Assembly (NCBI RefSeq): GCF_002585305.1
Contig: NZ_NUNF01000013.1
Coordinates: 62,001 to 126,000 of the forward strand
Reading direction: 5' to 3'
Origin: Bacillus sp. AFS037270
Lineage (GTDB): Bacteria > Bacillota > Bacilli > Bacillales_B > DSM-18226
DNA length: 64,000 nucleotides
Shown here: positions 1 to 64,000 of the stretch, piece by piece
How the letters are laid out: each line of letters opens with the position of its first letter
How positions within the stretch are numbered: position 1 is the stretch's first letter
The notes under the pieces: generated by a model
What the model was told of the DNA's origin: nothing
The model's database searches: none
Seen by the model: the letters and a program-made list of their open reading frames with translations, nothing else
Program-made: the position numbers and the translations under genes

Positions 1-351
1 ACTTGTTCCATCAGAAAATTTCACATCTTTACGCAGATGAAATGTATATACTTTTCCGTCTTGAGAGATGTCCCATGATTCTGCTAGATGAGGTTTTAAC
101 TCGCCTCCTTCTCCGTAGCTTACTAATGGTTCATATACCATGGACTGAGCAAATAATTGTGATGGATTATAAACATGCGGATTCATTTCGCCCACATCTC
201 TCGCCCAAGCGATTGTAAGCATGTTATCCTTTTTATTCTCCGAAGTTGCATCCTTATCACTAGCGTTGGTACAACCAAGTAATACTGTTGATAATAGTAA
301 AATAAAAACAGAAGTTAATAAAAAATTCCGACTATTTATGATTTTAAACAT
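1..351 (-). CDS. Nickel/metallophore ABC transporter substrate-binding lipoprotein (N-terminal part; runs off the left edge)
   Basis: The 117 visible codons begin at an ATG (349-351) behind a GGAGGAAG ribosome binding site. A hydrophobic signal peptide ends in the lipobox LLGC, with lipid-modified Cys27, so the protein should sit on the outer face of the membrane. The mature start resembles NikA/CntA-type peptide/nickel binding proteins (SBP family 5): DVGEMNPHVYNPSQLFAQSM, followed by a VYEPLVSY stretch and an AESWDIS..GKVYTFHLR..VKFSDGT motif. The family captures nickel or metal-metallophore complexes for an ABC importer, whose permeases would lie outside the window. A Fur-box-like palindrome just upstream agrees with metal uptake. 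A dipeptide-binding paralogue is possible, but the LFAQSMVYEPLV block favours the NikA branch. Confidence 0.8.
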   Translation of the reverse strand, partial: MFKIINSRNFLLTSVFILLLSTVLLGCTNASDKDATSENKKDNMLTIAWARDVGEMNPHVYNPSQLFAQSMVYEPLVSYGEGGELKPHLAESWDISQDGKVYTFHLRKDVKFSDGTS

Positions 352-373
352 ATAACTTCCTCCTAATTGATGT

Positions 374-388
374 TGATAATCATTTTCA
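374..388 (-). promoter_or_regulatory. Fur-box-like operator
   Basis: TGATAATCATTTTCA matches the 7-1-7 Fur consensus TGATAATnATTATCA with one mismatch. It lies 22 bp upstream of the start codon of the metal-binding lipoprotein, where a repressor would block transcription. Zur and PerR boxes have different outer bases, so Fur is the best guess. Confidence 0.6.
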
Positions 389-478
389 ATTGTAAGAGCA
401 TCACAGAGTCTTGTCAATGTAAAATTAGGAGCTTTATATTTTTTACCCACTTCATTAACAGTGCTAATAAATAAAAAA

Positions 479-522
479 GAGCCTGTATCCATAATTACTT
501 GGTAATTAAAGATTCAGGCTTT
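479..522. terminator. Bidirectional rho-independent terminator
   Basis: AGCCTG and CAGGCT arms enclose a second small palindrome (TAATTAC..GTAATTA). There are A/T tracts on both sides. On the minus strand it follows the esterase gene at 589-1494. Confidence 0.65.
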
Positions 523-588
523 TATTTTCATTATCCATTAATGTTTATATATATTTAACGTAATGGATGGTTTTTTATATTTTATAAT

Positions 589-1494
589 CTATCTAAAATG
601 CTTTTTCAACCAACTATGAGCTAAATCAAACCAAACCTTGCATTCTGGGTTTATATGACTTGCATCCCCTGCAGTGGTCTTATCACAAAGTGACAATCCA
701 TGTACACCGCTTTCAAAAACATGCAGCTCATACGGAACTTTATGTTTTGCCAACATAGTTGCAAATCGTAAAGAATTCTCTGCATAAACCAGATCATCGT
801 CAGCAGTGTGCCAGATAAATGTTGGCGGTGTTTGCGATGATACATAGTTTACTGGACTAACTTTTGAAAGTTGTTCATCACTAGGATTAGAAGTACCAAA
901 TACAGCTTTACCTGAAACCTCCCAGAATCCTTTAATAAACTCATTAGCATCTGTTTCAACCTTCTCCTTCATTAACTGATAATCTACTAGAGGATATCCA
1001 AGAATAACTGCATTAGGCTTGAACACTTCATTATCAACATTAAACTTCTCATTTAATAAGCTGTTATTCCAATGGACACCAAGGCTGGCTGACAAATGAG
1101 CGCCGGCTGAAAAACCACAAACAGTAATTTTATTTGTATCCACTAACCACTTTGATGCATTTTCGCGGATGATGAGCATAGCCTTTGCTAGATCAAACAA
1201 TGGCTGCGGATAAGCTGATTTCTCATTAGGAGCAGGGAGATTATTGAAATCTTGAATCTTCTCCTTAAAATAGGTCGTATAGCGAAGAACAAACGTATGA
1301 TATCCGAGAGAAGCGAACCGCATAGCCACCGGTTCAGCCTCACGATCCGAGGTCCCTAGATATCCACCGCCTGGGCAAATCACGACCGCAGGGCGCAGCT
1401 GGTCCTTTTGAAATTCCATCGAGTTATTAAGAATATAAGTATGTAAGGTGACTGTTTCACTATCATCCCAAACTTGGATTTTTTCAATTAGCAT
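589..1494 (-). CDS. Alpha/beta hydrolase, acetyl-esterase / BD-FAE-like
   Basis: A 301-residue cytoplasmic hydrolase with no signal peptide. The oxyanion-loop motif PGGGY is at residues 41-45, the nucleophile elbow GFSAG at 127-131 (Ser129), a TADDD acid motif at 230-234 and the catalytic His in GVHG at 263-266. Relatives deacetylate xylo-, manno- or pectic oligosaccharides taken up by the cell, which suits its place just downstream of a GPH-type sugar symporter. It is a paralogue of the esterase at 58374-59165; both carry WHTADD, KHKVP and HVFESG/HIFESG blocks. The start has a GGGAGAGAAG site. The natural acyl substrate cannot be told from sequence. Confidence 0.8.
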   Translation of the reverse strand: MLIEKIQVWDDSETVTLHTYILNNSMEFQKDQLRPAVVICPGGGYLGTSDREAEPVAMRFASLGYHTFVLRYTTYFKEKIQDFNNLPAPNEKSAYPQPLFDLAKAMLIIRENASKWLVDTNKITVCGFSAGAHLSASLGVHWNNSLLNEKFNVDNEVFKPNAVILGYPLVDYQLMKEKVETDANEFIKGFWEVSGKAVFGTSNPSDEQLSKVSPVNYVSSQTPPTFIWHTADDDLVYAENSLRFATMLAKHKVPYELHVFESGVHGLSLCDKTTAGDASHINPECKVWFDLAHSWLKKHFR

Positions 1495-1551
1495 TTAATC
1501 TTCTCTCCCTTGATAAATTTCCTATATTTTCTATTATACTTTAACTTATAC

Positions 1552-1592
1552 AACAATAGAGGTGAATCTAAGTATAGTTCACCCCTATTGTT
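1552..1592 (-). terminator. Intercistronic hairpin after symporter 1
   Basis: AACAATAG-A-GGTGAA pairs with TTCACC-C-CTATTGTT around an 11-base loop, directly after the symporter stop. The T-tract on the minus strand is poor, so it may attenuate transcription or protect the mRNA 3' end rather than fully terminate. Confidence 0.5.
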
Positions 1593-1602
1593 CAATATTT
1601 GA

Positions 1603-2895
1603 TTAAACTACTTTTTCATTAAGATCATTATTGACTTTCAACTTAGATTCCATTTCTGGAATTGGAAGAACAAACACAGCTGAAAGAATGGAGAAAGCGG
1701 CTAATACTAAGAAGAAGAACGTATATCCATCTCCGCCAAACAGGCTTACACCTAAAGCAATTAAAGCAGGTGCTGCAAAATTTACTAGTGTTGATGCTAA
1801 GTTTGTTGTTGTATTCATGATCGAGATGTCTTTTGCTGCATTCTCTTTGTTTGGGAGAATTCGGTTTACAAGAGCATTGTCTACCGCACCATATAATCCA
1901 AACCCAAAGTTAAAGATAAAGTTCCCTACGATAACCCAAGTGATATTGGATGAGAAAGCAAATGTGATTAGACAAACTCCTGTTAAAAGGGCTGCACCGA
2001 AAACAAATGGCTTTTGTTTTTTTACCTTATCTGATAAGAAACCACCAAGTATACCAGCAGCAACCATTATCCCGATGGCTGGAGCAGTAAGTCCCATTAA
2101 TTGAAAAATCTTTGTTTCACTCAAATGGAATCTTGCGATATAGAAAAGTGTTAACATATTCATTCCGGCATTTGTAAAATAAATAAATAGCTTTGTTAAT
2201 AATGCCCATGTATAGGAAGGGTGCTTTATAAAACTTGGATAGAAACCACGAATTCCAAACGACTTCTTTTCAGCTTTTGTTGCTGTTCCGGCAAAATAAT
2301 TATCTTTAATAAGAAGAGCAGCTAGGAACCCACCAATTAATTGAACAATAATCATAGTAATCATTTTTTCACTTTGGGTAGACTTAGCAAAGACTCCCAT
2401 TAACATTTGTCCGGTCATTACGAAAGCAGGTGCTGCAGCACCGATAATGCCCGAAATTCGACCAAACTTTTCTTGTTCTACTTGTTCTGGAACAATCGCA
2501 TAACAAGAGAGTGATACCATTCCATAAAAGAATTGTGCCAAACACCAGGAAATGACAAGCATCGGGATTGATGTAGAATACGCGAGAGCTAGCATACAAA
2601 TGGCGCCGCCGATACTTCCTCCAATAATCCAGAATCTCCTTCTACCCATTTTTACACGAGTTTTATCTGCAATTATCCCACTGAATAGTCCAAAAATAAC
2701 AACTGCTATTCCTGTAATCCCAGATGCTGTACCATACACAGCTGTTGAATGTTCCGGCCCAACAATTTTTATAATAATAAATTGAATAAGTCCAAACGCT
2801 AATAATACTAACGGCGCTATTGCAGTTCCAACTCCAAGAATTGATGCAACGATTAATCGTCCAAAAGGTGTCTTATTCATTACCGTATTCTCCAT
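1603..2895 (-). CDS. GPH-family glycoside/pentoside/hexuronide:cation symporter 1
   Basis: A 430-residue, roughly 12-helix major-facilitator permease. The loop between helices 2 and 3 reads GIIADKTRVKMGRRRFW, the D(K/R)TRxKxGRRRxW signature of GPH/MFS sugar symporters. It should import a mono- or oligosaccharide with a cation. It is a close paralogue of the symporter at 9866-11158, being largely colinear and identical over long stretches such as VGNFIFNFGFG and NRILP. The neighbours (esterase, AraC-GH39 regulator, rhamnosidases) suggest a rhamnose- or xylose-containing plant oligosaccharide. The start has AAGGAGG. A cre-like site and an upstream box shared with other glycan genes lie in front of it. 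Confidence 0.85.
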   Translation of the reverse strand: MENTVMNKTPFGRLIVASILGVGTAIAPLVLLAFGLIQFIIIKIVGPEHSTAVYGTASGITGIAVVIFGLFSGIIADKTRVKMGRRRFWIIGGSIGGAICMLALAYSTSIPMLVISWCLAQFFYGMVSLSCYAIVPEQVEQEKFGRISGIIGAAAPAFVMTGQMLMGVFAKSTQSEKMITMIIVQLIGGFLAALLIKDNYFAGTATKAEKKSFGIRGFYPSFIKHPSYTWALLTKLFIYFTNAGMNMLTLFYIARFHLSETKIFQLMGLTAPAIGIMVAAGILGGFLSDKVKKQKPFVFGAALLTGVCLITFAFSSNITWVIVGNFIFNFGFGLYGAVDNALVNRILPNKENAAKDISIMNTTTNLASTLVNFAAPALIALGVSLFGGDGYTFFFLVLAAFSILSAVFVLPIPEMESKLKVNNDLNEKVV

Positions 2896-2965
2896 TTTAT
2901 AGCCTCCTTATTTTCAAACGCTTTAATTCACTATAAATTTACAATTACCTATGAATCCTTCTAAC

Positions 2966-2979
2966 TGGAAACGCTTCCT
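2966..2979. promoter_or_regulatory. cre-like CcpA site upstream of symporter 1
   Basis: TGGAAACGCTTCCT is a near-palindromic match to the catabolite-responsive element, about 70 bp upstream of the ATG. This implies repression by preferred sugars. Confidence 0.55.
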
Positions 2980-2998
2980 TATGTACTTCATTATAGAG

Positions 2999-3021
2999 AT
3001 ATGAAAACCTTTACACTATCC
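2999..3021 (-). promoter_or_regulatory. Putative activator box shared with other glycan promoters
   Basis: On the minus strand GGATAG is followed 12 bases later by CATATCTCTATAATGA. The same two-part pattern, GGATAG ... ATAT(C/G)GCTATAGTTA, precedes the GPH symporter at 26252-27523, the GH43 gene at 28300-29637 and the GH43 fragment at 43314. An AraC-type regulator is the likely ligand. Confidence 0.4.
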
Positions 3022-3100
3022 GTTATTTGTTCAAAGCAGGTACGTAAATTGTCATTTCTCTTTATTATGGTTCCTTTGTACTAATTATCTGCAACAAAAA

Positions 3101-3122
3101 AAGGCAGGTCGGTTCCTGCCTT
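3101..3122 (-). terminator. Rho-independent terminator of the AraC-GH39 gene
   Basis: AAGGCAGG/CCTGCCTT with a 6-base loop, followed on the minus strand by seven T residues. Confidence 0.85.
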
Positions 3123-3160
3123 CACTTAAATTCCGTCGACAACTAAAGGTATAATTCTGC

Positions 3161-5665
3161 CTAAAGCATTTTTTGAGGAATAATTTCATATAATTGGAGT
3201 TCATGGGGGGCAAGATTAGCGGTTAAGATATAATCTTCTTCAATTCGGACATCCCTTAATTGAAGTCTAGGTACACTAGAATTTTTCAAATAGCTAATCT
3301 CTTCCTTACTCAAAGTTTGCGGAGCTCCCATCTCGACCCACTTATCAAAAGAACTTCCATTCTGCCTATTTAATTGGTACTGTTTCACCTTATATGTTCC
3401 TTTTTTTAGATCACTTAAGATTAATTTCATTTCAATTGGATCATGATTAAGAAACACATTGTATCTATTTTCTAAATCAATATTGGCATGCTGGTTCATA
3501 CAATACAGCCGGTCATAATGGCAATAATGATATAACATAAGTTGATAACCCTTAGAATTTTTCGTAAGAAAATAGCCATCCCCCTGAGAAACGAGTTGAT
3601 TACCCAATTTCCCCATAAGTTCATAGGCAAAAAAAGCAGGTTTGGAAATGTTTCGATTAGTGATTAACCCAAGTCCGCCATGATAATCGATCGTCGCCGC
3701 TCTTCTTTCCTCAATTAAGTCGGTTATCGTCCAATAGCCAAAACTTTGGATGGAATCAATATTTTCCAAAAGATTTTTTACGATATAGGCTGCTTTAAAA
3801 GTAGTATCATTCGTTAAATCACGATGGTAAGCCGTTGAGTTCCATTCAGATAGGTGAATTTCAAGGGTTTCCAGATTATTTTCTAACAATATCTGCTTGA
3901 GATCAGCTATACGGTTTTTCAGAAAGCTTTCATCCCTTGAAATATACCCAAAATCCATAGCATTTTCATTCGTTAGATTCTTTTTCTTATTTACATCCAT
4001 TTCATCATGTGAGTAATTGTGGAACGAGATAAAATCAGGGATACAGCTCTCTCTCTTGCAAAAATCTAAAAATTGCTGCAGCCAGTCACTGTTTTTTATC
4101 GAAACAATACTTGGTCCGCCTACTTTATAAAGAGGATTAATTCCCTTAATCGTTTCGTAAGTATTTTTATACAACGTGCAATAATCTTCGAAGGTCCCTC
4201 GCCAGAACACATAAAAATCCGGTTCATTCCATACTTCAAAATACCAGTTCAAAACTTCCTCATCCCCATAAAGGTTCTCATAATGTCCAATAAACGCCTT
4301 TAAGAGGTCATTCCATTTTTCTATATCCTTGGGTTTACTTACGTTGCTTTCTTTAAAAAACACTGTTTCATTACAATCGGCTAAGTCCCTTGGCATAAAG
4401 CCTAACTCGACAAACGGCTTTACTTGGATACTTCGTAAAAAATCAATAAGCTTATCTGTATATAGAAAATTAAATTCAGGTACTCCTTGTTCATCTTCTC
4501 CATAAACCATCATTTCATCATCAAAAATGCCATGAAAACGAAGATACTGAAAATTTGTCGCGTTTTTTACCATTTTAAGCTGGCTTTGAACGTCAGTGAT
4601 TAGACACTCTTTGGCCTTCCCAACAGTCATAAGATTCTTCCAAGTATGTGTAAGCTTTCGAACCTTTTCATCCACATTAATTTTAATGGTCTTTTTTTGA
4701 ACGGCCTTATGTTCGACCACTAATGCTTGTTCATTATTAGGCAAAAAGGCAAACAATTGGTGGAATGCCTGTGTTTTGTCAATTTCCACATAGTTCGCAA
4801 GTGTTACCTTATTACTCTCCGTTTTCTTTGGTTCCATCTCAACCGCACGACGGTATTCACTCGGCGTCTGATGATAAAATTCCTTAAAAGCCCGGTTAAA
4901 TGCCTTTACGCTTGCAAATCCATTATCAAGCGCAATCTGTGTCAATGGAATATCGGTAAAGACAATATCTTTCACAGCATGATCAAGCCGAATACTATCG
5001 ACGTATTTCGAAAAAGGCATCCCCAAATGTTTTTGGATAAACTTTGATAAGTAATGTACAGACAAAAATTCAATTTGTGATAGTTCATTTAAGGTTATTT
5101 GCTGCTTAAAATTGTCCTTTACATAGGAGGTAATTCTTAGTAACCGTTCAATGTGTTTCTGGCTGGAAAGTTTATTCTCCTTCTCTGTCTCCTCTTTAAA
5201 ATTTTTGATTAATAGATAGATTAGCTGAAAATAAAGGGACTTTATTTGTAATTCGTATCCTTCGCCCTCTTTGTTGATGACCCACATCATCTGCGCTAAT
5301 AAGGAGCGGAGTTCATTAAACTCTGCTTGGTGTTGTTCATCATATAAAAACGATTTACAAGAGAAGACAAAGGAGTCGACATCTTTTACATTCTCTTTTA
5401 AGTCAGGAATCGGCAGTTGAATCGTTAATAATAAGTTCTCTTCTTGGTGTCCAATGGCATGAATGTCGTTTGCATTGATCAGGAATACGTCTTTTTCATT
5501 TAACTCAAAACGCTTATCATTCACTGACACGCTCACTTTCCCTTTTAGGACAAAGATGATTTCGATGCTGTCATGCCAATGATTTGTAACATAATCTACG
5601 CTATTTAGAAAAATATGCAAGGGCAGTTCTTTATTCATTTCGATGATTTCATAGGTAAAATTCAT
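3161..5665 (-). CDS. AraC-family regulator fused to a GH39-like glycosidase domain
   Basis: About 834 residues. Residues ~15-90 form a cupin sensor (HWHDSIEIIFVLKG) and ~170-275 a double helix-turn-helix AraC domain ending in the typical HQTPSEYRR. From ~340 to the end is a TIM-barrel plus beta-sandwich region like GH39 beta-xylosidases. The acid/base motif FEVWNEP (Glu ~481) and the nucleophile motif HLSEWNS (Glu ~607) are both intact. The second domain may be a ligand sensor, a working cytoplasmic glycosidase, or both; there is no signal peptide. The ATG at 5665, behind GGGTGA, is preferred to an upstream in-frame GTG at 5674. It probably controls symporter 1 and other glycan genes. Confidence 0.85.
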   Translation of the reverse strand: MNFTYEIIEMNKELPLHIFLNSVDYVTNHWHDSIEIIFVLKGKVSVSVNDKRFELNEKDVFLINANDIHAIGHQEENLLLTIQLPIPDLKENVKDVDSFVFSCKSFLYDEQHQAEFNELRSLLAQMMWVINKEGEGYELQIKSLYFQLIYLLIKNFKEETEKENKLSSQKHIERLLRITSYVKDNFKQQITLNELSQIEFLSVHYLSKFIQKHLGMPFSKYVDSIRLDHAVKDIVFTDIPLTQIALDNGFASVKAFNRAFKEFYHQTPSEYRRAVEMEPKKTESNKVTLANYVEIDKTQAFHQLFAFLPNNEQALVVEHKAVQKKTIKINVDEKVRKLTHTWKNLMTVGKAKECLITDVQSQLKMVKNATNFQYLRFHGIFDDEMMVYGEDEQGVPEFNFLYTDKLIDFLRSIQVKPFVELGFMPRDLADCNETVFFKESNVSKPKDIEKWNDLLKAFIGHYENLYGDEEVLNWYFEVWNEPDFYVFWRGTFEDYCTLYKNTYETIKGINPLYKVGGPSIVSIKNSDWLQQFLDFCKRESCIPDFISFHNYSHDEMDVNKKKNLTNENAMDFGYISRDESFLKNRIADLKQILLENNLETLEIHLSEWNSTAYHRDLTNDTTFKAAYIVKNLLENIDSIQSFGYWTITDLIEERRAATIDYHGGLGLITNRNISKPAFFAYELMGKLGNQLVSQGDGYFLTKNSKGYQLMLYHYCHYDRLYCMNQHANIDLENRYNVFLNHDPIEMKLILSDLKKGTYKVKQYQLNRQNGSSFDKWVEMGAPQTLSKEEISYLKNSSVPRLQLRDVRIEEDYILTANLAPHELQLYEIIPQKML

Positions 5666-5735
5666 AACTGTCACCCATCTTGATTAGATCAATTATTTTT
5701 TCTAGTATACATCTATCTATCGTAAAGTGTAAAAA

Positions 5736-5757
5736 AACAGACCAGTTATGGCCTGTT
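5736..5757 (-). terminator. Terminator of the DeoR-family gene
   Basis: Minus-strand AACAGGCC/GGTCTGTT stem with a 6-base loop and a following T-run. It overlaps the stop codon region of the regulator. Confidence 0.8.
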
Positions 5758-6517
5758 AGTCTACAATTAATAACTTTATCTTTTTTTCTTCCAGTTCGTT
5801 TTTAGTTTCTTTATCTACTTTTGAATCTGTAATAATGCAGTCGATGTTTGTAACTGGAACGATCTGTGAAAAAGCACGTGTTCCAAATTTACTAGAATCC
5901 ACCATTAAAATGGTTTCATCGGCGATTTCCCTCATCTGCTTTTTTAATAACGCTTGTGACTCATTAAAATCACTTAGCCCTCTTTCCAAATGAACTCCTT
6001 TACAGGAAAGGAACGCTTTATTCACGTGGTACATACTAAGGGATCGTTCCGCAAGCGGTCCAACATATGATAAAGATTGTGAGAGTAACGTTCCGCCAGT
6101 CGAAATGACTTTGATTTGTTCTTTTTTACTAAGCTCGATGGCAACTTTAATCGAATTGGTTAAAACGGTTAAAGGCATATCAGGCAGTTCCTTTGCTACA
6201 TACCATGCGGTGGTACTAGCATCTAACACAATTTGATCACCTTGCTCAATTAACCGAACGGCTGCCGCCGCAATCGCTTTCTTTTGTTCCGCATTCGTAA
6301 TTTCTCTTTCTAAATAGGAAATCTCCCCTTGATCCTTCTCAATACTAACTGCACCGCCATGGGAGCGCATTAATAAATTCTCTTTTTCAAGCTTTTCCAA
6401 ATCTCGTCGAATAGTTTCTTCTGTTACAGAGAAAATTTTGCTAAGCTCCGTAACCCGAATACTTAATCGTTCATTAACCAATTCGACGATCTTTTTTTGT
6501 CTTTCTGCTACAAGCAC
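5756..6517 (-). CDS. rhaR: DeoR-family repressor, probable rhamnose regulator RhaR (YulB-like)
   Basis: 253 residues. The N-terminal winged helix (residues 1-55) contains the DeoR signature VTELSKIFSVTEETIRRDLE, and LMRSHGGAV follows. The C-terminal sugar-phosphate sensing domain (~75-230) carries DASTTAWYVA, LTNS and VDSSKFG motifs. It resembles B. subtilis YulB/RhaR, which represses the rhamnose operon and responds to a rhamnose-pathway intermediate. It starts at GTG (6515-6517) after AGGGGT. It lies between glycan genes rather than inside a rha operon, so it must act in trans on rhaEW. The word ATGTTTGTT occurs in its own leader and upstream of rhaEW and lutA. Confidence 0.75.
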   Translation of the reverse strand: MLVAERQKKIVELVNERLSIRVTELSKIFSVTEETIRRDLEKLEKENLLMRSHGGAVSIEKDQGEISYLEREITNAEQKKAIAAAAVRLIEQGDQIVLDASTTAWYVAKELPDMPLTVLTNSIKVAIELSKKEQIKVISTGGTLLSQSLSYVGPLAERSLSMYHVNKAFLSCKGVHLERGLSDFNESQALLKKQMREIADETILMVDSSKFGTRAFSQIVPVTNIDCIITDSKVDKETKNELEEKKIKLLIVD

Positions 6518-6558
6518 ATCTTTTACCCCTTTCTATCTTATACTTTTATTTATGTTGT

Positions 6559-6611
6559 TTTATGTTTGTTTTTTACTTATTCTCACTATAACTATACCAT
6601 ATATTTTTGAA
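6559..6611 (-). promoter_or_regulatory. Promoter/operator region of the DeoR regulator
   Basis: The word ATGTTTGTT (6562-6570) lies about 45 bp upstream of the GTG start, and TTTGAA (6606-6611; minus-strand TTCAAA) matches the -35 element of rhaEW and lutA. No clean -10 at 17 bp is seen here. The shared word suggests autoregulation. Confidence 0.45.
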
Positions 6612-6666
6612 AAACAAACACAAATTATCTAAAAAGAAAGATTCAAAAAGGGAATTTTCTTTAATA

Positions 6667-6788
6667 AAAAGGCTGTGCTAAACTTGGATGTTGATTTCCG
6701 CTCCAGTCGCTCGCTTTCCGCAGGCGCCGAGCGCCTTCCGCTCCAATCAACATCGTTTCAAAATCAACAATATCCATTAACACAGCCA
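6667..6788. repeat. REP/MITE-like nested palindromic repeat
   Basis: An outer inverted repeat GGCTGTG-CTAA ... TTAA-CACAGCC encloses an inner perfect repeat GATGTTGATT ... AATCAACATC. The centre is GC-rich (CGCTCGCTTTCCGCAGGCGCC). It has no coding potential and lies between the DeoR gene and the rhamnosidase terminator. From memory of Bacillus genomes, elements with a 'TTGATTTCCGCTCC' core are widely dispersed; only one copy was noticed here. Confidence 0.65.
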
Positions 6789-6797
6789 ATAAAAAAA

Positions 6798-6827
6798 CAA
6801 GCCAATCACATCAAAGTGAATGGCTTG
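6798..6827. terminator. Terminator of GH78 rhamnosidase 1
   Basis: CAAGCCAATCAC/GTGAATGGCTTG stem with T-runs on both sides. On the minus strand it follows the rhamnosidase stop by a few bases. Confidence 0.85.
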
Positions 6828-6834
6828 CTTTTTT

Positions 6835-9747
6835 TTATTTTACCAAAACGGCTTCAAATTCAAGCTTGTTTATCTCGTCAATAATGGCTTTTACTTTATC
6901 AACTGTCAAATTCGCTTCTTGTAATTCAACCAATTCTTTCAAACTTCTTGCTTTTGTTGTAAAAATACCAGGTGGTTTTGTGATACCAGGGGCAGCTTTC
7001 TCTAAAATGGCAACTGCCTCTTTATAGTCAAGGAAATCAATAATGCGTGTATCTTCCGTAAAACTTGGTCTTAATCCACGTTCGTTCCTATATCTAAAGT
7101 GATAGACACCAGAGCCTACTGTAAGTTGGACACCTTCTAAGGTTTCCATATAGGAATGAATGTCACCGGAAACCAATGGTTTATTACCTTCTAGTACTTC
7201 TGAAAGGCGCGCATTAGGTAATAGAATTTCGGCCGTTGTATTAACTGGAATTTCAACTTCCATTACTACCTCTTTATCTGTAAGGAGCCAGGATGAAAGG
7301 ATCTTCCCATACAAGGACTCGTATGCTGCTTTTGCATAAGTAAACGAAAGACTAGCAAATTTTGGCTCAATTTTGATTCTCTTATACGCTGGACTTGAAG
7401 CATCCATATCCAATCCTGCGATAACTTTGTACATCAAATTTCCGATAGAACCATATGCGTAATGATTGAAGGAATTCATTTGGTCACTCCAGAACGAACC
7501 GTCTTGCTTTATGCTGTCCCAATGCTCCCAAACGGTCGTCGCACCTTTTTTAACTTGGTAAAGCCAGGACGGGAAATCATCCTTCATTAATAATTTAACA
7601 GCGGTTTCGTGGTAACCGCCTTTTGAGAGAGCTAAACAGATATACGGCGTTCCGACAAACCCAGTATTTAAATGATAATCATTTTGAATCAGCAGCTCGT
7701 TAAGTTCAAAGGCTGTCCGTTCTTTCGCTTTTCCGTCTACCATATCAAACATGAGGGCAATGACATGGGCCGTTTGGGTTGGAGATACCAGTCTTCCAGA
7801 TGGTGAAACAAATTCATGATTAAATTGTTCAATAATCTTATTCAATAGAGCGCTATATTCCTTAACTTCATCTGCTTTTCCAAGGACCTCTGCCGCATCT
7901 CTAAGAATTCTCGTTGAATGGGCATAAAAGACGGTAGCAATAAAATCCTTTGGAGTGGCCCCAACGAAGCTATTTTCTTTGGCATCAAGGGCCAACCAAT
8001 CCCCAAAATGGAAGCCAGTGTTCCATAGGTATTCGTTTTTGCCCTGCCTGCGGATATATTCTACCCATGCTTTCATGCTGTCATATTGCTCTGCAAGTAA
8101 TCGTTTATCTCCGTATGTTTGATACATAGTCCAGGGAATAATCGTGGCTGCATCGCCCCAAGCGGCGGAGCCGACCCCACCCTCAACGTTTGGTATCACA
8201 AATGGAACATTTCCGTTTGGAAGCTGATCAGCCTTTAAATCTCTGAGCCATTTTGTGAAAAATGGTCCTCCCTGATAATTAAATAAAGCCGTCGAAATAA
8301 AAACTTGGGCGTCCGCCGTCCACCCCAGCCGTTCACTCCGCTGCGGGCAATCGGTCGGCACATCCACGAAATTGCCTCTTTGGCCCCAGACAATATTCTG
8401 CTGCAGGCGATTAACCAGTGGATCGGAGCATTCAAATTCTCCTGACTTCGCCATATCAGAATGGATGACTTCACCTACAAAGTTTTCAAGCGGCAGCCCA
8501 TATTCCTGTCCCGGATATCCTTCGATTTTCACATACCGGAAACCTTGGAATGTGAAATGTGGAGCATAGGTTTCTATTTCATCGCCTTTTGTAATATATT
8601 CTACTGTTTGCTTTGCAAATTTTAGATTACCAAAGTAAATATTCCCGTCCTTATCCAGTACCTCGGCATGCCGTAAGACAATTCGAGTTCCTTTAGGAGC
8701 ATTCACTTTAAATCGGATTCTACCGACCATGTTTTGCCCCATGTCTAAAACAGTATCCCCAGCAGGTGTTACAAAAGAGTCTATTGGATTTAGTACTTCT
8801 GTTACACGAGTTGGGTAGTTTTCTTGTGCCACCAACTGGGTAATGGGCATTTCTTGAATGATTGTACCCATCCAATCCTGATCATTATAATTGGACTGGC
8901 TCCAGCCTTCTTTTTCGAGCCTTGCATCAAATGTTTCCCCATGGTAAATTTCTGAAAATAAAATTGGTCCTGTTGAAGCCCTCCAAGTGTTGTCTGTTAT
9001 AATTACCTCTTCTGTCCCGTCGTTATAGGTTACATGGATTTGAAATATTGCTGCCCGTCTGTCCCCATAGATATTGCGGTTATTTTCCCTGACAAGGTTT
9101 CCTTTATACCAGCCATCTGCCAGTATAATGCCCATTGCATTGGAACCTGCTTGAAGCTGTTCGGTCACATCATATGTTTGATATTGAAGACGTTTATGAT
9201 AGCTCGTCCAACCCGGCGCGAGAAGTTCATCACCGACGCGTTCTCCGTTTAAATATAATTCATACAAACCAACGCCGGTACCATAGATTCGAGCTGATGT
9301 AATACTGGGCTTTAAGGTGAATTCTTTTCTTAATAGAAAAGCAGACTCGCTTAGTGGATCCATTCCTTCTGGATCTGGTGTAATCCATTCTGCCTTCCAT
9401 TCTTCAGGAGATAACAGACCCGTTTCCCACCAAACAACATCACTCCAATTGGATTCACGTTCAAAGTTATCCCATACCTTTACACGGTAAAAATACCTTG
9501 TTCGAGAATGTAAATCAGGACCATCATATTCGATGTGGATTGATTCATCTGATGTGATAACCCCGGTATCCCATAAGCTGGTAGTGAAGTCTTCATGATT
9601 TACAGCTACTTGAATCTGATATGCTCTTTGCATCGTTCCCCGTCTGTTTGATTGGATTTTCCAGCTAATACGTGGTCTTTTTATATCAATTCCTAGCGGA
9701 TTATTTTGATATTCGCATGTTAATGCATTTACTTTTAACAGTGTCAT
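6835..9747 (-). CDS. GH78 alpha-L-rhamnosidase 1, with extra C-terminal helical tail
   Basis: 970 residues from the ATG at 9747 (GAGAGG site); an upstream in-frame ATG at 9795 lacks a site. Order: N-terminal beta-sandwich domains, an (alpha/alpha)6 barrel and a C-terminal beta domain. The acid motif CPQRSERLGWTAD and the base motif TTVWEHWDS are present. It removes terminal alpha-L-rhamnose from glycosides. There is no signal peptide, so it works on imported substrate, probably brought in by the symporter encoded just upstream (9866-11158). About 80 residues at the C-terminus (from ERGLRPSF) are absent from paralogue 2 (23248-26079). They read as two or three helices with a ITKPPGIF linker, function unknown. 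Confidence 0.9.
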   Translation of the reverse strand: MTLLKVNALTCEYQNNPLGIDIKRPRISWKIQSNRRGTMQRAYQIQVAVNHEDFTTSLWDTGVITSDESIHIEYDGPDLHSRTRYFYRVKVWDNFERESNWSDVVWWETGLLSPEEWKAEWITPDPEGMDPLSESAFLLRKEFTLKPSITSARIYGTGVGLYELYLNGERVGDELLAPGWTSYHKRLQYQTYDVTEQLQAGSNAMGIILADGWYKGNLVRENNRNIYGDRRAAIFQIHVTYNDGTEEVIITDNTWRASTGPILFSEIYHGETFDARLEKEGWSQSNYNDQDWMGTIIQEMPITQLVAQENYPTRVTEVLNPIDSFVTPAGDTVLDMGQNMVGRIRFKVNAPKGTRIVLRHAEVLDKDGNIYFGNLKFAKQTVEYITKGDEIETYAPHFTFQGFRYVKIEGYPGQEYGLPLENFVGEVIHSDMAKSGEFECSDPLVNRLQQNIVWGQRGNFVDVPTDCPQRSERLGWTADAQVFISTALFNYQGGPFFTKWLRDLKADQLPNGNVPFVIPNVEGGVGSAAWGDAATIIPWTMYQTYGDKRLLAEQYDSMKAWVEYIRRQGKNEYLWNTGFHFGDWLALDAKENSFVGATPKDFIATVFYAHSTRILRDAAEVLGKADEVKEYSALLNKIIEQFNHEFVSPSGRLVSPTQTAHVIALMFDMVDGKAKERTAFELNELLIQNDYHLNTGFVGTPYICLALSKGGYHETAVKLLMKDDFPSWLYQVKKGATTVWEHWDSIKQDGSFWSDQMNSFNHYAYGSIGNLMYKVIAGLDMDASSPAYKRIKIEPKFASLSFTYAKAAYESLYGKILSSWLLTDKEVVMEVEIPVNTTAEILLPNARLSEVLEGNKPLVSGDIHSYMETLEGVQLTVGSGVYHFRYRNERGLRPSFTEDTRIIDFLDYKEAVAILEKAAPGITKPPGIFTTKARSLKELVELQEANLTVDKVKAIIDEINKLEFEAVLVK

Positions 9748-9811
9748 TTTCTTATACCTCTCAATCCATACTTTGTTTCTAAAAAAACCTTGCAAATACT
9801 TAAAGACAACA

Positions 9812-9842
9812 GGGATGAATGTCTACCAAGAACATTCATCCC
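9812..9842. terminator. Hairpin between symporter 2 and rhamnosidase 1
   Basis: GGGATGAATGT/ACATTCATCCC is a perfect 11-bp stem with a 9-base loop. The T-tract is good only on the plus strand, so on the coding strand it may set unequal expression of the two genes rather than end the transcript. Confidence 0.55.
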
Positions 9843-9865
9843 CTTTTTCATTTTTCAATGATTGA

Positions 9866-11158
9866 TTATATAACTATTTCGTTTGTAGCATCATGGCTGC
9901 TTTCCTGTTTAGATCCCATTTCAGGAATAGGCAGGACTACAACAGCAGAAAAGATAGAGAATGCAGCTAAAACCAAGAAGAAGAGAGTATATCCATCTCC
10001 GCCAAATAACTTTACTCCTAAACCGATTAAGGCAGGTGCTGCAAAATTCACTAATGTAGCTGACAAATTTGTTGTTGTATTCATAATAGAAATATCTTTT
10101 GCTGCATTCTCTTTTGAAGGGAGAATTCGGTTTACAAGGGCGTTATCTACTGCACCGTACATTCCAAAACCAAAGTTAAAGATAAAGTTACCAACAATAA
10201 CCCAGGTAATGTTTGTCGAGAAAGCAAAGGCAATTAAACAGATCCCTGTTACAAGGGCTGCCCCCATAACAAACGGCTTTTGTTTTTTCACCTTATCTGA
10301 TAGAAATCCTCCAAGGATCCCAGCAGCAACCATTAACATAATTGCAGGTGCGGTAAGCGCCATTAATTGAAAAATCTTTGTTTGATCCAATTGAAATCTT
10401 GCAATATAGAAAAGAGTTAACATACCCATTCCAGCATTTGAAAAGTTAATAAATAACTTTGTTAATAATGCCCAAGTATAAGACGGATACTTTTTAACAC
10501 TTGGGTAGAAACCTCGAATCCCAATGGACTTTTTCTCACTATTTGCTGCCCCTGCAAAATAATTATCTTTTATTAAAAGGGCTGCTAAAATCCCACCAAT
10601 CAGTTGGACAATAATCATTGTTATCATTTTTTCTTCAAGAGTAGATTTAGCAAAAGCTCCCATAATCATCTGTCCGGTCATAACGAAAGCTGGTGCTGCT
10701 GCACCGATAAGACCTGAAACGCGTCCAAACTTCTCTGGTTCTACTTGTTCAGGAACAATGGCGTAACATGAAAGTGATACCATACCATAAAAGAAATTTG
10801 TTAAACACAAAGCAATGATAAACACCGGGATGGATGAAGCAAACGTAAGTGCTAACATGGATAAAGCTCCACCAATACTTCCCGCAATCATCCAAAACCT
10901 TCTTCTACCCATCTTTAGCCGGGTCTTATCAGCAATGACTCCGCTAAAAAGTCCAAAAATAACGACAGCAATACCGGAAATCCCAGATGCTGTAGCAAAG
11001 GCAGCAGTTGCATGCTCTTGTCCAACTATTTTAATAACTATAAATGTAGAAAGTCCAAATCCAAGCAGTACTAACGGCGCGATCGAGGTGCCCACACCAA
11101 GCATTGCAGCTACTAATAATCTTCCAAAAGGCGTCTTCTTCATCATACTATTTTCCAT
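9866..11158 (-). CDS. GPH-family sugar:cation symporter 2
   Basis: 430 residues, about 12 membrane helices, with the signature DKTRLKMGRRRFW in the loop after helix 2. It is a recent duplicate of the symporter at 1603-2895. It lies immediately upstream of the GH78 gene and probably shares its transcript, making rhamnosylated glycosides a likely cargo. Its upstream region shares a 66-bp element containing a cre site with the GH1 gene at 11370-12638, so the two are probably co-regulated, perhaps by the AraC protein at 12804-13829. The start has a GAGGGGG site. Confidence 0.85.
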   Translation of the reverse strand: MENSMMKKTPFGRLLVAAMLGVGTSIAPLVLLGFGLSTFIVIKIVGQEHATAAFATASGISGIAVVIFGLFSGVIADKTRLKMGRRRFWMIAGSIGGALSMLALTFASSIPVFIIALCLTNFFYGMVSLSCYAIVPEQVEPEKFGRVSGLIGAAAPAFVMTGQMIMGAFAKSTLEEKMITMIIVQLIGGILAALLIKDNYFAGAANSEKKSIGIRGFYPSVKKYPSYTWALLTKLFINFSNAGMGMLTLFYIARFQLDQTKIFQLMALTAPAIMLMVAAGILGGFLSDKVKKQKPFVMGAALVTGICLIAFAFSTNITWVIVGNFIFNFGFGMYGAVDNALVNRILPSKENAAKDISIMNTTTNLSATLVNFAAPALIGLGVKLFGGDGYTLFFLVLAAFSIFSAVVVLPIPEMGSKQESSHDATNEIVI

Positions 11159-11268
11159 AGATTTAACCCCCTCTAATTTTAAACCGTTAATTTAGGTAAA
11201 CGTTTGGGAATTGAACATTTAGTTGTAATCCTTGCTTAAAACCCCTCCCTTTTTGATATTTCAATTTT

Positions 11269-11334
11269 AGCAAGCGTTTTCAAAGATTTTAATGTTAAAA
11301 GTAAAGCAGTGTATTGCGCGTTTCAAAGATATTG
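11269..11334 (-). promoter_or_regulatory. 66-bp promoter element (copy A) with cre site
   Basis: Starts with cre AGCAAGCGTTTTCA (11269-11282). It aligns without gaps, at roughly 80% identity, to 12686-12751 in front of the GH1 gene. Conserved blocks beyond the cre include TTTTAAT, ATTGC and TCAAAGAT. This length of intergenic conservation implies binding by another regulator besides CcpA. Confidence 0.6.
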
Positions 11335-11369
11335 TCAGCCCCCGAGCTGGACCCGGGAGCCCCAGTAAT

Positions 11370-12638
11370 TTATTTTGATACGAATGTGTCCATTTGTGCA
11401 ATACGACCTAGCAAACGTGCGCTTTCTTTTACTTTTCGTTCCTGTGTGGTTCGGTCTACTTCAATTAAGCCAAATTTCATCGAATAGCCGGATTGCCATT
11501 CAAAGTTATCAAAAGTTGTCCAGTGAAGATAGCCTCTGACGTCAAGCCCTTCATCCAGACAAGCCTTCACACCTTCTAAACTTCTTTGGATAAATTCTAC
11601 ACGTCTATCGTCATCATCCGTTGCTATACCGTGTTCTGTGATCATAATTGGTAGGGATAAGTCTTTAGAGACATTGCGAATCACGTTAGCAAGAGCTTCA
11701 GGATAAAATTCATATCCCATTTGTGTAAGTTCAGCTCCTTCGGCAGGCTTCACTTGTCCTTCCGGGCCGTATACTTCTCGTGTATAATTTTGTAATCCGA
11801 AAAAGTCATCCCCTTCTAACATCGGTAAATATTGTCTAAAATAACTGTGCCATTTTTGCGCGGCCAATTCCTCGCCTCCAGGGATGGACTGGATATCTGA
11901 TAGAGCCATCGATAAGCCTACTTTGGTATTTGGCTGAATCCGTTTGATTGCCTCACGTGCCTTTCGATGCGTTTCTTTTAAAATATTAATAGAGGACTCA
12001 TCCGAAATCATATGGAACGTGAAGTAATTTTCAATCGTTGTTCCACACAATTTTGCAGCCGACTCCCTCCATTTAGGTGCCGTCCAGGCATTTCTATCAA
12101 TCCCGACAGGAGGTATAAAGCCGATTTTCGAGAAAATCTCACGCAGCATAACGGGCAGGTTTATTTCATTCATCGTTAGGGCGTAAGGAATTAAATGGCC
12201 TATTTCACGAAATACCACTTCACAATACTTTGCAAAACGATCTGGAACCTCCGGGCTGGCCCATCCTCCAAGTCTCATTAGCCATTTAGGTGAAGAAAAG
12301 TGATGCATAGCAACTACTGGTGTTATACCGTATTTATGACATGTTTCAAGCACATCCCGATAATGTTCTATCGCCGAACGAGAATATTGCCCCGGTTCTG
12401 GTTCAATTCTCGACCATTCTATCGAAAATCTGTAGGTGTTCACTCCTAGGCTGGCCATCAGGGCTATATCGTCTCGATAAAGCCGGTAATGATCTATGGT
12501 ATCCCCTGATTTATCTTTATATGGTGAGCCATCTGCATGCTCTTCCGCCCAGAAATCGCTGTTATAATTATTCCCCTCAACTTGATATGCTGCTGTCGTC
12601 GAACCCCAAAGAAAATTGGCTGGAAAGTTAAATTCCAT
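11370..12638 (-). CDS. GH1 beta-glycosidase
   Basis: 422 residues from ATG 12638, which has AAGGAG; the open frame extends to 12773 but that stretch is promoter sequence. Near the start FLWGSTTAAYQVEG is a GH1 signature. The acid/base is Glu158 in TMNEIN and the nucleophile Glu335 in ITEHG. Typical family length is 440-480, so this is slightly short but complete. It is cytoplasmic. Likely role: hydrolysis of a beta-glucosidic or 6-phospho-beta-glucosidic bond left after rhamnose removal. The nearby GPH rather than PTS transporters favour an unphosphorylated substrate. The second residue of the NEP motif is Ile rather than Pro, which occurs in some subgroups. Confidence 0.85.
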   Translation of the reverse strand: MEFNFPANFLWGSTTAAYQVEGNNYNSDFWAEEHADGSPYKDKSGDTIDHYRLYRDDIALMASLGVNTYRFSIEWSRIEPEPGQYSRSAIEHYRDVLETCHKYGITPVVAMHHFSSPKWLMRLGGWASPEVPDRFAKYCEVVFREIGHLIPYALTMNEINLPVMLREIFSKIGFIPPVGIDRNAWTAPKWRESAAKLCGTTIENYFTFHMISDESSINILKETHRKAREAIKRIQPNTKVGLSMALSDIQSIPGGEELAAQKWHSYFRQYLPMLEGDDFFGLQNYTREVYGPEGQVKPAEGAELTQMGYEFYPEALANVIRNVSKDLSLPIMITEHGIATDDDDRRVEFIQRSLEGVKACLDEGLDVRGYLHWTTFDNFEWQSGYSMKFGLIEVDRTTQERKVKESARLLGRIAQMDTFVSK

Positions 12639-12685
12639 TTTTAACACTCCTTGTATTCTTATATCCTGCTGATTACCTATATTGT

Positions 12686-12751
12686 AGCAAGCGTTTTCAA
12701 GGGTTTTAATATTAAAAACAAAGAGGTTTATTGCTCGAATCAAAGATTTTG
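12686..12751 (-). promoter_or_regulatory. 66-bp promoter element (copy B) with cre site
   Basis: cre AGCAAGCGTTTTCA (12686-12699), identical to that in copy A at 11269-11282, then the conserved tail described there. It lies 48 bp upstream of the GH1 start. Confidence 0.6.
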
Positions 12752-12780
12752 ATGATACCTCACTTTTTCTCAAAAAAATA

Positions 12781-12801
12781 AAACCGCTGTTTAGGCGGTT
12801 T
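12781..12801 (-). terminator. Terminator of the AraC regulator gene
   Basis: AAACCGC/GCGGTTT with a 7-base loop and, on the minus strand, a TTTTATTTTTTT tract. Confidence 0.85.
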
Positions 12802-12803
12802 CA

Positions 12804-13829
12804 TTACGTGAGTTGACTTTTAGTAATATCATTTTGAGACCTGTTATCTCGATATTCTTTCGGTGTCTGGAGGTAAACTTCATTAAATTTTTTATAGAAA
12901 AAAGATAAGCTTGAATAGCCCACTTCTTCTGCAATATCAGGAATAGGAAGCTCTGAGTTAGAGAGATATAAGGCGGCCTTATTTAATCTTTGAATCTGAA
13001 GAAGATCCTTAAAGGATTTACCTGTTGCTTTTTTAAGGACAGCAGAAATATAGTTTGGGTGATATTTGTAGTGATCTGCCATTTCCGTTAAGCTGCAATC
13101 CTTAAAATGATCGTCAATGTACTTTAGAAACTCTAGAACAATAGCATCTTTCTGCTTAAGATCGTCTTTCTGTTTTGTATTGGAACTGTTACTGTGGCGA
13201 ATTAATTCAGTAAACAATATGAAAAGGTACGCGTCAATCATTTCCGCCGTAAAAACATCCTTTTCAAAATACTCGCACATAATTTGCTCCATAATACCAA
13301 CCACTTTTGAATGTACTTCAAAAGGGAAGAAAAGATAGTTATTTGCTCTTCGACTATCGATCAGGGAGTCAATTAGGAATTGGGAGATAATACTCTTATT
13401 CGTGAAACGGCTGAGGAAGCCGGTTGATAAATAGTCATGCTTAAGCTTCATTTCAATAATGATATCAGATTTTGATGTCTCGTTTATCGTATGAGGGGTG
13501 TTTTTATCAATCATAATGGTTCCGCCCTCAGAAATGTTTATTTCGTGGTCCTCCATGGTAACCGTGCATTTCCCTTTGTAGACGTAAATTAATTCAATAT
13601 ACTGATGAATATGCATAGGGACGAGCGCGGCGACGGGACACTGAGAAATGAAAATGTTATCCTCAATCGGATTAATTGTGGGATCAAAGATCATATTGAA
13701 ATTGTATACTGGCTCACCATTTACTTCATTTACCGGTTCTGGATTATAGGTGTTTTTAATAACATTCCAATCAGGTGCCTCCCTGGTGTTGTTGGTTTCA
13801 AGTAAAGACCGCAAATCAGTACTATTCAT
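12804..13829 (-). CDS. AraC-family transcriptional regulator A (cupin sensor)
   Basis: 341 residues. An N-terminal cupin domain (~70-150) contains MHIHQYIELIYVYKGKCT and a TPHTI metal/sugar-pocket motif. The double helix-turn-helix is at ~235-330 (YHPNYISAVLKKATGKSFKD; DIAEEVGYSSLSFFYKKF; TPKEYR). It is a paralogue of the regulator at 18142-19164, of the same length and layout. It lies between rhaA and the GH1 gene, so glycan or rhamnose genes are the probable targets. The start has GGGAGGG, and a 20-21 bp repeat array begins 46 bp upstream and overlaps its likely promoter. Confidence 0.85.
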   Translation of the reverse strand: MNSTDLRSLLETNNTREAPDWNVIKNTYNPEPVNEVNGEPVYNFNMIFDPTINPIEDNIFISQCPVAALVPMHIHQYIELIYVYKGKCTVTMEDHEINISEGGTIMIDKNTPHTINETSKSDIIIEMKLKHDYLSTGFLSRFTNKSIISQFLIDSLIDSRRANNYLFFPFEVHSKVVGIMEQIMCEYFEKDVFTAEMIDAYLFILFTELIRHSNSSNTKQKDDLKQKDAIVLEFLKYIDDHFKDCSLTEMADHYKYHPNYISAVLKKATGKSFKDLLQIQRLNKAALYLSNSELPIPDIAEEVGYSSLSFFYKKFNEVYLQTPKEYRDNRSQNDITKSQLT

Positions 13830-13874
13830 CTGAACCCTCCCATCAAATCAAATTGGGAATTAATTTACAATTAA

Positions 13875-13998
13875 TGTAGAATTCTTTTATTAATTTGTAG
13901 AATTCCTTCTTTATCTTGTAGAATAACTTAAAACTTCGTAGAATTCTTCATTTATTTCGTTTAATTCTTCAATTTTTTGTAGAATCCCTTCTTTTTCT
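13875..13998 (+). repeat. Helically phased 20-21 bp tandem array 1 (6 units)
   Basis: Units start near 13875, 13896, 13917, 13937, 13958 and 13978, so the spacing is 21, 21, 20, 21, 20. The conserved head is TGTAGAATTC followed by a T-rich tail (CTTCTTTAT in the best unit); unit 5 is the most degenerate (CGTTTAATTC). The 20-base steps rule out a conserved 7-codon peptide. It lies between the rhaA terminator and the AraC gene. A matching array is at 47570-47756. Confidence 0.8.
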
Positions 13999-14004
13999 AA
14001 AAAA

Positions 14005-14048
14005 GAAGACCCAAAAAGGAGTCTATCATTCTCCTTATTTGAGTCTTC
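14005..14048 (-). terminator. Terminator of rhaBA
   Basis: Minus-strand GAAGACTCAAATAAGGAG pairs with CTCCTTTTTGGGTCTTC around a short loop and is followed by TTTTTTAG. Confidence 0.85.
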
Positions 14049-14062
14049 CCCAAAAAATCCAC

Positions 14063-15316
14063 TTATCGCTTTAATAAAACCTCTTGCTCATACGCTTTTA
14101 CTTCTTCTAACCAAGATTCTCTTACTGGAACGCCCATTTTTTCACAATAGTAATCCCAAACCGCACCAAATGGATAAGTTTTGAATTCTTCCATTAACGC
14201 TAATCTTTCAGTAAAGTTTCCTTCTTCTTGAAGCTGTTTTAGATACTCGTTTGGTACTAACATTGCAGATAATAATGCCTTGATCATATTGCGAGTTCCA
14301 ATTGTCCATGCAGCAACACGGTTGATGCTGGCATCAAAGAAGTCAAGTCCGATGATAACACGGTCTAACGCATCATTACGTACAATTTCTAAGGCAATTT
14401 CTTTTAGTTCATCATCAAGGATAACTACATGGTCACTGTCCCAGCGTACAGGTCTTGAAACATGCAATGCAAGCTTTTCGCTAAATAATAACATTGAAGA
14501 AATTTTATTGGATACTGTTTCGGTTGGATGATAGTGTCCTGTATCCAGTAAGCATAATTTATCATTTTTCATTGCATAATTTAGATAAAATTCATGTGAA
14601 CCAACTACATAAGATTCAGAGCCAATTCCAAATACTTTACTTTCAACCGCATCAAGATTGTATTTCTCGTCTGTTTCTACTGCAAAAATTTTATCCAATG
14701 AATCTTTTAATCTTTTTCTTGGAGTTAAGCGGTCACTAGGAATATCTTTATAGCCATCTGGAATCCAAATGTTTGTTAAGGCCGGTGTACCAAGTTCTTT
14801 TCCGAAGTACTCACCAATTTTACGGCTGCCAATGCAGTGATTAATCCAGAATTCCCGAATTTCCTCGTTTGGATGAGAAAGCGTCAAGCCATCATTTGCT
14901 TTCGGATGTGAGAAAAGCGTTGGGTTGTAGTCTAAACCTAAACCATTTTCCTTTGCCCATTTCACCCAGTTTTCGAAGTGTTTTGGTTCTAATTGATCTC
15001 TTTCTACAACTTCTCCATTTGTTTCCGCATAAATCGCATGTAAATTAACGCGGTGTTTACCTGGAATTAAGGAAAGTGCTTTTTCTAAGTCAGCTCTTAA
15101 TTCTTCCGGTGTTGACGCTTTACCAGGATAATTTCCAGTAACAGAAATTCCACCAGATAATTCGTTCGGATTGACTTCAAATCCTCCAATATCATCGCCC
15201 TGCCAGCAATGAATAGATATAGGTACATTTTTTAATTTTTCAATGACTTCATCAACATTAATTCCCCATTTTTCATAAGCCTTTTTAGCAAGTTCATAGT
15301 TTTCTTGAATAGACAT
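14063..15316 (-). CDS. rhaA: L-rhamnose isomerase
   Basis: 417 residues, the usual family length. It converts L-rhamnose to L-rhamnulose in the cytosol using Mn2+. Diagnostic stretches include [14 protein letters not shown] near the N-terminus, [41 protein letters not shown] and a [18 protein letters not shown] block. It follows rhaB by 21 bp on the same strand, so the pair forms an operon read in the order rhaB-rhaA. The start has GGAGAGGAAG. The third pathway enzyme, rhaEW, is 36 kb away instead of adjacent as in B. subtilis. Confidence 0.95.
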
Positions 15317-15337
15317 GTATTTTCTTCCTCTCCATGG

Positions 15338-16756
15338 TTAGTTTGTAATCGGTGCCGTTGGTAAATATTTCTTTACCTCAAATGATTTTTTAACAATCGT
15401 GCGCGCCTCTTTAATATCTTCAATTTCATCGAGGGCCATTAACTGCGCCACGATATTACCGATCGCAGTAGCTTCAACTGGTCCTGCATATACTTCTTTC
15501 TTTGTTATATCAGCGACAAGTTGATTTAACATTTCATTTTGACAGCCGCCGCCAATGACATTGATTTTTTCAAATCTCTTTTCAAAAATTTCCTCAATTT
15601 CGTGAACGGCATCCTGATAGCTATCTGCTAAACTATCATATACGCATTTTGCGACTTCTCCCGGTGTGCTAGGAATCGGCTGACCTGTTTCCACACAATA
15701 ATTCATGATTTCCTGAATCATGTTCTCAGGTTTTAAGAAACGGTCATCATTCACGTTAACAATAGCCCTGAAGTCCTTAGCTTCTCTAGCTAAATCGACT
15801 AGTTCGGCAAATGAATATTCATTATTGTAGTTACGTTTAACCTCTTGAATCATCCAGAGACCCATAATATTTTTTAAGAACCGGTATTGATAATCGATTC
15901 CGCCCTCATTAGTGAAGTTGTAATCGAGTGCTTTTGTTACACAGATTGGGAAGTAATTTTCTACTCCAATCAGCGACCATGTACCGGAGCTGATATAAAT
16001 CGTTTCATTTTCTTCGGGTACGGCAATTACTGCTGAACCTGTATCATGTGTTGCCGGTAGAATCACTTGAAGGTCAAAGCCTAACTCTGAAACTAGTTCT
16101 TCCCTTAATGTTCCAAGAACCGTCTTTGGCGTTTTAATTTCGTGGAACATTTCTTTATTAATTCCCAATAGATCTAATAAGTCATGATCCCATTTTTTTG
16201 TAAAAGCATTGACTAATTGTGTAGATGTAGCATTTGTGTATTCGTTTGCTTTTTTCCCTGTGAGCAAATAGTTAAAGTAATCCGGAATCATTAAGAATGA
16301 TTTTGCCTGGTCTAAGATTTCCGGTGCGTTTTGTCTAATCGAATATAATTGATAAATGGTATTAAACTTTTGGAACTGGATGCCTGTTTCTAGATACAGA
16401 CGCTCCTTCATGATCTTTTCAAAAACTTGCTCCATCATACCGTCTGTTCTTGGGTCACGATAAGAAACTGCTTCAGTCAATGGTTGATTCTTATCATCCA
16501 ATAACACAAAATCGACTGCCCAAGTATCAATTCCGATACTATCCGGCTTTATGCCAAGTTCATTGCACTTTTTTAATCCATTTTTTATTTCTTGAAAAAG
16601 CTTGTCGGCTTCCCAGCAATAGGAGTCGCCTTTTTTGACAATTTTGTTTTCAAAACGATGAATTTCATCTAGTTTTAATAATCCATTTTCTAGGTAGCCT
16701 AATATGAGCCGGCCGCTAGACGCACCAATATCAACAGCAATACTGTATTTTGTCAT
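15338..16756 (-). CDS. rhaB: Rhamnulokinase
   Basis: 472 residues of the FGGY carbohydrate kinase fold. It phosphorylates L-rhamnulose with ATP. Visible motifs are the N-terminal phosphate loop VDIGASSGRLILG, DTWAVDFVLLD, ATHDTGSAVIAVP, ISSGTWSLIG and the adenosine motif NVIGGGCQNEML. Three starts are in frame (GTG 16765, ATG 16762, ATG 16756); 16756 has the best spacing to GAGAGG. First gene of rhaBA; a cre site lies just upstream. Confidence 0.95.
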   Translation of the reverse strand: MTKYSIAVDIGASSGRLILGYLENGLLKLDEIHRFENKIVKKGDSYCWEADKLFQEIKNGLKKCNELGIKPDSIGIDTWAVDFVLLDDKNQPLTEAVSYRDPRTDGMMEQVFEKIMKERLYLETGIQFQKFNTIYQLYSIRQNAPEILDQAKSFLMIPDYFNYLLTGKKANEYTNATSTQLVNAFTKKWDHDLLDLLGINKEMFHEIKTPKTVLGTLREELVSELGFDLQVILPATHDTGSAVIAVPEENETIYISSGTWSLIGVENYFPICVTKALDYNFTNEGGIDYQYRFLKNIMGLWMIQEVKRNYNNEYSFAELVDLAREAKDFRAIVNVNDDRFLKPENMIQEIMNYCVETGQPIPSTPGEVAKCVYDSLADSYQDAVHEIEEIFEKRFEKINVIGGGCQNEMLNQLVADITKKEVYAGPVEATAIGNIVAQLMALDEIEDIKEARTIVKKSFEVKKYLPTAPITN

Positions 16757-16773
16757 TAACATCACCTCTCGGT

Positions 16774-16787
16774 TGGAAACGCTTACT
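16774..16787. promoter_or_regulatory. cre-like site of rhaBA
   Basis: TGGAAACGCTTACT (reverse AGTAAGCGTTTCCA), about 18 bp upstream of the start codon and downstream of an AT-rich -10-like TATTATATAA on the minus strand. This is a roadblock-type CcpA position. Confidence 0.55.
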
Positions 16788-16886
16788 GATATATTTATAT
16801 AATACTAGAAAATGACGTTTTTCCTATAACTTGATTCGACCAATTTATTGTCCTTATTTGCCAACCTTAATTCTTAAATACCAAAA

Positions 16887-16913
16887 AACACCACAGATTT
16901 TTTCTGTGGTGTT
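16887..16913 (-). terminator. Terminator of the EamA transporter gene
   Basis: AACACCACAGA/TCTGTGGTGTT perfect stem with a 5-base T-rich loop and a T-run on the minus strand. Confidence 0.85.
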
Positions 16914-16983
16914 ATCATCCCTATCCATTTCTCAGGATGTATTGATAGTTTTTGTTATTTAGCCCTATCAGTGGGAGGACTCT

Positions 16984-17901
16984 TTACATTACCGCTTTAT
17001 TTGACCCAGTAGAAACCACGGTTTTAGCCGATGGCATATTTGCAATAAATACGCCTAGTAATACCAAAATACCGCCAATGATTTGATTCAGCAAGATATG
17101 ATTCCCTAAAATAAAATGGGAGGCAAGAATCGCGACAAACGGCTGGATATTCATGAACATTGAAGCTGTACCTGCACCCACTTTAGCTACGCCTTTATTC
17201 CACCAAAACCCGGCAATACCTTGAGCCATGATCCCAGCAAAAATTAACAAAATCCACATAAAAAGAGAATGGCTGATGACAGTGCCGCTCACAAAACTTT
17301 CGACACCGGCAGCAGGAATCATCAGTACACTTCCTAGTACGGTTGAGTATATCGTAATAATAAATGTGTTCATGGTTTTTGATAAACCTCGGATAAATAA
17401 TATACTAATTGAGAGGCAAAGCATGGCGATTAGTATGTTAAAATCTCCCCATGAGATTCCCAAACCGCCATTTGCAACACCAATAATTGAAAAAACACCA
17501 ATTAAACTAATAAAGGCTCCTGCCGATTTTTTAATGGTAAACTTGACCTTAAAAATAATCCGTTCCAACAAAATGGTGGCTATCGGTGCCAAGGAAATAA
17601 TTAATGAGGCGTTTGCGGGTGTTGTATGATGAAGACCAGTAAAGTAAAAGGTTTGATTTAACAGTGTTCCAAAAATCCCTACACCCACTAGGAATTTCCA
17701 CTCTGAGATGGTGGGTCGCTTCATTCCTTTATGAATCAAGGCAACGATAATCAAAAAAAGTGAGGTAAAGCAAATTCGAACGGTTGATAAAAAAACAGGT
17801 GAAAATCCTTGCAGTAAATAGGCACTGACCGGATAATTACAACCCCATAAAACAGAAACCAAAAAGAGACTAATAAAAGCTTTTATCATACTACTCGACA
17901 T
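16984..17901 (-). CDS. EamA/DMT-family membrane transporter
   Basis: 305 residues with about ten hydrophobic helices in two EamA repeats (RhaT/YdcZ-type fold). Start-side motif LVSVLWGCNYPVSAYLL; the second repeat has IAGFWWNKGVAKVGAGTASMFMN. The family moves metabolites, often outward. The divergent AraC regulator (18142-19164) shares the intergenic region and is its obvious controller. In this glycan region a sugar or aromatic exporter/importer is possible, but substrate cannot be inferred. Confidence 0.75.
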   Translation of the reverse strand: MSSSMIKAFISLFLVSVLWGCNYPVSAYLLQGFSPVFLSTVRICFTSLFLIIVALIHKGMKRPTISEWKFLVGVGIFGTLLNQTFYFTGLHHTTPANASLIISLAPIATILLERIIFKVKFTIKKSAGAFISLIGVFSIIGVANGGLGISWGDFNILIAMLCLSISILFIRGLSKTMNTFIITIYSTVLGSVLMIPAAGVESFVSGTVISHSLFMWILLIFAGIMAQGIAGFWWNKGVAKVGAGTASMFMNIQPFVAILASHFILGNHILLNQIIGGILVLLGVFIANMPSAKTVVSTGSNKAVM

Positions 17902-18141
17902 TTACCATAGACAACCCTTCTCAAAATGTTTTTGTTGGTGACTTTTATTAGTATAGCATGGTATTTCGCTAATCGAAAGAATTATTAATGGGAATTTTCA
18001 TTCCTCTTTCCCAAGTTAAATGGATTAGAATTTCCTGTTTGCCGGCAGCCAAACACACGTAAATCTCTTTTAGTACTATATAAAGGAATAAGAAATTGAT
18101 AAACTATATCTATAGGAATTTCATGCAAATAAAGGAGGGTG

Positions 18142-19164
18142 ATGAATATGGATACGACCATTATTGAAAAACAATTGATGGAAATGAGTGAATATGAAAG
18201 AAAGTATTCAGGCACGCCCCAACACCCAAGACATTATTCCCACTTAGAAGACTCAGAACTAACTTTTTCTACGGGCATTCAAGCTCCCGACATTGTACCG
18301 GTAGATTATTTTTTTAAACCTGATCAAAATGTTGTATTTTTAAAACATCCTCGTTTTATCAAATTTACTGACCATAGACATTCCTTTATTGAAATGAACT
18401 ATGTATACTCAGGTACTTGTACACAATTCATTAATGGCAAAGAGGTTATCCTCAAAGAAGGAGATCTTTGTTTACTAGATACCAATGTTATGCACGGAAT
18501 TGAAAGCGCCTCCGAAAATGATATTATTATCAACATCATGATTCGAACAAGTTATTTTGATTCGGCACTGCTTCAAAGACTATCCGGAAATGATTTATTA
18601 ACCGATTTTTTCGTAAATGCCATTTATCAACAAAAGAAAGATAGCCGGTATATCATTTTTCCTAAAGGTCCCAACAATCGACTTAAAGAAATCATCATCC
18701 AAGCATTGGGAGAATTCTTTCATCCGCAGCTTTGCTCGAATGAGGCAATCAATTCATATATGCTGTTAATTTTTACAGAGCTTTTAAGGATTTATAATAG
18801 CTATTCTAAGGACAAAGAAGAACCAACCTTTAAGAAAGCGATTATCTCGGAGATTCTAAGTTATATGGAACAAAATTATCAGGCGATGACACTAGAACAA
18901 ACAGCTGAGAAGTTTCACTTTCATCCGAATCATCTAACTAGATTACTAAAAACCAACTTAGGCAAGACATTTATTGAATTATCACATCAATTAAAAATAA
19001 AAAATGCCTGCACCCTGTTAGAGAATACTGATTTTACAATCGATCAGATCGCAAATAAAGTTGGGTACACCAATATTACCTTTTTCTATAAATCATTTAA
19101 AAAAATTCATGGCGTTACCCCCGCCGAATATCGCAAGAAGAACCACGAAAGCCCTACTCCTTAG
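18142..19164 (+). CDS. AraC-family transcriptional regulator B (cupin sensor)
   Basis: About 340 residues. The cupin sensor (~70-150: HRHSFIEMNYVYSGTC) is followed by a C-terminal double helix-turn-helix (~235-330: FHPNHLTRLLKTNLGKTF; QIANKVGYTNITFFYKSF; TPAEYR). Paralogue of the regulator at 12804-13829. GTG 18139, ATG 18142 and ATG 18148 all follow GGAGGG; an ATG start is preferred. Divergent from the EamA transporter, which is its most likely target. The coding end overlaps its own terminator. Confidence 0.85.
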   Translation: MNMDTTIIEKQLMEMSEYERKYSGTPQHPRHYSHLEDSELTFSTGIQAPDIVPVDYFFKPDQNVVFLKHPRFIKFTDHRHSFIEMNYVYSGTCTQFINGKEVILKEGDLCLLDTNVMHGIESASENDIIINIMIRTSYFDSALLQRLSGNDLLTDFFVNAIYQQKKDSRYIIFPKGPNNRLKEIIIQALGEFFHPQLCSNEAINSYMLLIFTELLRIYNSYSKDKEEPTFKKAIISEILSYMEQNYQAMTLEQTAEKFHFHPNHLTRLLKTNLGKTFIELSHQLKIKNACTLLENTDFTIDQIANKVGYTNITFFYKSFKKIHGVTPAEYRKKNHESPTP

Positions 19165-19179
19165 TAGACTTTCGTGGTT
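19141..19179 (+). terminator. Terminator of AraC regulator B
   Basis: AACCACGAAAG/CTTTCGTGGTT stem, then TTTTTTG. The left arm lies inside the coding region. Confidence 0.9.
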
Positions 19180-19315
19180 TTTTGTTACTGCATGAAATTT
19201 GTGAACAAATTGTGACCAAAATCACCAAAAAGAACGATATAACCAAAACATTGTCAGACTATTCTATAAAATCTATACTTTCAATTAGAGTTTACATCTT
19301 GGCTTGATTCACTTT

Positions 19316-19329
19316 TGTAAGTGTTTACA
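19316..19329. promoter_or_regulatory. Palindromic cre-like operator TGTAAGTGTTTACA upstream of dctP
   Basis: A TGTAA/TTACA palindrome 28 bp upstream of the dctP start. The identical 14-mer occurs upstream of the sugar-binding lipoprotein gene at 61870-63180. It differs from cre only in having TG in place of CG at the centre. Confidence 0.5.
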
Positions 19330-19356
19330 ATTTTATAAGAATCGGAGGATTGGGAA

Positions 19357-20610
19357 ATGAAAATCAATTTTAAAAGTCTTACAACCCAGGTTTTAATCGC
19401 AATTGTACTTGGTATTATCTTTGGTGCCTTATTTCCAAAAACAGGTGCAGATTTAAAAGTCTTATCGGATATTTTTGTTAAAATGATCAAGATGGTTATT
19501 GCACCAATTATTTTCTTAACAATTGTCGTTGGTATTGCTGGCATGGGGGATATGAAAAAAGTCGGCAGGATCGGCGGAAAAGCATTATTATACTTTGAAA
19601 TCGTTTCCACTATATCTTTGGCAATCGGAATCCTGTTTGCCACTATTTTTAAACCTGGTGCGGGAGTTAATGCACATAGCGCGAAAGCAGATATTACTCA
19701 ATTTACTAAACAAGCCGCCGAAGGAAGTCACAGTTTCATGGATTTTATCATGGGAATCATTCCTGATAACTTCTTGGGGGCAATGGTAAACGGCCAGCTT
19801 TTACCGATTCTTTTCTTAGCCGTTCTGTTTGGAATTGCCTTATCTGGGCTTGGAGAAAAAGGAAAATCAGTTATTGATCTTTTTGAAAAACTGTCTGAAA
19901 CATTCTTTCGGATTGTAAATATTATTATGTACTATTCACCTATAGCAGCGTTCGGTGCTATCTCCTATACAATTGGTGAATTTGGTATCGGTTCCCTCGT
20001 ATCTCTTGGAAAATTGTTTGGATTGACTGTCTTAGCCATGTTAGCATTTATTGTTATCGTTTTAGGCGGAATTGCAAAGTTCTATCGATTTAATATTTTT
20101 CAATTTATACGCTATATCAAAGATGAAATCTTTTTAGTACTAGGCACATCATCTTCTGAATCAGCTCTTCCTAAAATGGTTGAGAAGCTTGAGAAATACG
20201 GTTGTTCCAAGTCAGTTGTCGGTCTAGTTGTTCCTACAGGCTACTCTTTTAATCTAGATGGAACATCTATCTATCTTTCTATGGCTGCCCTCTTTATTGC
20301 CCAGGCTTTCGGGGTTCACTTAAGCTTTGGTCAAGAGGTCACATTACTTGGTGTGTTAATGCTTACCTCCAAAGGAGCAGCTGGTGTAACAGGCTCCGGG
20401 TTTGTTACTTTGGCGGCAACGCTAGCTGCCTTCCCAAGTGTTCCTGTTGAAGGGATTGCCCTTCTTCTAGGGGTTGACCGGTTTATGTCTACAGCTCGTG
20501 CCTTAACAAACTTAATTGGCAATGGGGTCGCAACAGTTGTTGTTTCGAAAATGGAAAATGAGTTCGATGAGAATGTGAATTCCAAGCAATCTATTAGTAA
20601 AACAGCCTAA
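19357..20610 (+). CDS. dctP: C4-dicarboxylate:cation symporter (DctP/DctA type)
   Basis: 417 residues of the DAACS (glutamate/dicarboxylate) family. Helical-hairpin signatures are present: the serine-rich LGTSSSESALPKM, then GYSFNLDGTSIYLS, and near the end VDRFMSTARALTNLIGN. It takes up succinate, fumarate and malate. It is followed by a response regulator and a sensor kinase of the DctR/DctS type, an order reversed from B. subtilis dctB-dctS-dctR-dctP, and no DctB-like binding protein is present. Confidence 0.85.
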   Translation: MKINFKSLTTQVLIAIVLGIIFGALFPKTGADLKVLSDIFVKMIKMVIAPIIFLTIVVGIAGMGDMKKVGRIGGKALLYFEIVSTISLAIGILFATIFKPGAGVNAHSAKADITQFTKQAAEGSHSFMDFIMGIIPDNFLGAMVNGQLLPILFLAVLFGIALSGLGEKGKSVIDLFEKLSETFFRIVNIIMYYSPIAAFGAISYTIGEFGIGSLVSLGKLFGLTVLAMLAFIVIVLGGIAKFYRFNIFQFIRYIKDEIFLVLGTSSSESALPKMVEKLEKYGCSKSVVGLVVPTGYSFNLDGTSIYLSMAALFIAQAFGVHLSFGQEVTLLGVLMLTSKGAAGVTGSGFVTLAATLAAFPSVPVEGIALLLGVDRFMSTARALTNLIGNGVATVVVSKMENEFDENVNSKQSISKTA

Positions 20611-20637
20611 CCTCCTGTAAAACTGGATAAAAGACTT

Positions 20638-20658
20638 CAGCCACGAAAACCGTGGCTG
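20638..20658 (+). terminator. Terminator of dctP
   Basis: CAGCCACG/CGTGGCTG with a short loop, then TTTTTTT. This makes the regulator genes a separate or read-through unit. Confidence 0.85.
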
Positions 20659-20721
20659 TTTTTTTGAGGATAGGAAAAAAAGTAGGGTATAATGGTAGAA
20701 AAGATATCAAAGGAGAAAAGT

Positions 20722-21399
20722 ATGGAGCCAATCAAAGTCTTGATTGTCGAGGATGACCCGATGGTCATGGAGATTAATGCTCAATTCGTTTCCAAGCTTC
20801 CTGGCTTTAAGTTAGCTGGAAAAGCTTTCACTGGTAAAGAGGCTATTTCATTCATTAATGATGAAAAGCCAAATCTCGTTTTACTTGATTTCTTTTTACC
20901 AGACACAAATGGACTTACTTTGTTACAAACCATTAGAAATAACCATTATCCTTTAGACGTTATTCTCTTAACAGCCAATCGCGATCCACACCATATCCAG
21001 GAGATTTTCCGGGCTGGTGTTGTGGATTATATTGTCAAACCATTCCGATTTGACCGTTTTCAAACAGCACTTGATCAATATCGTCAAAATTTTAAAAAAT
21101 TCAAGGAAAATAAACCCCTTGAGCAAGCAGATTTGGACGCTTTAGTGGGAGTTCAACTCAAGGGAGGCGAGCCAGAGGACTATTTGCCAAAAGGGTTGAA
21201 TGACAGAACCCTCCAGCAAATAGTACAATTTTTAAAAGGACAAGCTGAACCTCTTTCTTCTGAAGATGTTGCCGCAGGCATTGGCTTAGCCCGCGTAACC
21301 GTTCGCCGTTACTTAGATTATCTAGAAAAAAAAGGCGAGATTGTAATGGAAATCCAATACGGTTCCGTTGGCCGTCCAATGAATAAGTACAGGTTATAA
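20722..21399 (+). CDS. dctR: Response regulator, CitB/DctR family
   Basis: 225 residues from ATG 20722 (AAAGGAG site); an earlier in-frame ATG at 20692 lacks a site. Receiver domain ~5-125 with the acidic pair EDD at 10-12, phosphoacceptor Asp56 in LLDFFLPD and the VKPF lysine. The C-terminal helix-turn-helix (SEDVAAGIGLARVTVRRYLDYL) is typical of CitB-type regulators. It should activate dctP when phosphorylated by the kinase encoded 31 bp downstream. Confidence 0.85.
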   Translation: MEPIKVLIVEDDPMVMEINAQFVSKLPGFKLAGKAFTGKEAISFINDEKPNLVLLDFFLPDTNGLTLLQTIRNNHYPLDVILLTANRDPHHIQEIFRAGVVDYIVKPFRFDRFQTALDQYRQNFKKFKENKPLEQADLDALVGVQLKGGEPEDYLPKGLNDRTLQQIVQFLKGQAEPLSSEDVAAGIGLARVTVRRYLDYLEKKGEIVMEIQYGSVGRPMNKYRL

Positions 21400-21430
21400 C
21401 CTTGAAGAAAAAAATGAAAGTGGGGATCCT

Positions 21431-23017
21431 GTGCGAAACAAACGACCACGGTTTCGTCTTCAAACTACGATTACCTTTTTAGTCTGCGGAGTTGTTGCAC
21501 TTGCTTTATTTGTCACCGATTTGCTCATAAGTAACGAAATAGGGGAAGCGACACTAAATAATCAAACAGATAAAGCGATGAATATTGCCAGGATGGTTGC
21601 GCATTCTCCCCTTACTATTAACAATTTGGAACAAAAGCAAAATGAATGGGAGATACAGAATTATACCCGTGAAATGACTAATATAACTAACGTCGAATTT
21701 ATTGTTGTGATGGATATGAATGGGATACGGAAAACGCATCCTAGTCCAGATAAAATTGGTCAACATTTTGTTGGAGGCGATGAAGGACCCGTTCTCCGTG
21801 GTCAAGAAAAGACCTCCATCGCAAAGGGAACATTAGGGTACTCTTTAAGAGCCTTTACTCCAGTATATTCATACTCTGGAAAACAAATTGGCGCTGTTGC
21901 GGTAGGAATTTCTCTTAATAAGGTCAAACAAGACGTTAAAAACAGCAAACATGTCATTTATTTAGCTGTTATTTTCGGCGTATTAATTGGAGTTATTGGG
22001 GCAATTTTTTTGGCTAGAAAAATAAAGAAAAGTATGTTTGGACTGGAACCATTTGAAATTGGTAAATTACTTGAAGAAAGAAGTGCCATGCTACAATCAA
22101 CTAAGGAAGGAATTCTAGCTGTTGATCAGGATGCCCGCATCACACTCATTAATAATGAAGGACTGCGGTTATTCGAAGAAGCGGGAATGAAAGAAAACCC
22201 TGTCGGCCACTTTGTGGACCAATACCTCCCTCAACTTCAATTGCGAAATGTCTTAGAAACAGGGAAACCGAGTCTGAATATTGAAGTTGATTTATCTGGT
22301 ATTACCCTATTTGCAAACCAACTGCCGATTATTGTCGGTAATCAAATGGTTGGTGCCATTACTACTTTTCGTAACAAAACAGAAATTAATAAGTTAGCAG
22401 AAGAGCTCACTGGGGTCACACTTTATGCAGAGGCATTAAGGGCCCAATCCCATGAATTCATGAACAAACTTCATGTTGTTTTAGGATTAGTTCACCTGCA
22501 GCAATATGAAAAGCTTTCCGATTATATTAACCAGATTTCCGACCAGCTTCAAAATGAAGTCGGTTATATTGTCAGCAAAATAAAGGACCCCGCTCTAGCA
22601 GGGTTCATACTTGGAAAAATGAGCTACGCAAGGGAAATGGGGGCAGAACTTTCCTTCTCAGGAGAAGGTACCTTGCCTGAACCTGCCCTGCCTGAAACTA
22701 CTCATGAAATAATTACTATTATTGGAAACTTAACTGATAATGCTTTAGAGGCTCTTTCCGGCCAAGAGAATAAAAAGGTATTGATTCATTTTGATTATTA
22801 TGATCATGAGCTTTTAATTGAAATAGCGGACAATGGTCCCGGAATTGAAGCGAATATGGTTAAGCAGGTCTTTTCGAAAGGGTTTTCTACAAAAGGGAAC
22901 GATCGAGGAATCGGTTTATTTCTTGTTAAACGCAGCTTAGAAAAACTTCACGGTCAGATAGAACTTTCTTCAGAGGTTGGTAAAGGAACGAGATTTACTA
23001 TTACTCTCCCCTACTAA
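21431..23017 (+). CDS. dctS: Sensor histidine kinase, CitA/DctS family
   Basis: 528 residues starting at GTG. Membrane helices at ~13-33 and ~176-196 bracket an extracytoplasmic sensor domain containing the family motif GIRKTHPSPDKIGQ. A PAS domain follows (~215-315), then the phosphoacceptor His341 in AQSHEFMNKLH and the ATPase domain with NLTDNALEAL, DNGPGI and GIGLFLVK. The domain order and sequence fit dicarboxylate/citrate sensors of two-component systems. With the upstream regulator it should sense external C4 acids. Confidence 0.85.
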   Translation: MRNKRPRFRLQTTITFLVCGVVALALFVTDLLISNEIGEATLNNQTDKAMNIARMVAHSPLTINNLEQKQNEWEIQNYTREMTNITNVEFIVVMDMNGIRKTHPSPDKIGQHFVGGDEGPVLRGQEKTSIAKGTLGYSLRAFTPVYSYSGKQIGAVAVGISLNKVKQDVKNSKHVIYLAVIFGVLIGVIGAIFLARKIKKSMFGLEPFEIGKLLEERSAMLQSTKEGILAVDQDARITLINNEGLRLFEEAGMKENPVGHFVDQYLPQLQLRNVLETGKPSLNIEVDLSGITLFANQLPIIVGNQMVGAITTFRNKTEINKLAEELTGVTLYAEALRAQSHEFMNKLHVVLGLVHLQQYEKLSDYINQISDQLQNEVGYIVSKIKDPALAGFILGKMSYAREMGAELSFSGEGTLPEPALPETTHEIITIIGNLTDNALEALSGQENKKVLIHFDYYDHELLIEIADNGPGIEANMVKQVFSKGFSTKGNDRGIGLFLVKRSLEKLHGQIELSSEVGKGTRFTITLPY

Positions 23018-23038
23018 TTAAAGGGAAGAGCTAACAGT

Positions 23039-23152
23039 GTGTTTAATGATAGAGCAAGAGAAAAAGTCCGGGCAGCGGTTGTCAAAGCAGCGCATGAAAC
23101 AGGTGCGGCACGCAAAGAGCTTCGGAGGGCAGCAAATTCAGCCAACGTTTAG
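23039..23152 (+). pseudogene. Relic of a malic enzyme C-terminus (alternatively a 37-residue peptide)
   Basis: A short open frame from GTG 23039 to TAG 23152 encodes FNDRAREKVRAAVVKAAHE, then TGAARKELRR. It aligns with the end of malic enzymes such as the intact copy at 41450-42697 (FDRRVAAHVAAAVAKTAMET, then GVAQKK). Only this tail is left; nothing upstream, directly after dctS, is recognisable. It carries its own AAGGGAAGAG-like site and is followed by a good terminator, so expression as a peptide is not excluded. Confidence 0.55.
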
Positions 23153-23186
23153 GTCGTAATAACCTATTAGTCTATATTAGAGTTAA

Positions 23187-23214
23187 GGGACCGCCAATGA
23201 TAAGAGGCGGTCCC
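23187..23214 (+). terminator. Terminator after dctS and the malic enzyme relic
   Basis: GGGACCGCC/GGCGGTCCC stem with a 10-base loop, then TTTTTCTTT. Confidence 0.9.
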
Positions 23215-23247
23215 TTTTTCTTTAAGCGATTCATGGATTTTAACCTT

Positions 23248-26079
23248 TTAGCTCTTAAGCTCATTTATTCTACATAACTCATTTAATTTGTATTCAATAT
23301 TAATTTGTCCAGAACGTGCAGTGAATTCAACTCTTCTTTCCTTTTCATCATATTGATAATTTGAATATCCCATCTCGGTCACATAATCATTCAGTTCTTG
23401 AATGCAGCCTGGATCGACATTTGTTAGTGAAATAACAGCAATTGTATTAGCTGGTACCATGACTTGTAAGAACATTTTCTTTTCTTCTTTTATCTCCCAT
23501 TTCACCTTAATATCACCATAAATAGATTCAAATTGCGTATTCGCATATTTTAATCGGTCATTATAATGCGGTTCGACCTTAAACTGACTGTATCCTGGTT
23601 CAATTGGAGTTAAACCGCCAATATGGCGGACCAGCCAATCCCCTACACAACCGAATGCATAGTGGTTAAAAGAGAAAGCCCCAACAGTACCATCCGGTTT
23701 AATCGCTTCCCATGATTCCCAAATCGTTGTTGCACCATTTTTGACTTCATAAAGCCATGAAGGGCAGGCTGTTTGGAAGAGCAGCTTATAGGCAATTTCC
23801 TCATAACCATTTTCACATAAGACATCCATAATATACGGAACAGATAAGAATCCTGTATCAATTTTATAATCATTTTTCTCAATTAACTCTACTAATCTTT
23901 CAACCGCTTTTTTCTTTCGCACTTCTGAAAGCAGATTAAAAGCCAGTGCTATTGTATAAACACCTTGGTAATCTGAGGTCATCATCCCTGAATCTGTGAC
24001 ATAGGCAAGTCTAAAGGCTTCCTTTACCTTATTATGAAGCGTGTGATAATAATCAGACTGCTCTGGTTTTCCCAGGATTTTTGCAATCTCAGCTAACAAA
24101 CCAGCAGAATATGCATAGTAGGCAGTTGCAATAGAATCCTTGGTAGCAAATGCAGAGGCGATAGGTCCTTGAGGCTCTTTACCAAGCATAAAACTCGGGA
24201 TCATCCAGTCACCAAAATGGAATTTTGTATCCCATAAGTAGCAAACATAGTCTTCTTCCACATTTTCTTTATTTTCTGCTGCACTTTTTTGTACAAAATC
24301 AAGCCATTTTTCCATTGCCGGGAAGCATTGTTCAAGGATACGTTTATCCCCATATCTCTGATAAAGTACCCAAGGAACAATAAGAATAGCATCTCCCCAG
24401 CCGGCTGAAGAAATAGTTCCAGTAAATTTTTTGTCATTCCAAATGTCCTTTGGAGCAGGGCTGAAATTGAGAATTTCTCCATCTTCCGTCTGCTCTTGTT
24501 GTAAATTCCAAAGCCACCTTGTCAGAAATGCCTGGACATCCATATTAAAAGCAGCGGTGGGAGCAAAAACTTGTAAATCACCGGTCCAGCCTGCACGTTC
24601 TCGTTGCGGGCAATCTGTCGGAACCGACAGCATATTGCCTTTTTGGCTCCATTGAATATTTTTCCAGAGTTGATTAATCTCTGAATCAGATGTTGTAAAA
24701 AGTCCCGTTACCTTCATATTTGAGTACAAGACGATTGCTGAGATATCCTCTCGATGAAGCTCCGAATGAAAGCCTGATAGCCGCACATATCGGAAACCAT
24801 GGAAAGTGAATGTTGGTTCGAAAACCTCCTCATTCTCACCGCTTGTCACATAATAATCCGTTTGCTCTTTATTCCTTCCTACTATATTATTAAAAAACTC
24901 ACCATTTGCATCCAAGACTTCACTATGTTCAAATTTTAGTTCCTGCCCTTTTGAACCGTGCACGTGAAACCGGATACGTCCTGCAATTACTTGGCCGAAG
25001 TCGATGATATATGCTTGGCTCTGATCCTTCCAAATATCAACAGGAGATAGAATTTCAGCCGGTTTAACAAATTCACCATATTGTGCTCGTAAGTTATCTA
25101 ACCTATAATCAGCAACTGCAACGGGTGTCCATTCATCTTCTAAACAATTATATCCTGGCCGGTCCCATCCTGACTTTTCTAGATTTTTATCCTGTTTTTC
25201 TCCGATAAAAATGTCACTGTATAAATAGTGACTGTTTGATGATAAAAACGAATCATCTGTTGCAATTATCTGTTTGGTTTGATCTGTATAAGTTATTTCT
25301 ATTTGACCCAGAAGTCCTAACCTGTTGCCAAATTGAGCGCTTCCTCCAGGAATACTGATTCTGCCTGCATACCAGCCATCCGCAAGAATCACGCCTAAAA
25401 CATTTTCACCATCACAAAGATACGGCAAAACATCATAAGTTTGATACTGTAGATAGTTGGAATATGATGTGTAATCAGGTGTGAATTCTGCATCCGTGAT
25501 TTTTTGACCATTTATTTTTGCATGATAAAGTCCATGAGCAGTAATGTAAAGACGAGCTTTCGCTATTTTCTTTTGGTCAATGTGGAAGGATTTACGAACC
25601 AATTTTGGCGGGTGCAATCTACCTTCTGGGGATGGTAACTCCCCTTTCTTCTTATTAATAAACATATCCTCTAATGTCAATTCCGGTTCTTCTACAACAT
25701 TTTCTTGCTGTGGTTCAATCCAGTTTGCTACCCATTCATCCTCGTGTAAAAGGCCCATTTCCCAATGTCCTTCACTGCTCCATGCTGATTCCTCACCATT
25801 TGAACCCCAAACACGGACTTGCCAGGTATAAATGGTTTTACTCTGCAATAAAGGACCTTCGTATGGAATGTTTACTGAAATTTGAGAATGTACCATTTTT
25901 GAATCCCAAATCAGCTTTTTAAAACCTAAAGATTCTTTTTCAAACACATTTATTTGATAGGCAGACTGATTTATGCCTGTCCCTTCACTTTCTATTATCC
26001 AGCTGAAACGCGGCTGCAGGATATCTGCTCCCATCAGACTATCTTGATTTTCTATTTTTAACTTGATGACTTGGATCAA
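23248..26079 (-). CDS. GH78 alpha-L-rhamnosidase 2
   Basis: 943 residues. It starts at TTG 26079 behind a strong GAGGAGG site 8 bases away. Catalytic motifs: acid CPQRERAGWTGD and base TTIWESWEAIKPDG. N-terminal sandwich domains carry SRISWxI-like and YTWQVRVW repeats. There is no signal peptide. It lacks the C-terminal helical tail of rhamnosidase 1 and is clearly diverged from it, so substrate preference probably differs. It lies downstream of symporter 3 with a 50-residue membrane peptide gene between them whose end overlaps this start, suggesting translational coupling. Confidence 0.9.
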   Translation of the reverse strand: MIQVIKLKIENQDSLMGADILQPRFSWIIESEGTGINQSAYQINVFEKESLGFKKLIWDSKMVHSQISVNIPYEGPLLQSKTIYTWQVRVWGSNGEESAWSSEGHWEMGLLHEDEWVANWIEPQQENVVEEPELTLEDMFINKKKGELPSPEGRLHPPKLVRKSFHIDQKKIAKARLYITAHGLYHAKINGQKITDAEFTPDYTSYSNYLQYQTYDVLPYLCDGENVLGVILADGWYAGRISIPGGSAQFGNRLGLLGQIEITYTDQTKQIIATDDSFLSSNSHYLYSDIFIGEKQDKNLEKSGWDRPGYNCLEDEWTPVAVADYRLDNLRAQYGEFVKPAEILSPVDIWKDQSQAYIIDFGQVIAGRIRFHVHGSKGQELKFEHSEVLDANGEFFNNIVGRNKEQTDYYVTSGENEEVFEPTFTFHGFRYVRLSGFHSELHREDISAIVLYSNMKVTGLFTTSDSEINQLWKNIQWSQKGNMLSVPTDCPQRERAGWTGDLQVFAPTAAFNMDVQAFLTRWLWNLQQEQTEDGEILNFSPAPKDIWNDKKFTGTISSAGWGDAILIVPWVLYQRYGDKRILEQCFPAMEKWLDFVQKSAAENKENVEEDYVCYLWDTKFHFGDWMIPSFMLGKEPQGPIASAFATKDSIATAYYAYSAGLLAEIAKILGKPEQSDYYHTLHNKVKEAFRLAYVTDSGMMTSDYQGVYTIALAFNLLSEVRKKKAVERLVELIEKNDYKIDTGFLSVPYIMDVLCENGYEEIAYKLLFQTACPSWLYEVKNGATTIWESWEAIKPDGTVGAFSFNHYAFGCVGDWLVRHIGGLTPIEPGYSQFKVEPHYNDRLKYANTQFESIYGDIKVKWEIKEEKKMFLQVMVPANTIAVISLTNVDPGCIQELNDYVTEMGYSNYQYDEKERRVEFTARSGQINIEYKLNELCRINELKS

Positions 26080-26191
26080 GATTTTTCCTCCTCATTTGCC
26101 CTCTATTTCTCATGTTGTTTACAATAAGAGGTGCTACCATTATTTCAAAAAGAACCGCTGCTATTGCAATGAGTATCAAGGTTATATTCAC
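26039..26191 (-). CDS. Small single-span membrane protein, 50 residues
   Basis: Reads MNITLILIAIAAVLFEIMVA, then PLIVNNMRNRGQMRRKN and a basic tail. One hydrophobic helix (~3-24) is followed by a strongly positive C-terminus, predicting a membrane anchor with a cytoplasmic tail. GTG start at 26191 has GGAGG six bases upstream. The last 41 bases overlap the TTG start of rhamnosidase 2, so ribosomes ending here could reinitiate on the enzyme. It may be a transporter accessory subunit or a leader peptide for coupling. No homologue is recognised. Confidence 0.6.
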   Translation of the reverse strand: MNITLILIAIAAVLFEIMVAPLIVNNMRNRGQMRRKNLDPSHQVKNRKSR

Positions 26192-26210
26192 GTGTAACCT
26201 CCAACATATG

Positions 26211-26245
26211 GATAAAATCCACGCAATTAAGGCGCGGATTTTATC
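26211..26245. terminator. Hairpin after symporter 3
   Basis: GATAAAATCC-A-CGC pairs with GCG-C-GGATTTTATC. Bidirectional, with a T-tract on the plus side and AT-rich flanks on the minus side. It may only attenuate read-through into the small membrane peptide gene and rhamnosidase 2. Confidence 0.6.
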
Positions 26246-26251
26246 ATTTTT

Positions 26252-27523
26252 TTACTGAGCAATTTCAATATTAGTAGCTTCTTTCCTTTCCAATTCTGGA
26301 ATTGGTTTAACAATAATTCCTGCTAGTATTCCGAAGATAGCCAGTACTCCAAAGAATAATGGATAACCCCCTGCTGCAACAATTGGACTTGCAGCCGAGT
26401 TGGCAAGCGATCCTCCAATATCATTGGCAATGTTGACGATTCCCATATCTTTTGCTGCATCTTCAGGATGTGGAAGGACTCTTGACATCAGTGCAATATC
26501 GACTGCTAAGAACATTCCAAAGCCAAGGGAAATGACTGAACCACATACATAGGAAAAGCCAATACTAGGAGCAAAACCATAGCCTAAAATACCGATTGCC
26601 GTTACGATTGCCGCAAGAAATACAAATGGTTTTTGGCGTCCAAATTTATCAGAGAGACCACCGCCGATTATACTGGCCACTGCTAAGATTGGGATGGTTA
26701 TGTTCATGCTTGTAGAGACAATACCTGCTAGATCTTGCTGAGAAACATGAAACCGTTCTAGATAATAGACACTTGTAAAAGAAGCAGCCGTATAGGCAAT
26801 ACCCATGAAAAATCTTGTTAAGACTCCAAATGTGAAGTAAGGATGTTTTCTTGGACTTGGATAAATCCGAGACATTTTTTCACCTAAGGTTAAGGAATCA
26901 TTTTTCCCACGCTCTTTTTGATACTCTACTTTTCCTTCTTTTATCAATAAGCTTGTAATAACGGCAAAGACGACACAAATAAGTCCAAGTAATAAAAACT
27001 TCCTTTCAATTGCCCAGCTATTTAAGATAAACATTAAGTTAATCCCAGCCATAATGGCAAGCGGACTGACAAGACCATATATCCCAGAAGCAGTACCACG
27101 TTTGTTTTCCGGCACCTGATCCGGAATTAAAGCGGTTATGGCCGTAGTCATAAAACTTAACAAGAGTTTGGCTAGTGCCCAAAATAACAAGACCATTGTA
27201 AAGGTTTTAGCAGCCCCCACCCCGTAGAGTGCCGCTGCTCCCCCAATTGAACCAATCAGAATCCAAGGGCGCCTCCGTCCTAATTTCCAAGTTGTTCTGT
27301 CGCTAATCACGCCTGCCATGTATTGACTTAAAATACCAATAATGCCTGTAGTTAGACCAATGATACTAAAGTTCTTGGTAACGTTTGCAGGGTCAAGCAT
27401 AGCTAATTTCACTGTTAGCAGGAATGCTAGTGGTGTAATTAGTGCTAGATTATAACCAAAGCTTCCAATTGAAATACCGGCAATTAAACGAGGAAAAGGT
27501 GTTTTGATTACATTAGAATTCAT
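26252..27523 (-). CDS. GPH-family sugar:cation symporter 3
   Basis: 423 residues, about 12 helices. The signature loop reads VISDRTTWKLGRRRPWILIG. It is more distant from symporters 1 and 2 than they are from each other. It precedes the small membrane peptide and rhamnosidase 2 on the same strand. Its upstream region holds a cre site and the GGATAG/CTATAGTTA box shared with the GH43 promoter, so a different cargo from symporter 2 is likely. Confidence 0.85.
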   Translation of the reverse strand: MNSNVIKTPFPRLIAGISIGSFGYNLALITPLAFLLTVKLAMLDPANVTKNFSIIGLTTGIIGILSQYMAGVISDRTTWKLGRRRPWILIGSIGGAAALYGVGAAKTFTMVLLFWALAKLLLSFMTTAITALIPDQVPENKRGTASGIYGLVSPLAIMAGINLMFILNSWAIERKFLLLGLICVVFAVITSLLIKEGKVEYQKERGKNDSLTLGEKMSRIYPSPRKHPYFTFGVLTRFFMGIAYTAASFTSVYYLERFHVSQQDLAGIVSTSMNITIPILAVASIIGGGLSDKFGRQKPFVFLAAIVTAIGILGYGFAPSIGFSYVCGSVISLGFGMFLAVDIALMSRVLPHPEDAAKDMGIVNIANDIGGSLANSAASPIVAAGGYPLFFGVLAIFGILAGIIVKPIPELERKEATNIEIAQ

Positions 27524-27562
27524 TGTTTAACCTTCTTTCCTTTTTTTGTTTTCTTAAAAAAT

Positions 27563-27576
27563 TGAAAGCGCTTCTA
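27563..27576. promoter_or_regulatory. cre-like site of symporter 3
   Basis: TGAAAGCGCTTCTA, 40 bp upstream of the start codon, over or just below the putative -10. Confidence 0.5.
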
Positions 27577-27583
27577 TCCTTAG

Positions 27584-27645
27584 TTTATAGGAGACACTAT
27601 TGGTTAACTATAGCCATATGTGACATAATTCCTATCCATTTCAAA
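27584..27645 (-). promoter_or_regulatory. Putative activator box and promoter of symporter 3
   Basis: Minus strand: TTTGAAATGGATAG, a gap, then ATATGGCTATAGTTA, then a -10-like TATAAACT next to CTAAG. The same order is found before the GH43 gene (28300-29637) and the GH43 fragment (43314). Confidence 0.5.
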
Positions 27646-27755
27646 CATTAATTAATAAAATAGTCTGAAAATCGCTATAAAAAAGTACCTCCTAGTTGCT
27701 TGTCCTTGATAACGGATGGAGGAAAACCATTCTATCGGGACCATCATAAAAAAGA

Positions 27756-27782
27756 GCAAGCAGTTTATTCCGAACTGTTTGC
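27756..27782 (-). terminator. Terminator of the 61-residue membrane protein gene
   Basis: GCAAACAGTT/AACTGCTTGC (minus strand, one G-U pair) with a 7-base loop, then TTTTTTATG. Confidence 0.75.
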
Positions 27783-27858
27783 CCTTAAATAAATTTTCTA
27801 TATTAAAATTAATCAAGATTTGAGCAACTGAAAGTAAACAATGTTGATCTAGAAAGCT

Positions 27859-28044
27859 CTAAGTAACTCGAATTTTACCAACTCTTCTATTTCGATTACC
27901 ATCTTTAATATTCAGTGCTCTTTGGGAGTTAGGAATTGGGAATGAAATGAGACCAGCCTTATACAGGGCATATCCCATAAAGGTTGCAAAGATCGTACTC
28001 CCGACCAAAAACCAGATGAATCTTCTGCCAACATTGCTTAACAT
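27859..28044 (-). CDS. Small membrane protein, 61 residues, function unknown
   Basis: ATG 28044 has GAGGTG six bases upstream. Residues ~8-33 (FIWFLVGSTIFATFMGYALY) form one membrane helix; the rest is polar and basic (NIKDGNRNRRVGKIRV). It is framed by its own terminator and by that of the GH43 gene, so it is probably transcribed alone. No family recognised. It is the second small single-span protein in this glycan cluster but is not an obvious copy of the one at 26039-26191. Confidence 0.6.
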   Translation of the reverse strand: MLSNVGRRFIWFLVGSTIFATFMGYALYKAGLISFPIPNSQRALNIKDGNRNRRVGKIRVT

Positions 28045-28242
28045 ATTTTCACCTCTTTAACCTCTCATTAATGATAAATATGATAAAATCATCTTTTTTA
28101 TGTCGTCTTCAACTTCAAATTAGTTTTATTAAGAAATGTCACTAGTTTTTTCTAATCTAAACACTAGTTTTACGAGTTTCATGGTAAAAGTCGTTTATAA
28201 CTGTCAGAGAAGCAAAAATCCACTGTCTTATGTTGATTAAAA

Positions 28243-28269
28243 AATCCACGCATTTATGTGCGTGGACTT
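28243..28269 (-). terminator. Terminator of the GH43 gene
   Basis: AATCCACGCA/TGCGTGGACTT-type stem with a 5-base loop and minus-strand TTTTTT. Nearly the same stem occurs at 34745-34770. Confidence 0.8.
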
Positions 28270-28299
28270 AGCCAAACTTCTTTTACTAATCATAAACTT

Positions 28300-29637
28300 T
28301 TATCTAAAGTACAATGAATGAATCGCCAATTCTTTTACCTTATTAAATTGTAATTTAATTTGATGTTTTCCAGAAGAACCTTGGAAGGAAGAAGCTACAA
28401 TTTCCCCTTCTTCTAAGGTGATACTTCCGGAGGCCTGCTTCTCATCATCTAGAAATATATGAATTTCACCACTGCCTGTGGCCTCAATAGAAATATCAAT
28501 TATTGGTATCTCCCATTCAACATAACGAATAATAGCTTCATCTTCATCCTTAATACCAGTTAGAACCTCATCCCCATTATTGGATGGAGCAAGGTAAACA
28601 CTGCCTGATAACTGACAAGCTCGATACGCTGCTATTTTTTCATTGATCTCAAATGGCCACCCTGCCCCTTGGGATGTCATTTTAACTTCCTGGAGGGTAC
28701 CGTCCTCATTGAAGAAAATCGGTTCAATGCAAAGTCTGCGTTTTTGCTGTCTGTTCTGAGAACTACGATGATAGAATACATACCATTGCCCGTTTACTTC
28801 CTCAATCGAGCCATGGTTATTCCAACTCTGTGGATCACATCCATCGTTATCAATAATGACCCCTTGATACTTGAATGGCCCAAGTGGTGATTTACTAGTT
28901 GCATAGGCTAGAGATGTTGGTTTGCCTCGGACCATACTTGAATATACAAAATAGTATGTATCGCCGCGTTTGCGAAGGGAACTGCCTTCATGAAAATAAT
29001 GATCTTCTTCCGTAACAATATTATTTACAATCGAGTTTTCTTCAAACTCTACCATGTTGTCTTTCAATTTGGCACCATGAGCATAGAACTGTCCCCAGTA
29101 ATAATAGGCCTGGCCATCATCGTCGACAAAAACAGCTGGATCGATTCCGCCACAAGGTAATTGGATCGGATCCCTAAAAGGCCCCTCTGGCATATCAGCA
29201 ACGGCAACCCCCTCACTTGCATCTGCCATACAAAAATACAAATAATATTTACCATCCTTATGAATGGCATCTGGTGCAAACAACATATCTTTCGGGAAAT
29301 TAGGAATCTCTAACTTTCCGTCTTTGGTATCTTTTTCAATCATTTTTTTCAAGAACGGGGTTAGTCTTGACCAATCAATACTTGATGGATATTTGGGAGC
29401 ATTCTCATCAAATACCCATGGAACTTGGCTGGCATCAAAGGATTTCCCATGGTCTACCCAATCAATCAGATTATCTGAAGAAAAGACTCGATATTCCTTA
29501 CTACAATAAATATTCTCCTTCTGATCCCAAGAACCGTAGACATACACCCTTCCATCTGGCATCACATGTGCTTCTGGATCGGGAATGTGCAGGTCTGGCG
29601 GTAAAACTGGATTGCGGCAATCTTTATATTCTTTCAT
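28300..29637 (-). CDS. GH43 glycosidase (beta-xylosidase / alpha-L-arabinofuranosidase type)
   Basis: 445 residues from ATG 29637 with GAGGAG; an in-frame TTG at 29652 is upstream. N-terminal five-bladed propeller (~1-300): the catalytic base is in IPDPEAHVMPDG, the pKa-tuning Asp in CGGIDPAVFVDDDGQ and the acid in HYFHEGSSLRKR. The C-terminal ~130 residues are a carbohydrate-binding-like beta domain (SIEATGSGEIHIFLDD). Cytoplasmic, since no signal is present. It probably trims arabinose or xylose side groups from imported oligosaccharides. A broken copy of its first ~100 codons and promoter is at 43314-43610. Confidence 0.85.
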   Translation of the reverse strand: MKEYKDCRNPVLPPDLHIPDPEAHVMPDGRVYVYGSWDQKENIYCSKEYRVFSSDNLIDWVDHGKSFDASQVPWVFDENAPKYPSSIDWSRLTPFLKKMIEKDTKDGKLEIPNFPKDMLFAPDAIHKDGKYYLYFCMADASEGVAVADMPEGPFRDPIQLPCGGIDPAVFVDDDGQAYYYWGQFYAHGAKLKDNMVEFEENSIVNNIVTEEDHYFHEGSSLRKRGDTYYFVYSSMVRGKPTSLAYATSKSPLGPFKYQGVIIDNDGCDPQSWNNHGSIEEVNGQWYVFYHRSSQNRQQKRRLCIEPIFFNEDGTLQEVKMTSQGAGWPFEINEKIAAYRACQLSGSVYLAPSNNGDEVLTGIKDEDEAIIRYVEWEIPIIDISIEATGSGEIHIFLDDEKQASGSITLEEGEIVASSFQGSSGKHQIKLQFNKVKELAIHSLYFR

Positions 29638-29689
29638 TTTTCCACTCCTCAAAGATCTTCATAATGCATACTAGAATCCAATAAATTAG

Positions 29690-29778
29690 TTACCTATGAT
29701 AGCGCTGTCTTAAGTGTAGAGAATAAGATGTGAGATGACTATATCGATATCCTCCTAGATTCTATCCATTTCACACAA
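29690..29778 (-). promoter_or_regulatory. Putative activator box and promoter of GH43
   Basis: Minus strand GTGTGAAATGGATAG, then GATATCGATATAGTCAT, then a TACACTTAAG segment in the -10 position. Same plan as 27584-27645 and 43660-43730. Confidence 0.5.
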
Positions 29779-29809
29779 AAAAATAGTCGACTGTTATCTC
29801 ACTTCAATA

Positions 29810-29845
29810 AAAAATCCTCAACCGATAAAAAGGTTAAGGATTTTT
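29810..29845. terminator. Terminator of the Lrp-family gene
   Basis: AAAAATCCTCAACC/GGTTAAGGATTTTT with T-tracts on both strands. Confidence 0.85.
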
Positions 29846-29890
29846 GTTTTTTACATAGGGCAATATATTGTGATAGATACTTTTATTGAA

Positions 29891-30301
29891 CTATTTATTG
29901 ATAACAATCGATAATTTATAGTTTGCATGCTTGTTTAAGTTTACCAAAAATTTATCTAATATTTCATTGGATGGGAATCTGCATTCAAGGATGTAACAAC
30001 TATCTCCACTGATTTTATAGTTGTTTATGACATATTGTTGTTGTGTTTTTATGAACGACAGATATGGTTCATGATGCGTACTTTTTGTATAGATATTAAT
30101 TAAAGCATGTATAAAACACCCTAATTTAGCTTGATTAACTTTAATGCTATACCCTTCAATCACCCCATTATCTTCTAATTTAGCCACTCTAGATGCGGCT
30201 GCTTGTCCAGTCAAATGAACTTTCTCCCCCAATTCTTTCATGGTGATCCGACTGTTCTTAGATAATTCATCTAGGATTCGCATATCCGTGCTATCTAACA
30301 T
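29891..30301 (-). CDS. Lrp/AsnC-family transcriptional regulator
   Basis: 136 residues from ATG 30301 (AAAGGA, 9 bases); an in-frame ATG lies at 30319. The N-terminal helix-turn-helix reads LDELSKNSRITMKELGEKVH, with LTGQAAASRVAKLED as the recognition segment. The C-terminal RAM effector domain follows (~65-136). It is divergent from the metallo-hydrolase gene at 30419, so it probably controls it. No amino-acid pathway gene is nearby, and the effector is unknown. Confidence 0.85.
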   Translation of the reverse strand: MLDSTDMRILDELSKNSRITMKELGEKVHLTGQAAASRVAKLEDNGVIEGYSIKVNQAKLGCFIHALINIYTKSTHHEPYLSFIKTQQQYVINNYKISGDSCYILECRFPSNEILDKFLVNLNKHANYKLSIVINK

Positions 30302-30418
30302 GAATTCAAATCCTTTCATTTATCAAGTGAAATGGCCAAAAGACTTGATTTTATCTATGTAAATGTTATTCGGTCATAGTATAAACTATACGTAAATCAA
30401 AGAAAAGGAGTTAAAAAT

Positions 30419-31177
30419 ATGAAGATACAACAAATTCGTAATGCAACACTAATTGTCGAATATGCAGGCAAAAAGTTTTTAATAGATCCAATGTTAGCCG
30501 AGAAAGGTACTTACCCACCTTTTCCCAACTCATTAAGACAAGATCAATTTAATCCTTTAGTTGGCTTACCCACGTCACTTGACAATATTACTAACGTAAA
30601 TGCTGTAATTGTAACTCATCTACATTTAGATCACTTTGATTCTGTTGCCAAGGATGTATTGCCAAAAGATATAAAAATGTTTGTTCAAAATGAAGAAGAT
30701 GCTAAAGTAGATAGAAACGCTGGTTTTCAAAATGTAGAAGTTTTACAAGAGGATACAGTCTTTGATAATATCCAATTAATTAAAACAAAAGGCGAACACG
30801 GAAGAGGAGAAATATTAAAACGTACTGGTTTAGTATGTGGCGTTGTCTTCAAACATCAAAATGAGAAAACCTTATATGTAGCTGGAGATACCGTTTGGTA
30901 TGAAGCGATCCAAGAAGTGATCGATACACATAAACCAGAAATCATTGTGGTAAATGGTGGAGATAATCAATTCTTTGAAGGCGGTTCTCTTGTAATGGGG
31001 AAAGATGACATCTATGCGGTGTATAAGGCTGCTCCTACCGCCAAAATCATTTCTGTCCATATGGAAGCTGTCAACCATTGGACATTATCCAGAGAAGAGC
31101 TAAAAAACTTTATTGAGGAAAAAGGAATCTCTTCTCACGTTCTAGTGCCAGATGATGGCGAATCATATACATTTTAA
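30419..31177 (+). CDS. MBL-fold metallo-hydrolase
   Basis: 252 residues. The zinc motif THLHLDHFD is at 66-74, a downstream GDTVWYE motif gives the bridging Asp and a late His is in HMEAVNHW. This resembles the UlaG/RNase-Z-like 'beta-lactamase superfamily' branch used on sugar-phosphate lactones, phospholipids or small esters. An AAAGGAG site precedes the ATG. Divergently paired with the Lrp-family regulator. Substrate unknown; lactone or ester hydrolysis would suit the region but is speculative. Confidence 0.8.
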   Translation: MKIQQIRNATLIVEYAGKKFLIDPMLAEKGTYPPFPNSLRQDQFNPLVGLPTSLDNITNVNAVIVTHLHLDHFDSVAKDVLPKDIKMFVQNEEDAKVDRNAGFQNVEVLQEDTVFDNIQLIKTKGEHGRGEILKRTGLVCGVVFKHQNEKTLYVAGDTVWYEAIQEVIDTHKPEIIVVNGGDNQFFEGGSLVMGKDDIYAVYKAAPTAKIISVHMEAVNHWTLSREELKNFIEEKGISSHVLVPDDGESYTF

Positions 31178-31195
31178 AACAAAAACAAAAACAAA

Positions 31196-31313
31196 TAGAA
31201 ATACCTTTCAGTGCGCCTACGGTTATACCGGCTGCCACTCCTGCCCCTCCAAAGATTTGTGACAGGATTACAATTCTTAATGTTTTTATAGAGCTGTTTT
31301 TGTTTTTGGTGAA
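31196..31313 (-). pseudogene. Decayed N-terminal fragment of an MFS transporter
   Basis: On the minus strand a stop-bounded frame reads KNSSIKTLRIVILSQIFGG then AGVAAGITVGALKG. This is the first membrane helix region typical of major-facilitator exporters (SQVxGGxGxAxGxxVGAL). No start codon with a site is present and the frame is lost after one helix. The rest of 31178-31606 holds no other recognisable gene. Confidence 0.5.
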
Positions 31314-31490
31314 TCAATATAACCTTGCAACCAAACAGTTCTGTCACTGTTGCTTATTCCTGTAGTTGCTTGGTCAGGAAGACTACAAGCAAAGAGCTGA
31401 TATAAAGTATTTCTAATTCATATCCTTTTTATTTAGTTAAGCTTATATTAATGCAGACTTTTATTTAACTAGGCAATTAGATTCTAATGT

Positions 31491-31530
31491 AAAAGGCAGC
31501 TTCGGTAAGAAATAATGAAAGCTGCCTTTT
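31491..31530. terminator. Bidirectional terminator
   Basis: AAAAGGCAGCTT/AAGCTGCCTTTT stem flanked by T- or A-runs on both sides; on the minus strand it follows the hydrolase at 31607-32560. Confidence 0.8.
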
Positions 31531-31606
31531 TCATATTTTTTCGTCTATTGAATCCTAAGAAAAATTTCTACATTTAAAAATTGGCCCTACTTGTACTAGT
31601 CTTCTC

Positions 31607-32560
31607 TTATGAAAGTTCTCTTCGAAAAAAATCTTCAATTGTATCAAAAATCAACAAATCCATTCCTTCAACAATCTCCTCTACCCCATTCTTTGAGGCA
31701 TAATACTTTGCAATCCTTGGACCACCTTCATCTAAATTTGTACGATTCAGAAATCCATGGCCCAGCCCATTAATAAGATAAAGAGACACATTATTCTTTT
31801 TATCTGCTAGTTCCTGATATAATAACTTACTTTGATGTGCAGGAACAGCAACGTCACTTAGCCCATGCTTAATTAGAAATGGCGGAAGACTTTCTTTTAC
31901 ATAGATCAACGGATTGGCTTCCTTTACACGTTCCGGACATGTTAAAATTGGTGCTCCTAAAAACAACGATTCAAACGAATCAGGGTCAGAAGTTTTTTTA
32001 TCTTTTGGAATTTGGACTGACTCAGGATCTTCTTCGATAATTCCATATAATTCTCTTTGTTCATCGATTTGGAGAAAATCAACTGGACCATAGCCAATTA
32101 CGACAGCTTGAACGTCACTTGTCATTTCAGGATAGAGAGGATTTTCTCCGATGAATTCGTTAGGTTTTGTTGTTGCAGCAAGTGCTGCAAGATGCCCTCC
32201 TGCCGACGAGCCCCAAAGGCCTATTTTATTTCGGTCTAAACCATACTCCCCTGCGATTGTTTTAACCCACCTAACGGCTGTTTTTACATCATGAATTTGC
32301 GCAGGAAAGATAGCTTCATCACTTAACCGGTAATCAATGCTTACCATCGCATAGCCTTTGCTGGCAAAATATCGGGTGAAATCAGGACCTAATTTGCGAT
32401 CCCCAAAGCGCCATCCCCCGCCATGCAGCCAAATAATCACGGGCAGAGGCTCTTTTTTCATCTTGGGTAAATATAAATCAGCTAATAACTGTCTTCCATT
32501 TATCTCCGCGTAAACGAGATCTGTTATGATTTCTACAGTATAATCCACTAACTTTTCCAA
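31607..32560 (-). CDS. Alpha/beta hydrolase paired with quercetinase (module 1); candidate depside esterase
   Basis: 317 residues, HSL/BD-FAE-like carboxylesterase. Oxyanion motif HGGGW at 46-50, nucleophile Ser119 in WGSSAGG, acid in KHGLSDVAVP and His in GLGHGFLN. TTG start at 32560 with AAGGAGG. It follows the QdoI gene by 56 bp on the same strand, and the same pairing recurs at 47884-49889. Known biochemistry: quercetinase yields 2-protocatechuoylphloroglucinol carboxylate, an ester. The inference is that this enzyme hydrolyses it to protocatechuate and 2,4,6-trihydroxybenzoate. A general feruloyl/acetyl esterase remains possible. Confidence 0.8.
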   Translation of the reverse strand: MEKLVDYTVEIITDLVYAEINGRQLLADLYLPKMKKEPLPVIIWLHGGGWRFGDRKLGPDFTRYFASKGYAMVSIDYRLSDEAIFPAQIHDVKTAVRWVKTIAGEYGLDRNKIGLWGSSAGGHLAALAATTKPNEFIGENPLYPEMTSDVQAVVIGYGPVDFLQIDEQRELYGIIEEDPESVQIPKDKKTSDPDSFESLFLGAPILTCPERVKEANPLIYVKESLPPFLIKHGLSDVAVPAHQSKLLYQELADKKNNVSLYLINGLGHGFLNRTNLDEGGPRIAKYYASKNGVEEIVEGMDLLIFDTIEDFFRRELS

Positions 32561-32616
32561 TGAAAATCCTCCTTAAAAGATGCAATTCTTAACTAATGAT
32601 TGTCTTCTTGTCACTA

Positions 32617-33648
32617 TTAATCATTTGCTGGACGACCGCCAAGCACCTTCAGGTCAAGAATATCTAAATTTTGCAGTACTCGATCAAAACGGAGTGGAGC
32701 CGGCTCACTCGGGAAAATATAATCATCATACACATCTCCAAGAGTACGGAAAAATGCCTCGAATAGTCCCGTCGCAAGGATACCAATCATTTTTGTGTAA
32801 TGTGAATCCATTCGATAAGAATGAACTGTGTTAGCAGGCACATGGAGAATATCCCCAGGGTGTAGTGTGAGCTCTACTCCATTCGCCCACAGTGTAACCT
32901 GACCTTCAATACAGAAGAAAATTTCCGTATGCTTTTCGTGATAATGTTCAGGAATGGCTTCACCTTTAGGACCTTCTGAAACAACAAAAATAAATTCACC
33001 ATTCGAATTGGCTTGAGTTGTCATCAGGGTATGAAGTTGGTCTCCTGTAACTAAGCGAATGCCCTCTCCTGCTTCAAGGACATATGGTGCAGCCTCTTCA
33101 GGGATTTCTCCATTTTCAACTAGTTGTGATGTACCAAGAACTTGAGTATCCAAGATGAATTCTACATCTGCTGAGATTGATGCTTTTTTAAATTTCTCAA
33201 TCGAAGGTTCTTGGACTGCTTTTGGAGGATGGACAAATTTTTCGTAAGGCTCACCAATAATCGAATAGAGCTTCGAAACGTCACCTTTTGATGTAAAAGA
33301 TAAAAACTGTGTTCTATGGCTAAGCATTTGATAACTGTGAGAGGTGCCTGCAGGAATATAAGCATAATTCCCCTCGGTAAGTAGATATTTTTTATCAGCT
33401 ATCACTACTTCAAGTCTGCCATGGAGGACGTAGATTCCCTCATGACTGTATAAATGTTTATGTAATGGAAAGGAATCTCCTTTTCCTCCTGAAATAATAA
33501 CCATTTCTACTAAATTATCCGTACTCATGCCATTTGCTATAATAGTAGCAAGCTGTCTACCAAATAAGTAACGTTCCCCTTCCCCATTTCTTAGCAAATA
33601 AGGCATCTTGTAATCAGGAAGCTTATTAAACAAGGTACTCAATTTCAT
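32617..33648 (-). CDS. qdoI: Quercetin 2,3-dioxygenase, bicupin (module 1)
   Basis: 343 residues, closely similar to B. subtilis QdoI/YxaG (about 337 residues). Both cupin metal sites are intact: N-terminal His63, His65, Glu70, His104 (FPLHKHLYSHEG; PAGTSHSY) and C-terminal His235, His237, Glu242, His276 (IPEHYHEKHTE; PANTVHSY). It opens the flavonol C ring with O2, releasing CO and a depside. The ATG at 33648 lies almost on top of AGGAGG, so TTG 33642 may be the real start. First gene of module 1, divergent from a LysR regulator. Confidence 0.9.
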   Translation of the reverse strand: MKLSTLFNKLPDYKMPYLLRNGEGERYLFGRQLATIIANGMSTDNLVEMVIISGGKGDSFPLHKHLYSHEGIYVLHGRLEVVIADKKYLLTEGNYAYIPAGTSHSYQMLSHRTQFLSFTSKGDVSKLYSIIGEPYEKFVHPPKAVQEPSIEKFKKASISADVEFILDTQVLGTSQLVENGEIPEEAAPYVLEAGEGIRLVTGDQLHTLMTTQANSNGEFIFVVSEGPKGEAIPEHYHEKHTEIFFCIEGQVTLWANGVELTLHPGDILHVPANTVHSYRMDSHYTKMIGILATGLFEAFFRTLGDVYDDYIFPSEPAPLRFDRVLQNLDILDLKVLGGRPAND

Positions 33649-33831
33649 TCCTCCTAAATATTTGAACCAATTATCTAGTTACACGTGAGATTTAACACAA
33701 TTACTTCAATAGATAGTATATGGTAGAATAGTTCTTGAGAGAAATATAACTAATAGTTCACAGTTATTCCTTTTTTTCATATAGGTAATTAGTCCAGAGC
33801 AAGATATTTAGAAAGAAAGGAGCGATTGCCT

Positions 33832-34758
33832 ATGGATCTTAAACAATTACGTTACTTTGTCTCTGTTGCGGAACGATTGAGTTTTACCGAGGCAGCAGCG
33901 GAACATTTTGTTGCTCAATCTGCTATCAGTAAGCAAATCTCTAATCTTGAAGAACTGATAGGGGTTCAATTATTTATCAGAAATAGAAGAACCGTCCAAT
34001 TAACGAAGGCTGGAGCTCAATTATTAAAAGATGCCAAAGGCGTAATAGAGCATTATGAAGAAGCAATAAGTAATGCTAGACTAAGAGGAAGCGATTTGTC
34101 GGGAAGTATAAAAATTGGGTATTTAGGACTTGAGAAACTTTTTTTACCAAGACTGATTAATCAATTCACCAAGAAATATCGAGATGTTAATATTGAATTA
34201 ATTCAATACACGAGGGATACACTCAATGCCTCCTTAAAACTTGGAGATATTGATATTGGTTTTACTTTATCGTTATCAATTGATAAATTCCCCGAAATTA
34301 CCTCTAGGAAAATATCCAATATACCTTTTACAGTGGTAATGAACAGTGAACATCCTCTAGCGAACCATAGAAAAATTAGTATTACTTCGATTGCTACTGA
34401 GCCGGTTATTGTTATTAATCCAGAAGTATCCCCAGATGGATTCAAACATATTTCGGAACTCTTTATAAAGCATGATATCTCTCCAAACATCATACAGGAA
34501 TGTTCCCACTTTGAAACTGTGTTACTCATGGTTGAAGCTGGTATTGGTATTTCCATTCTTCCCGTTGCAATGGTCAATCCCCCTCCAACGCTTCGCTTTA
34601 TTGAATTAGAAGAGAATATAGAGGAAATTGATTTCATTATTGCCTGGAATAAAAATAATCTTAATCCATTAATCTCTTTATTTACGAAAGAATTTGAGTC
34701 TTTTATCGATACACACGAGGACGGACTAATATTTAAAACTAAAAAATCCACGCCATAA
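33832..34758 (+). CDS. LysR-family regulator of quercetinase module 1
   Basis: 308 residues from ATG 33832 (AAAGGAG). N-terminal winged helix (RYFVSVAERLSFTEAAAEHF, then VAQSAISKQI) and a periplasmic-binding-like effector domain (~90-295). It is divergent from qdoI, the classic arrangement for LysR activators, with about 180 bp between. It is paralogous to the LysR at 50156-51043. The B. subtilis quercetinase genes are instead under TetR-type repressors (QdoR/LmrA), so this control would differ. A flavonoid or its breakdown product is the likely inducer. Confidence 0.85.
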   Translation: MDLKQLRYFVSVAERLSFTEAAAEHFVAQSAISKQISNLEELIGVQLFIRNRRTVQLTKAGAQLLKDAKGVIEHYEEAISNARLRGSDLSGSIKIGYLGLEKLFLPRLINQFTKKYRDVNIELIQYTRDTLNASLKLGDIDIGFTLSLSIDKFPEITSRKISNIPFTVVMNSEHPLANHRKISITSIATEPVIVINPEVSPDGFKHISELFIKHDISPNIIQECSHFETVLLMVEAGIGISILPVAMVNPPPTLRFIELEENIEEIDFIIAWNKNNLNPLISLFTKEFESFIDTHEDGLIFKTKKSTP

Positions 34759-34770
34759 AGAGCGTGGATT
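34745..34770 (+). terminator. Terminator of LysR module 1
   Basis: AATCCACGC/GCGTGGATT stem overlapping the last codons of the gene, followed by TACTTC; only weakly T-rich on the plus strand but with A6 on the other side. Confidence 0.65.
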
Positions 34771-35059
34771 TACTTCATTCTCCTTTGTAATGTCAAAGGC
34801 TACTATTGAAAACATCTTTTTGAAATAGCGGGGTTGATGTTAACTGGAAAAGTTAATCCATCCATTAAAATTTGATCGTTTATCTAAGTCTAAATTACTG
34901 CATTAAAAAAGTTGGGCAAAGGACATCCTCAAAGCATGAACAGGATGTCCTATTTATGCACAACAGATATAGTTGATAAGAAGCAAACAGCTGCAAAATT
35001 TCAAAAGTTACTGAATTCTCATTTGTGGTCAGAAACTATTCTACTAGAGTTATACACTT
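34759..35059. other. Intergenic stretch with one inverted repeat
   Basis: Apart from the LysR terminator, the only structure is GGACATCCT/AGGATGTCC (34921-34950; 12-base loop), which could terminate transcription from the minus-strand LysR gene at 35060. No start-plus-site combination or recognisable gene remnant was seen. Confidence 0.5.
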
Positions 35060-35959
35060 TTATTTTATCTTTGGACTAATATATTTCCAATCAAAATTTT
35101 CTATAAAATGGACGAATGCCTTAACGACATTCCATTCAAGGGATTCCTTATGATAATACATCCACGTTCTTCGCAATATAGGGTTTCCTTCTTGATCGGT
35201 TATAAGGACTTTGGATAAGTTCTCTATACCATTAAGTACCCTGCTGGAAAGGATGCCATATCCTAAACCATTTATAACCATTTCCTTACACGTATCAACT
35301 TGGTCGACTTCTATACTGATAAAGGGTGCTTGCGCATAATTTTCAGCCCACCAATGATCAATGGTTGATTTTAATAAGTAATCCCCTCTATATTCAATTC
35401 TAGGAAGACGAGGAAGATCCATTATTTCAATCTCATCCTTTGAAGCAATGCAAATGGTTTCCTCAAATAATTGATGTTTCGATAATCCCCTGCATCCATA
35501 GTCTCCCCGAACAAAACCGATATGAACATCTTTATTGTGTATAAGCTGGGTAACGTCTCTGCTCCATCCCGTAATCACCTTGAATTCCACATGGGGAAAT
35601 TGCCTTTTAAATAGTTTCAAAATATAAGGAAGTTCATAATTCGCAAAAAAATTAGATACCCCCAATTTCAACGTACCTACCACTTTATCACTTTCGTTAT
35701 TACTCATATTTTGGACATTTTCTTTTATCTTCTCATAATGAGCAAGGGCCTCCTCAGCACATTGGACAAGATATTCCCCTTGTGGGGTAAAATGCACTCC
35801 ACGGCTTTCACGGGTTACGATTGTAACTCCCAGCTCCTCCTGCATATGCTTTAATCTACTCGTTAAAGCAGGTTGAGTAAGAAATAATAATCGAGCTGTT
35901 TTTGTAAGATTTTTTTGATTATAAAGTACTTTCAGTATTTCCCAGTCACGGTAATCCAT
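35060..35959 (-). CDS. LysR-family regulator divergent from odhA
   Basis: 299 residues. Helix-turn-helix at ~15-40 (NLTKTARLLFLTQPALTSRL), then a substrate-binding domain. CysL/CitR-like subgroup, not close to the two quercetinase LysR proteins. It sits 169 bp from and divergent to odhA, an arrangement not found at the standard Bacillus odhAB locus. It may tie 2-oxoglutarate dehydrogenase expression to a metabolite. The start has GGGTGGG only four bases from the ATG. Confidence 0.8.
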   Translation of the reverse strand: MDYRDWEILKVLYNQKNLTKTARLLFLTQPALTSRLKHMQEELGVTIVTRESRGVHFTPQGEYLVQCAEEALAHYEKIKENVQNMSNNESDKVVGTLKLGVSNFFANYELPYILKLFKRQFPHVEFKVITGWSRDVTQLIHNKDVHIGFVRGDYGCRGLSKHQLFEETICIASKDEIEIMDLPRLPRIEYRGDYLLKSTIDHWWAENYAQAPFISIEVDQVDTCKEMVINGLGYGILSSRVLNGIENLSKVLITDQEGNPILRRTWMYYHKESLEWNVVKAFVHFIENFDWKYISPKIK

Positions 35960-36128
35960 TGTCCCACCCTGTAATCTGATATAAAGATTTTTTATAAGTA
36001 AAAATAATTTTTTTGAATTTTATTTATTATCATTATTGCATTATCCTTATCCTTAATCAATTGTTAATTACTTCTATAACCTATCCAAATATTATTATAC
36101 GAAAACTCAATCATGGGGGTATTCCATA

Positions 36129-39023
36129 ATGGGAGAACAGGAAAATCAACGAAATCCATGGAGGAATTTTAATGGTCCAAACCTTGGCTATGTAATCGAA
36201 CAATATGAGCGCTATATGAACGGTATAGATACCGTCGAGCCAAAATTAAAAGAGTTATTTATCAAATGGGGATCACCCTTGTCTTTTGAGACAAGTCAAT
36301 TGAAAGAAAGCGGCGACCATGGATCTGTTATTCCAGGTAATTCAGCAGATATAGTGAAAGTGATGAAAGTTGTAAAACTGCTGGAAGATATTCGCTCACA
36401 TGGACATCTAGCGGCAAATATAAATCCGTTAGATGTGAATGAAAAGCACCATGATTTGTTCAGTCCTGAAAAATATGGGATAAGTGACTACGACTTGAAA
36501 GCGATTCCAGCAAAACTCGTTTGGGAGGATACACCTGAAGGCGTTCAAACCGCATTGGATGCTATAAATCATTTAAAGAATCTTTATACCTCTTCACTAG
36601 CCTACGAATTTAACCATGTTGATAATATGGATGAAAAAACATGGTTAACTCAGATCGTGGAGACAGGGAGCATGCATCGCTCCTTATCGAAAGAAGAACA
36701 AACAAACCTATTAAAGAGTTTGACAGAGGTGGAAGGATTTGAACAATATTTACATAAAACCTTTGTCGGTCAAAAGAGATTTTCTATTGAAGGTGTAGAC
36801 ATGCTCGTACCTATGCTAAATGAAGCGATTCACGAAGGTGTCGGGGATCAAGTACAAAATGTCTTGATTGGAATGGCTCATCGCGGCCGCTTAAGTGTCT
36901 TAGCGCATGTATTAAACAAACCATACAGCAGGATTTTCTCTGAGTTTCAGCACTCTTCCGCCAAACAACAAGGACCGTCGGCAGATTTAGTCGATATTAG
37001 TGAGGGTTGGACAGGAGATGTGAAATACCATTTAGGCTACAATCGGTTCGTCGAAGGTGCAAGTACCCTTCGTACACGTATTACCTTAGCGAATAATCCG
37101 AGTCATCTTGAATTTGTCGATCCCGTGATCGAAGGGTTTACAAGAGCAGCCCAGGAAGAACGTCAAAAAGCAGGATATCCTGAGCAGGATGTTAAGAAGG
37201 CATTTCCAATACTGGTACATGGAGATGCTGCATTTCCAGGCCAGGGAATTGTAGCGGAGACTTTAAATTTAGGTGGATTAAATGGATATCGAACAGGTGG
37301 TACCATTCATATCATTACGAACAACATGATCGGATTTACGACAGATAGCCGGGATTCTCGTTTTACGAGATATGCGAGTGACTTGGCAAAAGGGTTTGAA
37401 ATCCCCATTGTGCATGTAAATGCGGATGATCCAGAAGCTTGTCTGGCAGCTGTTCGTCTTGCCTATCAATACCGTGCTCGCTTCCAAAAGGATTTTTTGA
37501 TTGATTTAGTGGGATACCGCCGATTCGGCCACAATGAAATGGACGACCCTGCGGTCACCCAGCCCCAGGTATACAAAAAAGTTTCGGGCCATTTAACGGT
37601 AAGAGCATTATATTCCGAACAGTTGAGAAATAAAGGTATTTTGAATGATCAAGAGGTCGAACAAATCAATCGCAGCGTCCAAGAAAGGCTCCAAGCCGAA
37701 TATGACCAAGTGTTGGAGAGGAAACCTTATGTGCGATCTGCAGTTGTAGAGATTCCTAAGGTTATCACGAAAGGAATTCCGCAATTGAAAACAAGTGTAC
37801 AGCTTAACACCCTTCGTGAATTAAATCATGAATTGCTGAAATGGCCGGTAAGCTTTCACGTTTATCCAAAATTAAAGCGGATTTTGGAGCGCCGTGAAAT
37901 AGCATTGGAAGAAAACGGAAAAGTAGAATGGGCGGTAGCAGAAGTGCTGGCATTCGCAACGTTGTTAAAAGAAGGCACACCGATCCGGCTAACGGGACAG
38001 GATTCTGAGCGTGGAACGTTCGCTCAGCGTCACATTGTGCTGCATGACACAGAAACCAACGAAACCTATTCACCCTTGCATCATCTAACGCAAGCCCGCG
38101 CTTCGTTTGCGGTTCATAATAGCCCACTGTCTGAAGCGGCTGTTGTAGGTTTTGAATATGGCTATAATGTCTTTGCTCCTGAAACACTTGTCATATGGGA
38201 AGCACAATACGGTGATTTTGCTAACACAGCACAACCTCTGTTTGATCAATTTGTTTCATCCGCTAGAGCTAAATGGGGACAAAAGTCAGGGCTTACTCTT
38301 CTTTTGCCTCACGGTTATGAAGGCCAGGGTCCAGAGCACTCCAGTGCCCGTCTTGAACGCTTTTTACAGTTGGCGGCAGAAAACAACTGGACGGTTGTAA
38401 ACTTGACAAGTGCTGCCCAATACTTTCATATTTTGCGCCGTCAAGCATCCATCTTAGGAACAGAATTCGTCAGGCCGCTGGTCATTATGACACCAAAAAG
38501 TCTGCTTCGTCACCCGCTGGTCTCTTCTCCTGGCACTGCTCTAAGCGATGGCAGTTTCCAAACGGTTGTGGAACAACCAGAGCTCGGAAAAGAGAGAGAA
38601 AAAGTAAAGCGGCTAGTGTTAACGACTGGTAAGATGGCCATCGATCTGGCTGTAGAAATTGACTCAAGAAAAGAAATTCAAACATTAGACGAAATACACA
38701 TCGTTCGTATCGAACAATTGTATCCATTCCCGAAGGAAAAAGTAGAAGAAATTTTAAAGCGCTATCCGAACCTGAAGGAAATCGCTTGGGTACAGGAAGA
38801 ACCAAAGAATATGGGAGCATGGCATTATATCGCCCCTACCCTCTTTGAACTTGCTTCCGGCAAACTGACAGTCGGTTACATTGGACGACAGGCGCGTTCA
38901 AGCACGGCAGTCGGCGATTCAATCGTTCATAAAAAGGAACAAGAACATATTGTCCAACAGGCTTTGAATTTTAATATTTTAATAGATACACAGAAACAAG
39001 AAAGAGAGTTAGTTAGAAGCTAA
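36129..39023 (+). CDS. odhA: 2-oxoglutarate dehydrogenase E1 component
   Basis: 964 residues, slightly longer than the usual 930-955 of Bacillus OdhA. It decarboxylates 2-oxoglutarate with thiamine diphosphate and passes the succinyl group to OdhB. Motifs: [12 protein letters not shown] at the N-terminus, GMAHRGRL, the diphosphate-binding segment GDAAFPGQG...[10 protein letters not shown] and the C-terminal pyrimidine domain [23 protein letters not shown] cycle, cytosolic multienzyme complex. odhB follows in the same operon. It could be the only odhA or a second, regulated copy, since a LysR gene flanks it. Confidence 0.95.
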
Positions 39024-39079
39024 CCATGATCAACAGCAAATAACAAGATAATAATAGTACTTACTATACTTAGGAGGAT

Positions 39080-40330
39080 ATGAACTTGATGGAAATTAAG
39101 GTACCAGAGTTGGCAGAATCCATTTCAGAAGGAACGATTTCACAATGGCTCATTAATATTGGTGACAAAGTATCAAAAGGAGATAGTGTCGTAGAACTGG
39201 AAACAGATAAAGTCAATATAGAATTAAATGCTGAATATTCAGGTATCGTTACGAAGGTATTAAAAGAAACCGGCGATACGGTAGAAGTAGGCGATGTCAT
39301 TGCAATTATTGAGGATGGCACAGCTGAGGGACCCGTTGTCACCACAACAGCTCCGGAAAAATCGGTAGAAGAAACTTTAAATCAACAAAGCACCCGGTCA
39401 GAACAAGAAGTTCCGAAAGCCAACCGACCGATTGCTTCTCCAGCTGCAAGAAAATGGGCAAGAGAACTGGGAATCGATTTAAATCAGGTAAATAGCAGTG
39501 ACCCACTAGGCAGAATTATGTCAAATGATGTCAAATCCTATTCACCTGCACCTCCGGTAAAAGAAGAACCAAAATTGGAAAAGGCAAGTCCAAAACGTAA
39601 GGAACAACAAAATGATGTGGAGTTTGATAAACCTGTAGAACGTGTAAAAATGTCCCGCAGACGCCAAACCATCGCTAAACGCCTTGTAGAGGTCCAACAA
39701 ACAGCCGCGATGTTGACCACATTTAATGAAGTTGACATGTCTGCGATTATGGATTTACGCAATAAGCGGAAAGATGCCTTTTTCGATAAACATGGTGTTC
39801 GTCTTGGATTTATGTCGTTTTTTACAAAAGCAGTGGTTTCTGCCTTAAAGCAATTCCCTCTTTTAAATGCAGAAATTCAAGGAGATGAATTGCTGATCAA
39901 GAAGTTTTACGATATCGGAATTGCGGTGGCAGCTCCAGAAGGTTTGGTCGTTCCAGTTGTACGCAATGCGAATCAGAAAAATTTTGCAGAAATTGAACAA
40001 GAAATCGGTAATCTTGGTAAAAAGGCTCGTGATAACGCCCTCACTTTGAATGATTTGCAAGGTGGAACCTTTACGATTACAAATGGTGGAGTTTTTGGAT
40101 CGTTAATGTCCACACCGATTTTGAATAGTCCGCAAGTAGGCATTCTCGGTATGCATAAGATCCAGACAAGGCCAGTAGCAATTGATAGTGAACGAATGGC
40201 AAACCGTCCGATGATGTATATCGCACTGTCTTACGACCATCGAATTGTGGATGGGAAAGAAGCCGTTAGCTTCCTGGCTATGGTAAAAGAATTGTTGGAA
40301 GATCCAGAAAGCTTATTATTAGAAAGCTAA
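39080..40330 (+). CDS. odhB: 2-oxoglutarate dehydrogenase E2, dihydrolipoyl succinyltransferase
   Basis: 416 residues. Lipoyl domain ~4-77 with the modified Lys in VELETDKVN, a Pro/Glu-rich linker, a peripheral E3-binding domain ~118-155 ([14 protein letters not shown]), a second linker and the catalytic domain ~185-416 ending in [13 protein letters not shown] (His/Asp active site). It transfers succinyl to CoA. AGGAGG is at 39072-39077, too near ATG 39080, so an in-frame TTG (39086) or ATG (39089) may be used. Downstream of odhA by 56 bp. Confidence 0.95.
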
Positions 40331-40350
40331 AACTTTAGGGAGATCTATCA

Positions 40351-40857
40351 ATGGAAGCTAAATTTTGCAGAGAATCAAGAGTGATTCGAACCAGTCGTGT
40401 ATTCCCAAACGATGTGAATAATCATAATACATTATTTGGCGGCCGGTTAATGAGTGACATAGACCAAGTCGCCTCTATTTCCGCAGCGCGCCATAGTCGA
40501 AGCGAATGTGTAACTGCTTCAACGGATTCAGTCGATTTTTTACATCCAGTACGACCAACCGATTCCGTCTGTTTCGAATCTTATGTGACATGGAAAGGCA
40601 CATCATCAATGGAAGTATTTGTGAAAATTATCGCGGAAGACTTAAAAAGCGGTAAGCGTAAAATCGCGGCGACTGCGCTCCTAACATTTGTCGCACTTGA
40701 TGAGAATAAGCGCCCAACATGGGTTCCGGAAGTGATTCCTGAAACAGAAGAAGAGAAAAAATTGCATGAAACCGCCCCCGAGCGGGCAAGAGTGCGTAAA
40801 GAAAGAAAACAAAAGAGTAAAGAATTAGCTGCATTTTTAACAATGGATCAGTCCTAG
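40351..40857 (+). CDS. Acyl-CoA thioesterase, hotdog fold (YkhA-like)
   Basis: 168 residues. The hotdog motif NNHNTLFGGRLMSDIDQVASI-type helix (~26-46) is followed by TASTDSVDFLHPV. It resembles B. subtilis YkhA and BACH-type thioesterases that hydrolyse acyl-CoA to free acid and CoA. It lies 20 bp after odhB, so it is probably co-transcribed; it might relieve succinyl-CoA or other acyl-CoA build-up, which is inference. C-terminal ~25 residues are highly charged (RARVRKERKQKSKE). Confidence 0.85.
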   Translation: MEAKFCRESRVIRTSRVFPNDVNNHNTLFGGRLMSDIDQVASISAARHSRSECVTASTDSVDFLHPVRPTDSVCFESYVTWKGTSSMEVFVKIIAEDLKSGKRKIAATALLTFVALDENKRPTWVPEVIPETEEEKKLHETAPERARVRKERKQKSKELAAFLTMDQS

Positions 40858-40994
40858 GATCGACACAACTCATGATGGATATGATTGGGGTTCAGAAATC
40901 TATAATGTTCTAAAATTTTGATGGCAATAAAAAAAGTAGATTCCATTTATGAGGAAAATTTATATTTGATAACTATAGAAAGGAGATGAGGCTC

Positions 40995-41264
40995 ATGATT
41001 CTAAAGAATGCCATAGAATTAAGTAAGCGTATCAATTCCTACCGCCAGGGTTTGGTTGAATTGAAAAGGAATAAGGGACCCTCTGATCCTGATGTCATAA
41101 AACTCAGCAAACAATTAGATCGGGACATTGTCATGTTACAAATAATCATGTGTGAACTTCGCTCCTTAAAACAGGGATATCTTTATAATAGGTATCCAAA
41201 CTTAGATGAGCCCGTATGTATTATTCATGATCGTATAATCAAAAAAGATTTTATACAACATTAA
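40995..41264 (+). CDS. Spo0E-like aspartyl-phosphate phosphatase
   Basis: 89 residues from ATG 40995 (AGGAG 9 bases upstream; ATG 40986 is too close). Two-helix Spo0E-family hairpin: IELSKRINSYRQGL and the signature region PDVIKLSKQLDRDI, where the family has SQELD. Such proteins dephosphorylate Spo0A~P and delay sporulation. At 89 residues it is longer than most small Spo0E paralogues because of a C-terminal extension. Placement between TCA-type genes is unusual. It supports a spore-forming host. Confidence 0.75.
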   Translation: MILKNAIELSKRINSYRQGLVELKRNKGPSDPDVIKLSKQLDRDIVMLQIIMCELRSLKQGYLYNRYPNLDEPVCIIHDRIIKKDFIQH

Positions 41265-41449
41265 CAACATCAAACTAAGAGGCTCTTTTGCATGAGTTTA
41301 GAAGATACAAGTTTTTGAGATTGGTAGTCATTGCAACATATAAAAGTAAGCATTTATTTAAGAGATTAATGCCGCAAAATTGCTGAAATATAAGTATGGG
41401 CCCTCTTCTTTTCCTATAACCATAAAAACTTAACAAAGGAGTAACATGT

Positions 41450-42697
41450 ATGTCAACTTTACGTGAAGAAGCATTAAAGATGCACAAAGAAAAGCGAGGA
41501 AAGCTGGGTGTTCACTCAAAAGTCGCAGTAAATAATGCAAACGATTTAAGTCTTGCGTATTCACCCGGTGTTGCAGAGCCCTGCTTAGACATTCATGAGG
41601 ACGAAAGCAAAGTATTTGATTATACAATGAAAGGAAATCTCGTTGCCGTTGTATCGAACGGAACAGCTGTTTTGGGCCTTGGAAATATTGGCCCGAAAGC
41701 TGCGATGCCGGTTATGGAAGGAAAAGCATTGTTATTCAAATCGTTTGCCGATGTAGATGCATTTCCCATTTGCCTTGATACAATGGACCCCGATAAAATT
41801 GTCGAGGTAGTTAAACTATTACAGCCCACTTTTGGCGGAGTAAACCTGGAAGACATCGCAGCACCGCAATGCTTTGAAATTGAGGATCGCTTACGAAAAA
41901 CGTGCGATATTCCCATTTTCCATGATGACCAACACGGAACAGCTATTGTAACGGCAGCCGGATTAATCAATGCTCTGAAACTCGTTAATAAAGACATTGA
42001 AGATATACGTGTCGTAGCAAACGGTGCCGGTGCGGCAGGTGTAGCGATTGTGAAGCTTTTGCTCCATATGGGAGTAAAGGATGTCATCTTATGTGATACA
42101 AATGGGATTATATATGAAGGACGTCCTGTCGGAATGAATCCATTCAAAGAAGAAATGGCCCGCATCACCAATAAAGAACAAAAACTAGGGACACTAGCGG
42201 ATGCTCTTATAGAAGCGGATGTGTTTGTTGGCGTATCAGCGGCTGGTTCCGTGACGAATGAAATGGTTCGTTCCATGAACCAAGATCCGATCATTTTTGC
42301 CATGGCCAATCCAGTACCAGAAATCATGCCAGAGGATGCAAAAGAAGCCGGGGCACTAGTCGTTGGAACAGGGCGATCTGATTACCCGAATCAAGTCAAT
42401 AACGTTTTGGCATTCCCTGGAATTTTCCGTGGTGCTTTAGATGTTCATGCAAAAGAAATCAATGAAGAAATGAAGTTGGCTGCCGTGTATGCGATTGCTG
42501 GATTAATTTCAGACGATGAACTTTATCCCGATTATGTCATTCCTGATCCGTTTGACCGCCGGGTAGCTGCCCATGTAGCAGCAGCAGTTGCGAAAACGGC
42601 TATGGAAACGGGTGTTGCACAAAAGAAAGTTAATGTTGAAGAGATAAAAAAGCGTCTATTAACACAAGTTGAAGAAAAACAACCTGCTTTTTTATAA
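41450..42697 (+). CDS. NAD(P)-dependent malic enzyme (YtsJ/MaeB-like short form)
   Basis: 415 residues. It oxidatively decarboxylates malate to pyruvate. N-terminal catalytic part: SLAYSPGVAEPC, NLVAVVSNGTAVLGLGNIG, FHDDQHGTAIV with metal-binding acids; nucleotide fold VVANGAGAAGVAI at ~185-197. AAAGGAG precedes ATG. Downstream of the odh group and probably separately transcribed. It may return C4 acids imported by DctP, or formed by ring cleavage, to pyruvate. The 23039-23152 relic matches the end of this family. Confidence 0.92.
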   Translation: MSTLREEALKMHKEKRGKLGVHSKVAVNNANDLSLAYSPGVAEPCLDIHEDESKVFDYTMKGNLVAVVSNGTAVLGLGNIGPKAAMPVMEGKALLFKSFADVDAFPICLDTMDPDKIVEVVKLLQPTFGGVNLEDIAAPQCFEIEDRLRKTCDIPIFHDDQHGTAIVTAAGLINALKLVNKDIEDIRVVANGAGAAGVAIVKLLLHMGVKDVILCDTNGIIYEGRPVGMNPFKEEMARITNKEQKLGTLADALIEADVFVGVSAAGSVTNEMVRSMNQDPIIFAMANPVPEIMPEDAKEAGALVVGTGRSDYPNQVNNVLAFPGIFRGALDVHAKEINEEMKLAAVYAIAGLISDDELYPDYVIPDPFDRRVAAHVAAAVAKTAMETGVAQKKVNVEEIKKRLLTQVEEKQPAFL

Positions 42698-43025
42698 ATC
42701 TAACAACTAAAGTGGCAACCTTAATCACTACCTTGATGTTTCAATAAAGCCTATTTAACTACAGTTTGATGAGGGGTTGGCCATGTAAGTCGTCCCCTTA
42801 CTCACTCTATTTTGACGAGTTTCTACTATTATATTTTGTCGTGTCCAATAGTTAATATTACATTAAAAAGACCGCAATTAACATAGCGGTCAAAAAGAAT
42901 TCATCCGGCTCCAGGCCGTTTAACGCTTATACATATGCCATCACCCCAAACAGCATTGAATGATATAAAAAATTACATTTGTTTCATAATGTTGCCTTTT
43001 CTCAAGTGCTTTTTCATTGCTTTAA
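42698..43025. other. Intergenic stretch, degraded
   Basis: Holds the stem GACCGC/GCGGTC (42870-42891) flanked by A5 on both sides, a probable terminator for malic enzyme or for the fragment downstream. Otherwise no gene-like signal; together with the two fragments that follow it looks like eroded DNA. Confidence 0.5.
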
Positions 43026-43255
43026 TTAGGTAACCGCCTTTAAATTTCCGCGGTTCATAAGAGAGATGAATGCTTTTGGTTCATACTCTTCGATTAAATC
43101 CAACACTTCACTTTCGCGGTTTCGTTTTGTTAATATTTCCAATTGGTATCTTTTACCATCACGTCCCATCCCTACAAAGACGGTAACCCCAAATCCTTTA
43201 TATCTTAATAAAGCAATAAGTTCTTCATTGATTTGCATTAAATTTACAACTAAGA
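43026..43255 (-). pseudogene. C-terminal fragment of a UPF0316 (YebE-like, DUF2179) membrane protein
   Basis: The ~75-codon frame holds LLRYKGFGVTVFVGMGRDGK, RYQLEILTKR and EPKAFIS, the soluble C-terminal domain of UPF0316 proteins, usually ~180 residues with three N-terminal membrane helices. Those helices are missing: a stop codon precedes the fragment at ~43256. The end (NRGNLKAVT) departs from the family after PKAFI, suggesting a frameshift. There is no ribosome binding site at the internal ATG 43238. Judged a pseudogene. Confidence 0.65.
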
Positions 43256-43313
43256 ATTAGCACGTAAGTCCGAGAAACTTAAAAATATTAATTTTCCATA
43301 ACCATTTCGAAAC

Positions 43314-43610
43314 TCAATCATCCTTTTTTAAAAACGGAGTGGGTTTTGACAATCTAGTCCGGATATTTAGGTGCATCTGATCAAAAACCCATGGAACTTG
43401 ACTTGAATCAAAAGATTTCCCATGGTCAAGCCAATCAACCATATTATCAGATGAAAAGACGCGATATTCTCTACTGCAGAAAATATTTTCTTCCTGATCC
43501 CAAGAACCATAGACATATACTCTTCCATCTGGCATAACATGTGCTTCTGGGTCTGGTATATGCAGGTTTGCTGGTAAAACTGGATTGCGGCAATCTTCAT
43601 ATTCTTTCAT
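43314..43610 (-). pseudogene. Truncated, frameshifted duplicate of the GH43 N-terminus
   Basis: From ATG 43610 the frame matches the GH43 enzyme at 28300-29637 over ~80 residues (DCRNPVLPANLHIPDPEAHV; YVYGSWDQEENIF; DHGKSFDSSQVPWVFD). It then shifts frame at the equivalent of DENAPKYPSS and ends after LTPFLKK-like residues. A six-codon in-frame extension to 43625 is also present, as in the intact gene. Its upstream region still carries the same promoter box. Only one propeller blade remains, so no enzyme can form. Confidence 0.85.
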
Positions 43611-43659
43611 AACCTCACTCCTCAAATGACTACTTGTTACTGTATAAAAACGTTGTACT

Positions 43660-43730
43660 CTTAGTTTAGTAGAGTTTCTTCCTTATAACTATGGCGATAT
43701 CCCCCAAATACTGTCCATTTCAAACATAAT
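43660..43730 (-). promoter_or_regulatory. Retained promoter box of the GH43 fragment
   Basis: Minus strand GTTTGAAATGGACAG, then GATATCGCCATAGTTA, then CTAAACTAAG, in the same order as at 27584-27645 and 29690-29778. It may be still active without a useful product. Confidence 0.5.
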
Positions 43731-43737
43731 AAAAAAC

Positions 43738-43762
43738 AACGCCTGAAAGAAATTCAGACGTT
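43738..43762 (-). terminator. Terminator of the aromatic operon
   Basis: AACG-C-CTGAA/TTCAG-A-CGTT with a 5-base loop and a minus-strand T-run, 42 bp after the last gene of the operon. Confidence 0.75.
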
Positions 43763-43803
43763 TATTACTTTTTTATATTTAGATTTCAATCATTATAGTG
43801 CCT

Positions 43804-44247
43804 CTACCTAAGAAGTTCGTAAACTTCTATATCTAACTTCTTAGCAAGATCAGGATTGTACGTTTTTTCGTATTCCGGTTCAACCGTTACCTTTCCTCCA
43901 TAAAACATGACATTCTCTACTTCTTCAATATCAATGGTTACCACACAAAGTTTCATCGTCTTTTCGAATACTTCAGATACTGTAGCTCTTCCACGCACTG
44001 AATAGCAGCTTCCTTCTCCAATCATTCCAACAATCACAGTAGGATTGCTTTGGATATTTGTAATACTTGATGCTTTATGACCAAGGGCTATCTTTATTTG
44101 TGTGCCGACCGGGTTAGCATTTACCCATGAAACAACACTTAATTGTGGTAGTTTTGTATCTGCATCAACCGTAATCAACGAAACCATCTTTTCTCCCTGC
44201 AAAGAAGAAGCGAGCTCAGTGCTCAGACGATCTAAAGTTTTAGTCAT
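43804..44247 (-). CDS. PNPOx-like FMN-binding split-barrel protein; possible flavin reductase partner
   Basis: 147 residues. Pyridoxamine-phosphate-oxidase-like split barrel: MVSLITVDADTKLPQLSVVS, IKIALGHKASSITNIQSNP and the CYSVRGRATVSE strand. Such proteins bind FMN, F420 or haem. It is the last gene of the operon, 20 bp after the flavin-dependent monooxygenase, which needs reduced flavin; a reductase role is therefore attractive but unproven. It is not of the usual HpaC/HsaB flavin-reductase family, which would be larger. Confidence 0.7.
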   Translation of the reverse strand: MTKTLDRLSTELASSLQGEKMVSLITVDADTKLPQLSVVSWVNANPVGTQIKIALGHKASSITNIQSNPTVIVGMIGEGSCYSVRGRATVSEVFEKTMKLCVVTIDIEEVENVMFYGGKVTVEPEYEKTYNPDLAKKLDIEVYELLR

Positions 44248-44267
44248 TATGATTCTCTCCTACTCTC

Positions 44268-45452
44268 TTAGTATTCCACTTTTACCGGAAGACCTAGCTC
44301 AAGCTTTCCGAACAGTTCTCCTACCCAATCAAAATTGAAGGCCGTATGCTGTGCTCCGGCGTGAATATCCCGCCAAAACTGTTGAAGAGGGTGACTCTCA
44401 CTAGAGGCGGCAGCACCACTGCTAGTGTAGATGGTTTCCATTGCTTCTGTACACATTTCTGCGCAATAAGCATAATTACAGCGCAAGCGTACCCGTTCCG
44501 GATATTCAAGTAACCGTCCGGACTCTACTAGTTCTAAGGATTTATGGAGAAGAGCGTCCGCTGCTTCAATTTTTGCCGCTACCTTTGCCAGACGAATTTG
44601 CTGATGGGTTAAATTTGCGACTGCTCCTCCACCCCTAGCTTTATTTTTCCCAATAACTTGGTCACGCCAAATCTCATAAGCTCCTTTGGTTGCTCCGAGA
44701 ATAACGGATAAAAGCGTAACTGGCATAACAGCTGACAATTGAATACGGTAAAGTGGTGCTGTATTCAGGTCCATCCCAGGAGAAATCCCATGAAGATTCC
44801 ATGGTTCTAACTCCATTGTTCGGTACTCGGGAACAAAAACGTCGGTTAACTGCAATAAATTACTGCCTGTTCCTCTCATACCAATGACTCGCCAAACATC
44901 AATCACTTTTAGGTCGTTTTTAGGAACGAGGAAATATAAGACTTTGGTTTCGTCTCCCACTTCCGAAACTGGTGCTGGTGCACTAATCATGATCCAATCA
45001 CAGTGATTGATTCCTGAGGAGAATCCCCATTTACCACTTAGTTTGTATCCACCATTAACACGGCTAATTTTTGAATCCGGACTTGGATTAATCGACGTAG
45101 CAAGGCATGCATCAGGGTTATTTTTCCATACATCCGCTTGTGCCTGGTCTGGAAAAAATGCCAGCATCCAGCTGTGTAATAGTAGAAGTGAATAGCACCA
45201 GCCTGTCGAAGCATCTCCTTTAGATACTTCTATTGCTGTATCAGCTAATGTTTTCCAACTAAGTTCATGCCCGCCCCAACGGCTCGGAACCAAGGATCGA
45301 ACCAAGCCTGATGAAATGAATTCTTGGATTGTTTCGGGGGGTTGGTGTCTTAGTTCTTCGCCAAGGTTTGGCCGCATTCGTAGGGAAGCAGATAATTCTT
45401 TCGCACGCTCGATCGCTTCCACATATGAGAACTTATTTAATACTTCATTCAT
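44268..45452 (-). CDS. Acyl-CoA-dehydrogenase-fold flavin-dependent monooxygenase (HsaA/HpaB-C2 type)
   Basis: 394 residues from ATG 45452 (GAGGAGG). Three-part acyl-CoA dehydrogenase fold: the N-terminal helical part, a beta domain with LSGKWGFSSGINHCDWIMIS and RGTGSNLLQLTDVFVP, and a C-terminal helical part. There is no catalytic Glu context of true acyl-CoA dehydrogenases. Instead the layout and the GxWxFxSG motif fit group D oxygenases that ortho-hydroxylate phenols with reduced flavin from a partner. Its neighbours are an extradiol dioxygenase and an FAH-family hydrolase. Predicted job: convert a monophenol or resorcinol-like acid to a catechol. Confidence 0.75.
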   Translation of the reverse strand: MNEVLNKFSYVEAIERAKELSASLRMRPNLGEELRHQPPETIQEFISSGLVRSLVPSRWGGHELSWKTLADTAIEVSKGDASTGWCYSLLLLHSWMLAFFPDQAQADVWKNNPDACLATSINPSPDSKISRVNGGYKLSGKWGFSSGINHCDWIMISAPAPVSEVGDETKVLYFLVPKNDLKVIDVWRVIGMRGTGSNLLQLTDVFVPEYRTMELEPWNLHGISPGMDLNTAPLYRIQLSAVMPVTLLSVILGATKGAYEIWRDQVIGKNKARGGGAVANLTHQQIRLAKVAAKIEAADALLHKSLELVESGRLLEYPERVRLRCNYAYCAEMCTEAMETIYTSSGAAASSESHPLQQFWRDIHAGAQHTAFNFDWVGELFGKLELGLPVKVEY

Positions 45453-45471
45453 TTTCTCATCCTCCTCAGGT

Positions 45472-46431
45472 TTATTTGTCAATGTTAGGTGTCCCATACG
45501 TGTGGAAAGTGGATGGAAGTGGTGTTCCCCATGCTAACCCTTTTTTCCGTTCTTCCGGGGTCCAAGTTACCGTTTCCCACTCTGGTGTAAAGATGAGAAA
45601 ACCGCCCGAGCATACCTCAATTCGATTACCTCCAGGCTCATACACGTATACAAACATCGTTTGACCTGCAACATGTTTATTAGGAGGTGCTTCAATGAAA
45701 ATTCCATTATCTAAAAATACATCGGCTGCCCGGAGTACCATTTCGGCACTTTCTACTTTGAATGCAGCATGATGGAAACGTCCTTGAGCACCTGATTTAT
45801 CGAGAGAAATGGCCAGGTCATAGGATTTATTCGTAACATGCAGCCAAGCGGTTGCCTGTTTGCCTTCATCGGTTATCGCTTGTTCACTTAGTCTGAAACC
45901 GAGGTGATTTCGATAAAAAGTACTATCGGCATCGACATTGGAGCTGAACAAATTAATATGATCCAGCTGCGTCACGCTTGCACCTCTTGCCGAAAACTTT
46001 TGAGGCTGATTTTTCAGACCCGGCTTTAAATGTTCCGGTGTTACAAATTTATCCGCCTCATAAAATACTTCTAATACATGCCCATCCGCATCGTAAAATT
46101 GGTAGGATCGTCCATGACCATAATCTCCATCAGTCCATCCAATTCCGTATCCGCTTTTCTCCAAATCAATAACACGCCGTTCAAGTGCTTGTTCGGAATA
46201 GGTCCTTAACGCCACATGTCCTAATCCAGCCTGACTTGCTTCCGTCAGCTTCAAGCTGTAAAGCCGCTGATCTCCCCAGCCGCGGAGAAAGACAGATTGT
46301 CCTTCTTGACGGACGATTTCCATTCCGAGTAAATCGCGAAAAAATTCAAGACTCTCGGTTGGCTTAGGTGTTAGTAGTTCAATATGTGCCAAGTAGGCGA
46401 TATCTCGAATGGGTTCGTGACTTGCTGTCAT
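45472..46431 (-). CDS. Extradiol (type I, VOC-fold) ring-cleavage dioxygenase
   Basis: 319 residues in two vicinal-oxygen-chelate domains. The C-terminal domain has the complete 2-His-1-Glu iron site: LDHINLFSS (~His180), FHHAAFKVES (~His234) and GGNRIEVCSGG (~Glu285), matching catechol 2,3-dioxygenase geometry. The N-terminal domain is the usual non-catalytic copy. It should cleave a catechol next to the hydroxyl pair with O2. Its ATG overlaps the stop of the FAH gene (ATGA-type), proving tight coupling. The monooxygenase gene follows after 19 bp. Confidence 0.85.
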   Translation of the reverse strand: MTASHEPIRDIAYLAHIELLTPKPTESLEFFRDLLGMEIVRQEGQSVFLRGWGDQRLYSLKLTEASQAGLGHVALRTYSEQALERRVIDLEKSGYGIGWTDGDYGHGRSYQFYDADGHVLEVFYEADKFVTPEHLKPGLKNQPQKFSARGASVTQLDHINLFSSNVDADSTFYRNHLGFRLSEQAITDEGKQATAWLHVTNKSYDLAISLDKSGAQGRFHHAAFKVESAEMVLRAADVFLDNGIFIEAPPNKHVAGQTMFVYVYEPGGNRIEVCSGGFLIFTPEWETVTWTPEERKKGLAWGTPLPSTFHTYGTPNIDK

Positions 46432-47366
46432 GATTCAGTCACCTCCATGATCGTTGTCTCAATCGCACCAATTCCGGAAATTTCCACCCTCACCTTATCA
46501 CCATGCTTTAAAAACTTGTTCTGTGCTTCCCCGACACCACCAGGTGTACCAGTAAGGATGATGTCCCCTGGCTCCAAAGTAACGATGCCTGATAAAAATT
46601 CAACAAGGTGATTAACATTGAACAACAGCTGTTCCGTATTGGACTTTTGCCTTAATTCATCGTTAACGGTTAAGCATATGTCTAAGCCGTGCGGATCTGG
46701 TATTTCATCCTTTGTGACTAAAACGGGTCCGAGTGGAAGACTCTTATCTAACGTTTTGCCTTGCAGCCATTGAATAGTTCGTTTTTGCATGTCACGGGCG
46801 GTAATATCGTTTGCGACAGTGTAGCCGAAGACATAGTCCAAGGCATCCTCATATGGAATGTCCTTTCCTTCTTTCCCAATGACAAATGCCAATTCTGCCT
46901 CGTAATCTAGCTTTTTAGTCAATTGGGAATTTAGCGGAAAGGTATCGTTCGGACCGGAAATCGCTGTAGCAAATTTGGCAAAAATAACTGGATGAACTGG
47001 GAAATCGCGCTTCATTTCAAGAATATGATTCTTGTAATTTAGTCCAACGCAGATGATTTTATTCGGCTTCAGTACGGGTGCCCCGATTTGAACATTTTCT
47101 TTTTTATAGAGGACGGAAGACTGTGCAGCACTTTCAAGTGCATAGGAAACCGCCTCTTTCGCGGTCTTTAGAGCCATGTCGCCATTTGCAATAAACTCTG
47201 TTGGATTGGCTGGCAATAAAGCGGTTGCAATTTCTTTCGCTCTTTGCTGCCCATTTTGATTTAATAGCTCGATATATGCTTCCTGTGGGTCTACAATCGT
47301 ATTTTCGTCAACTAAAATGCCAAGTCGTAAAGGTTTATTGTTTGTGGAATAGGTTAGTAATTTCAA
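46428..47366 (-). CDS. FAH-family (fumarylacetoacetase/HpaG-like) hydrolase or isomerase
   Basis: 312 residues from TTG 47366, with GAGGAGG upstream; the longer open frame to 47522 crosses the promoter. Metal-binding FAH core: VGLNYKNHILEM, LDYEAELAFVIGK (Glu pair) and NDITARDMQKR (Asp), then GPVLVTKDEI and ILTGTPGGVG. The family includes HpaG, acylpyruvases and oxaloacetate decarboxylases that split or isomerise products of extradiol ring cleavage. First gene of the four-gene aromatic operon. A palindrome AACACA/TGTGTT at 47391-47406 in its leader may be an operator. Confidence 0.85.
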   Translation of the reverse strand: MKLLTYSTNNKPLRLGILVDENTIVDPQEAYIELLNQNGQQRAKEIATALLPANPTEFIANGDMALKTAKEAVSYALESAAQSSVLYKKENVQIGAPVLKPNKIICVGLNYKNHILEMKRDFPVHPVIFAKFATAISGPNDTFPLNSQLTKKLDYEAELAFVIGKEGKDIPYEDALDYVFGYTVANDITARDMQKRTIQWLQGKTLDKSLPLGPVLVTKDEIPDPHGLDICLTVNDELRQKSNTEQLLFNVNHLVEFLSGIVTLEPGDIILTGTPGGVGEAQNKFLKHGDKVRVEISGIGAIETTIMEVTES

Positions 47367-47390
47367 GTGATTTCCTCCTCGTATTTTTAC

Positions 47391-47406
47391 AACACAACGA
47401 TGTGTT
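47391..47406. promoter_or_regulatory. Putative operator in the leader of the aromatic operon
   Basis: AACACA-ACGA-TGTGTT has perfect 6-bp arms and lies 24-40 bp upstream of the TTG start, a typical repressor position. No regulator gene is adjacent. Confidence 0.4.
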
Positions 47407-47569
47407 TTTCTCTTTAAATTAATGATAAGCCACAATGAAATTTTTTTGAAATACACATATTGCATTTGAGAAATCATGATTTTAGATAATTTGTCACTTT
47501 GTCTTTTCCTCTGCCGTACCAATTCCCGTTAATTTTTAAGTCGATTTTATAGAATTTGGTTAATTCATA

Positions 47570-47756
47570 GGAATTCTACAAATTAAATGCTGAATTCTAC
47601 AAAATAGAGAAGGAATTCTACAATTATTAAATTTATTCTACAAATGATGGCTTCGATTCTACATTAGTTGGTAATCAATTACCATTTTAAAAATTAATGG
47701 CCCAATTTTTACAAAAAAGGAGGATAATTCTACAAAGTCGAATGAATTCGCAACAA
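47570..47756 (-). repeat. Helically phased 20-21 bp tandem array 2 (about 9 units)
   Basis: On the minus strand units begin with TGTAGAATTC or close variants. Reference bases lie at 47579, 47600, 47621, 47641, 47662, 47682, 47712, 47733 and 47754, so steps are 21, 21, 20, 21, 20, 30, 21, 21. Best unit: TGTAGAATTCCTTCTCTAT, nearly identical to a unit of array 1 (13875-13998). The 30-bp step suggests a degenerate unit or a small insertion. It fills much of 47367-47883, ~205 bp upstream of the aromatic operon start, where no gene is seen. Confidence 0.8.
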
Positions 47757-47852
47757 AAATTGTAAATTTTGTCCAATTAAACAAAATCCAATTAAAAAGT
47801 CCATGGGCAAATCCCAATTTCTAAAATAACTTCATGGTAGAACACAAAAAAA

Positions 47853-47871
47853 ATACCCCTAAACGGAGTAT
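47853..47871 (-). terminator. Terminator of quercetinase module 2
   Basis: ATACTCC/GGGGTAT (minus strand, one G-U pair) with a 5-base loop followed by TTTTTTTT. Confidence 0.8.
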
Positions 47872-47883
47872 CTATCGACCTAA

Positions 47884-48834
47884 TCAATTTTCATGGAGAT
47901 GCTTTCGAAAAAAGGATTCTACTAACTCAAATATTCTTTTTTTACTAGACTCTATCTGTTCAGGTTCCCCTGCTTCAGCCTTACGAAGGGTAACTTGTAG
48001 AGGCAGTTCATCCAAACCATTTTTATTAAAAAATGCATGCCCCATTCCTTCAATCAAACAGAGCGCTGCCTCATTCCCGTGTTCAATCAGTGCTTGATAA
48101 AGCAGCTCACTTTGATGAACTGGTACGGCTGTATCACTTAACCCGTGTAAAATAAGAAATGGCGGGATATTTTCATCAATATAGGTGATTGGATTTGCCT
48201 CACGGACAAGGTTTGGAACCGTTTGAATGGGTGCTCCCAGCAATTGTGACTCTGGAGAATCTGGGTCAGTATGGCGCTGAACTGCATTAAGACGAATGGA
48301 TTCCGGATCATCAGAAGAAGCAGCCGTTGAATTATCGTATTCCTCCATCTGCAAGAAATCTGTAGGACCATACCCGTCAACTACTGCTTGTACGTCACTA
48401 AAATATTCCCAATTCCCTAACTTCAAATCTTCGAGCCTGCCTGAACCTGTGGTACCGGCCAAAGCCGCTAAATGTCCTCCAGCTGATGACCCCCAGAGGC
48501 CAATATGTTTGCTATCAAGACCATACTCGTTAGCTACCGAACGGAGCCAACGGATTGCGGCCTTTACATCATGAATTTGCGCAGGAAAAATCGCTTCACC
48601 GCTTAATCGATACTCAATGCTTGCCATAGCATATCCACGTTCAGCAAATCTAACTTTAAATTCCGGTCCTAGCTTTCTATCCCCAATTCGCCAACCTCCG
48701 CCGTGGAGCCAGACAATCACTGGCACTGGCCCCTCTGCTCCGATAGGCAAATAAAGATCCAGAAGTAATGATTTCCCATTTGGTGAGGCAAATTCAACAT
48801 CCGGTAGGGCCTTTACTTCATACCGATTACTCAT
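47884..48834 (-). CDS. Alpha/beta hydrolase paired with quercetinase (module 2); candidate depside esterase
   Basis: 316 residues and a clear paralogue of the hydrolase at 31607-32560. HGGGW at 44-48, nucleophile Ser117 in WGSSAGG, acid in LHGLSDTAVP and His in GMGHAFFN. It begins only 2 bp after the quercetinase stop, tighter than in module 1 (56 bp), so translational coupling is likely. Insertions around 140-190 (SAAVELS-like acidic region) differ from copy 1, which could change acyl-group choice. Function inferred as for module 1. Confidence 0.8.
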   Translation of the reverse strand: MSNRYEVKALPDVEFASPNGKSLLLDLYLPIGAEGPVPVIVWLHGGGWRIGDRKLGPEFKVRFAERGYAMASIEYRLSGEAIFPAQIHDVKAAIRWLRSVANEYGLDSKHIGLWGSSAGGHLAALAGTTGSGRLEDLKLGNWEYFSDVQAVVDGYGPTDFLQMEEYDNSTAASSDDPESIRLNAVQRHTDPDSPESQLLGAPIQTVPNLVREANPITYIDENIPPFLILHGLSDTAVPVHQSELLYQALIEHGNEAALCLIEGMGHAFFNKNGLDELPLQVTLRKAEAGEPEQIESSKKRIFELVESFFRKHLHEN

Positions 48835-48836
48835 CT

Positions 48837-49889
48837 TTAATGAACCTCTTCCACTTCAGTTGGTGGAGGACCTGGAGGCTTGCCTAATAATTTTAAATCG
48901 AGCTCATGTATACGCTGGATCACTCGGTCAAAACGATATGGTGCCGGCTCACTAGGGAAGATTGGATGTTCATACGGATCTCCAAGGATACGGAAAAAGT
49001 TTTCAAATTCCCCTGGGGTCAATAATCCAAAAAACTTTGTATAGTGGGCATCACAGCGGAAGCGATGAGGTGTATTTGCTGGAACATAGGCAAAATCCCC
49101 TGGTAATAGGTGCAATACCTCGCCATCCACCCATAGTGTCATTTCCCCTTGTAAACACATAAATGTTTCGTTGGTCAATTCATGAGCGTGCTCACCAATG
49201 GCTTGTCCTTTTGGTCCTTCGGAAACGAGTACAAGAAATTGGCTGTTTGTTGCTTCTTTTGTCGTTAGGAGTGTATGAACGGTATCACCGCTAAGAAGAT
49301 GGACTCCTTCCCCTGATTCCAGTACATACGGTTGAACTTCCTGCGGAATGGTAGAGCCTTTAGCCAATTCTGGTAAGCCAGCAGTTGGATGACTAGTGAC
49401 CAATTTTATATCAATATCAGCAGGTATTCGGGTAAAAGTATCCTGGTTTAAGAGGTTCATAGAAACTGGAGGGCGCTCAAACTTAGTAAATGGCTCTCCA
49501 ATTAGCGAATATAACTTTGCTACATGACCGTTAATAGTGAAAGAATAGAAGCGTGTTCGATGGCTTTGCATCCGATAGGCATGTACAGTGCCTGCCGGAA
49601 TACTTATATAGTCACCAGCAGTTAATAAATACAATTGTCCATTAAGTTCTACTTCAAGCCTTCCGTCGAGTACAACAATTCCTTCGTGAGCTTGTTCATG
49701 TACATGTGCCGGGAAACTGTCACCTTTTCCACCCCACAATTGAACGATCTCCATCATATCACCGGTGCTTTCAGTTGTAGCAACAATGGAGGCAACCTGG
49801 GTACCAAAAAGATATCGCTCTCCCTCTCCATTTTTAATAAAATATGGTTTCTTCTCGTTAGGTAACTTGCCAACGACTTTTAGAACCAT
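48837..49889 (-). CDS. qdoI: Quercetin 2,3-dioxygenase, bicupin (module 2)
   Basis: 350 residues. All eight metal ligands are at the numbers reported for B. subtilis QdoI: His62, His64, Glu69, His103 (FPAHVHEQAHEG; PAGTVHAY) and His234, His236, Glu241, His275 (IGEHAHELTNE; PANTPHRF). A proline-rich tail (GKPPGPPPTEVEEVH) is not seen in copy 1. Diverged from the module 1 enzyme in many surface positions, so the two may prefer different flavonols or metals. A cre-like site precedes it, and a LysR gene is divergent. Confidence 0.9.
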   Translation of the reverse strand: MVLKVVGKLPNEKKPYFIKNGEGERYLFGTQVASIVATTESTGDMMEIVQLWGGKGDSFPAHVHEQAHEGIVVLDGRLEVELNGQLYLLTAGDYISIPAGTVHAYRMQSHRTRFYSFTINGHVAKLYSLIGEPFTKFERPPVSMNLLNQDTFTRIPADIDIKLVTSHPTAGLPELAKGSTIPQEVQPYVLESGEGVHLLSGDTVHTLLTTKEATNSQFLVLVSEGPKGQAIGEHAHELTNETFMCLQGEMTLWVDGEVLHLLPGDFAYVPANTPHRFRCDAHYTKFFGLLTPGEFENFFRILGDPYEHPIFPSEPAPYRFDRVIQRIHELDLKLLGKPPGPPPTEVEEVH

Positions 49890-49920
49890 CTAACCACTCC
49901 TTATCAAATTCCTTTAAATT

Positions 49921-49934
49921 ATTAAGCGCTTTCA
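49921..49934. promoter_or_regulatory. cre-like site of quercetinase module 2
   Basis: ATTAAGCGCTTTCA (reverse TGAAAGCGCTTAAT), about 30 bp upstream of the start codon. No equivalent was noticed in module 1. Confidence 0.5.
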
Positions 49935-50155
49935 AAATAACCATAATACGAATGAAGAAAAATTGGAAATATACGTATTCGATTTCTGTAATCCCATTTT
50001 CGTATTATTTGTTGGGTTTGTCACTTTAAGAGATCAATTCTTGTGGAAGAATACTAGTTTCTACATCGTGTTAATTCAAGAATAATCGCATAATTTCGAC
50101 TACTTATTATCTAATATGATAAAATAACGGTAAATAAATGACAAGTGAGGACCCT

Positions 50156-51043
50156 ATGGATATTCGACAATTGCGCTATTTTATTACCGTAGCTGAGCAC
50201 TTAAATTTTACAAAAGCAGCCAACCAACTCTATGTTGCTCAATCAGCGATCAGCCATCAGATTGCCGATTTGGAAGAACAAGTGGGCGTAAAATTATTTA
50301 TTCGAAATAAGCGCTCCGTCCAGCTTACACCGGCTGGGGCTGTCTTTTTAAAAGATGCAATGGAGATTGTAGAAAAAACATCGGGGGCCATCGAAAAAGC
50401 TAAACAAACGGATGCAGGTGTGATTGGCAGTATTTCGATTGGTTTTTTGAGTGTTCATGTTCGTGGTTTTCTACCAGAGGTTATCAAACGGTTCCGTGAA
50501 CTTTATCCGAAGGTAGACCTACAGCTGAACCACTTCCCTAGTAAAATGCTAAAAGAAGCGTTGGAAGAAGGAGAATTGGACATCGCTTTTACACAGCCGT
50601 CTGGGTTAAATAGAATTGAAGAAATTGAGATTCAAACGGTAGCAAAAGATAAATATTGTATTGTTATGCATAAGAACCACCCTCTTGCTAATCGCAAAAC
50701 AATTAAGCTTGTTGATCTTGCCACAGAGCCATTCATTATCCATAACCGTCATGATTCACCTATAGGTTCCTATGATTTTATCGTCCATTTATGTGAACAA
50801 AATGGGCTGACTCCGAGAATTGTGAGTCAACCGCGCTTTGTTGATACTGTACCGATTCTCGTTGAATCTGAAATGGGCATCTCTATACTGCCAAAAAGCT
50901 TTGAAGCGGTATCCAGCCCTACGCTTCGATTTATCGAAATTGACGGCCTGGAGGGGCATGATTTTGAACTCGTTATGGCATGGAAGAAAAACAATTTGAA
51001 TCCGTCTATATCACTGTTTCTAGATGTTCTATGCATAAAATAA
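50156..51043 (+). CDS. LysR-family regulator of quercetinase module 2
   Basis: 295 residues from ATG 50156 (GAGG six bases upstream; another in-frame ATG is at 50138). Helix-turn-helix RYFITVAEHLNFTKAANQL, then YVAQSAISHQI; effector domain follows. It is a paralogue of the LysR at 33832-34758 and sits in the same divergent position 266 bp from its quercetinase, confirming that the three-gene module was duplicated or acquired twice as a unit. Confidence 0.85.
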   Translation: MDIRQLRYFITVAEHLNFTKAANQLYVAQSAISHQIADLEEQVGVKLFIRNKRSVQLTPAGAVFLKDAMEIVEKTSGAIEKAKQTDAGVIGSISIGFLSVHVRGFLPEVIKRFRELYPKVDLQLNHFPSKMLKEALEEGELDIAFTQPSGLNRIEEIEIQTVAKDKYCIVMHKNHPLANRKTIKLVDLATEPFIIHNRHDSPIGSYDFIVHLCEQNGLTPRIVSQPRFVDTVPILVESEMGISILPKSFEAVSSPTLRFIEIDGLEGHDFELVMAWKKNNLNPSISLFLDVLCIK

Positions 51044-51046
51044 AGA

Positions 51047-51070
51047 AAGCCTGTCAATTGAGACAGGCTT
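51047..51070. terminator. Terminator between LysR module 2 and rhaEW (convergent)
   Basis: AAGCCTGTC/GACAGGCTT with a 6-base loop. It serves both converging genes. Confidence 0.85.
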
Positions 51071-51085
51071 GTCTTTATTCCTTTA

Positions 51086-53155
51086 TTATCTAGTAAACGC
51101 AGCAGGTACCCCGCCATCTACTGTCAACATACAACCAGTTGTTCGATCTGATTTTGATGAAGCAAAGAATGCAATTGATTCTGCAATATCGCTAGGATAA
51201 ATGTTTACTAGTAAAGTAGTACGTTTACGATAGTGCTCTTCTAATTGATCAGGGTCAATGCCATAGGCTGCGGCACGCTCTTCACGCCATCTTGATCCCC
51301 AAATAGCTGAACCTTGAAGAACTGCATCTGGAAGAACAGAGTTAACGCGAATGCCAAACTCGCCGCCTTCTGCTGCAATACATCTTGCCAAGTGAGTTTC
51401 TAGAGCTTTGACAGAGCTATATGCAGCTGCATTTTTACCAGCGTACACAGAGTTTTTTGAACCGATAAATACCATGTTACCGCCAATGCCTTGATCTTTC
51501 ATTTGCTTGAACGCTTCGCGGGCAACTAAGAAGTAGCCTGTACCTAATACATTCATGTTCAAGTTCCACTCTTTAAGAGTTGTTTCATCGAATGGGCTAG
51601 ATGTTGCCAAACCTGCATTATTAACAATAATGTCAACTCCGCCAAATGTTAAAGCTGTTTGATCGAATGCAGCTTGAACCTGCTCTTCACTGGTAACATC
51701 CATCTTAACAGCAAGCGCACGGTCAGCTCCAAATTGTTCGTTAATTTCAGCGGCTACTTTTTCTGCACCTTCAAGGTTTAAGTCAGCTAGAACAACGGCA
51801 GCCCCTTCAGAGACAAGACGGCGTGCTGTTGCACTTCCAATTCCGCCTGCTCCTCCAGTAATAAATGCAACTTTTCTAGAGAATTCTGCTTCAGCTGGAG
51901 CAAGAGATAATTTATATAATTCTAATGGCCAGTATTCTACATTGTAGGATTCGTTTGCACTTAGAGAAACAAATTCACCTAGTGTAGTAGCGCCCTTCAT
52001 AACAGCAATTGCACGGTGATATAATGCACCACTGATCCTTGAGTTCTTAACGTCCTTACCAGTATTAACCATACCAACACCTGGAATTAGAATAACACGT
52101 GGTGCAGGCTCAAACATTTTGTCGCCTTCATTTTTATTTTGCTCATAATATTCTGTGTAAGACTGCTTAAAGCTTGCAACTCCTTCTTTCACACTAGCAA
52201 TCAAGGCTTCAACATCTTTTGTTTGTGGATCCCAATTTACATAAAGTGGAACCATTTTTGTATGAACAAGATGGTCTGGGCATGCTGCACCAATTTGTGA
52301 AAGTTCTGGTGCATTGTAGCTGTTCACAAATTGCAGTACATCTTCACCACGGTCGTAAGTTAAAAGCATTTTCTTCTCATCACTTACCGCGCCGCGGATT
52401 ACTGGCAATACTTTTGCTAGAATGCTAGTTGCTTCTTCTTCAGAAAGAGATTGATATTTTTGTCCGCCAAATACAGAAGTTTCATCAATTCTTTCATTGA
52501 TATATTGTTCTGCTTCATTAATAATTTGAATGGTTTTTGCGTATGCTTCCTCAGAAGTTTCTCCCCATGTTACAAGACCGTGTTTTTCCATTAATACTAG
52601 TTCTGCATTTGGGTTATTTAATACTCCCTGGGCGATCATTTTTGAAAGAGTAAATCCTGGGCGAATATATGGTACCCAAACAAAACGATTTCCAAAAATC
52701 TCCTCAGCTAATTGCTTACCATTGTCTGCGCAGCAAAGGCTAATAATCGCATCAGGATGTGTGTGATCCACGTGTTTGAAAGGTAAGAATGCATGCAATA
52801 ATGTTTCGATCGATGCTCTTGGGTGCTTACTGTCAATCATACAATGAGACAAATAAGCAACCATGTCTTCGTCTGTCATTTCGTCACGTTCGAATAATGG
52901 ACGAATGTCTTCTAAATTAAGACCAGTAAAATTGTTTGCTTTCATTGTTGCTAAATCCGAGCCGCTTCCTTTTACCCACATAACTTCAACATCACGACCG
53001 CGGAAATCTTTTTCAATTGTCTTCATGGAAGTGTTACCGCCGCCAAAGTTACATACGGCACGATCAGACCCAATTAAATTGGAACGATATACTAATTCTT
53101 CTACCCCTTTTGTTACCTGTGAAGCTGTTTCTTGATTCCAAAGATTCTGTACCAT
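51086..53155 (-). CDS. rhaEW: Bifunctional rhamnulose-1-phosphate aldolase / L-lactaldehyde dehydrogenase
   Basis: 689 residues. N-terminal class II aldolase domain (~1-400; GGGNTSMK, zinc His motif HVDHTHPDAI, EKHGLVTWGE) splits L-rhamnulose 1-phosphate to dihydroxyacetone phosphate and L-lactaldehyde. C-terminal short-chain dehydrogenase (~430-689; TGGAGGIG cofactor motif, NNAG, active-site YSSVK) oxidises lactaldehyde, in this family to L-lactate. Equivalent to B. subtilis RhaEW (YuxG). It completes the pathway started by rhaB-rhaA. Its promoter is nearly identical in geometry to that of lutABC, encoded 3.4 kb upstream, fitting lactate as a shared intermediate. Confidence 0.93.
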   Translation of the reverse strand: MVQNLWNQETASQVTKGVEELVYRSNLIGSDRAVCNFGGGNTSMKTIEKDFRGRDVEVMWVKGSGSDLATMKANNFTGLNLEDIRPLFERDEMTDEDMVAYLSHCMIDSKHPRASIETLLHAFLPFKHVDHTHPDAIISLCCADNGKQLAEEIFGNRFVWVPYIRPGFTLSKMIAQGVLNNPNAELVLMEKHGLVTWGETSEEAYAKTIQIINEAEQYINERIDETSVFGGQKYQSLSEEEATSILAKVLPVIRGAVSDEKKMLLTYDRGEDVLQFVNSYNAPELSQIGAACPDHLVHTKMVPLYVNWDPQTKDVEALIASVKEGVASFKQSYTEYYEQNKNEGDKMFEPAPRVILIPGVGMVNTGKDVKNSRISGALYHRAIAVMKGATTLGEFVSLSANESYNVEYWPLELYKLSLAPAEAEFSRKVAFITGGAGGIGSATARRLVSEGAAVVLADLNLEGAEKVAAEINEQFGADRALAVKMDVTSEEQVQAAFDQTALTFGGVDIIVNNAGLATSSPFDETTLKEWNLNMNVLGTGYFLVAREAFKQMKDQGIGGNMVFIGSKNSVYAGKNAAAYSSVKALETHLARCIAAEGGEFGIRVNSVLPDAVLQGSAIWGSRWREERAAAYGIDPDQLEEHYRKRTTLLVNIYPSDIAESIAFFASSKSDRTTGCMLTVDGGVPAAFTR

Positions 53156-53181
53156 CCGAAATCCTCCGTTTGTTTGTATTT

Positions 53182-53231
53182 ATGTTTGTTATCTTCTGTT
53201 TTATTATAATATATGTTTGTTTATTTTTGAA
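53182..53231 (-). promoter_or_regulatory. rhaEW promoter with repeated ATGTTTGTT operator words
   Basis: Minus-strand -35 TTCAAA (53226-53231), 17-bp spacer, -10 TATAAT (53203-53208). ATGTTTGTT occurs in the spacer (53213-53221) and below the -10 (53182-53190). Shared with the lutA promoter and the DeoR gene leader, so RhaR is the likely ligand. Confidence 0.65.
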
Positions 53232-53272
53232 TAAAAAGTTCATAAATCTTTCATTTTTTTTGTTTTACTACT

Positions 53273-54235
53273 CTAACCCAAAGAAATTGGTGTCCCGCTT
53301 AGGGCAGATTGATTGGCTGCAAGTGTGACATGATGCGTTTTTAAGGCATCTTGGTAGGTTGATAATATGTTAGAAGTATCTCCGGTACGGACAGCATTTA
53401 GAAAAATTTGATTCTCTTTGATGTAAGGATTTGATTCTTCTTTAAATTCTTCCACTCTATTACCTTTGACCACTCGTAATAAATCATGACGTAGTTCAAT
53501 GACCCCTTCTTCTGAGTATATCTCAAGTCCAACCCTGCCAGAGTTTGGCAGGATACACGTGTTGGATATAGTTGCAATGATTCCATTTTCTAGCTTCATG
53601 GTGACACTGCCAATATCGGACACCGTCGTTCCCTCTACCTTTCCCTGCATGATTTGATTATTAAAAGCGGCATATACTTCGTTAATATCGCCACATAAAT
53701 AACGTAATAAGTCAACAATATGTGTCGTCTGTTCTACAAATTGCCCACCTGATTTAAGTACATCTCTCCACCAAGGAACCATCGGCATGTTTCCCATCCA
53801 ATATCCGAGTGCCATCCCGACGTGACGGTCATGAAGGAGTGATAGTGCTCTCTTCGTTGTATCTTTGTAACGCCAGTTGTATCCAACTGAAGTAATAAGT
53901 CCCTTTTCTGCTATTTTTCTTGCAATTTCATCTGGCTCTTCATTCATCGCAAGCGGCTTTTCCACAAAGAATGGGATATTCCTTTCAATTAAGGCATGTT
54001 CAATTGCCCCATGAGCATATGGTGGAACGCAAATATATACAGCATCTAATTTTTGCTTGTCTAACATCTCCTCCACATTTGTATATCCAGTGGCATTTGA
54101 CCAATTCCTCGCCTCTTTCTCAGCCTTTTCTAGACTTGTTCCACAAAATGCTGTAACATCCACTCCATTCATTTCCCCTAAAATACTTGCATGAGTTTTG
54201 GTAAACCAGCCCGTACCAACAAAACCAACCTTCAT
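53273..54235 (-). CDS. Gfo/Idh/MocA-family NAD(P)-dependent oxidoreductase
   Basis: 320 residues. N-terminal Rossmann fold VGFVGTGWFTKTHA, catalytic-lysine motif FVEKPLAM and the C-terminal alpha/beta domain. The family oxidises or reduces sugars, inositols and sugar acids. Located between rhaEW and lutABC, with its own AAAGGAGAG site and a cre-like site, so it is probably a separate sugar catabolic enzyme. Substrate cannot be assigned. Confidence 0.8.
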   Translation of the reverse strand: MKVGFVGTGWFTKTHASILGEMNGVDVTAFCGTSLEKAEKEARNWSNATGYTNVEEMLDKQKLDAVYICVPPYAHGAIEHALIERNIPFFVEKPLAMNEEPDEIARKIAEKGLITSVGYNWRYKDTTKRALSLLHDRHVGMALGYWMGNMPMVPWWRDVLKSGGQFVEQTTHIVDLLRYLCGDINEVYAAFNNQIMQGKVEGTTVSDIGSVTMKLENGIIATISNTCILPNSGRVGLEIYSEEGVIELRHDLLRVVKGNRVEEFKEESNPYIKENQIFLNAVRTGDTSNILSTYQDALKTHHVTLAANQSALSGTPISLG

Positions 54236-54270
54236 AGAAATCTCTCCTTTTTTTAAGTTTCTACCAATAA

Positions 54271-54284
54271 ATTAAACGCTTTCA
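54271..54284. promoter_or_regulatory. cre-like site of the Gfo/Idh/MocA gene
   Basis: ATTAAACGCTTTCA (reverse TGAAAGCGTTTAAT), about 35 bp upstream of the start. Confidence 0.55.
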
Positions 54285-54386
54285 TATTTCCTGAGACAAA
54301 AAAGAAAAGTTGCTCCTAGAAATAAAGCTGTCCTGAAAACATCAATTGACATGATCTCTTCGAACAGCCTTAATTTTTATTTCCTA

Positions 54387-55106
54387 TTATAGATCATTAA
54401 TAACGATATAAGTTGCTTTTACTGGTCCATGTACACCCACAACAAGGTTTAACTCAATGTCAGCTGAATTACTTGGTCCAGTTATAAAATTAATACATGA
54501 TGCAACATGCCCTGTTTTTTGATGGATCTCTCTCATCTTTTGAGCTGCTTGTGTCATTCTAGGAACAATTGAACTTTTTGGAATTAGGGCAATATACGTA
54601 CTTGGTAAAAAGCTTACGGTCCGTCCTTTATTCTCATCGCTGAATAAAACAACTGTTCCCGATTCTGCTAGTGTGATTTCACTGATGGTTATACCGACAT
54701 TAGCCTGTTCTGCTTTAGCGATGTTTTCTTCGCCTTTTGTATGATCCCATTCATACACATCGATATTATGATTTGGCCATTCTTGCTTCATTAAAGAATC
54801 GAGGCCCCACTGGGAAAAACGCTCATCCTTCCAAGTAACAATGGGACCACCGCCGTAATTTGTGACGACTTCATTAAGTGTCGATGATAACTCCCTGCTA
54901 TCTGTTGAATAAATAGTCGTATGGATTTTCTTACAATGTTCTTTTAATACTTCTAACAATTCATCTTGTGTAGCATCTTTTAAAACCTCATCCTGAGGGC
55001 GGAATTTCCAGTTTGGTTTCTCCACAGGTTTAGAGATTCGCGGCCGTCCAAGTCTTGTGGCAATTTGATTAAGAAAGGCTTCACGATTTTGTATTGCTCC
55101 TGCCAT
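54387..55106 (-). CDS. lutC: Lactate utilization protein C (LUD domain)
   Basis: About 239 residues from ATG 55106 (GGGGG nine bases upstream). LUD/YkgG domain, with ITISEITLAESGTVVLFSDE and the C-terminal CINFITGPSNSADIELNLVVG, GVHGP. Part of the LutABC iron-sulfur complex that oxidises L-lactate to pyruvate, replacing a classical lactate dehydrogenase. The ATG follows the lutB stop by one base, indicating coupled translation. Confidence 0.92.
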   Translation of the reverse strand: MAGAIQNREAFLNQIATRLGRPRISKPVEKPNWKFRPQDEVLKDATQDELLEVLKEHCKKIHTTIYSTDSRELSSTLNEVVTNYGGGPIVTWKDERFSQWGLDSLMKQEWPNHNIDVYEWDHTKGEENIAKAEQANVGITISEITLAESGTVVLFSDENKGRTVSFLPSTYIALIPKSSIVPRMTQAAQKMREIHQKTGHVASCINFITGPSNSADIELNLVVGVHGPVKATYIVINDL

Positions 55107-55107
55107 A

Positions 55108-56532
55108 TTATTGGCCCCCTTTTTCACGGTTTTTAAACCAATCTCTGAATCTTTCTTTATTTGGTGCCGGGAAATCGCGGATATCGGTCCAAGCTTTTAA
55201 AGGTCCTGGGCCTTTGTAAATTTTATCCCCTACCGTAAAAGGGTTCATTGCCGTTGGAGCAATTTTTGAACCAATTTTATAGAGTGTCGGTGAAGCCGCA
55301 CCTAGTCCAAACGCCTTCATTGCTAGCTTTTCTGAGATCGGTGCTTTGCCTTCTTTTTCTACTATTACTTCTCGATGCTTATGAAGAAGGTTGTGCAACG
55401 GAATCTTTACTGGACAAACTTCGGTACAGGCCCCGCAAAGTGTCGATGCATAAGGAAGTTCTTTGTAATCATCATAACCGCCTAATAATGGTGACAAGAC
55501 TGCTCCAATTGGTCCTGCATAAATGGATCCATAGGAATGGCCTCCGACATGACGATACACGGGACAAACATTGACACATGCTGCACAGCGGATACATTGG
55601 AGAACGGATTGAAATTCTCCGCCAAGGATATTAGACCTGCCATTATCCACAATAACTAGGTGAAATTCTTCCGGACCATCCACATCCAATTCCTCTCTTG
55701 GTCCTGTTAGTACCGTGATATAACTTGTTAACTTTTGTCCAACTGCACTTCTAGTTAATAGGGAAACAAGAACTTCCATCTCCTCAAAGGTTGGAACAAT
55801 ACGCTCCATTCCCATTACAGTAATTTGTGTCTTTGGTAAGGCTGTAACTAAATCCGCGTTCCCTTCATTTGTGACAAGACTGAATGATCCTGTCTCGGCG
55901 ACAGCAAAGTTACAGCCAGTGATTCCGATATCTGCAGTCAAATATTCCTGACGCAGCGTTTCCCTTGCATGCCAAGCCAATTCCTCCGGTTTGGATGTCT
56001 TTGTGTAACCAAGCTTTTCTGTAAATACATCCCTGATTTGCTCTTTATTTTTATGTAAAGCAGGGACGACAATATGGGACGGCGGATCGTGGTCATCCAC
56101 TTGGAGGATGTATTCTCCAAGGTCGGTTTCAATCACCTGGCAGCCTTCTTGCTCCAACATACCATTTAAGCTGATTTCCTCGGTTACCATTGATTTTGAT
56201 TTAACTATTTTTTTAGCATTTTTTTGCTGAACAATGCCTCTAATATATTCATTGGCTTCTTCTTTTGTTTGGGCAAAAAATACATGCCCGCCCCGTTTTG
56301 CCACATTTTCACTTAATTGCTCTAAATAATAATCCAGGTGCTCTAAAACATGCTGACGGATTTCTTCCCCATGTGAGCGCCAGTCTTCCCAATTTCCTAG
56401 TTCTTCAGCGGCAACACGTCTTTTTACACCCATTCCGTCTTGCGCACTGGCCACTGCCCCGCGCATAAAGGAATCGTGAATCCCATTATCAACGCGCTCC
56501 TTAAATTGCTGGTCGCTGATTTTCATTGCCAT
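55108..56532 (-). CDS. lutB: Lactate utilization iron-sulfur protein B
   Basis: 474 residues. N-terminal LUD domain, then two 4Fe-4S motifs in [19 protein letters not shown] and [13 protein letters not shown], and a C-terminal DUF3390-like tail. Electron-transfer subunit of LutABC. GGGGGAAG precedes ATG. Follows lutA by ~51 bp. Confidence 0.95.
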
Positions 56533-56583
56533 CTATTCTTCCCCCATTTCAAGCAATCTCGTATTTGGTCATCAAAAAATCTA

Positions 56584-57300
56584 TTAGCGGCTATTTAATA
56601 CTTCCGCAATATGCAGAACCTTAATCGGTTTTCCTTTGCGATCAATCCGTCCGCCAATATTCATCAAACAGCCTGCATCCGCACCAATTAAGTAATCGGC
56701 CTCTGTTTCTTCAACATGGCAAACCTTTTCATCGACCATTTGCTCAGAGATTTGTGTCATCTTAACAGAGAAGGTTCCTCCGAATCCACAGCATTGTTCT
56801 TTTCCTGGTAATTCGGTAAACTCTAATCCTTTGACATTATTTAATAGAATCATTGGTGCTCTTTTAACACCTAGTAATCTTGTCATATGGCATGAGGTAT
56901 GATAGGTAGCTTTCCCCTCAAATTTTGCCCCCACATCTTCTACTTTTAATACATCAACAATGAATTGCGTGAGTTCGTATGTTTTCTCTGCCAGTTTTTT
57001 GGCCTTCGGTTCCCAAATCGGATCTCCTTTAAAAATATGAGGATATTCATGGAACATAAAGGCACATGAGCCTGATGGAGACACCACATATTCAGCATGC
57101 TGAAAGGTGTCAATCATCCGCTTCATTGCTTCTTTGGATTCTTTTGTATAACCACTATTATAAGCTGGCTGACCACAGCATACTTGGGATTCCGGAAATT
57201 CAATCTCACAGCCTAGTCTCTCAAGCAGTTCAACTGTTGCCTTTCCTACATTACTCTGGAACATATCTACAAGGCACGTTGCAAATAAACTTACCTTCAT
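56584..57300 (-). CDS. lutA: Lactate utilization protein A (CCG domains)
   Basis: 238 residues with two cysteine-rich CCG motifs, [11 protein letters not shown] and [11 protein letters not shown], that bind an iron-sulfur cluster. First gene of lutABC. The usual GntR-type LutR regulator gene is not in the window; the promoter instead resembles that of rhaEW, suggesting rhamnose-linked control through RhaR. Confidence 0.93.
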
Positions 57301-57375
57301 TTTTTCTCCATCCCTTCAAATGAAGCTAAAAAACCTGATGAAATCGGCTTTTTGTTTTTATTTATTTTTGTTTTA

Positions 57376-57404
57376 ATTATATTACATGTTTGTTTGTTTT
57401 TGAA
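57376..57404 (-). promoter_or_regulatory. lutABC promoter with ATGTTTGTT word
   Basis: Minus-strand -35 TTCAAA (57399-57404), 17-bp spacer containing ATGTTTGTT (57386-57394), -10 TATAAT (57376-57381). Same elements and spacing as rhaEW. Confidence 0.65.
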
Positions 57405-57429
57405 TAGTTATCTTCTAATAAAAAAATAA

Positions 57430-57456
57430 ATCGACAGATGCATAGCATCTATCGAT
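57430..57456 (-). terminator. Terminator of the second GH43 gene
   Basis: ATCGA-C-AGATGC/GCATCT-A-TCGAT; on the minus strand it begins at the stop codon and is followed by TTTATTTTTTTA. Confidence 0.8.
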
Positions 57457-58328
57457 TAAATCTTAACCTCTAATTTTCCGTTTTGCTCCTCAACTAGTAA
57501 AAAAACTGGACGTTCTTTCGGAGTTTGATTGGGCGCATGAATGGTCAGCATTAATTCATTTTTTAATGTTTTAAATAACATGCCGTGCCCTCCGTCTTCA
57601 TCCATTAATGGCTGCTCCTCGTGAATCCACGGTCCATCGATTGTTCCTGTTAATGATCGGGCCATCCCAACAGCATAACCACGTGCACTCCTACTCGACC
57701 ATAACATTAATAAACCGTTATTTTGTGTCCGATAGAGGAATGGACCATCTGTAACATAATCTTTCTCTCCCCGCACAGGAATTGTCCACTCTGCATCAGA
57801 AGCCTTAATCAAAACAATTGGGTCCCCGATTGCATTTTTAAAATCTGAAGCTAATCGAACAGCACAAATTTCTCCGTCGTGGACCTGTAGCCACTCGTGA
57901 CAAAAGATGAGCCAAGGATTATTGCGATCATCTATAAATAAGGTTCCATCTAGGCATTCCCAATTCCGGGGAGTAACAGGCTCCTCTGTCAGTGGATGAA
58001 AAGGACCTAAAGGATTCTCGGATACTAGTATTTGGGTCCCGCGGCATTTTCCATCTGCTTTAAAACTAGCAAACATAAAATATTGCCCCTGATGATAAAA
58101 AACTTCAGGGGCCCAAAAATGTTGATCGGCCCAAAATTCAGCGTCTGGCCGAAAAACTTGATAAGGCCCTTCCCAGTTTTCTAAGTCACTGCTTTTATAA
58201 GCATTGAAACCTGTCGCTGGTCCATCCCAGACATTTTCATCAGTAGTGCCATACAAGTAATAAGTGTTAGAGTCCCTGTCTGATAGAATAAAAGGATCCC
58301 TAATGCGGATATCATTCTTTTTTAACAA
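57456..58328 (-). CDS. GH43-family glycosidase, short form
   Basis: 290 residues starting at TTG 58328 with GGGAGG. Five-bladed propeller without an extra C-terminal domain. Base Asp in IRDPFIL, WAPEVF, pKa Asp in ECLDGTLF. In the position where most GH43 enzymes have the acid in an EGP motif this protein reads VTDGPFLYR, so Asp may replace Glu or the acid may lie elsewhere. It is upstream of lutA but on a separate unit, and downstream of the esterase and ABC importer genes. Likely acts on arabinose- or xylose-substituted oligosaccharides. Confidence 0.78.
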   Translation of the reverse strand: MLKKNDIRIRDPFILSDRDSNTYYLYGTTDENVWDGPATGFNAYKSSDLENWEGPYQVFRPDAEFWADQHFWAPEVFYHQGQYFMFASFKADGKCRGTQILVSENPLGPFHPLTEEPVTPRNWECLDGTLFIDDRNNPWLIFCHEWLQVHDGEICAVRLASDFKNAIGDPIVLIKASDAEWTIPVRGEKDYVTDGPFLYRTQNNGLLMLWSSRSARGYAVGMARSLTGTIDGPWIHEEQPLMDEDGGHGMLFKTLKNELMLTIHAPNQTPKERPVFLLVEEQNGKLEVKI

Positions 58329-58373
58329 ATCCTTTCCTCCCTTTGTTGATAATAGTTTAAAGAATTTAATTGT

Positions 58374-59165
58374 TTAAAATCCCTGTTTCCTCAACCATAA
58401 TTCACATAGTCTTGGCCATTCTCTAGCCTCGGGATGTTCTTCAGCCAAACCTAACCCGTGCCTGCCACTTTCGAAGATATGAAGGTCAAAAGGAACTTTA
58501 TGACGGCTTAATCGCGCTGCAAACTTTAAACTATTTTCGACAGGTACGGAGGCATCGTCGGCTGTATGCCATAAAAATGCCGGTGGAGTTTCCTCTGTAA
58601 TTTGATTTTCATTGGATAATAGTTCAACTAATTCAGCTTCTGGTTTTTCACCTAATAAATTTAATCGACTTCCTTCGTGCGTATATTCTCCCATCGAGAT
58701 TACGGGATAACAAAGAACCATCAAATCAGGACGGCTGCTATACCGTTCGACAGGGTCTTCTGCAACCGGGTTTCCAAAATCATAATGATTTCCCGCACTT
58801 GATGCAAGATGTCCACCAGCAGAGAAACCAAGAATTCCTACACGTTTGGGATCTAGATTCCAATCTGCAGCATGAGATCGAACCATTCGGATTGCTCGTT
58901 TCGCATCATTTAATGGAATAGGATGTTTGTAAGGTGCGACCCGATAGTTGAGCACTACAGCTGAAATTCCAATTGAATTTAACCATTCTGCAACCGGGTA
59001 AGCCTCATGTTCTGCTCGTCTTTCATAAGCTCCACCTGCGGCAACGATCATAACAGGAAAGGGTCCAGGTCCTTCGAGCAAATATGGTTGAATGCTCGGG
59101 GCACCTTCATTTGGTACTTTTTCTTCAAGGTTTATATCTTCCCGAAGCGGTATTATTTCAATCAT
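58374..59165 (-). CDS. Alpha/beta hydrolase, carbohydrate acetyl-esterase-like
   Basis: 263 residues. AAGGAYE replaces the usual GGGG oxyanion motif, nucleophile in GFSAGG, acid in WHTADDASVP and His in ESGRHGLGL. Related to the esterase at 589-1494. GGAGGAG precedes ATG. It precedes the GH43 gene by 45 bp on the same strand, so the two probably form a deacetylation plus debranching pair behind the ABC importer. Confidence 0.8.
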   Translation of the reverse strand: MIEIIPLREDINLEEKVPNEGAPSIQPYLLEGPGPFPVMIVAAGGAYERRAEHEAYPVAEWLNSIGISAVVLNYRVAPYKHPIPLNDAKRAIRMVRSHAADWNLDPKRVGILGFSAGGHLASSAGNHYDFGNPVAEDPVERYSSRPDLMVLCYPVISMGEYTHEGSRLNLLGEKPEAELVELLSNENQITEETPPAFLWHTADDASVPVENSLKFAARLSRHKVPFDLHIFESGRHGLGLAEEHPEAREWPRLCELWLRKQGF

Positions 59166-59232
59166 TCTTTCTCCTCCATTTTTTTTTAACCTATTCTACA
59201 ACATTTTGCAGCCACGTTTCTAAACACCCAAA

Positions 59233-59260
59233 AATCGGGCAGCCACTAAGGAGCCCGATT
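59233..59260. terminator. Terminator of the yesL-like gene / ABC operon
   Basis: AATCGGGC/GCCCGATT with a 12-base loop; T5-rich on the minus side. Confidence 0.8.
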
Positions 59261-59261
59261 C

Positions 59262-59906
59262 CTATATACCTTGTTCTTGTAGAAAAACTTCATGCTTACG
59301 TTGAATTTTGTTAAACGCGTTACATGCCGGTTTCATGAATAACATTGCTAATAAATTCCCGCTAAATAAGATACAGATAGGCGGTACATAGGAAAGAACA
59401 AAACAGATTCCAAAACTTCCAATTAACATATAAAGAGTAGATAAAGGATTCATAATCATAACAAAAAATGAATTCTTGATTACATCCGTTAGTTTCATCT
59501 CGTAATGGACAAAAATCGGAATGAGGTAAAATAGCGTACATACAAAAATAAAGGTGATGATGAATAATGGTATATAGAGAAATGTAGCCATACTTTTTGC
59601 TGCGTTTTGGATGAATAACAGATCTGCATATAACACCAATCCTGCAGCCACTATAAACACTCCGAGAAAATTGCTTTTTACAAATTCTTTTTTATAAGAA
59701 GCCCAGAAGGTTTTGACAATCGAAACCTCCTCTTCGCCCAGCATCCATTTTCGCACAACTGCAAACATCGCCACAGTAGAAGGAAAAAAGCCGAAAACAC
59801 CCAGACCAAGAATAGTAGAAGCAATCCATAATAAATTTAATAAAGCTAGTTTCGAGATCCAATCCATCAGTTTATAAATACCGCCTAAAATACTCGAAGT
59901 TTCCAT
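59262..59906 (-). CDS. YesL-like DUF624 membrane protein
   Basis: About 214 residues from the second ATG (GGAGG six bases away; another ATG at 59912). Roughly five membrane helices; N-terminal GGIYKLMDWISKLALLNLLW is typical. In B. subtilis yesL lies beside the YesOPQ rhamnogalacturonan importer, and such genes commonly accompany carbohydrate ABC systems. Function unknown. Last gene of the importer group. Confidence 0.8.
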   Translation of the reverse strand: METSSILGGIYKLMDWISKLALLNLLWIASTILGLGVFGFFPSTVAMFAVVRKWMLGEEEVSIVKTFWASYKKEFVKSNFLGVFIVAAGLVLYADLLFIQNAAKSMATFLYIPLFIITFIFVCTLFYLIPIFVHYEMKLTDVIKNSFFVMIMNPLSTLYMLIGSFGICFVLSYVPPICILFSGNLLAMLFMKPACNAFNKIQRKHEVFLQEQGI

Positions 59907-59980
59907 AACCATCCTCCTTCTGAATTTTCAAAAAGTTGATCAAGCCCTGCCACTCCTATATTAAGGGGTGGCACGAATCA

Positions 59981-60820
59981 TCAACCTTTTAATCCGCTTG
60001 TACTGATTCCCTCCACAACATATCTTTGGAAGATAAAGAAGATAACAAAGACAGGAACCAAGGTAACTACAGACATGGCAAACATGGCACCCCAGTTAGA
60101 AACGGTTTCATTACTTAAGAACATATTTAGTGCCATTGAAACGGTATATTTTGCGGGACTGTTTAAGTATAATACCGGTCCTAATAAGGAATCCCAAGTC
60201 CAATAGAAGGAGAAAATCGCCGCCGTTGCCAAGGCCGGTTTAATTAATGGCAAGATGATTTTATAGAAAATATTAAAGGTATTACACCCATCAATAGTTG
60301 CAGCTTCATCCAATTCTCTTGGAATCGTGCGGATAAATTGAACTAGTAAGAAAATAAAGAATGGATGTCCAAAGTATGCTGGTATTGCAATCGGTTTAAT
60401 CGAGTTAAGCCACCCAAGTTTTGAAAAGATGATATATTGCGGGACCATGACAACCTCATATGGCAGCATCAGTGTTACCATCATAAGTCCAAACCAGAGT
60501 GCTTTACCTTTAAATTCTAATCTTGCAAAACCAAAGGCAATTAAAGACGATGAAATAACTTGACCAATCAAGGTTACGATAACCAGGACCGCAGTATTTT
60601 TTATAAACACTCCAAATGAATTACCGCCAATCCCCTTCCAGCCTTCAGCAAAGTTATCTAATATAAATGGATCAGGTATTAGTGATTTGGCTGTTACGAA
60701 GATGGCATTACTTTCTTTAAACGAACTCATCAGAAGCCAAATAACCGGATAAAGCATTAGGACTGCAAATCCACCTACAAGGATATGATAAGTCCACCAT
60801 TTTACTGATTTTATCCGCAT
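59981..60820 (-). CDS. Carbohydrate ABC transporter permease (YesQ/LplC-like)
   Basis: 279 residues, six membrane helices, with the EAA loop [23 protein letters not shown] that contacts the ATPase. The start overlaps its AAGGAGG with the end of the partner permease. No ATPase gene is present, as usual for CUT1 systems that share a common MsmX-type ATPase. Imports oligosaccharides with the neighbouring binding protein. Confidence 0.88.
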
Positions 60821-60823
60821 ACG

Positions 60824-61783
60824 TTATTTCCCTCCTTCTGATTCGTAGTGAACCCAGAATTTTGATGTTGCAAAAATGATTGCCGTTAAAACCCCTACGA
60901 TAATGAGCATGATCCATGCCATTGCAGCCGCATAGCCCATGTTGAAGAATTCGAATCCTTGTAAGAATAAATAAAGGGAGTATAAAAGTGTTCCATCCAA
61001 AGGTCCCCCGGTACCTTTTGAAATGATAAACGCTGGAACAAATGTCATAAAGGCACCAATCGTCTGCATGACTGCATTAAATAAAATGACAGGGCTTAAC
61101 ATTGGAAGGGTAATTTTGATGAATTTATGCCATCCGTTAGCACCGTCCACACTTGCGGCTTCATAGTAGCTTTTGGGAATCCCTTTTAATCCAGCTAAGA
61201 AGATTAACATCGAGGAACCAAACTGCCACACTGACAAAAAGATTAACATCCATAAAGCAGCTGTCGGGTCACCGAACCATCTGACACTAGGGATACCTAG
61301 CAGTTCTAATAGAAGATTAATAATCCCTTTGTCTCCAAAGATGTTACGCCACATAATTGCGACAGCGACGCTCCCGCCAATCAGTGAAGGCAGATAAAAT
61401 AAGGAACGGTATAAGCCAACTGCCCGAGATGCCGTATTTAATATCGCCGCAATTAGAAGTGCAAATGCTAGTCTTAGCGGTACACCAGCGAATACATAAA
61501 TGAGGGTAACTTTTAATGATTGCCAATACCTTGGATCAGCAGTAAACATTTTTTTATAGTTTTCTAATCCAATCCATTGCGGAGCGGAAAATAGATTATA
61601 TTTCGTAAATGATAAGTATAATGAAACAAGTATAGGTATTAATGTAAAGGCAAGGAATCCAACCACAAAAGGGCTAATAAATAAATAGCCTTTTATATTT
61701 TCTTTAATTGCCCGTTTCCGTGCGCTCACAGGTGCAATATAAATACTTTCTTGTACGTGTTCTTTTACGACGCGTGTAGCCAT
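60824..61783 (-). CDS. Carbohydrate ABC transporter permease (YesP/LplB-like)
   Basis: 319 residues from ATG 61783 (AAGGAG; the frame is open to 61813). Six helices and an EAA loop YYEAASVDGANGWHKFIKITLP. Pairs with the permease at 59981-60820; stop and next start are 3 bp apart. Confidence 0.88.
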   Translation of the reverse strand: MATRVVKEHVQESIYIAPVSARKRAIKENIKGYLFISPFVVGFLAFTLIPILVSLYLSFTKYNLFSAPQWIGLENYKKMFTADPRYWQSLKVTLIYVFAGVPLRLAFALLIAAILNTASRAVGLYRSLFYLPSLIGGSVAVAIMWRNIFGDKGIINLLLELLGIPSVRWFGDPTAALWMLIFLSVWQFGSSMLIFLAGLKGIPKSYYEAASVDGANGWHKFIKITLPMLSPVILFNAVMQTIGAFMTFVPAFIISKGTGGPLDGTLLYSLYLFLQGFEFFNMGYAAAMAWIMLIIVGVLTAIIFATSKFWVHYESEGGK

Positions 61784-61869
61784 TTTGCCATCTCCTTTTC
61801 TCCGGACCATCACCCTAAGATTGAAAGGGCGATAGCTGATCCGAGAAAGGACCAGCTATCGGATTAAAA

Positions 61870-63180
61870 TTATTTCTTATTTTGAGCCAAAATGCTTTCA
61901 GCTTGTTGTCTAAATTGTTTTGCAGCATCTTCTACTTTTAAGTTTCCATAGCTCATTTGCTCATTTAAGCTATCAAAAAGCTCGATAACTTCTCCTGCTC
62001 CAACTGGATCTGGACCATTAAATGCTGAACTATGTTTTTCAGCCCATTCAACATAAGTAAATACTTGTTGCTGTGCTGGAGAAAGAAGCGGCTTTAGGGC
62101 TTCTTTGACTGCTGCAGATCCTGGAACACCACGATCACCAAGCGCTAACTTGTTGGCTTCAATATCATTAGTTAGGAAGTTAATAAACTTTGCTGCCTCT
62201 TCTTTATGCTCAGAGTTATTCGCAATTGACCAGAACATACTTGGTTTTAAGAATAATCCTTTATCACTATCTGGTCCTGGCATGCTGCTGATTTCAAGCG
62301 GTCTGTTTGCAACCTGCTGAATACCAACAAACTGGTTAGACCATTGCCAAATACCGATTGCTTTTTGTTTTACAACAGGATCATCTTCGATTCCTTTTAC
62401 CTGTGCCATATAGTCAGGTGTTGGAACCGCTTTATCCTTTACTAAACCTGAAGTCATTTTGAAGAAATCTACGAATAATTTGTCATCCTTATATCCTAAA
62501 CCTGTACCATTCTTGTTATAAAGAGACTTTCCTTGTGTTCTTAAATAGTAATTAAAAAATACGTCTGCCTTAACACCAGTATCTACAAATAGGCCCGCAG
62601 CCTTTGCTTTTTTAGCAAGTTCTTGATAATCATCCCATGTCCAGTTTTCATCAAGTGATTCAACACCGGCTTTTTTAAGTAAGGCTGGGTCATATTGATA
62701 ACCAAGTACGTTTACCCCTGCATTAAGTCCGTATAGTTTGTCACCAAGTTTTCCGCCATCAATAATATTTTGATTGGTGTCTTTGGTGTCGATTTGTTTG
62801 TCTAAATATGGAGTTAAATCAGCGATTTGATTGTTTTCTGCATACTGTGAGAAATAAGAAAGGTCCATTTGAATAATATCTGGTAATTGGTTGGCAGCTG
62901 CTTGTGGAGCTAGCTTTTTCCAATAATCATCCCAGCTGGCATATTCTGCTTCAATCTTCACATTAGGGTTTTGCTTCTCATACATATCAATGATTTTTAA
63001 TGTGTAATCATGTCTTGGCTGCGATCCCCACCAAGCAATACGAAGTGTAACTTTTTCATCTTTACTTGCAGCTTTTTCTTTCCCATCAGATTCGCTCTTA
63101 CTTGTGGTACTGCTTCCGCTACATGCTGCTAATGAGAATACTAGAATAAGTGAAAACAGCATAACCATGAACTTTTTCAT
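61870..63180 (-). CDS. Sugar ABC transporter substrate-binding lipoprotein (YesO-like)
   Basis: 436 residues. Signal peptide with lipobox LAAC (Cys20), then a Ser/Lys-rich linker and SBP family 1 lobes (WWGSQPRHDYTLKIIDMYEK; DKGLFLKPSMFW). It binds oligosaccharides outside the membrane for the two permeases downstream. By gene order with YesL, GH43 and esterase, pectic or hemicellulosic fragments are likely. An operator-like TGTAAGTGTTTACA lies 26 bp upstream. Confidence 0.88.
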   Translation of the reverse strand: MKKFMVMLFSLILVFSLAACSGSSTTSKSESDGKEKAASKDEKVTLRIAWWGSQPRHDYTLKIIDMYEKQNPNVKIEAEYASWDDYWKKLAPQAAANQLPDIIQMDLSYFSQYAENNQIADLTPYLDKQIDTKDTNQNIIDGGKLGDKLYGLNAGVNVLGYQYDPALLKKAGVESLDENWTWDDYQELAKKAKAAGLFVDTGVKADVFFNYYLRTQGKSLYNKNGTGLGYKDDKLFVDFFKMTSGLVKDKAVPTPDYMAQVKGIEDDPVVKQKAIGIWQWSNQFVGIQQVANRPLEISSMPGPDSDKGLFLKPSMFWSIANNSEHKEEAAKFINFLTNDIEANKLALGDRGVPGSAAVKEALKPLLSPAQQQVFTYVEWAEKHSSAFNGPDPVGAGEVIELFDSLNEQMSYGNLKVEDAAKQFRQQAESILAQNKK

Positions 63181-63205
63181 TAGTTGAATCCCCCTTTTTC
63201 CTTTT

Positions 63206-63219
63206 TGTAAGTGTTTACA
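63206..63219. promoter_or_regulatory. Palindromic cre-like operator TGTAAGTGTTTACA upstream of the sugar-binding lipoprotein
   Basis: Identical 14-mer to the one before dctP (19316-19329). Confidence 0.5.
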
Positions 63220-63312
63220 TTTGTAATTATACCTTCACTATTAGAATTGTCTGAATATAAATAACCGAGTAGTTTGTTTAAAAATCAGACATTCTATTAT
63301 TAATATTAAAAA

Positions 63313-63354
63313 AAGACTCCGATATGGGTAATATACATTCCCCAACGGAGTCTT
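63313..63354 (-). terminator. Terminator of the right-edge binding protein gene
   Basis: AAGACTCCG/CGGAGTCTT with a 24-base loop and minus-strand T6. Confidence 0.75.
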
Positions 63355-63364
63355 CCTGAGTTAC

Positions 63365-64000
63365 TTATTTATTTTTCTTAAGTATTTCATTTGCCTCTTT
63401 TCTAAATTTCTGTGCCCCTTCCCGCGGTGTGATTTTTTTAAAAAGAATTTGCTCAGATATGTCCTGTAACAAATGAACAACCTCAATTCCTCCAAGTGGA
63501 TCTGCTATTTCAACATTGTTGTTAGTATTTTCAACATTGAATACGTAGTCAAAAGCCTTTTTCTGTTCTGTGGATAGGCCCTTTTTGACTGTCTCCGCCA
63601 CTTTAGATGAAACTGGAACACCTCTTTCACCTTTAATTAACTTATTAGCTTCAATATCATTAACAAAAAAATTAATAAATCTTGCGGCGGCCTCCTTATG
63701 TTTTGAGCTTTTGGTGATTGAAAAAAGCATACTGGCTCTTACAGACAAACTTGTCTGTTGATTTGGCCCTGGCGGGACAAAAATCTCAAGTGACTGTCCT
63801 GATTCTTTTGAAAAACTATAATATTGATTGGAATATGCCCATGTCATCGGAGCTTGTTGTCTCACTAATAACTCATCTTCAATCCCTTTAATCTGTTCTG
63901 TTACATCAACCCTCGGGAACGCTCCTTCGTCCAATAATCTTAATTGTCTATCAAAATAATCGACAAATAATTGATCATCTTCATATCCTAATGAAGTACC
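63365..64000 (-). CDS. Second sugar ABC substrate-binding protein (C-terminal part; runs off the right edge)
   Basis: The visible ~211 residues align with the C-terminal half of the binding protein at 61870-63180 (GYEDDQLFVDYF / GYKDDKLFVDFF; EANKLIKGERGVPVSSKVAE / EANKLALGDRGVPGSAAVKE). The frame stays open to the window edge, so its start lies beyond 64000. A tandem duplicate with separate terminator and promoter suggests a second oligosaccharide specificity feeding the same permeases, or a further transporter outside the window. Confidence 0.85.
   Translation of the reverse strand, partial: GTSLGYEDDQLFVDYFDRQLRLLDEGAFPRVDVTEQIKGIEDELLVRQQAPMTWAYSNQYYSFSKESGQSLEIFVPPGPNQQTSLSVRASMLFSITKSSKHKEAAARFINFFVNDIEANKLIKGERGVPVSSKVAETVKKGLSTEQKKAFDYVFNVENTNNNVEIADPLGGIEVVHLLQDISEQILFKKITPREGAQKFRKEANEILKKNK

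What the first reader, a model, noticed from the sequence alone, without database searches (positions are those of the whole stretch)
31607..51043. Candidate flavonol-glycoside catabolic system with two quercetinase-hydrolase-LysR modules
Seen: two copies of a bicupin quercetinase with all eight metal ligands, each directly followed by an alpha/beta hydrolase and divergent from a paralogous LysR gene. Known: quercetinase makes a depside ester plus CO. The window also has two GH78 rhamnosidases, a GH1 enzyme, full rhamnose catabolism and an extradiol operon. Inference: together they would take a rhamnosyl-flavonoid such as rutin down to central metabolites, with the hydrolases as depside esterases. 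I do not recall such a complete set described in one bacillar locus.
Basis: partly seen in the sequence, partly recalled or inferred. Interest (0 to 1): 0.85.

Follow-up and report, generated by a model that had tools for sequence, protein, structure and literature searches.

The report
Flavonol-breakdown operon paired with esterase
This soil-bacterium locus carries two copies of an enzyme that opens plant flavonols such as quercetin, each beside a predicted esterase for the product, and one copy heads a conserved gene set that probably digests the product as food, unlike Bacillus subtilis, where the same enzyme is seen as a detoxifier.

Summary
In detail: two bicupin quercetinases (53% identical, all eight metal ligands), each followed by a BD-FAE-type hydrolase and divergent from a LysR gene. 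The pairing is selective and conserved. In 193 genomes of one family, 22 cupin and 14 such hydrolase copies were found; all 14 hydrolases lie 6-168 nt from a cupin, and all 11 module-2-type cupins have one (one broken). Module 2 is a conserved order, cupin-esterase-FAH-extradiol-monooxygenase-reductase, with a candidate LysR box. B. subtilis QdoI lies in another clade without such hydrolases; 11 of 19 hydrolase-less loci inspected have a TetR-like gene upstream. In Robertmurraya and Cohnella a pra-like (protocatechuate 2,3-cleavage) cluster lies near the operon. A PraA-like dioxygenase is in 11 of 11 esterase-bearing genomes, 26 of 182 others and 0 of 7 cupin-only genomes. Best reading: flavonol catabolism by quercetinase and depside esterase, with protocatechuate going to pra and the phloroglucinol half to the four-gene set. 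No activity was tested. New variant of a known kind.

The parts
31607..32560 (-). hyd1: BD-FAE-type serine hydrolase, predicted depside esterase of module 1
   Evidence: Pfam PF20434 211 bits; catalytic motifs conserved
32617..33648 (-). cup1: bicupin quercetin 2,3-dioxygenase
   Evidence: 467 bits to YxaG 2h0v; eight ligands
33746..33767 (-). candidate LysR1 operator, inverted repeat ATAACT-N10-AGTTAT
   Evidence: present in 4 of 4 module-1 upstream regions
33826..34758 (+). lysR1: LysR-type regulator
   Evidence: Pfam LysR_substrate and HTH_1
43804..44247 (-). red: small PNPOx-fold protein, assumed flavin reductase or flavin partner of the monooxygenase
   Evidence: PF01243 weak, below cut-off; NCBIfam PRK06733 'hypothetical protein'; role inferred from position
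44268..45497 (-). mono: HsaA/HpaH-C2-type flavin monooxygenase oxygenase component
   Evidence: NCBIfam HsaA 287 bits, below the 450 cut-off; PDB 2rfq 223 bits
45472..46431 (-). exd: type I extradiol dioxygenase
   Evidence: 9wgj 411 bits, named 'Catechol 1,2-dioxygenase' by depositors; 3lm4 256 bits; TIGR03211 304 bits, cut-off 320
46428..47522 (-). FAH: FAH-family enzyme, presumed C-C hydrolase; most orthologues are 311-312 aa, so the true start is near 47366
   Evidence: PF01557 237 bits; best NCBIfam 2,4-didehydro-3-deoxy-L-rhamnonate hydrolase 205 bits, cut-off 500; NYxxHxxEM stretch shared with 8sky, 6j57, 6iym; orthologue lengths
47884..48834 (-). hyd2: BD-FAE-type serine hydrolase, predicted depside esterase of module 2
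   Evidence: PF20434 229 bits; AlphaFold2 model pLDDT 87.6, nearest solved fold 6nkf, TM 0.78
48837..49889 (-). cup2: bicupin quercetin 2,3-dioxygenase of module 2
   Evidence: 406 bits to 2h0v; eight ligands; clade of 15 rows in the tree
49921..49934 (-). cre-like site (CcpA) just upstream of cup2
   Evidence: TGAAAGCGCTTAAT, 2 mismatches to the consensus; 8 of 12 module-2 regions within 2 mismatches; not among the 5 matches of a stricter consensus
49981..49993 (-). candidate LysR2 box GATTACAGAAATC (GATT-N5-AATC)
   Evidence: identical in 12 of 12 upstream regions examined, from 11 genomes incl. the window; only exact copy in the window; not found in Cohnella
50138..51043 (+). lysR2: LysR-type regulator
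   Evidence: Pfam; orthologue kept beside the operon in relatives
51086..53155 (-). class II aldolase/short-chain dehydrogenase fusion (rhamnulose-1-P aldolase/lactaldehyde dehydrogenase type), sugar half of the substrate
   Evidence: PF00596 and PF13561; near the operon in L001-L003
6835..9795 (-). GH78 rhamnosidase a
   Evidence: PF17389 401 bits
23248..26079 (-). GH78 rhamnosidase b, near module 1 in 3 of 3 relatives
   Evidence: PF17389 363 bits; L021, L022, L027

Best explanation
An inducible flavonol-catabolism system. (1) Intracellular GH78/GH1 enzymes remove rhamnose and glucose from imported flavonol glycosides (inferred). (2) Cup1 and Cup2 cleave the flavonol C-ring, giving CO and the depside 2-protocatechuoyl-phloroglucinol carboxylate (known chemistry of the family; membership shown by sequence). 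(3) Hyd1 and Hyd2 hydrolyse the depside ester to protocatechuate and 2,4,6-trihydroxybenzoate (inferred; strong context). (4) Protocatechuate goes to a pra-like 2,3-cleavage cluster, elsewhere in the genome in Neobacillus-type relatives, near the operon in Robertmurraya and Cohnella (gene content shown in relatives, function inferred). (5) The other half, 2,4,6-trihydroxybenzoate or phloroglucinol, is hydroxylated by Mono/Red, ring-opened by Exd and split by FAH. The most economical chemistry, worked out here on paper, is 1,2,3,5-tetrahydroxybenzene, then 2,4-dioxoadipate, then pyruvate + malonate (speculative). (6) LysR2 acts through the GATTACAGAAATC box and CcpA represses through the cre-like site (inferred).
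For: In 193 genomes of one family: 14 of 14 hydrolase copies lie 6-168 nt from a cupin; 11 of 11 module-2-type cupins have one (that of G157 is broken by stops); hydrolase x cupin co-occurrence p=1e-13. Exd in 12 of 193, 11 of them the hydrolase genomes. PraA-like LigB in 11 of 11 hydrolase genomes, 26 of 182 others (p=3e-9) and 0 of 7 cupin-only genomes (genomes are related, so p overstates). Six-gene order in 9 of 10 module-2 loci, once with an inserted gene and once with a broken esterase; the tenth contig ends after the esterase. Pra-like genes near the operon in Cohnella and Robertmurraya; at least five of them clustered in 8 of 8 other relatives checked. Cohnella has a gene of the 4,5-dihydroxyphthalate decarboxylase family (9jp7, 298 bits) between esterase and FAH, as a trihydroxybenzoate decarboxylation step would need. 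Cupin and hydrolase distances correlate: r=0.90 for 25 pairs; r=0.70 for 11 non-redundant pairs, reached by 1 of 5000 permutations. Operator and cre-like sites.
Against: No activity, substrate or expression data. Exd scores best against catechol 2,3-dioxygenase models, so its substrate is open. Red is only weakly a PNPOx protein. A gap of about 517 nt with a weak hairpin lies between hyd2 and FAH, so one transcript is not shown. G147 keeps exd-mono-red beside the aldolase fusion without cupin, esterase or FAH there, so the set may have another use. 7 of 8 relatives' pra-like clusters lack the aldolase and acetaldehyde dehydrogenase genes in the fetched stretch. No rhamnose gene was seen beside the operon in 4 of 12 genomes. 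In Cohnella LysR2 is at the far end and the box was not found. The cup2 cre-like site misses a stricter consensus.
Confidence: 0.72

Rival explanations
1. The FAH-exd-mono-red set serves the protocatechuate/4-hydroxybenzoate (B-ring) half, or catechol made from it, and the A-ring half is excreted or degraded elsewhere.
For: Exd is close to the catechol 2,3-dioxygenase model (304 bits, cut-off 320). The decarboxylase in Cohnella could act on protocatechuate.
Against: All 11 esterase-bearing genomes of the family also have the PraA-like dioxygenase, and 8 of 8 checked outside Robertmurraya have it in a pra-like cluster, so the B-ring half seems provided for. In Robertmurraya and Cohnella both sets lie close together.
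Confidence: 0.18
2. An A-ring-first flavonoid route like fde/ifc: Mono hydroxylates the intact flavonoid A-ring, Exd opens it, and cupin and hydrolase act on later products.
For: The fde/ifc clusters also combine a flavin monooxygenase, a glyoxalase-type enzyme, cupins and an alpha/beta hydrolase (PMC11069340, passages).
Against: Cup1 and Cup2 are full-length relatives of a proven C-ring-cleaving quercetinase with all ligands. Mono is HsaA-type, not the FAD-binding monooxygenase type described for FdeE/IfcA. The pra-like genes fit release of a C6-C1 acid.
Confidence: 0.08
3. Flavonoid detoxification only, as in B. subtilis; the hydrolase and neighbours are for plant cell-wall sugars (feruloyl or acetyl esters, pectin).
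For: Two more BD-FAE genes, GH43 genes and sugar transporters are in the window; nearest solved folds of Hyd2 are lipase- and carbohydrate-esterase-like. QdoI in B. subtilis is described as a detoxifier (PMC8481877, passages).
Against: In the 193 genomes the hydrolase was found only beside cupins at this threshold (14 of 14); it co-varies with the cupin; LysR not TetR neighbours; cre-like site; link with ring-cleavage genes.
Confidence: 0.1
4. FAH belongs to rhamnose breakdown (2,4-diketo-3-deoxyrhamnonate hydrolase) rather than to the aromatic branch.
For: Best NCBIfam model is that hydrolase, at 205 bits, well under its 500 cut-off; rhamnose genes nearby.
Against: FAH overlaps exd by 4 nt in the window and lies next to exd in the module-2 loci mapped, including Robertmurraya without rhamnose genes beside it; the window has the phosphorylating route (rhaA, rhaB, aldolase fusion).
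Confidence: 0.07

Closest known systems
B. subtilis QdoI/YxaG with QdoR/LmrA (yxaGH, lmrAB regulon)
   Same: Bicupin quercetin 2,3-dioxygenase; 54% identical to cup2, about 60% between cup1 and B. subtilis-group copies; all metal ligands
   Different: There TetR-repressed and described as detoxification (PMC8481877, passages); here LysR, esterase partner, ring-cleavage genes and cre-like site; separate branch of the tree
Protocatechuate 2,3-cleavage pathway (pra) of Paenibacillus sp. JJ-1b
   Same: Genes near the operon in Cohnella and Robertmurraya include LigB dioxygenase, semialdehyde dehydrogenase, two FAA-family enzymes, aldolase, acetaldehyde dehydrogenase, PobA-like and amidohydrolase genes
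   Different: Not found in the window; PraA identity judged from gene content (partly recalled), not by comparison with the JJ-1b protein. Kasai 2009 not held; pra seen in passages of PMC12455638 and PMC7022639
fde (Herbaspirillum) and ifc (Variovorax) flavonoid clusters
   Same: Flavin monooxygenase, glyoxalase-type enzyme, cupin, alpha/beta hydrolase
   Different: Those open the A-ring first (PMC11069340, passages); here a C-ring-cleaving quercetinase and an HsaA-type monooxygenase
Fungal rutin system of Aspergillus (rutinase, quercetinase, phenol carboxylic acid esterase)
   Same: Same predicted sequence of steps
   Different: Recalled, not looked up; unrelated lineage; I know of no bacterial gene for the depside esterase
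Aerobic phloroglucinol/resorcinol routes via hydroxyquinol
   Same: Ring hydroxylation before cleavage
   Different: Those use intradiol cleavage (recalled); here a type I extradiol enzyme plus an FAH-family enzyme

Membership tests
Bicupin quercetin 2,3-dioxygenase (QdoI/YxaG) | full-length sequence match to a proven member | tested here: met
   467 and 406 bits over 328-329 residues
Bicupin quercetin 2,3-dioxygenase (QdoI/YxaG) | 3His-1Glu ligands in both cupin domains | tested here: met
   8 of 8 in both
Bicupin quercetin 2,3-dioxygenase (QdoI/YxaG) | CO release from quercetin | not testable with these tools
   needs enzyme assay
BD-FAE/alpha-beta hydrolase esterase | oxyanion HGGG, GxSxG serine, Asp, His | tested here: met
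   invariant in 22 of 22; fold supported by the model
Depside esterase (functional class) | hydrolysis of the quercetinase product | not testable with these tools
   context only
QdoR/LmrA-regulated detoxification regulon | LmrA/YxaF-type TetR gene beside the cupin | tested here: not met
   the divergent neighbours of both cupins are LysR genes; PF21993 in 4 of 4 TetR genes tested beside hydrolase-less cupins
pra protocatechuate 2,3-cleavage cluster | LigB, semialdehyde dehydrogenase, hydratase/decarboxylase, amidohydrolase set | tested here: not met
   none of nine pra-like proteins matches the window; found in relatives
fde/ifc A-ring-first cluster | FdeE/IfcA-type FAD-binding monooxygenase | tested here: not met
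   the operon's monooxygenase matches acyl-CoA-dehydrogenase-fold HsaA models
Type I extradiol dioxygenase | two glyoxalase domains with His/His/Glu site | tested here: met
   PF00903, 2 stretches; LDHIN, HH and GNRIEV stretches align with 9wgj and 3lm4; site assignment recalled
FAH-family 2,4-diketo acid hydrolase (NF053535) | curated model cut-off | tested here: not met
   205 bits against a 500 cut-off; superfamily PF01557 met

The most novel reading that the evidence does not exclude
The four genes FAH-exd-mono-red encode an undescribed aerobic route for the flavonoid A-ring: 2,4,6-trihydroxybenzoate or phloroglucinol is hydroxylated to 1,2,3,5-tetrahydroxybenzene, ring-opened by a type I extradiol enzyme to 2,4-dioxoadipate, and split by an acylpyruvase-type FAH enzyme to pyruvate and malonate. 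With the paired depside esterase and a pra cluster this gives full aerobic mineralisation of flavonols in Bacillales, and B. subtilis QdoI is a detoxification offshoot of this catabolic family.
Probability: 0.35. Interest if true: 0.78.

Novelty: new variant of a known kind. Interest (0 to 1): 0.6.

Why it matters
Quercetinases are well known, but in Bacillus they were described as detoxifiers, with no fate given for the depside product in what I saw. A conserved esterase partner and a ring-cleavage set would close the path from flavonol to central metabolism, give the bacterial depside esterase a gene, and offer a testable aerobic route for the phloroglucinol ring. It would also explain how Neobacillus, Robertmurraya and Cohnella could feed on plant flavonols.

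Tried and rejected
Tried: (a) the 'extradiol operon serves protocatechuate' reading: demoted, because a PraA-like dioxygenase is in all 11 esterase-bearing genomes of the family and none of nine pra-like proteins matches the window. (b) A relic of the Cohnella decarboxylase in the hyd2-FAH gap: no tblastn match in the window or in the loci held then, other than Cohnella's own. (c) A phased GTAGAAT repeat in that gap as an operator of this operon: dropped, since such arrays also lie beside other genes. (d) Rfam: no hit in the window at gathering scores. (e) Promoter and terminator scans: not above shuffles. (f) LysR2 box in Cohnella or in the fetched pra stretches: no site with fewer than two mismatches. 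(g) Literature: the listings (some capped at 15 or 20 titles) showed nothing that describes this operon, a bacterial depside-esterase gene or the tetrahydroxybenzene route; only openly licensed papers are searched. Dropped rows: L046-L048 (weak matches) were left out of the 45-locus count; the split cupin of L040 was left out of the tree (58 rows), and long ORFs were cut to their last 345 residues there. 'No hydrolase' in that tree means no hit of at least 45% identity to Hyd1/Hyd2 starting within 400 nt of the cupin's end; 4 rows were not examined. Several long branches and a quick method limit the tree. On rechecking I withdrew a statement that two further cupins (G179, G180) are broken: their open frames are of full length.
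Full report
WHAT IS THERE. The two modules are as described. Both cupins are full-length relatives of B. subtilis QdoI/YxaG and keep all eight metal ligands (ligand roles recalled). Both neighbours are BD-FAE-type hydrolases with intact catalytic motifs. The AlphaFold2 model of Hyd2 (22-sequence alignment, mean pLDDT 87.6) matches the rumen lipase Lip_vut4 and gut carbohydrate esterases best, which says esterase but not which ester. Downstream of module 2 on the same strand lie FAH, a type I extradiol dioxygenase (exd), an HsaA-type monooxygenase (mono) and a small PNPOx-like protein (red). FAH overlaps exd by 4 nt, and exd overlaps mono by 26 nt as the ORFs are listed. Between the modules lie a CcpC-like regulator, 2-oxoglutarate dehydrogenase genes, a thioesterase and malic enzyme, which do not belong to the system.

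IS THE PAIRING REAL. A pattern-based scan of one genome per species gave 48 loci, of which 45 hold a bicupin (3 weak ones dropped). The hydrolase sits next to the cupin in 13 of 45: all 10 of the module-2 type and 3 Neobacillus-group loci of the module-1 type. The order cupin-esterase-FAH-exd-mono-red is kept in 9 of the 10 module-2 loci, one of them (Cohnella) with an inserted gene and one (L006) with a split esterase; the tenth contig ends after the esterase. In 193 genomes of the N. drentensis family, 22 cupin copies occur in 18 genomes at E<=1e-60 and 14 hydrolase copies in 11 genomes at E<=1e-70. All 14 lie 6-168 nt from a cupin. All 11 module-2-type cupins have one, that of G157 being broken; 3 of the other 11 do. 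Exd at E<=1e-90 is in 12 of 193, 11 of these being the hydrolase genomes; the twelfth, G147, keeps exd-mono-red beside the aldolase fusion without cupin, esterase or FAH there. In a phylum sample around Cohnella, exd relatives at that threshold are in 3 of 398 genomes, one being Cohnella itself and the others 47-50% identical. Cupin and hydrolase distances correlate (25 pairs r=0.90; 11 non-redundant pairs r=0.70, 1 of 5000 permutations; 14 of the 25 pairs rest on equal contig lengths). The hydrolase superfamily is huge: 7835 proteins at E<=1e-30, 120 listed, and only 14 of those 120 could be tied to a cupin in this way.

TWO KINDS OF QUERCETINASE CONTEXT. In 11 of 19 hydrolase-less loci inspected, a short regulator gene lies just upstream (judged from its N-terminus). 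Four were tested and all are LmrA/YxaF-type TetR proteins. Of five downstream genes tested, four are MFS (L015, L018, L028, L029) and one DUF418 (L012). This resembles B. subtilis, for which the cited paper describes detoxification (PMC8481877, passages). In a 58-row tree B. subtilis QdoI lies in a 27-row clade (support 96) in which 25 rows have no such hydrolase neighbour and 2, QdoI itself among them, were not examined. Module-2 cupins form a 15-row clade (100) and module-1 cupins a 5-row clade (100) (quick tree, several long branches). Some hydrolase-paired cupins sit near the root, so the paired form may be old, but the root is not secure.

WHERE THE TWO HALVES GO. Quercetinase yields a depside of protocatechuate with phloroglucinol carboxylate (known chemistry; also stated). 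In Cohnella sp. WQ 127256 the operon is followed by LysR2, an IclR regulator, a LigB dioxygenase, a hydroxymuconic-semialdehyde dehydrogenase, two FAA-family enzymes, an acetaldehyde dehydrogenase, an aldolase, a PF04909 amidohydrolase and a PobA-like hydroxylase. In two Robertmurraya-type genomes (G006, G190) the same kinds of gene follow within about 17 kb, with TRAP-transporter and Rieske-oxygenase genes in between. This content resembles the protocatechuate 2,3-cleavage (pra) pathway; I could not compare with the original PraA. The LigB protein is present in 37 of 193 genomes: 11 of 11 hydrolase genomes, 26 of 182 others (Fisher p=3e-9, inflated by kinship) and 0 of 7 genomes with only hydrolase-less cupins. 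In 8 of 8 further relatives LigB lies with the dehydrogenase, both FAA-family genes and IclR; the amidohydrolase is seen in 7 of 8, PobA in 4 of 8, and aldolase plus acetaldehyde dehydrogenase in 1 of 8 of the fetched stretches. A similar lack of the last two is reported for B. licheniformis TAB7 (PMC7022639, passages). So the protocatechuate half seems cared for, and the window's four-gene set is left for the other half. Cohnella has a 4,5-dihydroxyphthalate-decarboxylase-type gene (298 bits to 9jp7) between esterase and FAH, as a trihydroxybenzoate decarboxylation step would need. A paralogue of exd (54-55%) in two genomes sits beside PIG-L, RraA-like and L-PSP genes (Pfam run in L071 only), the first two of which I recall as gallate-pathway types; this suggests that the subfamily handles polyhydroxylated rings.

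PROPOSED A-RING CHEMISTRY (inference). Hydroxylation of phloroglucinol gives 1,2,3,5-tetrahydroxybenzene. Extradiol cleavage between two oxygenated carbons gives 2,4-dioxoadipate, an acylpyruvate. An FAH-family hydrolase with the NYxxHxxEM stretch would split it to pyruvate and malonate. None of these steps was tested.

REGULATION. The module-2 intergenic region holds GATTACAGAAATC in 12 of 12 regions examined, from 11 genomes; it is the only exact copy in the window. A cre-like site lies near the cup2 start in 8 of 12 regions within 2 mismatches, and an exact match to that consensus is visible upstream of Cohnella cup2. Cre-like sites are enriched in the whole window (37 against 13 expected); with a stricter consensus 5 are found against 1.3 expected, and the cup2 site is not among them. 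Module 1 has its own inverted repeat in 4 of 4 regions. The LysR2 box was not found in Cohnella.

SUGAR SIDE. GH78 or rhamnose-catabolism genes lie in the fetched flanks (about 10 kb) of the module-2 operon in 8 of 12 genomes, and GH78b with an MFS gene near module 1 in 3 of 3. The GH78 and GH1 proteins show no strongly hydrophobic N-terminus in a crude check with uncertain start codons, whereas the solute-binding protein does. A rutin-type substrate is plausible, but pectin-derived rhamnosides are not excluded.

NOVELTY. Ten literature searches listed no description of this operon or of a bacterial depside-esterase gene; I saw listings, and passages of five papers (PMC12455638, PMC7022639, PMC11069340, PMC8481877, PMC8552027). 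The library is limited to openly licensed papers. I file it as a new variant of a known kind: a quercetinase-based catabolic operon with a predicted esterase and a possibly new A-ring route.

Noticed in passing
window 47574-47663 (-) and 13876-13985 (+); also L003 12092, L009 12087, and elsewhere in G001, G002, G003, G004, G007: Arrays of GTAGAAT cores spaced 20-21 nt (two helix turns) with differing spacers, in intergenic gaps of some Neobacillus-group genomes; 5 of 12 genomes searched have them and the reversed-pattern control gave 0. They lie beside varied genes (ilvB/ilvD-like, fumarase-like, NAPRT-like, as read from sequence). Function unknown.
   Followed up: partly
window 3161-5674: An AraC-type regulator fused to a GH39 domain in one 837-aa protein.
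   Followed up: no
window 43314-43625: Short ORF resembling, by eye, the N-terminus of the GH43 gene at 28300-29652 and of a Cohnella gene (L076:3-662); looks like a gene remnant beside red. No Pfam match at E<=1e-5.
   Followed up: partly
L068 11128-12076 (G157); L040 10001-11010 (G006): Two copies are split: the esterase in G157 and a second, hydrolase-less cupin in G006, perhaps recent losses of function or sequencing errors.
   Followed up: no
L071 8962-11970 and L072: Second extradiol paralogue (54-55%) in a cluster with PIG-L, RraA-like and L-PSP genes, perhaps a gallate-type pathway with a type I dioxygenase.
   Followed up: partly
L067 7681-12618 (G147): exd-mono-red beside the aldolase fusion, without cupin, esterase or FAH at that locus.
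   Followed up: no
window 589-1494 and 58374-59165: Two further BD-FAE-type hydrolases (92 and 87 bits), more distant from Hyd1/Hyd2.
   Followed up: no
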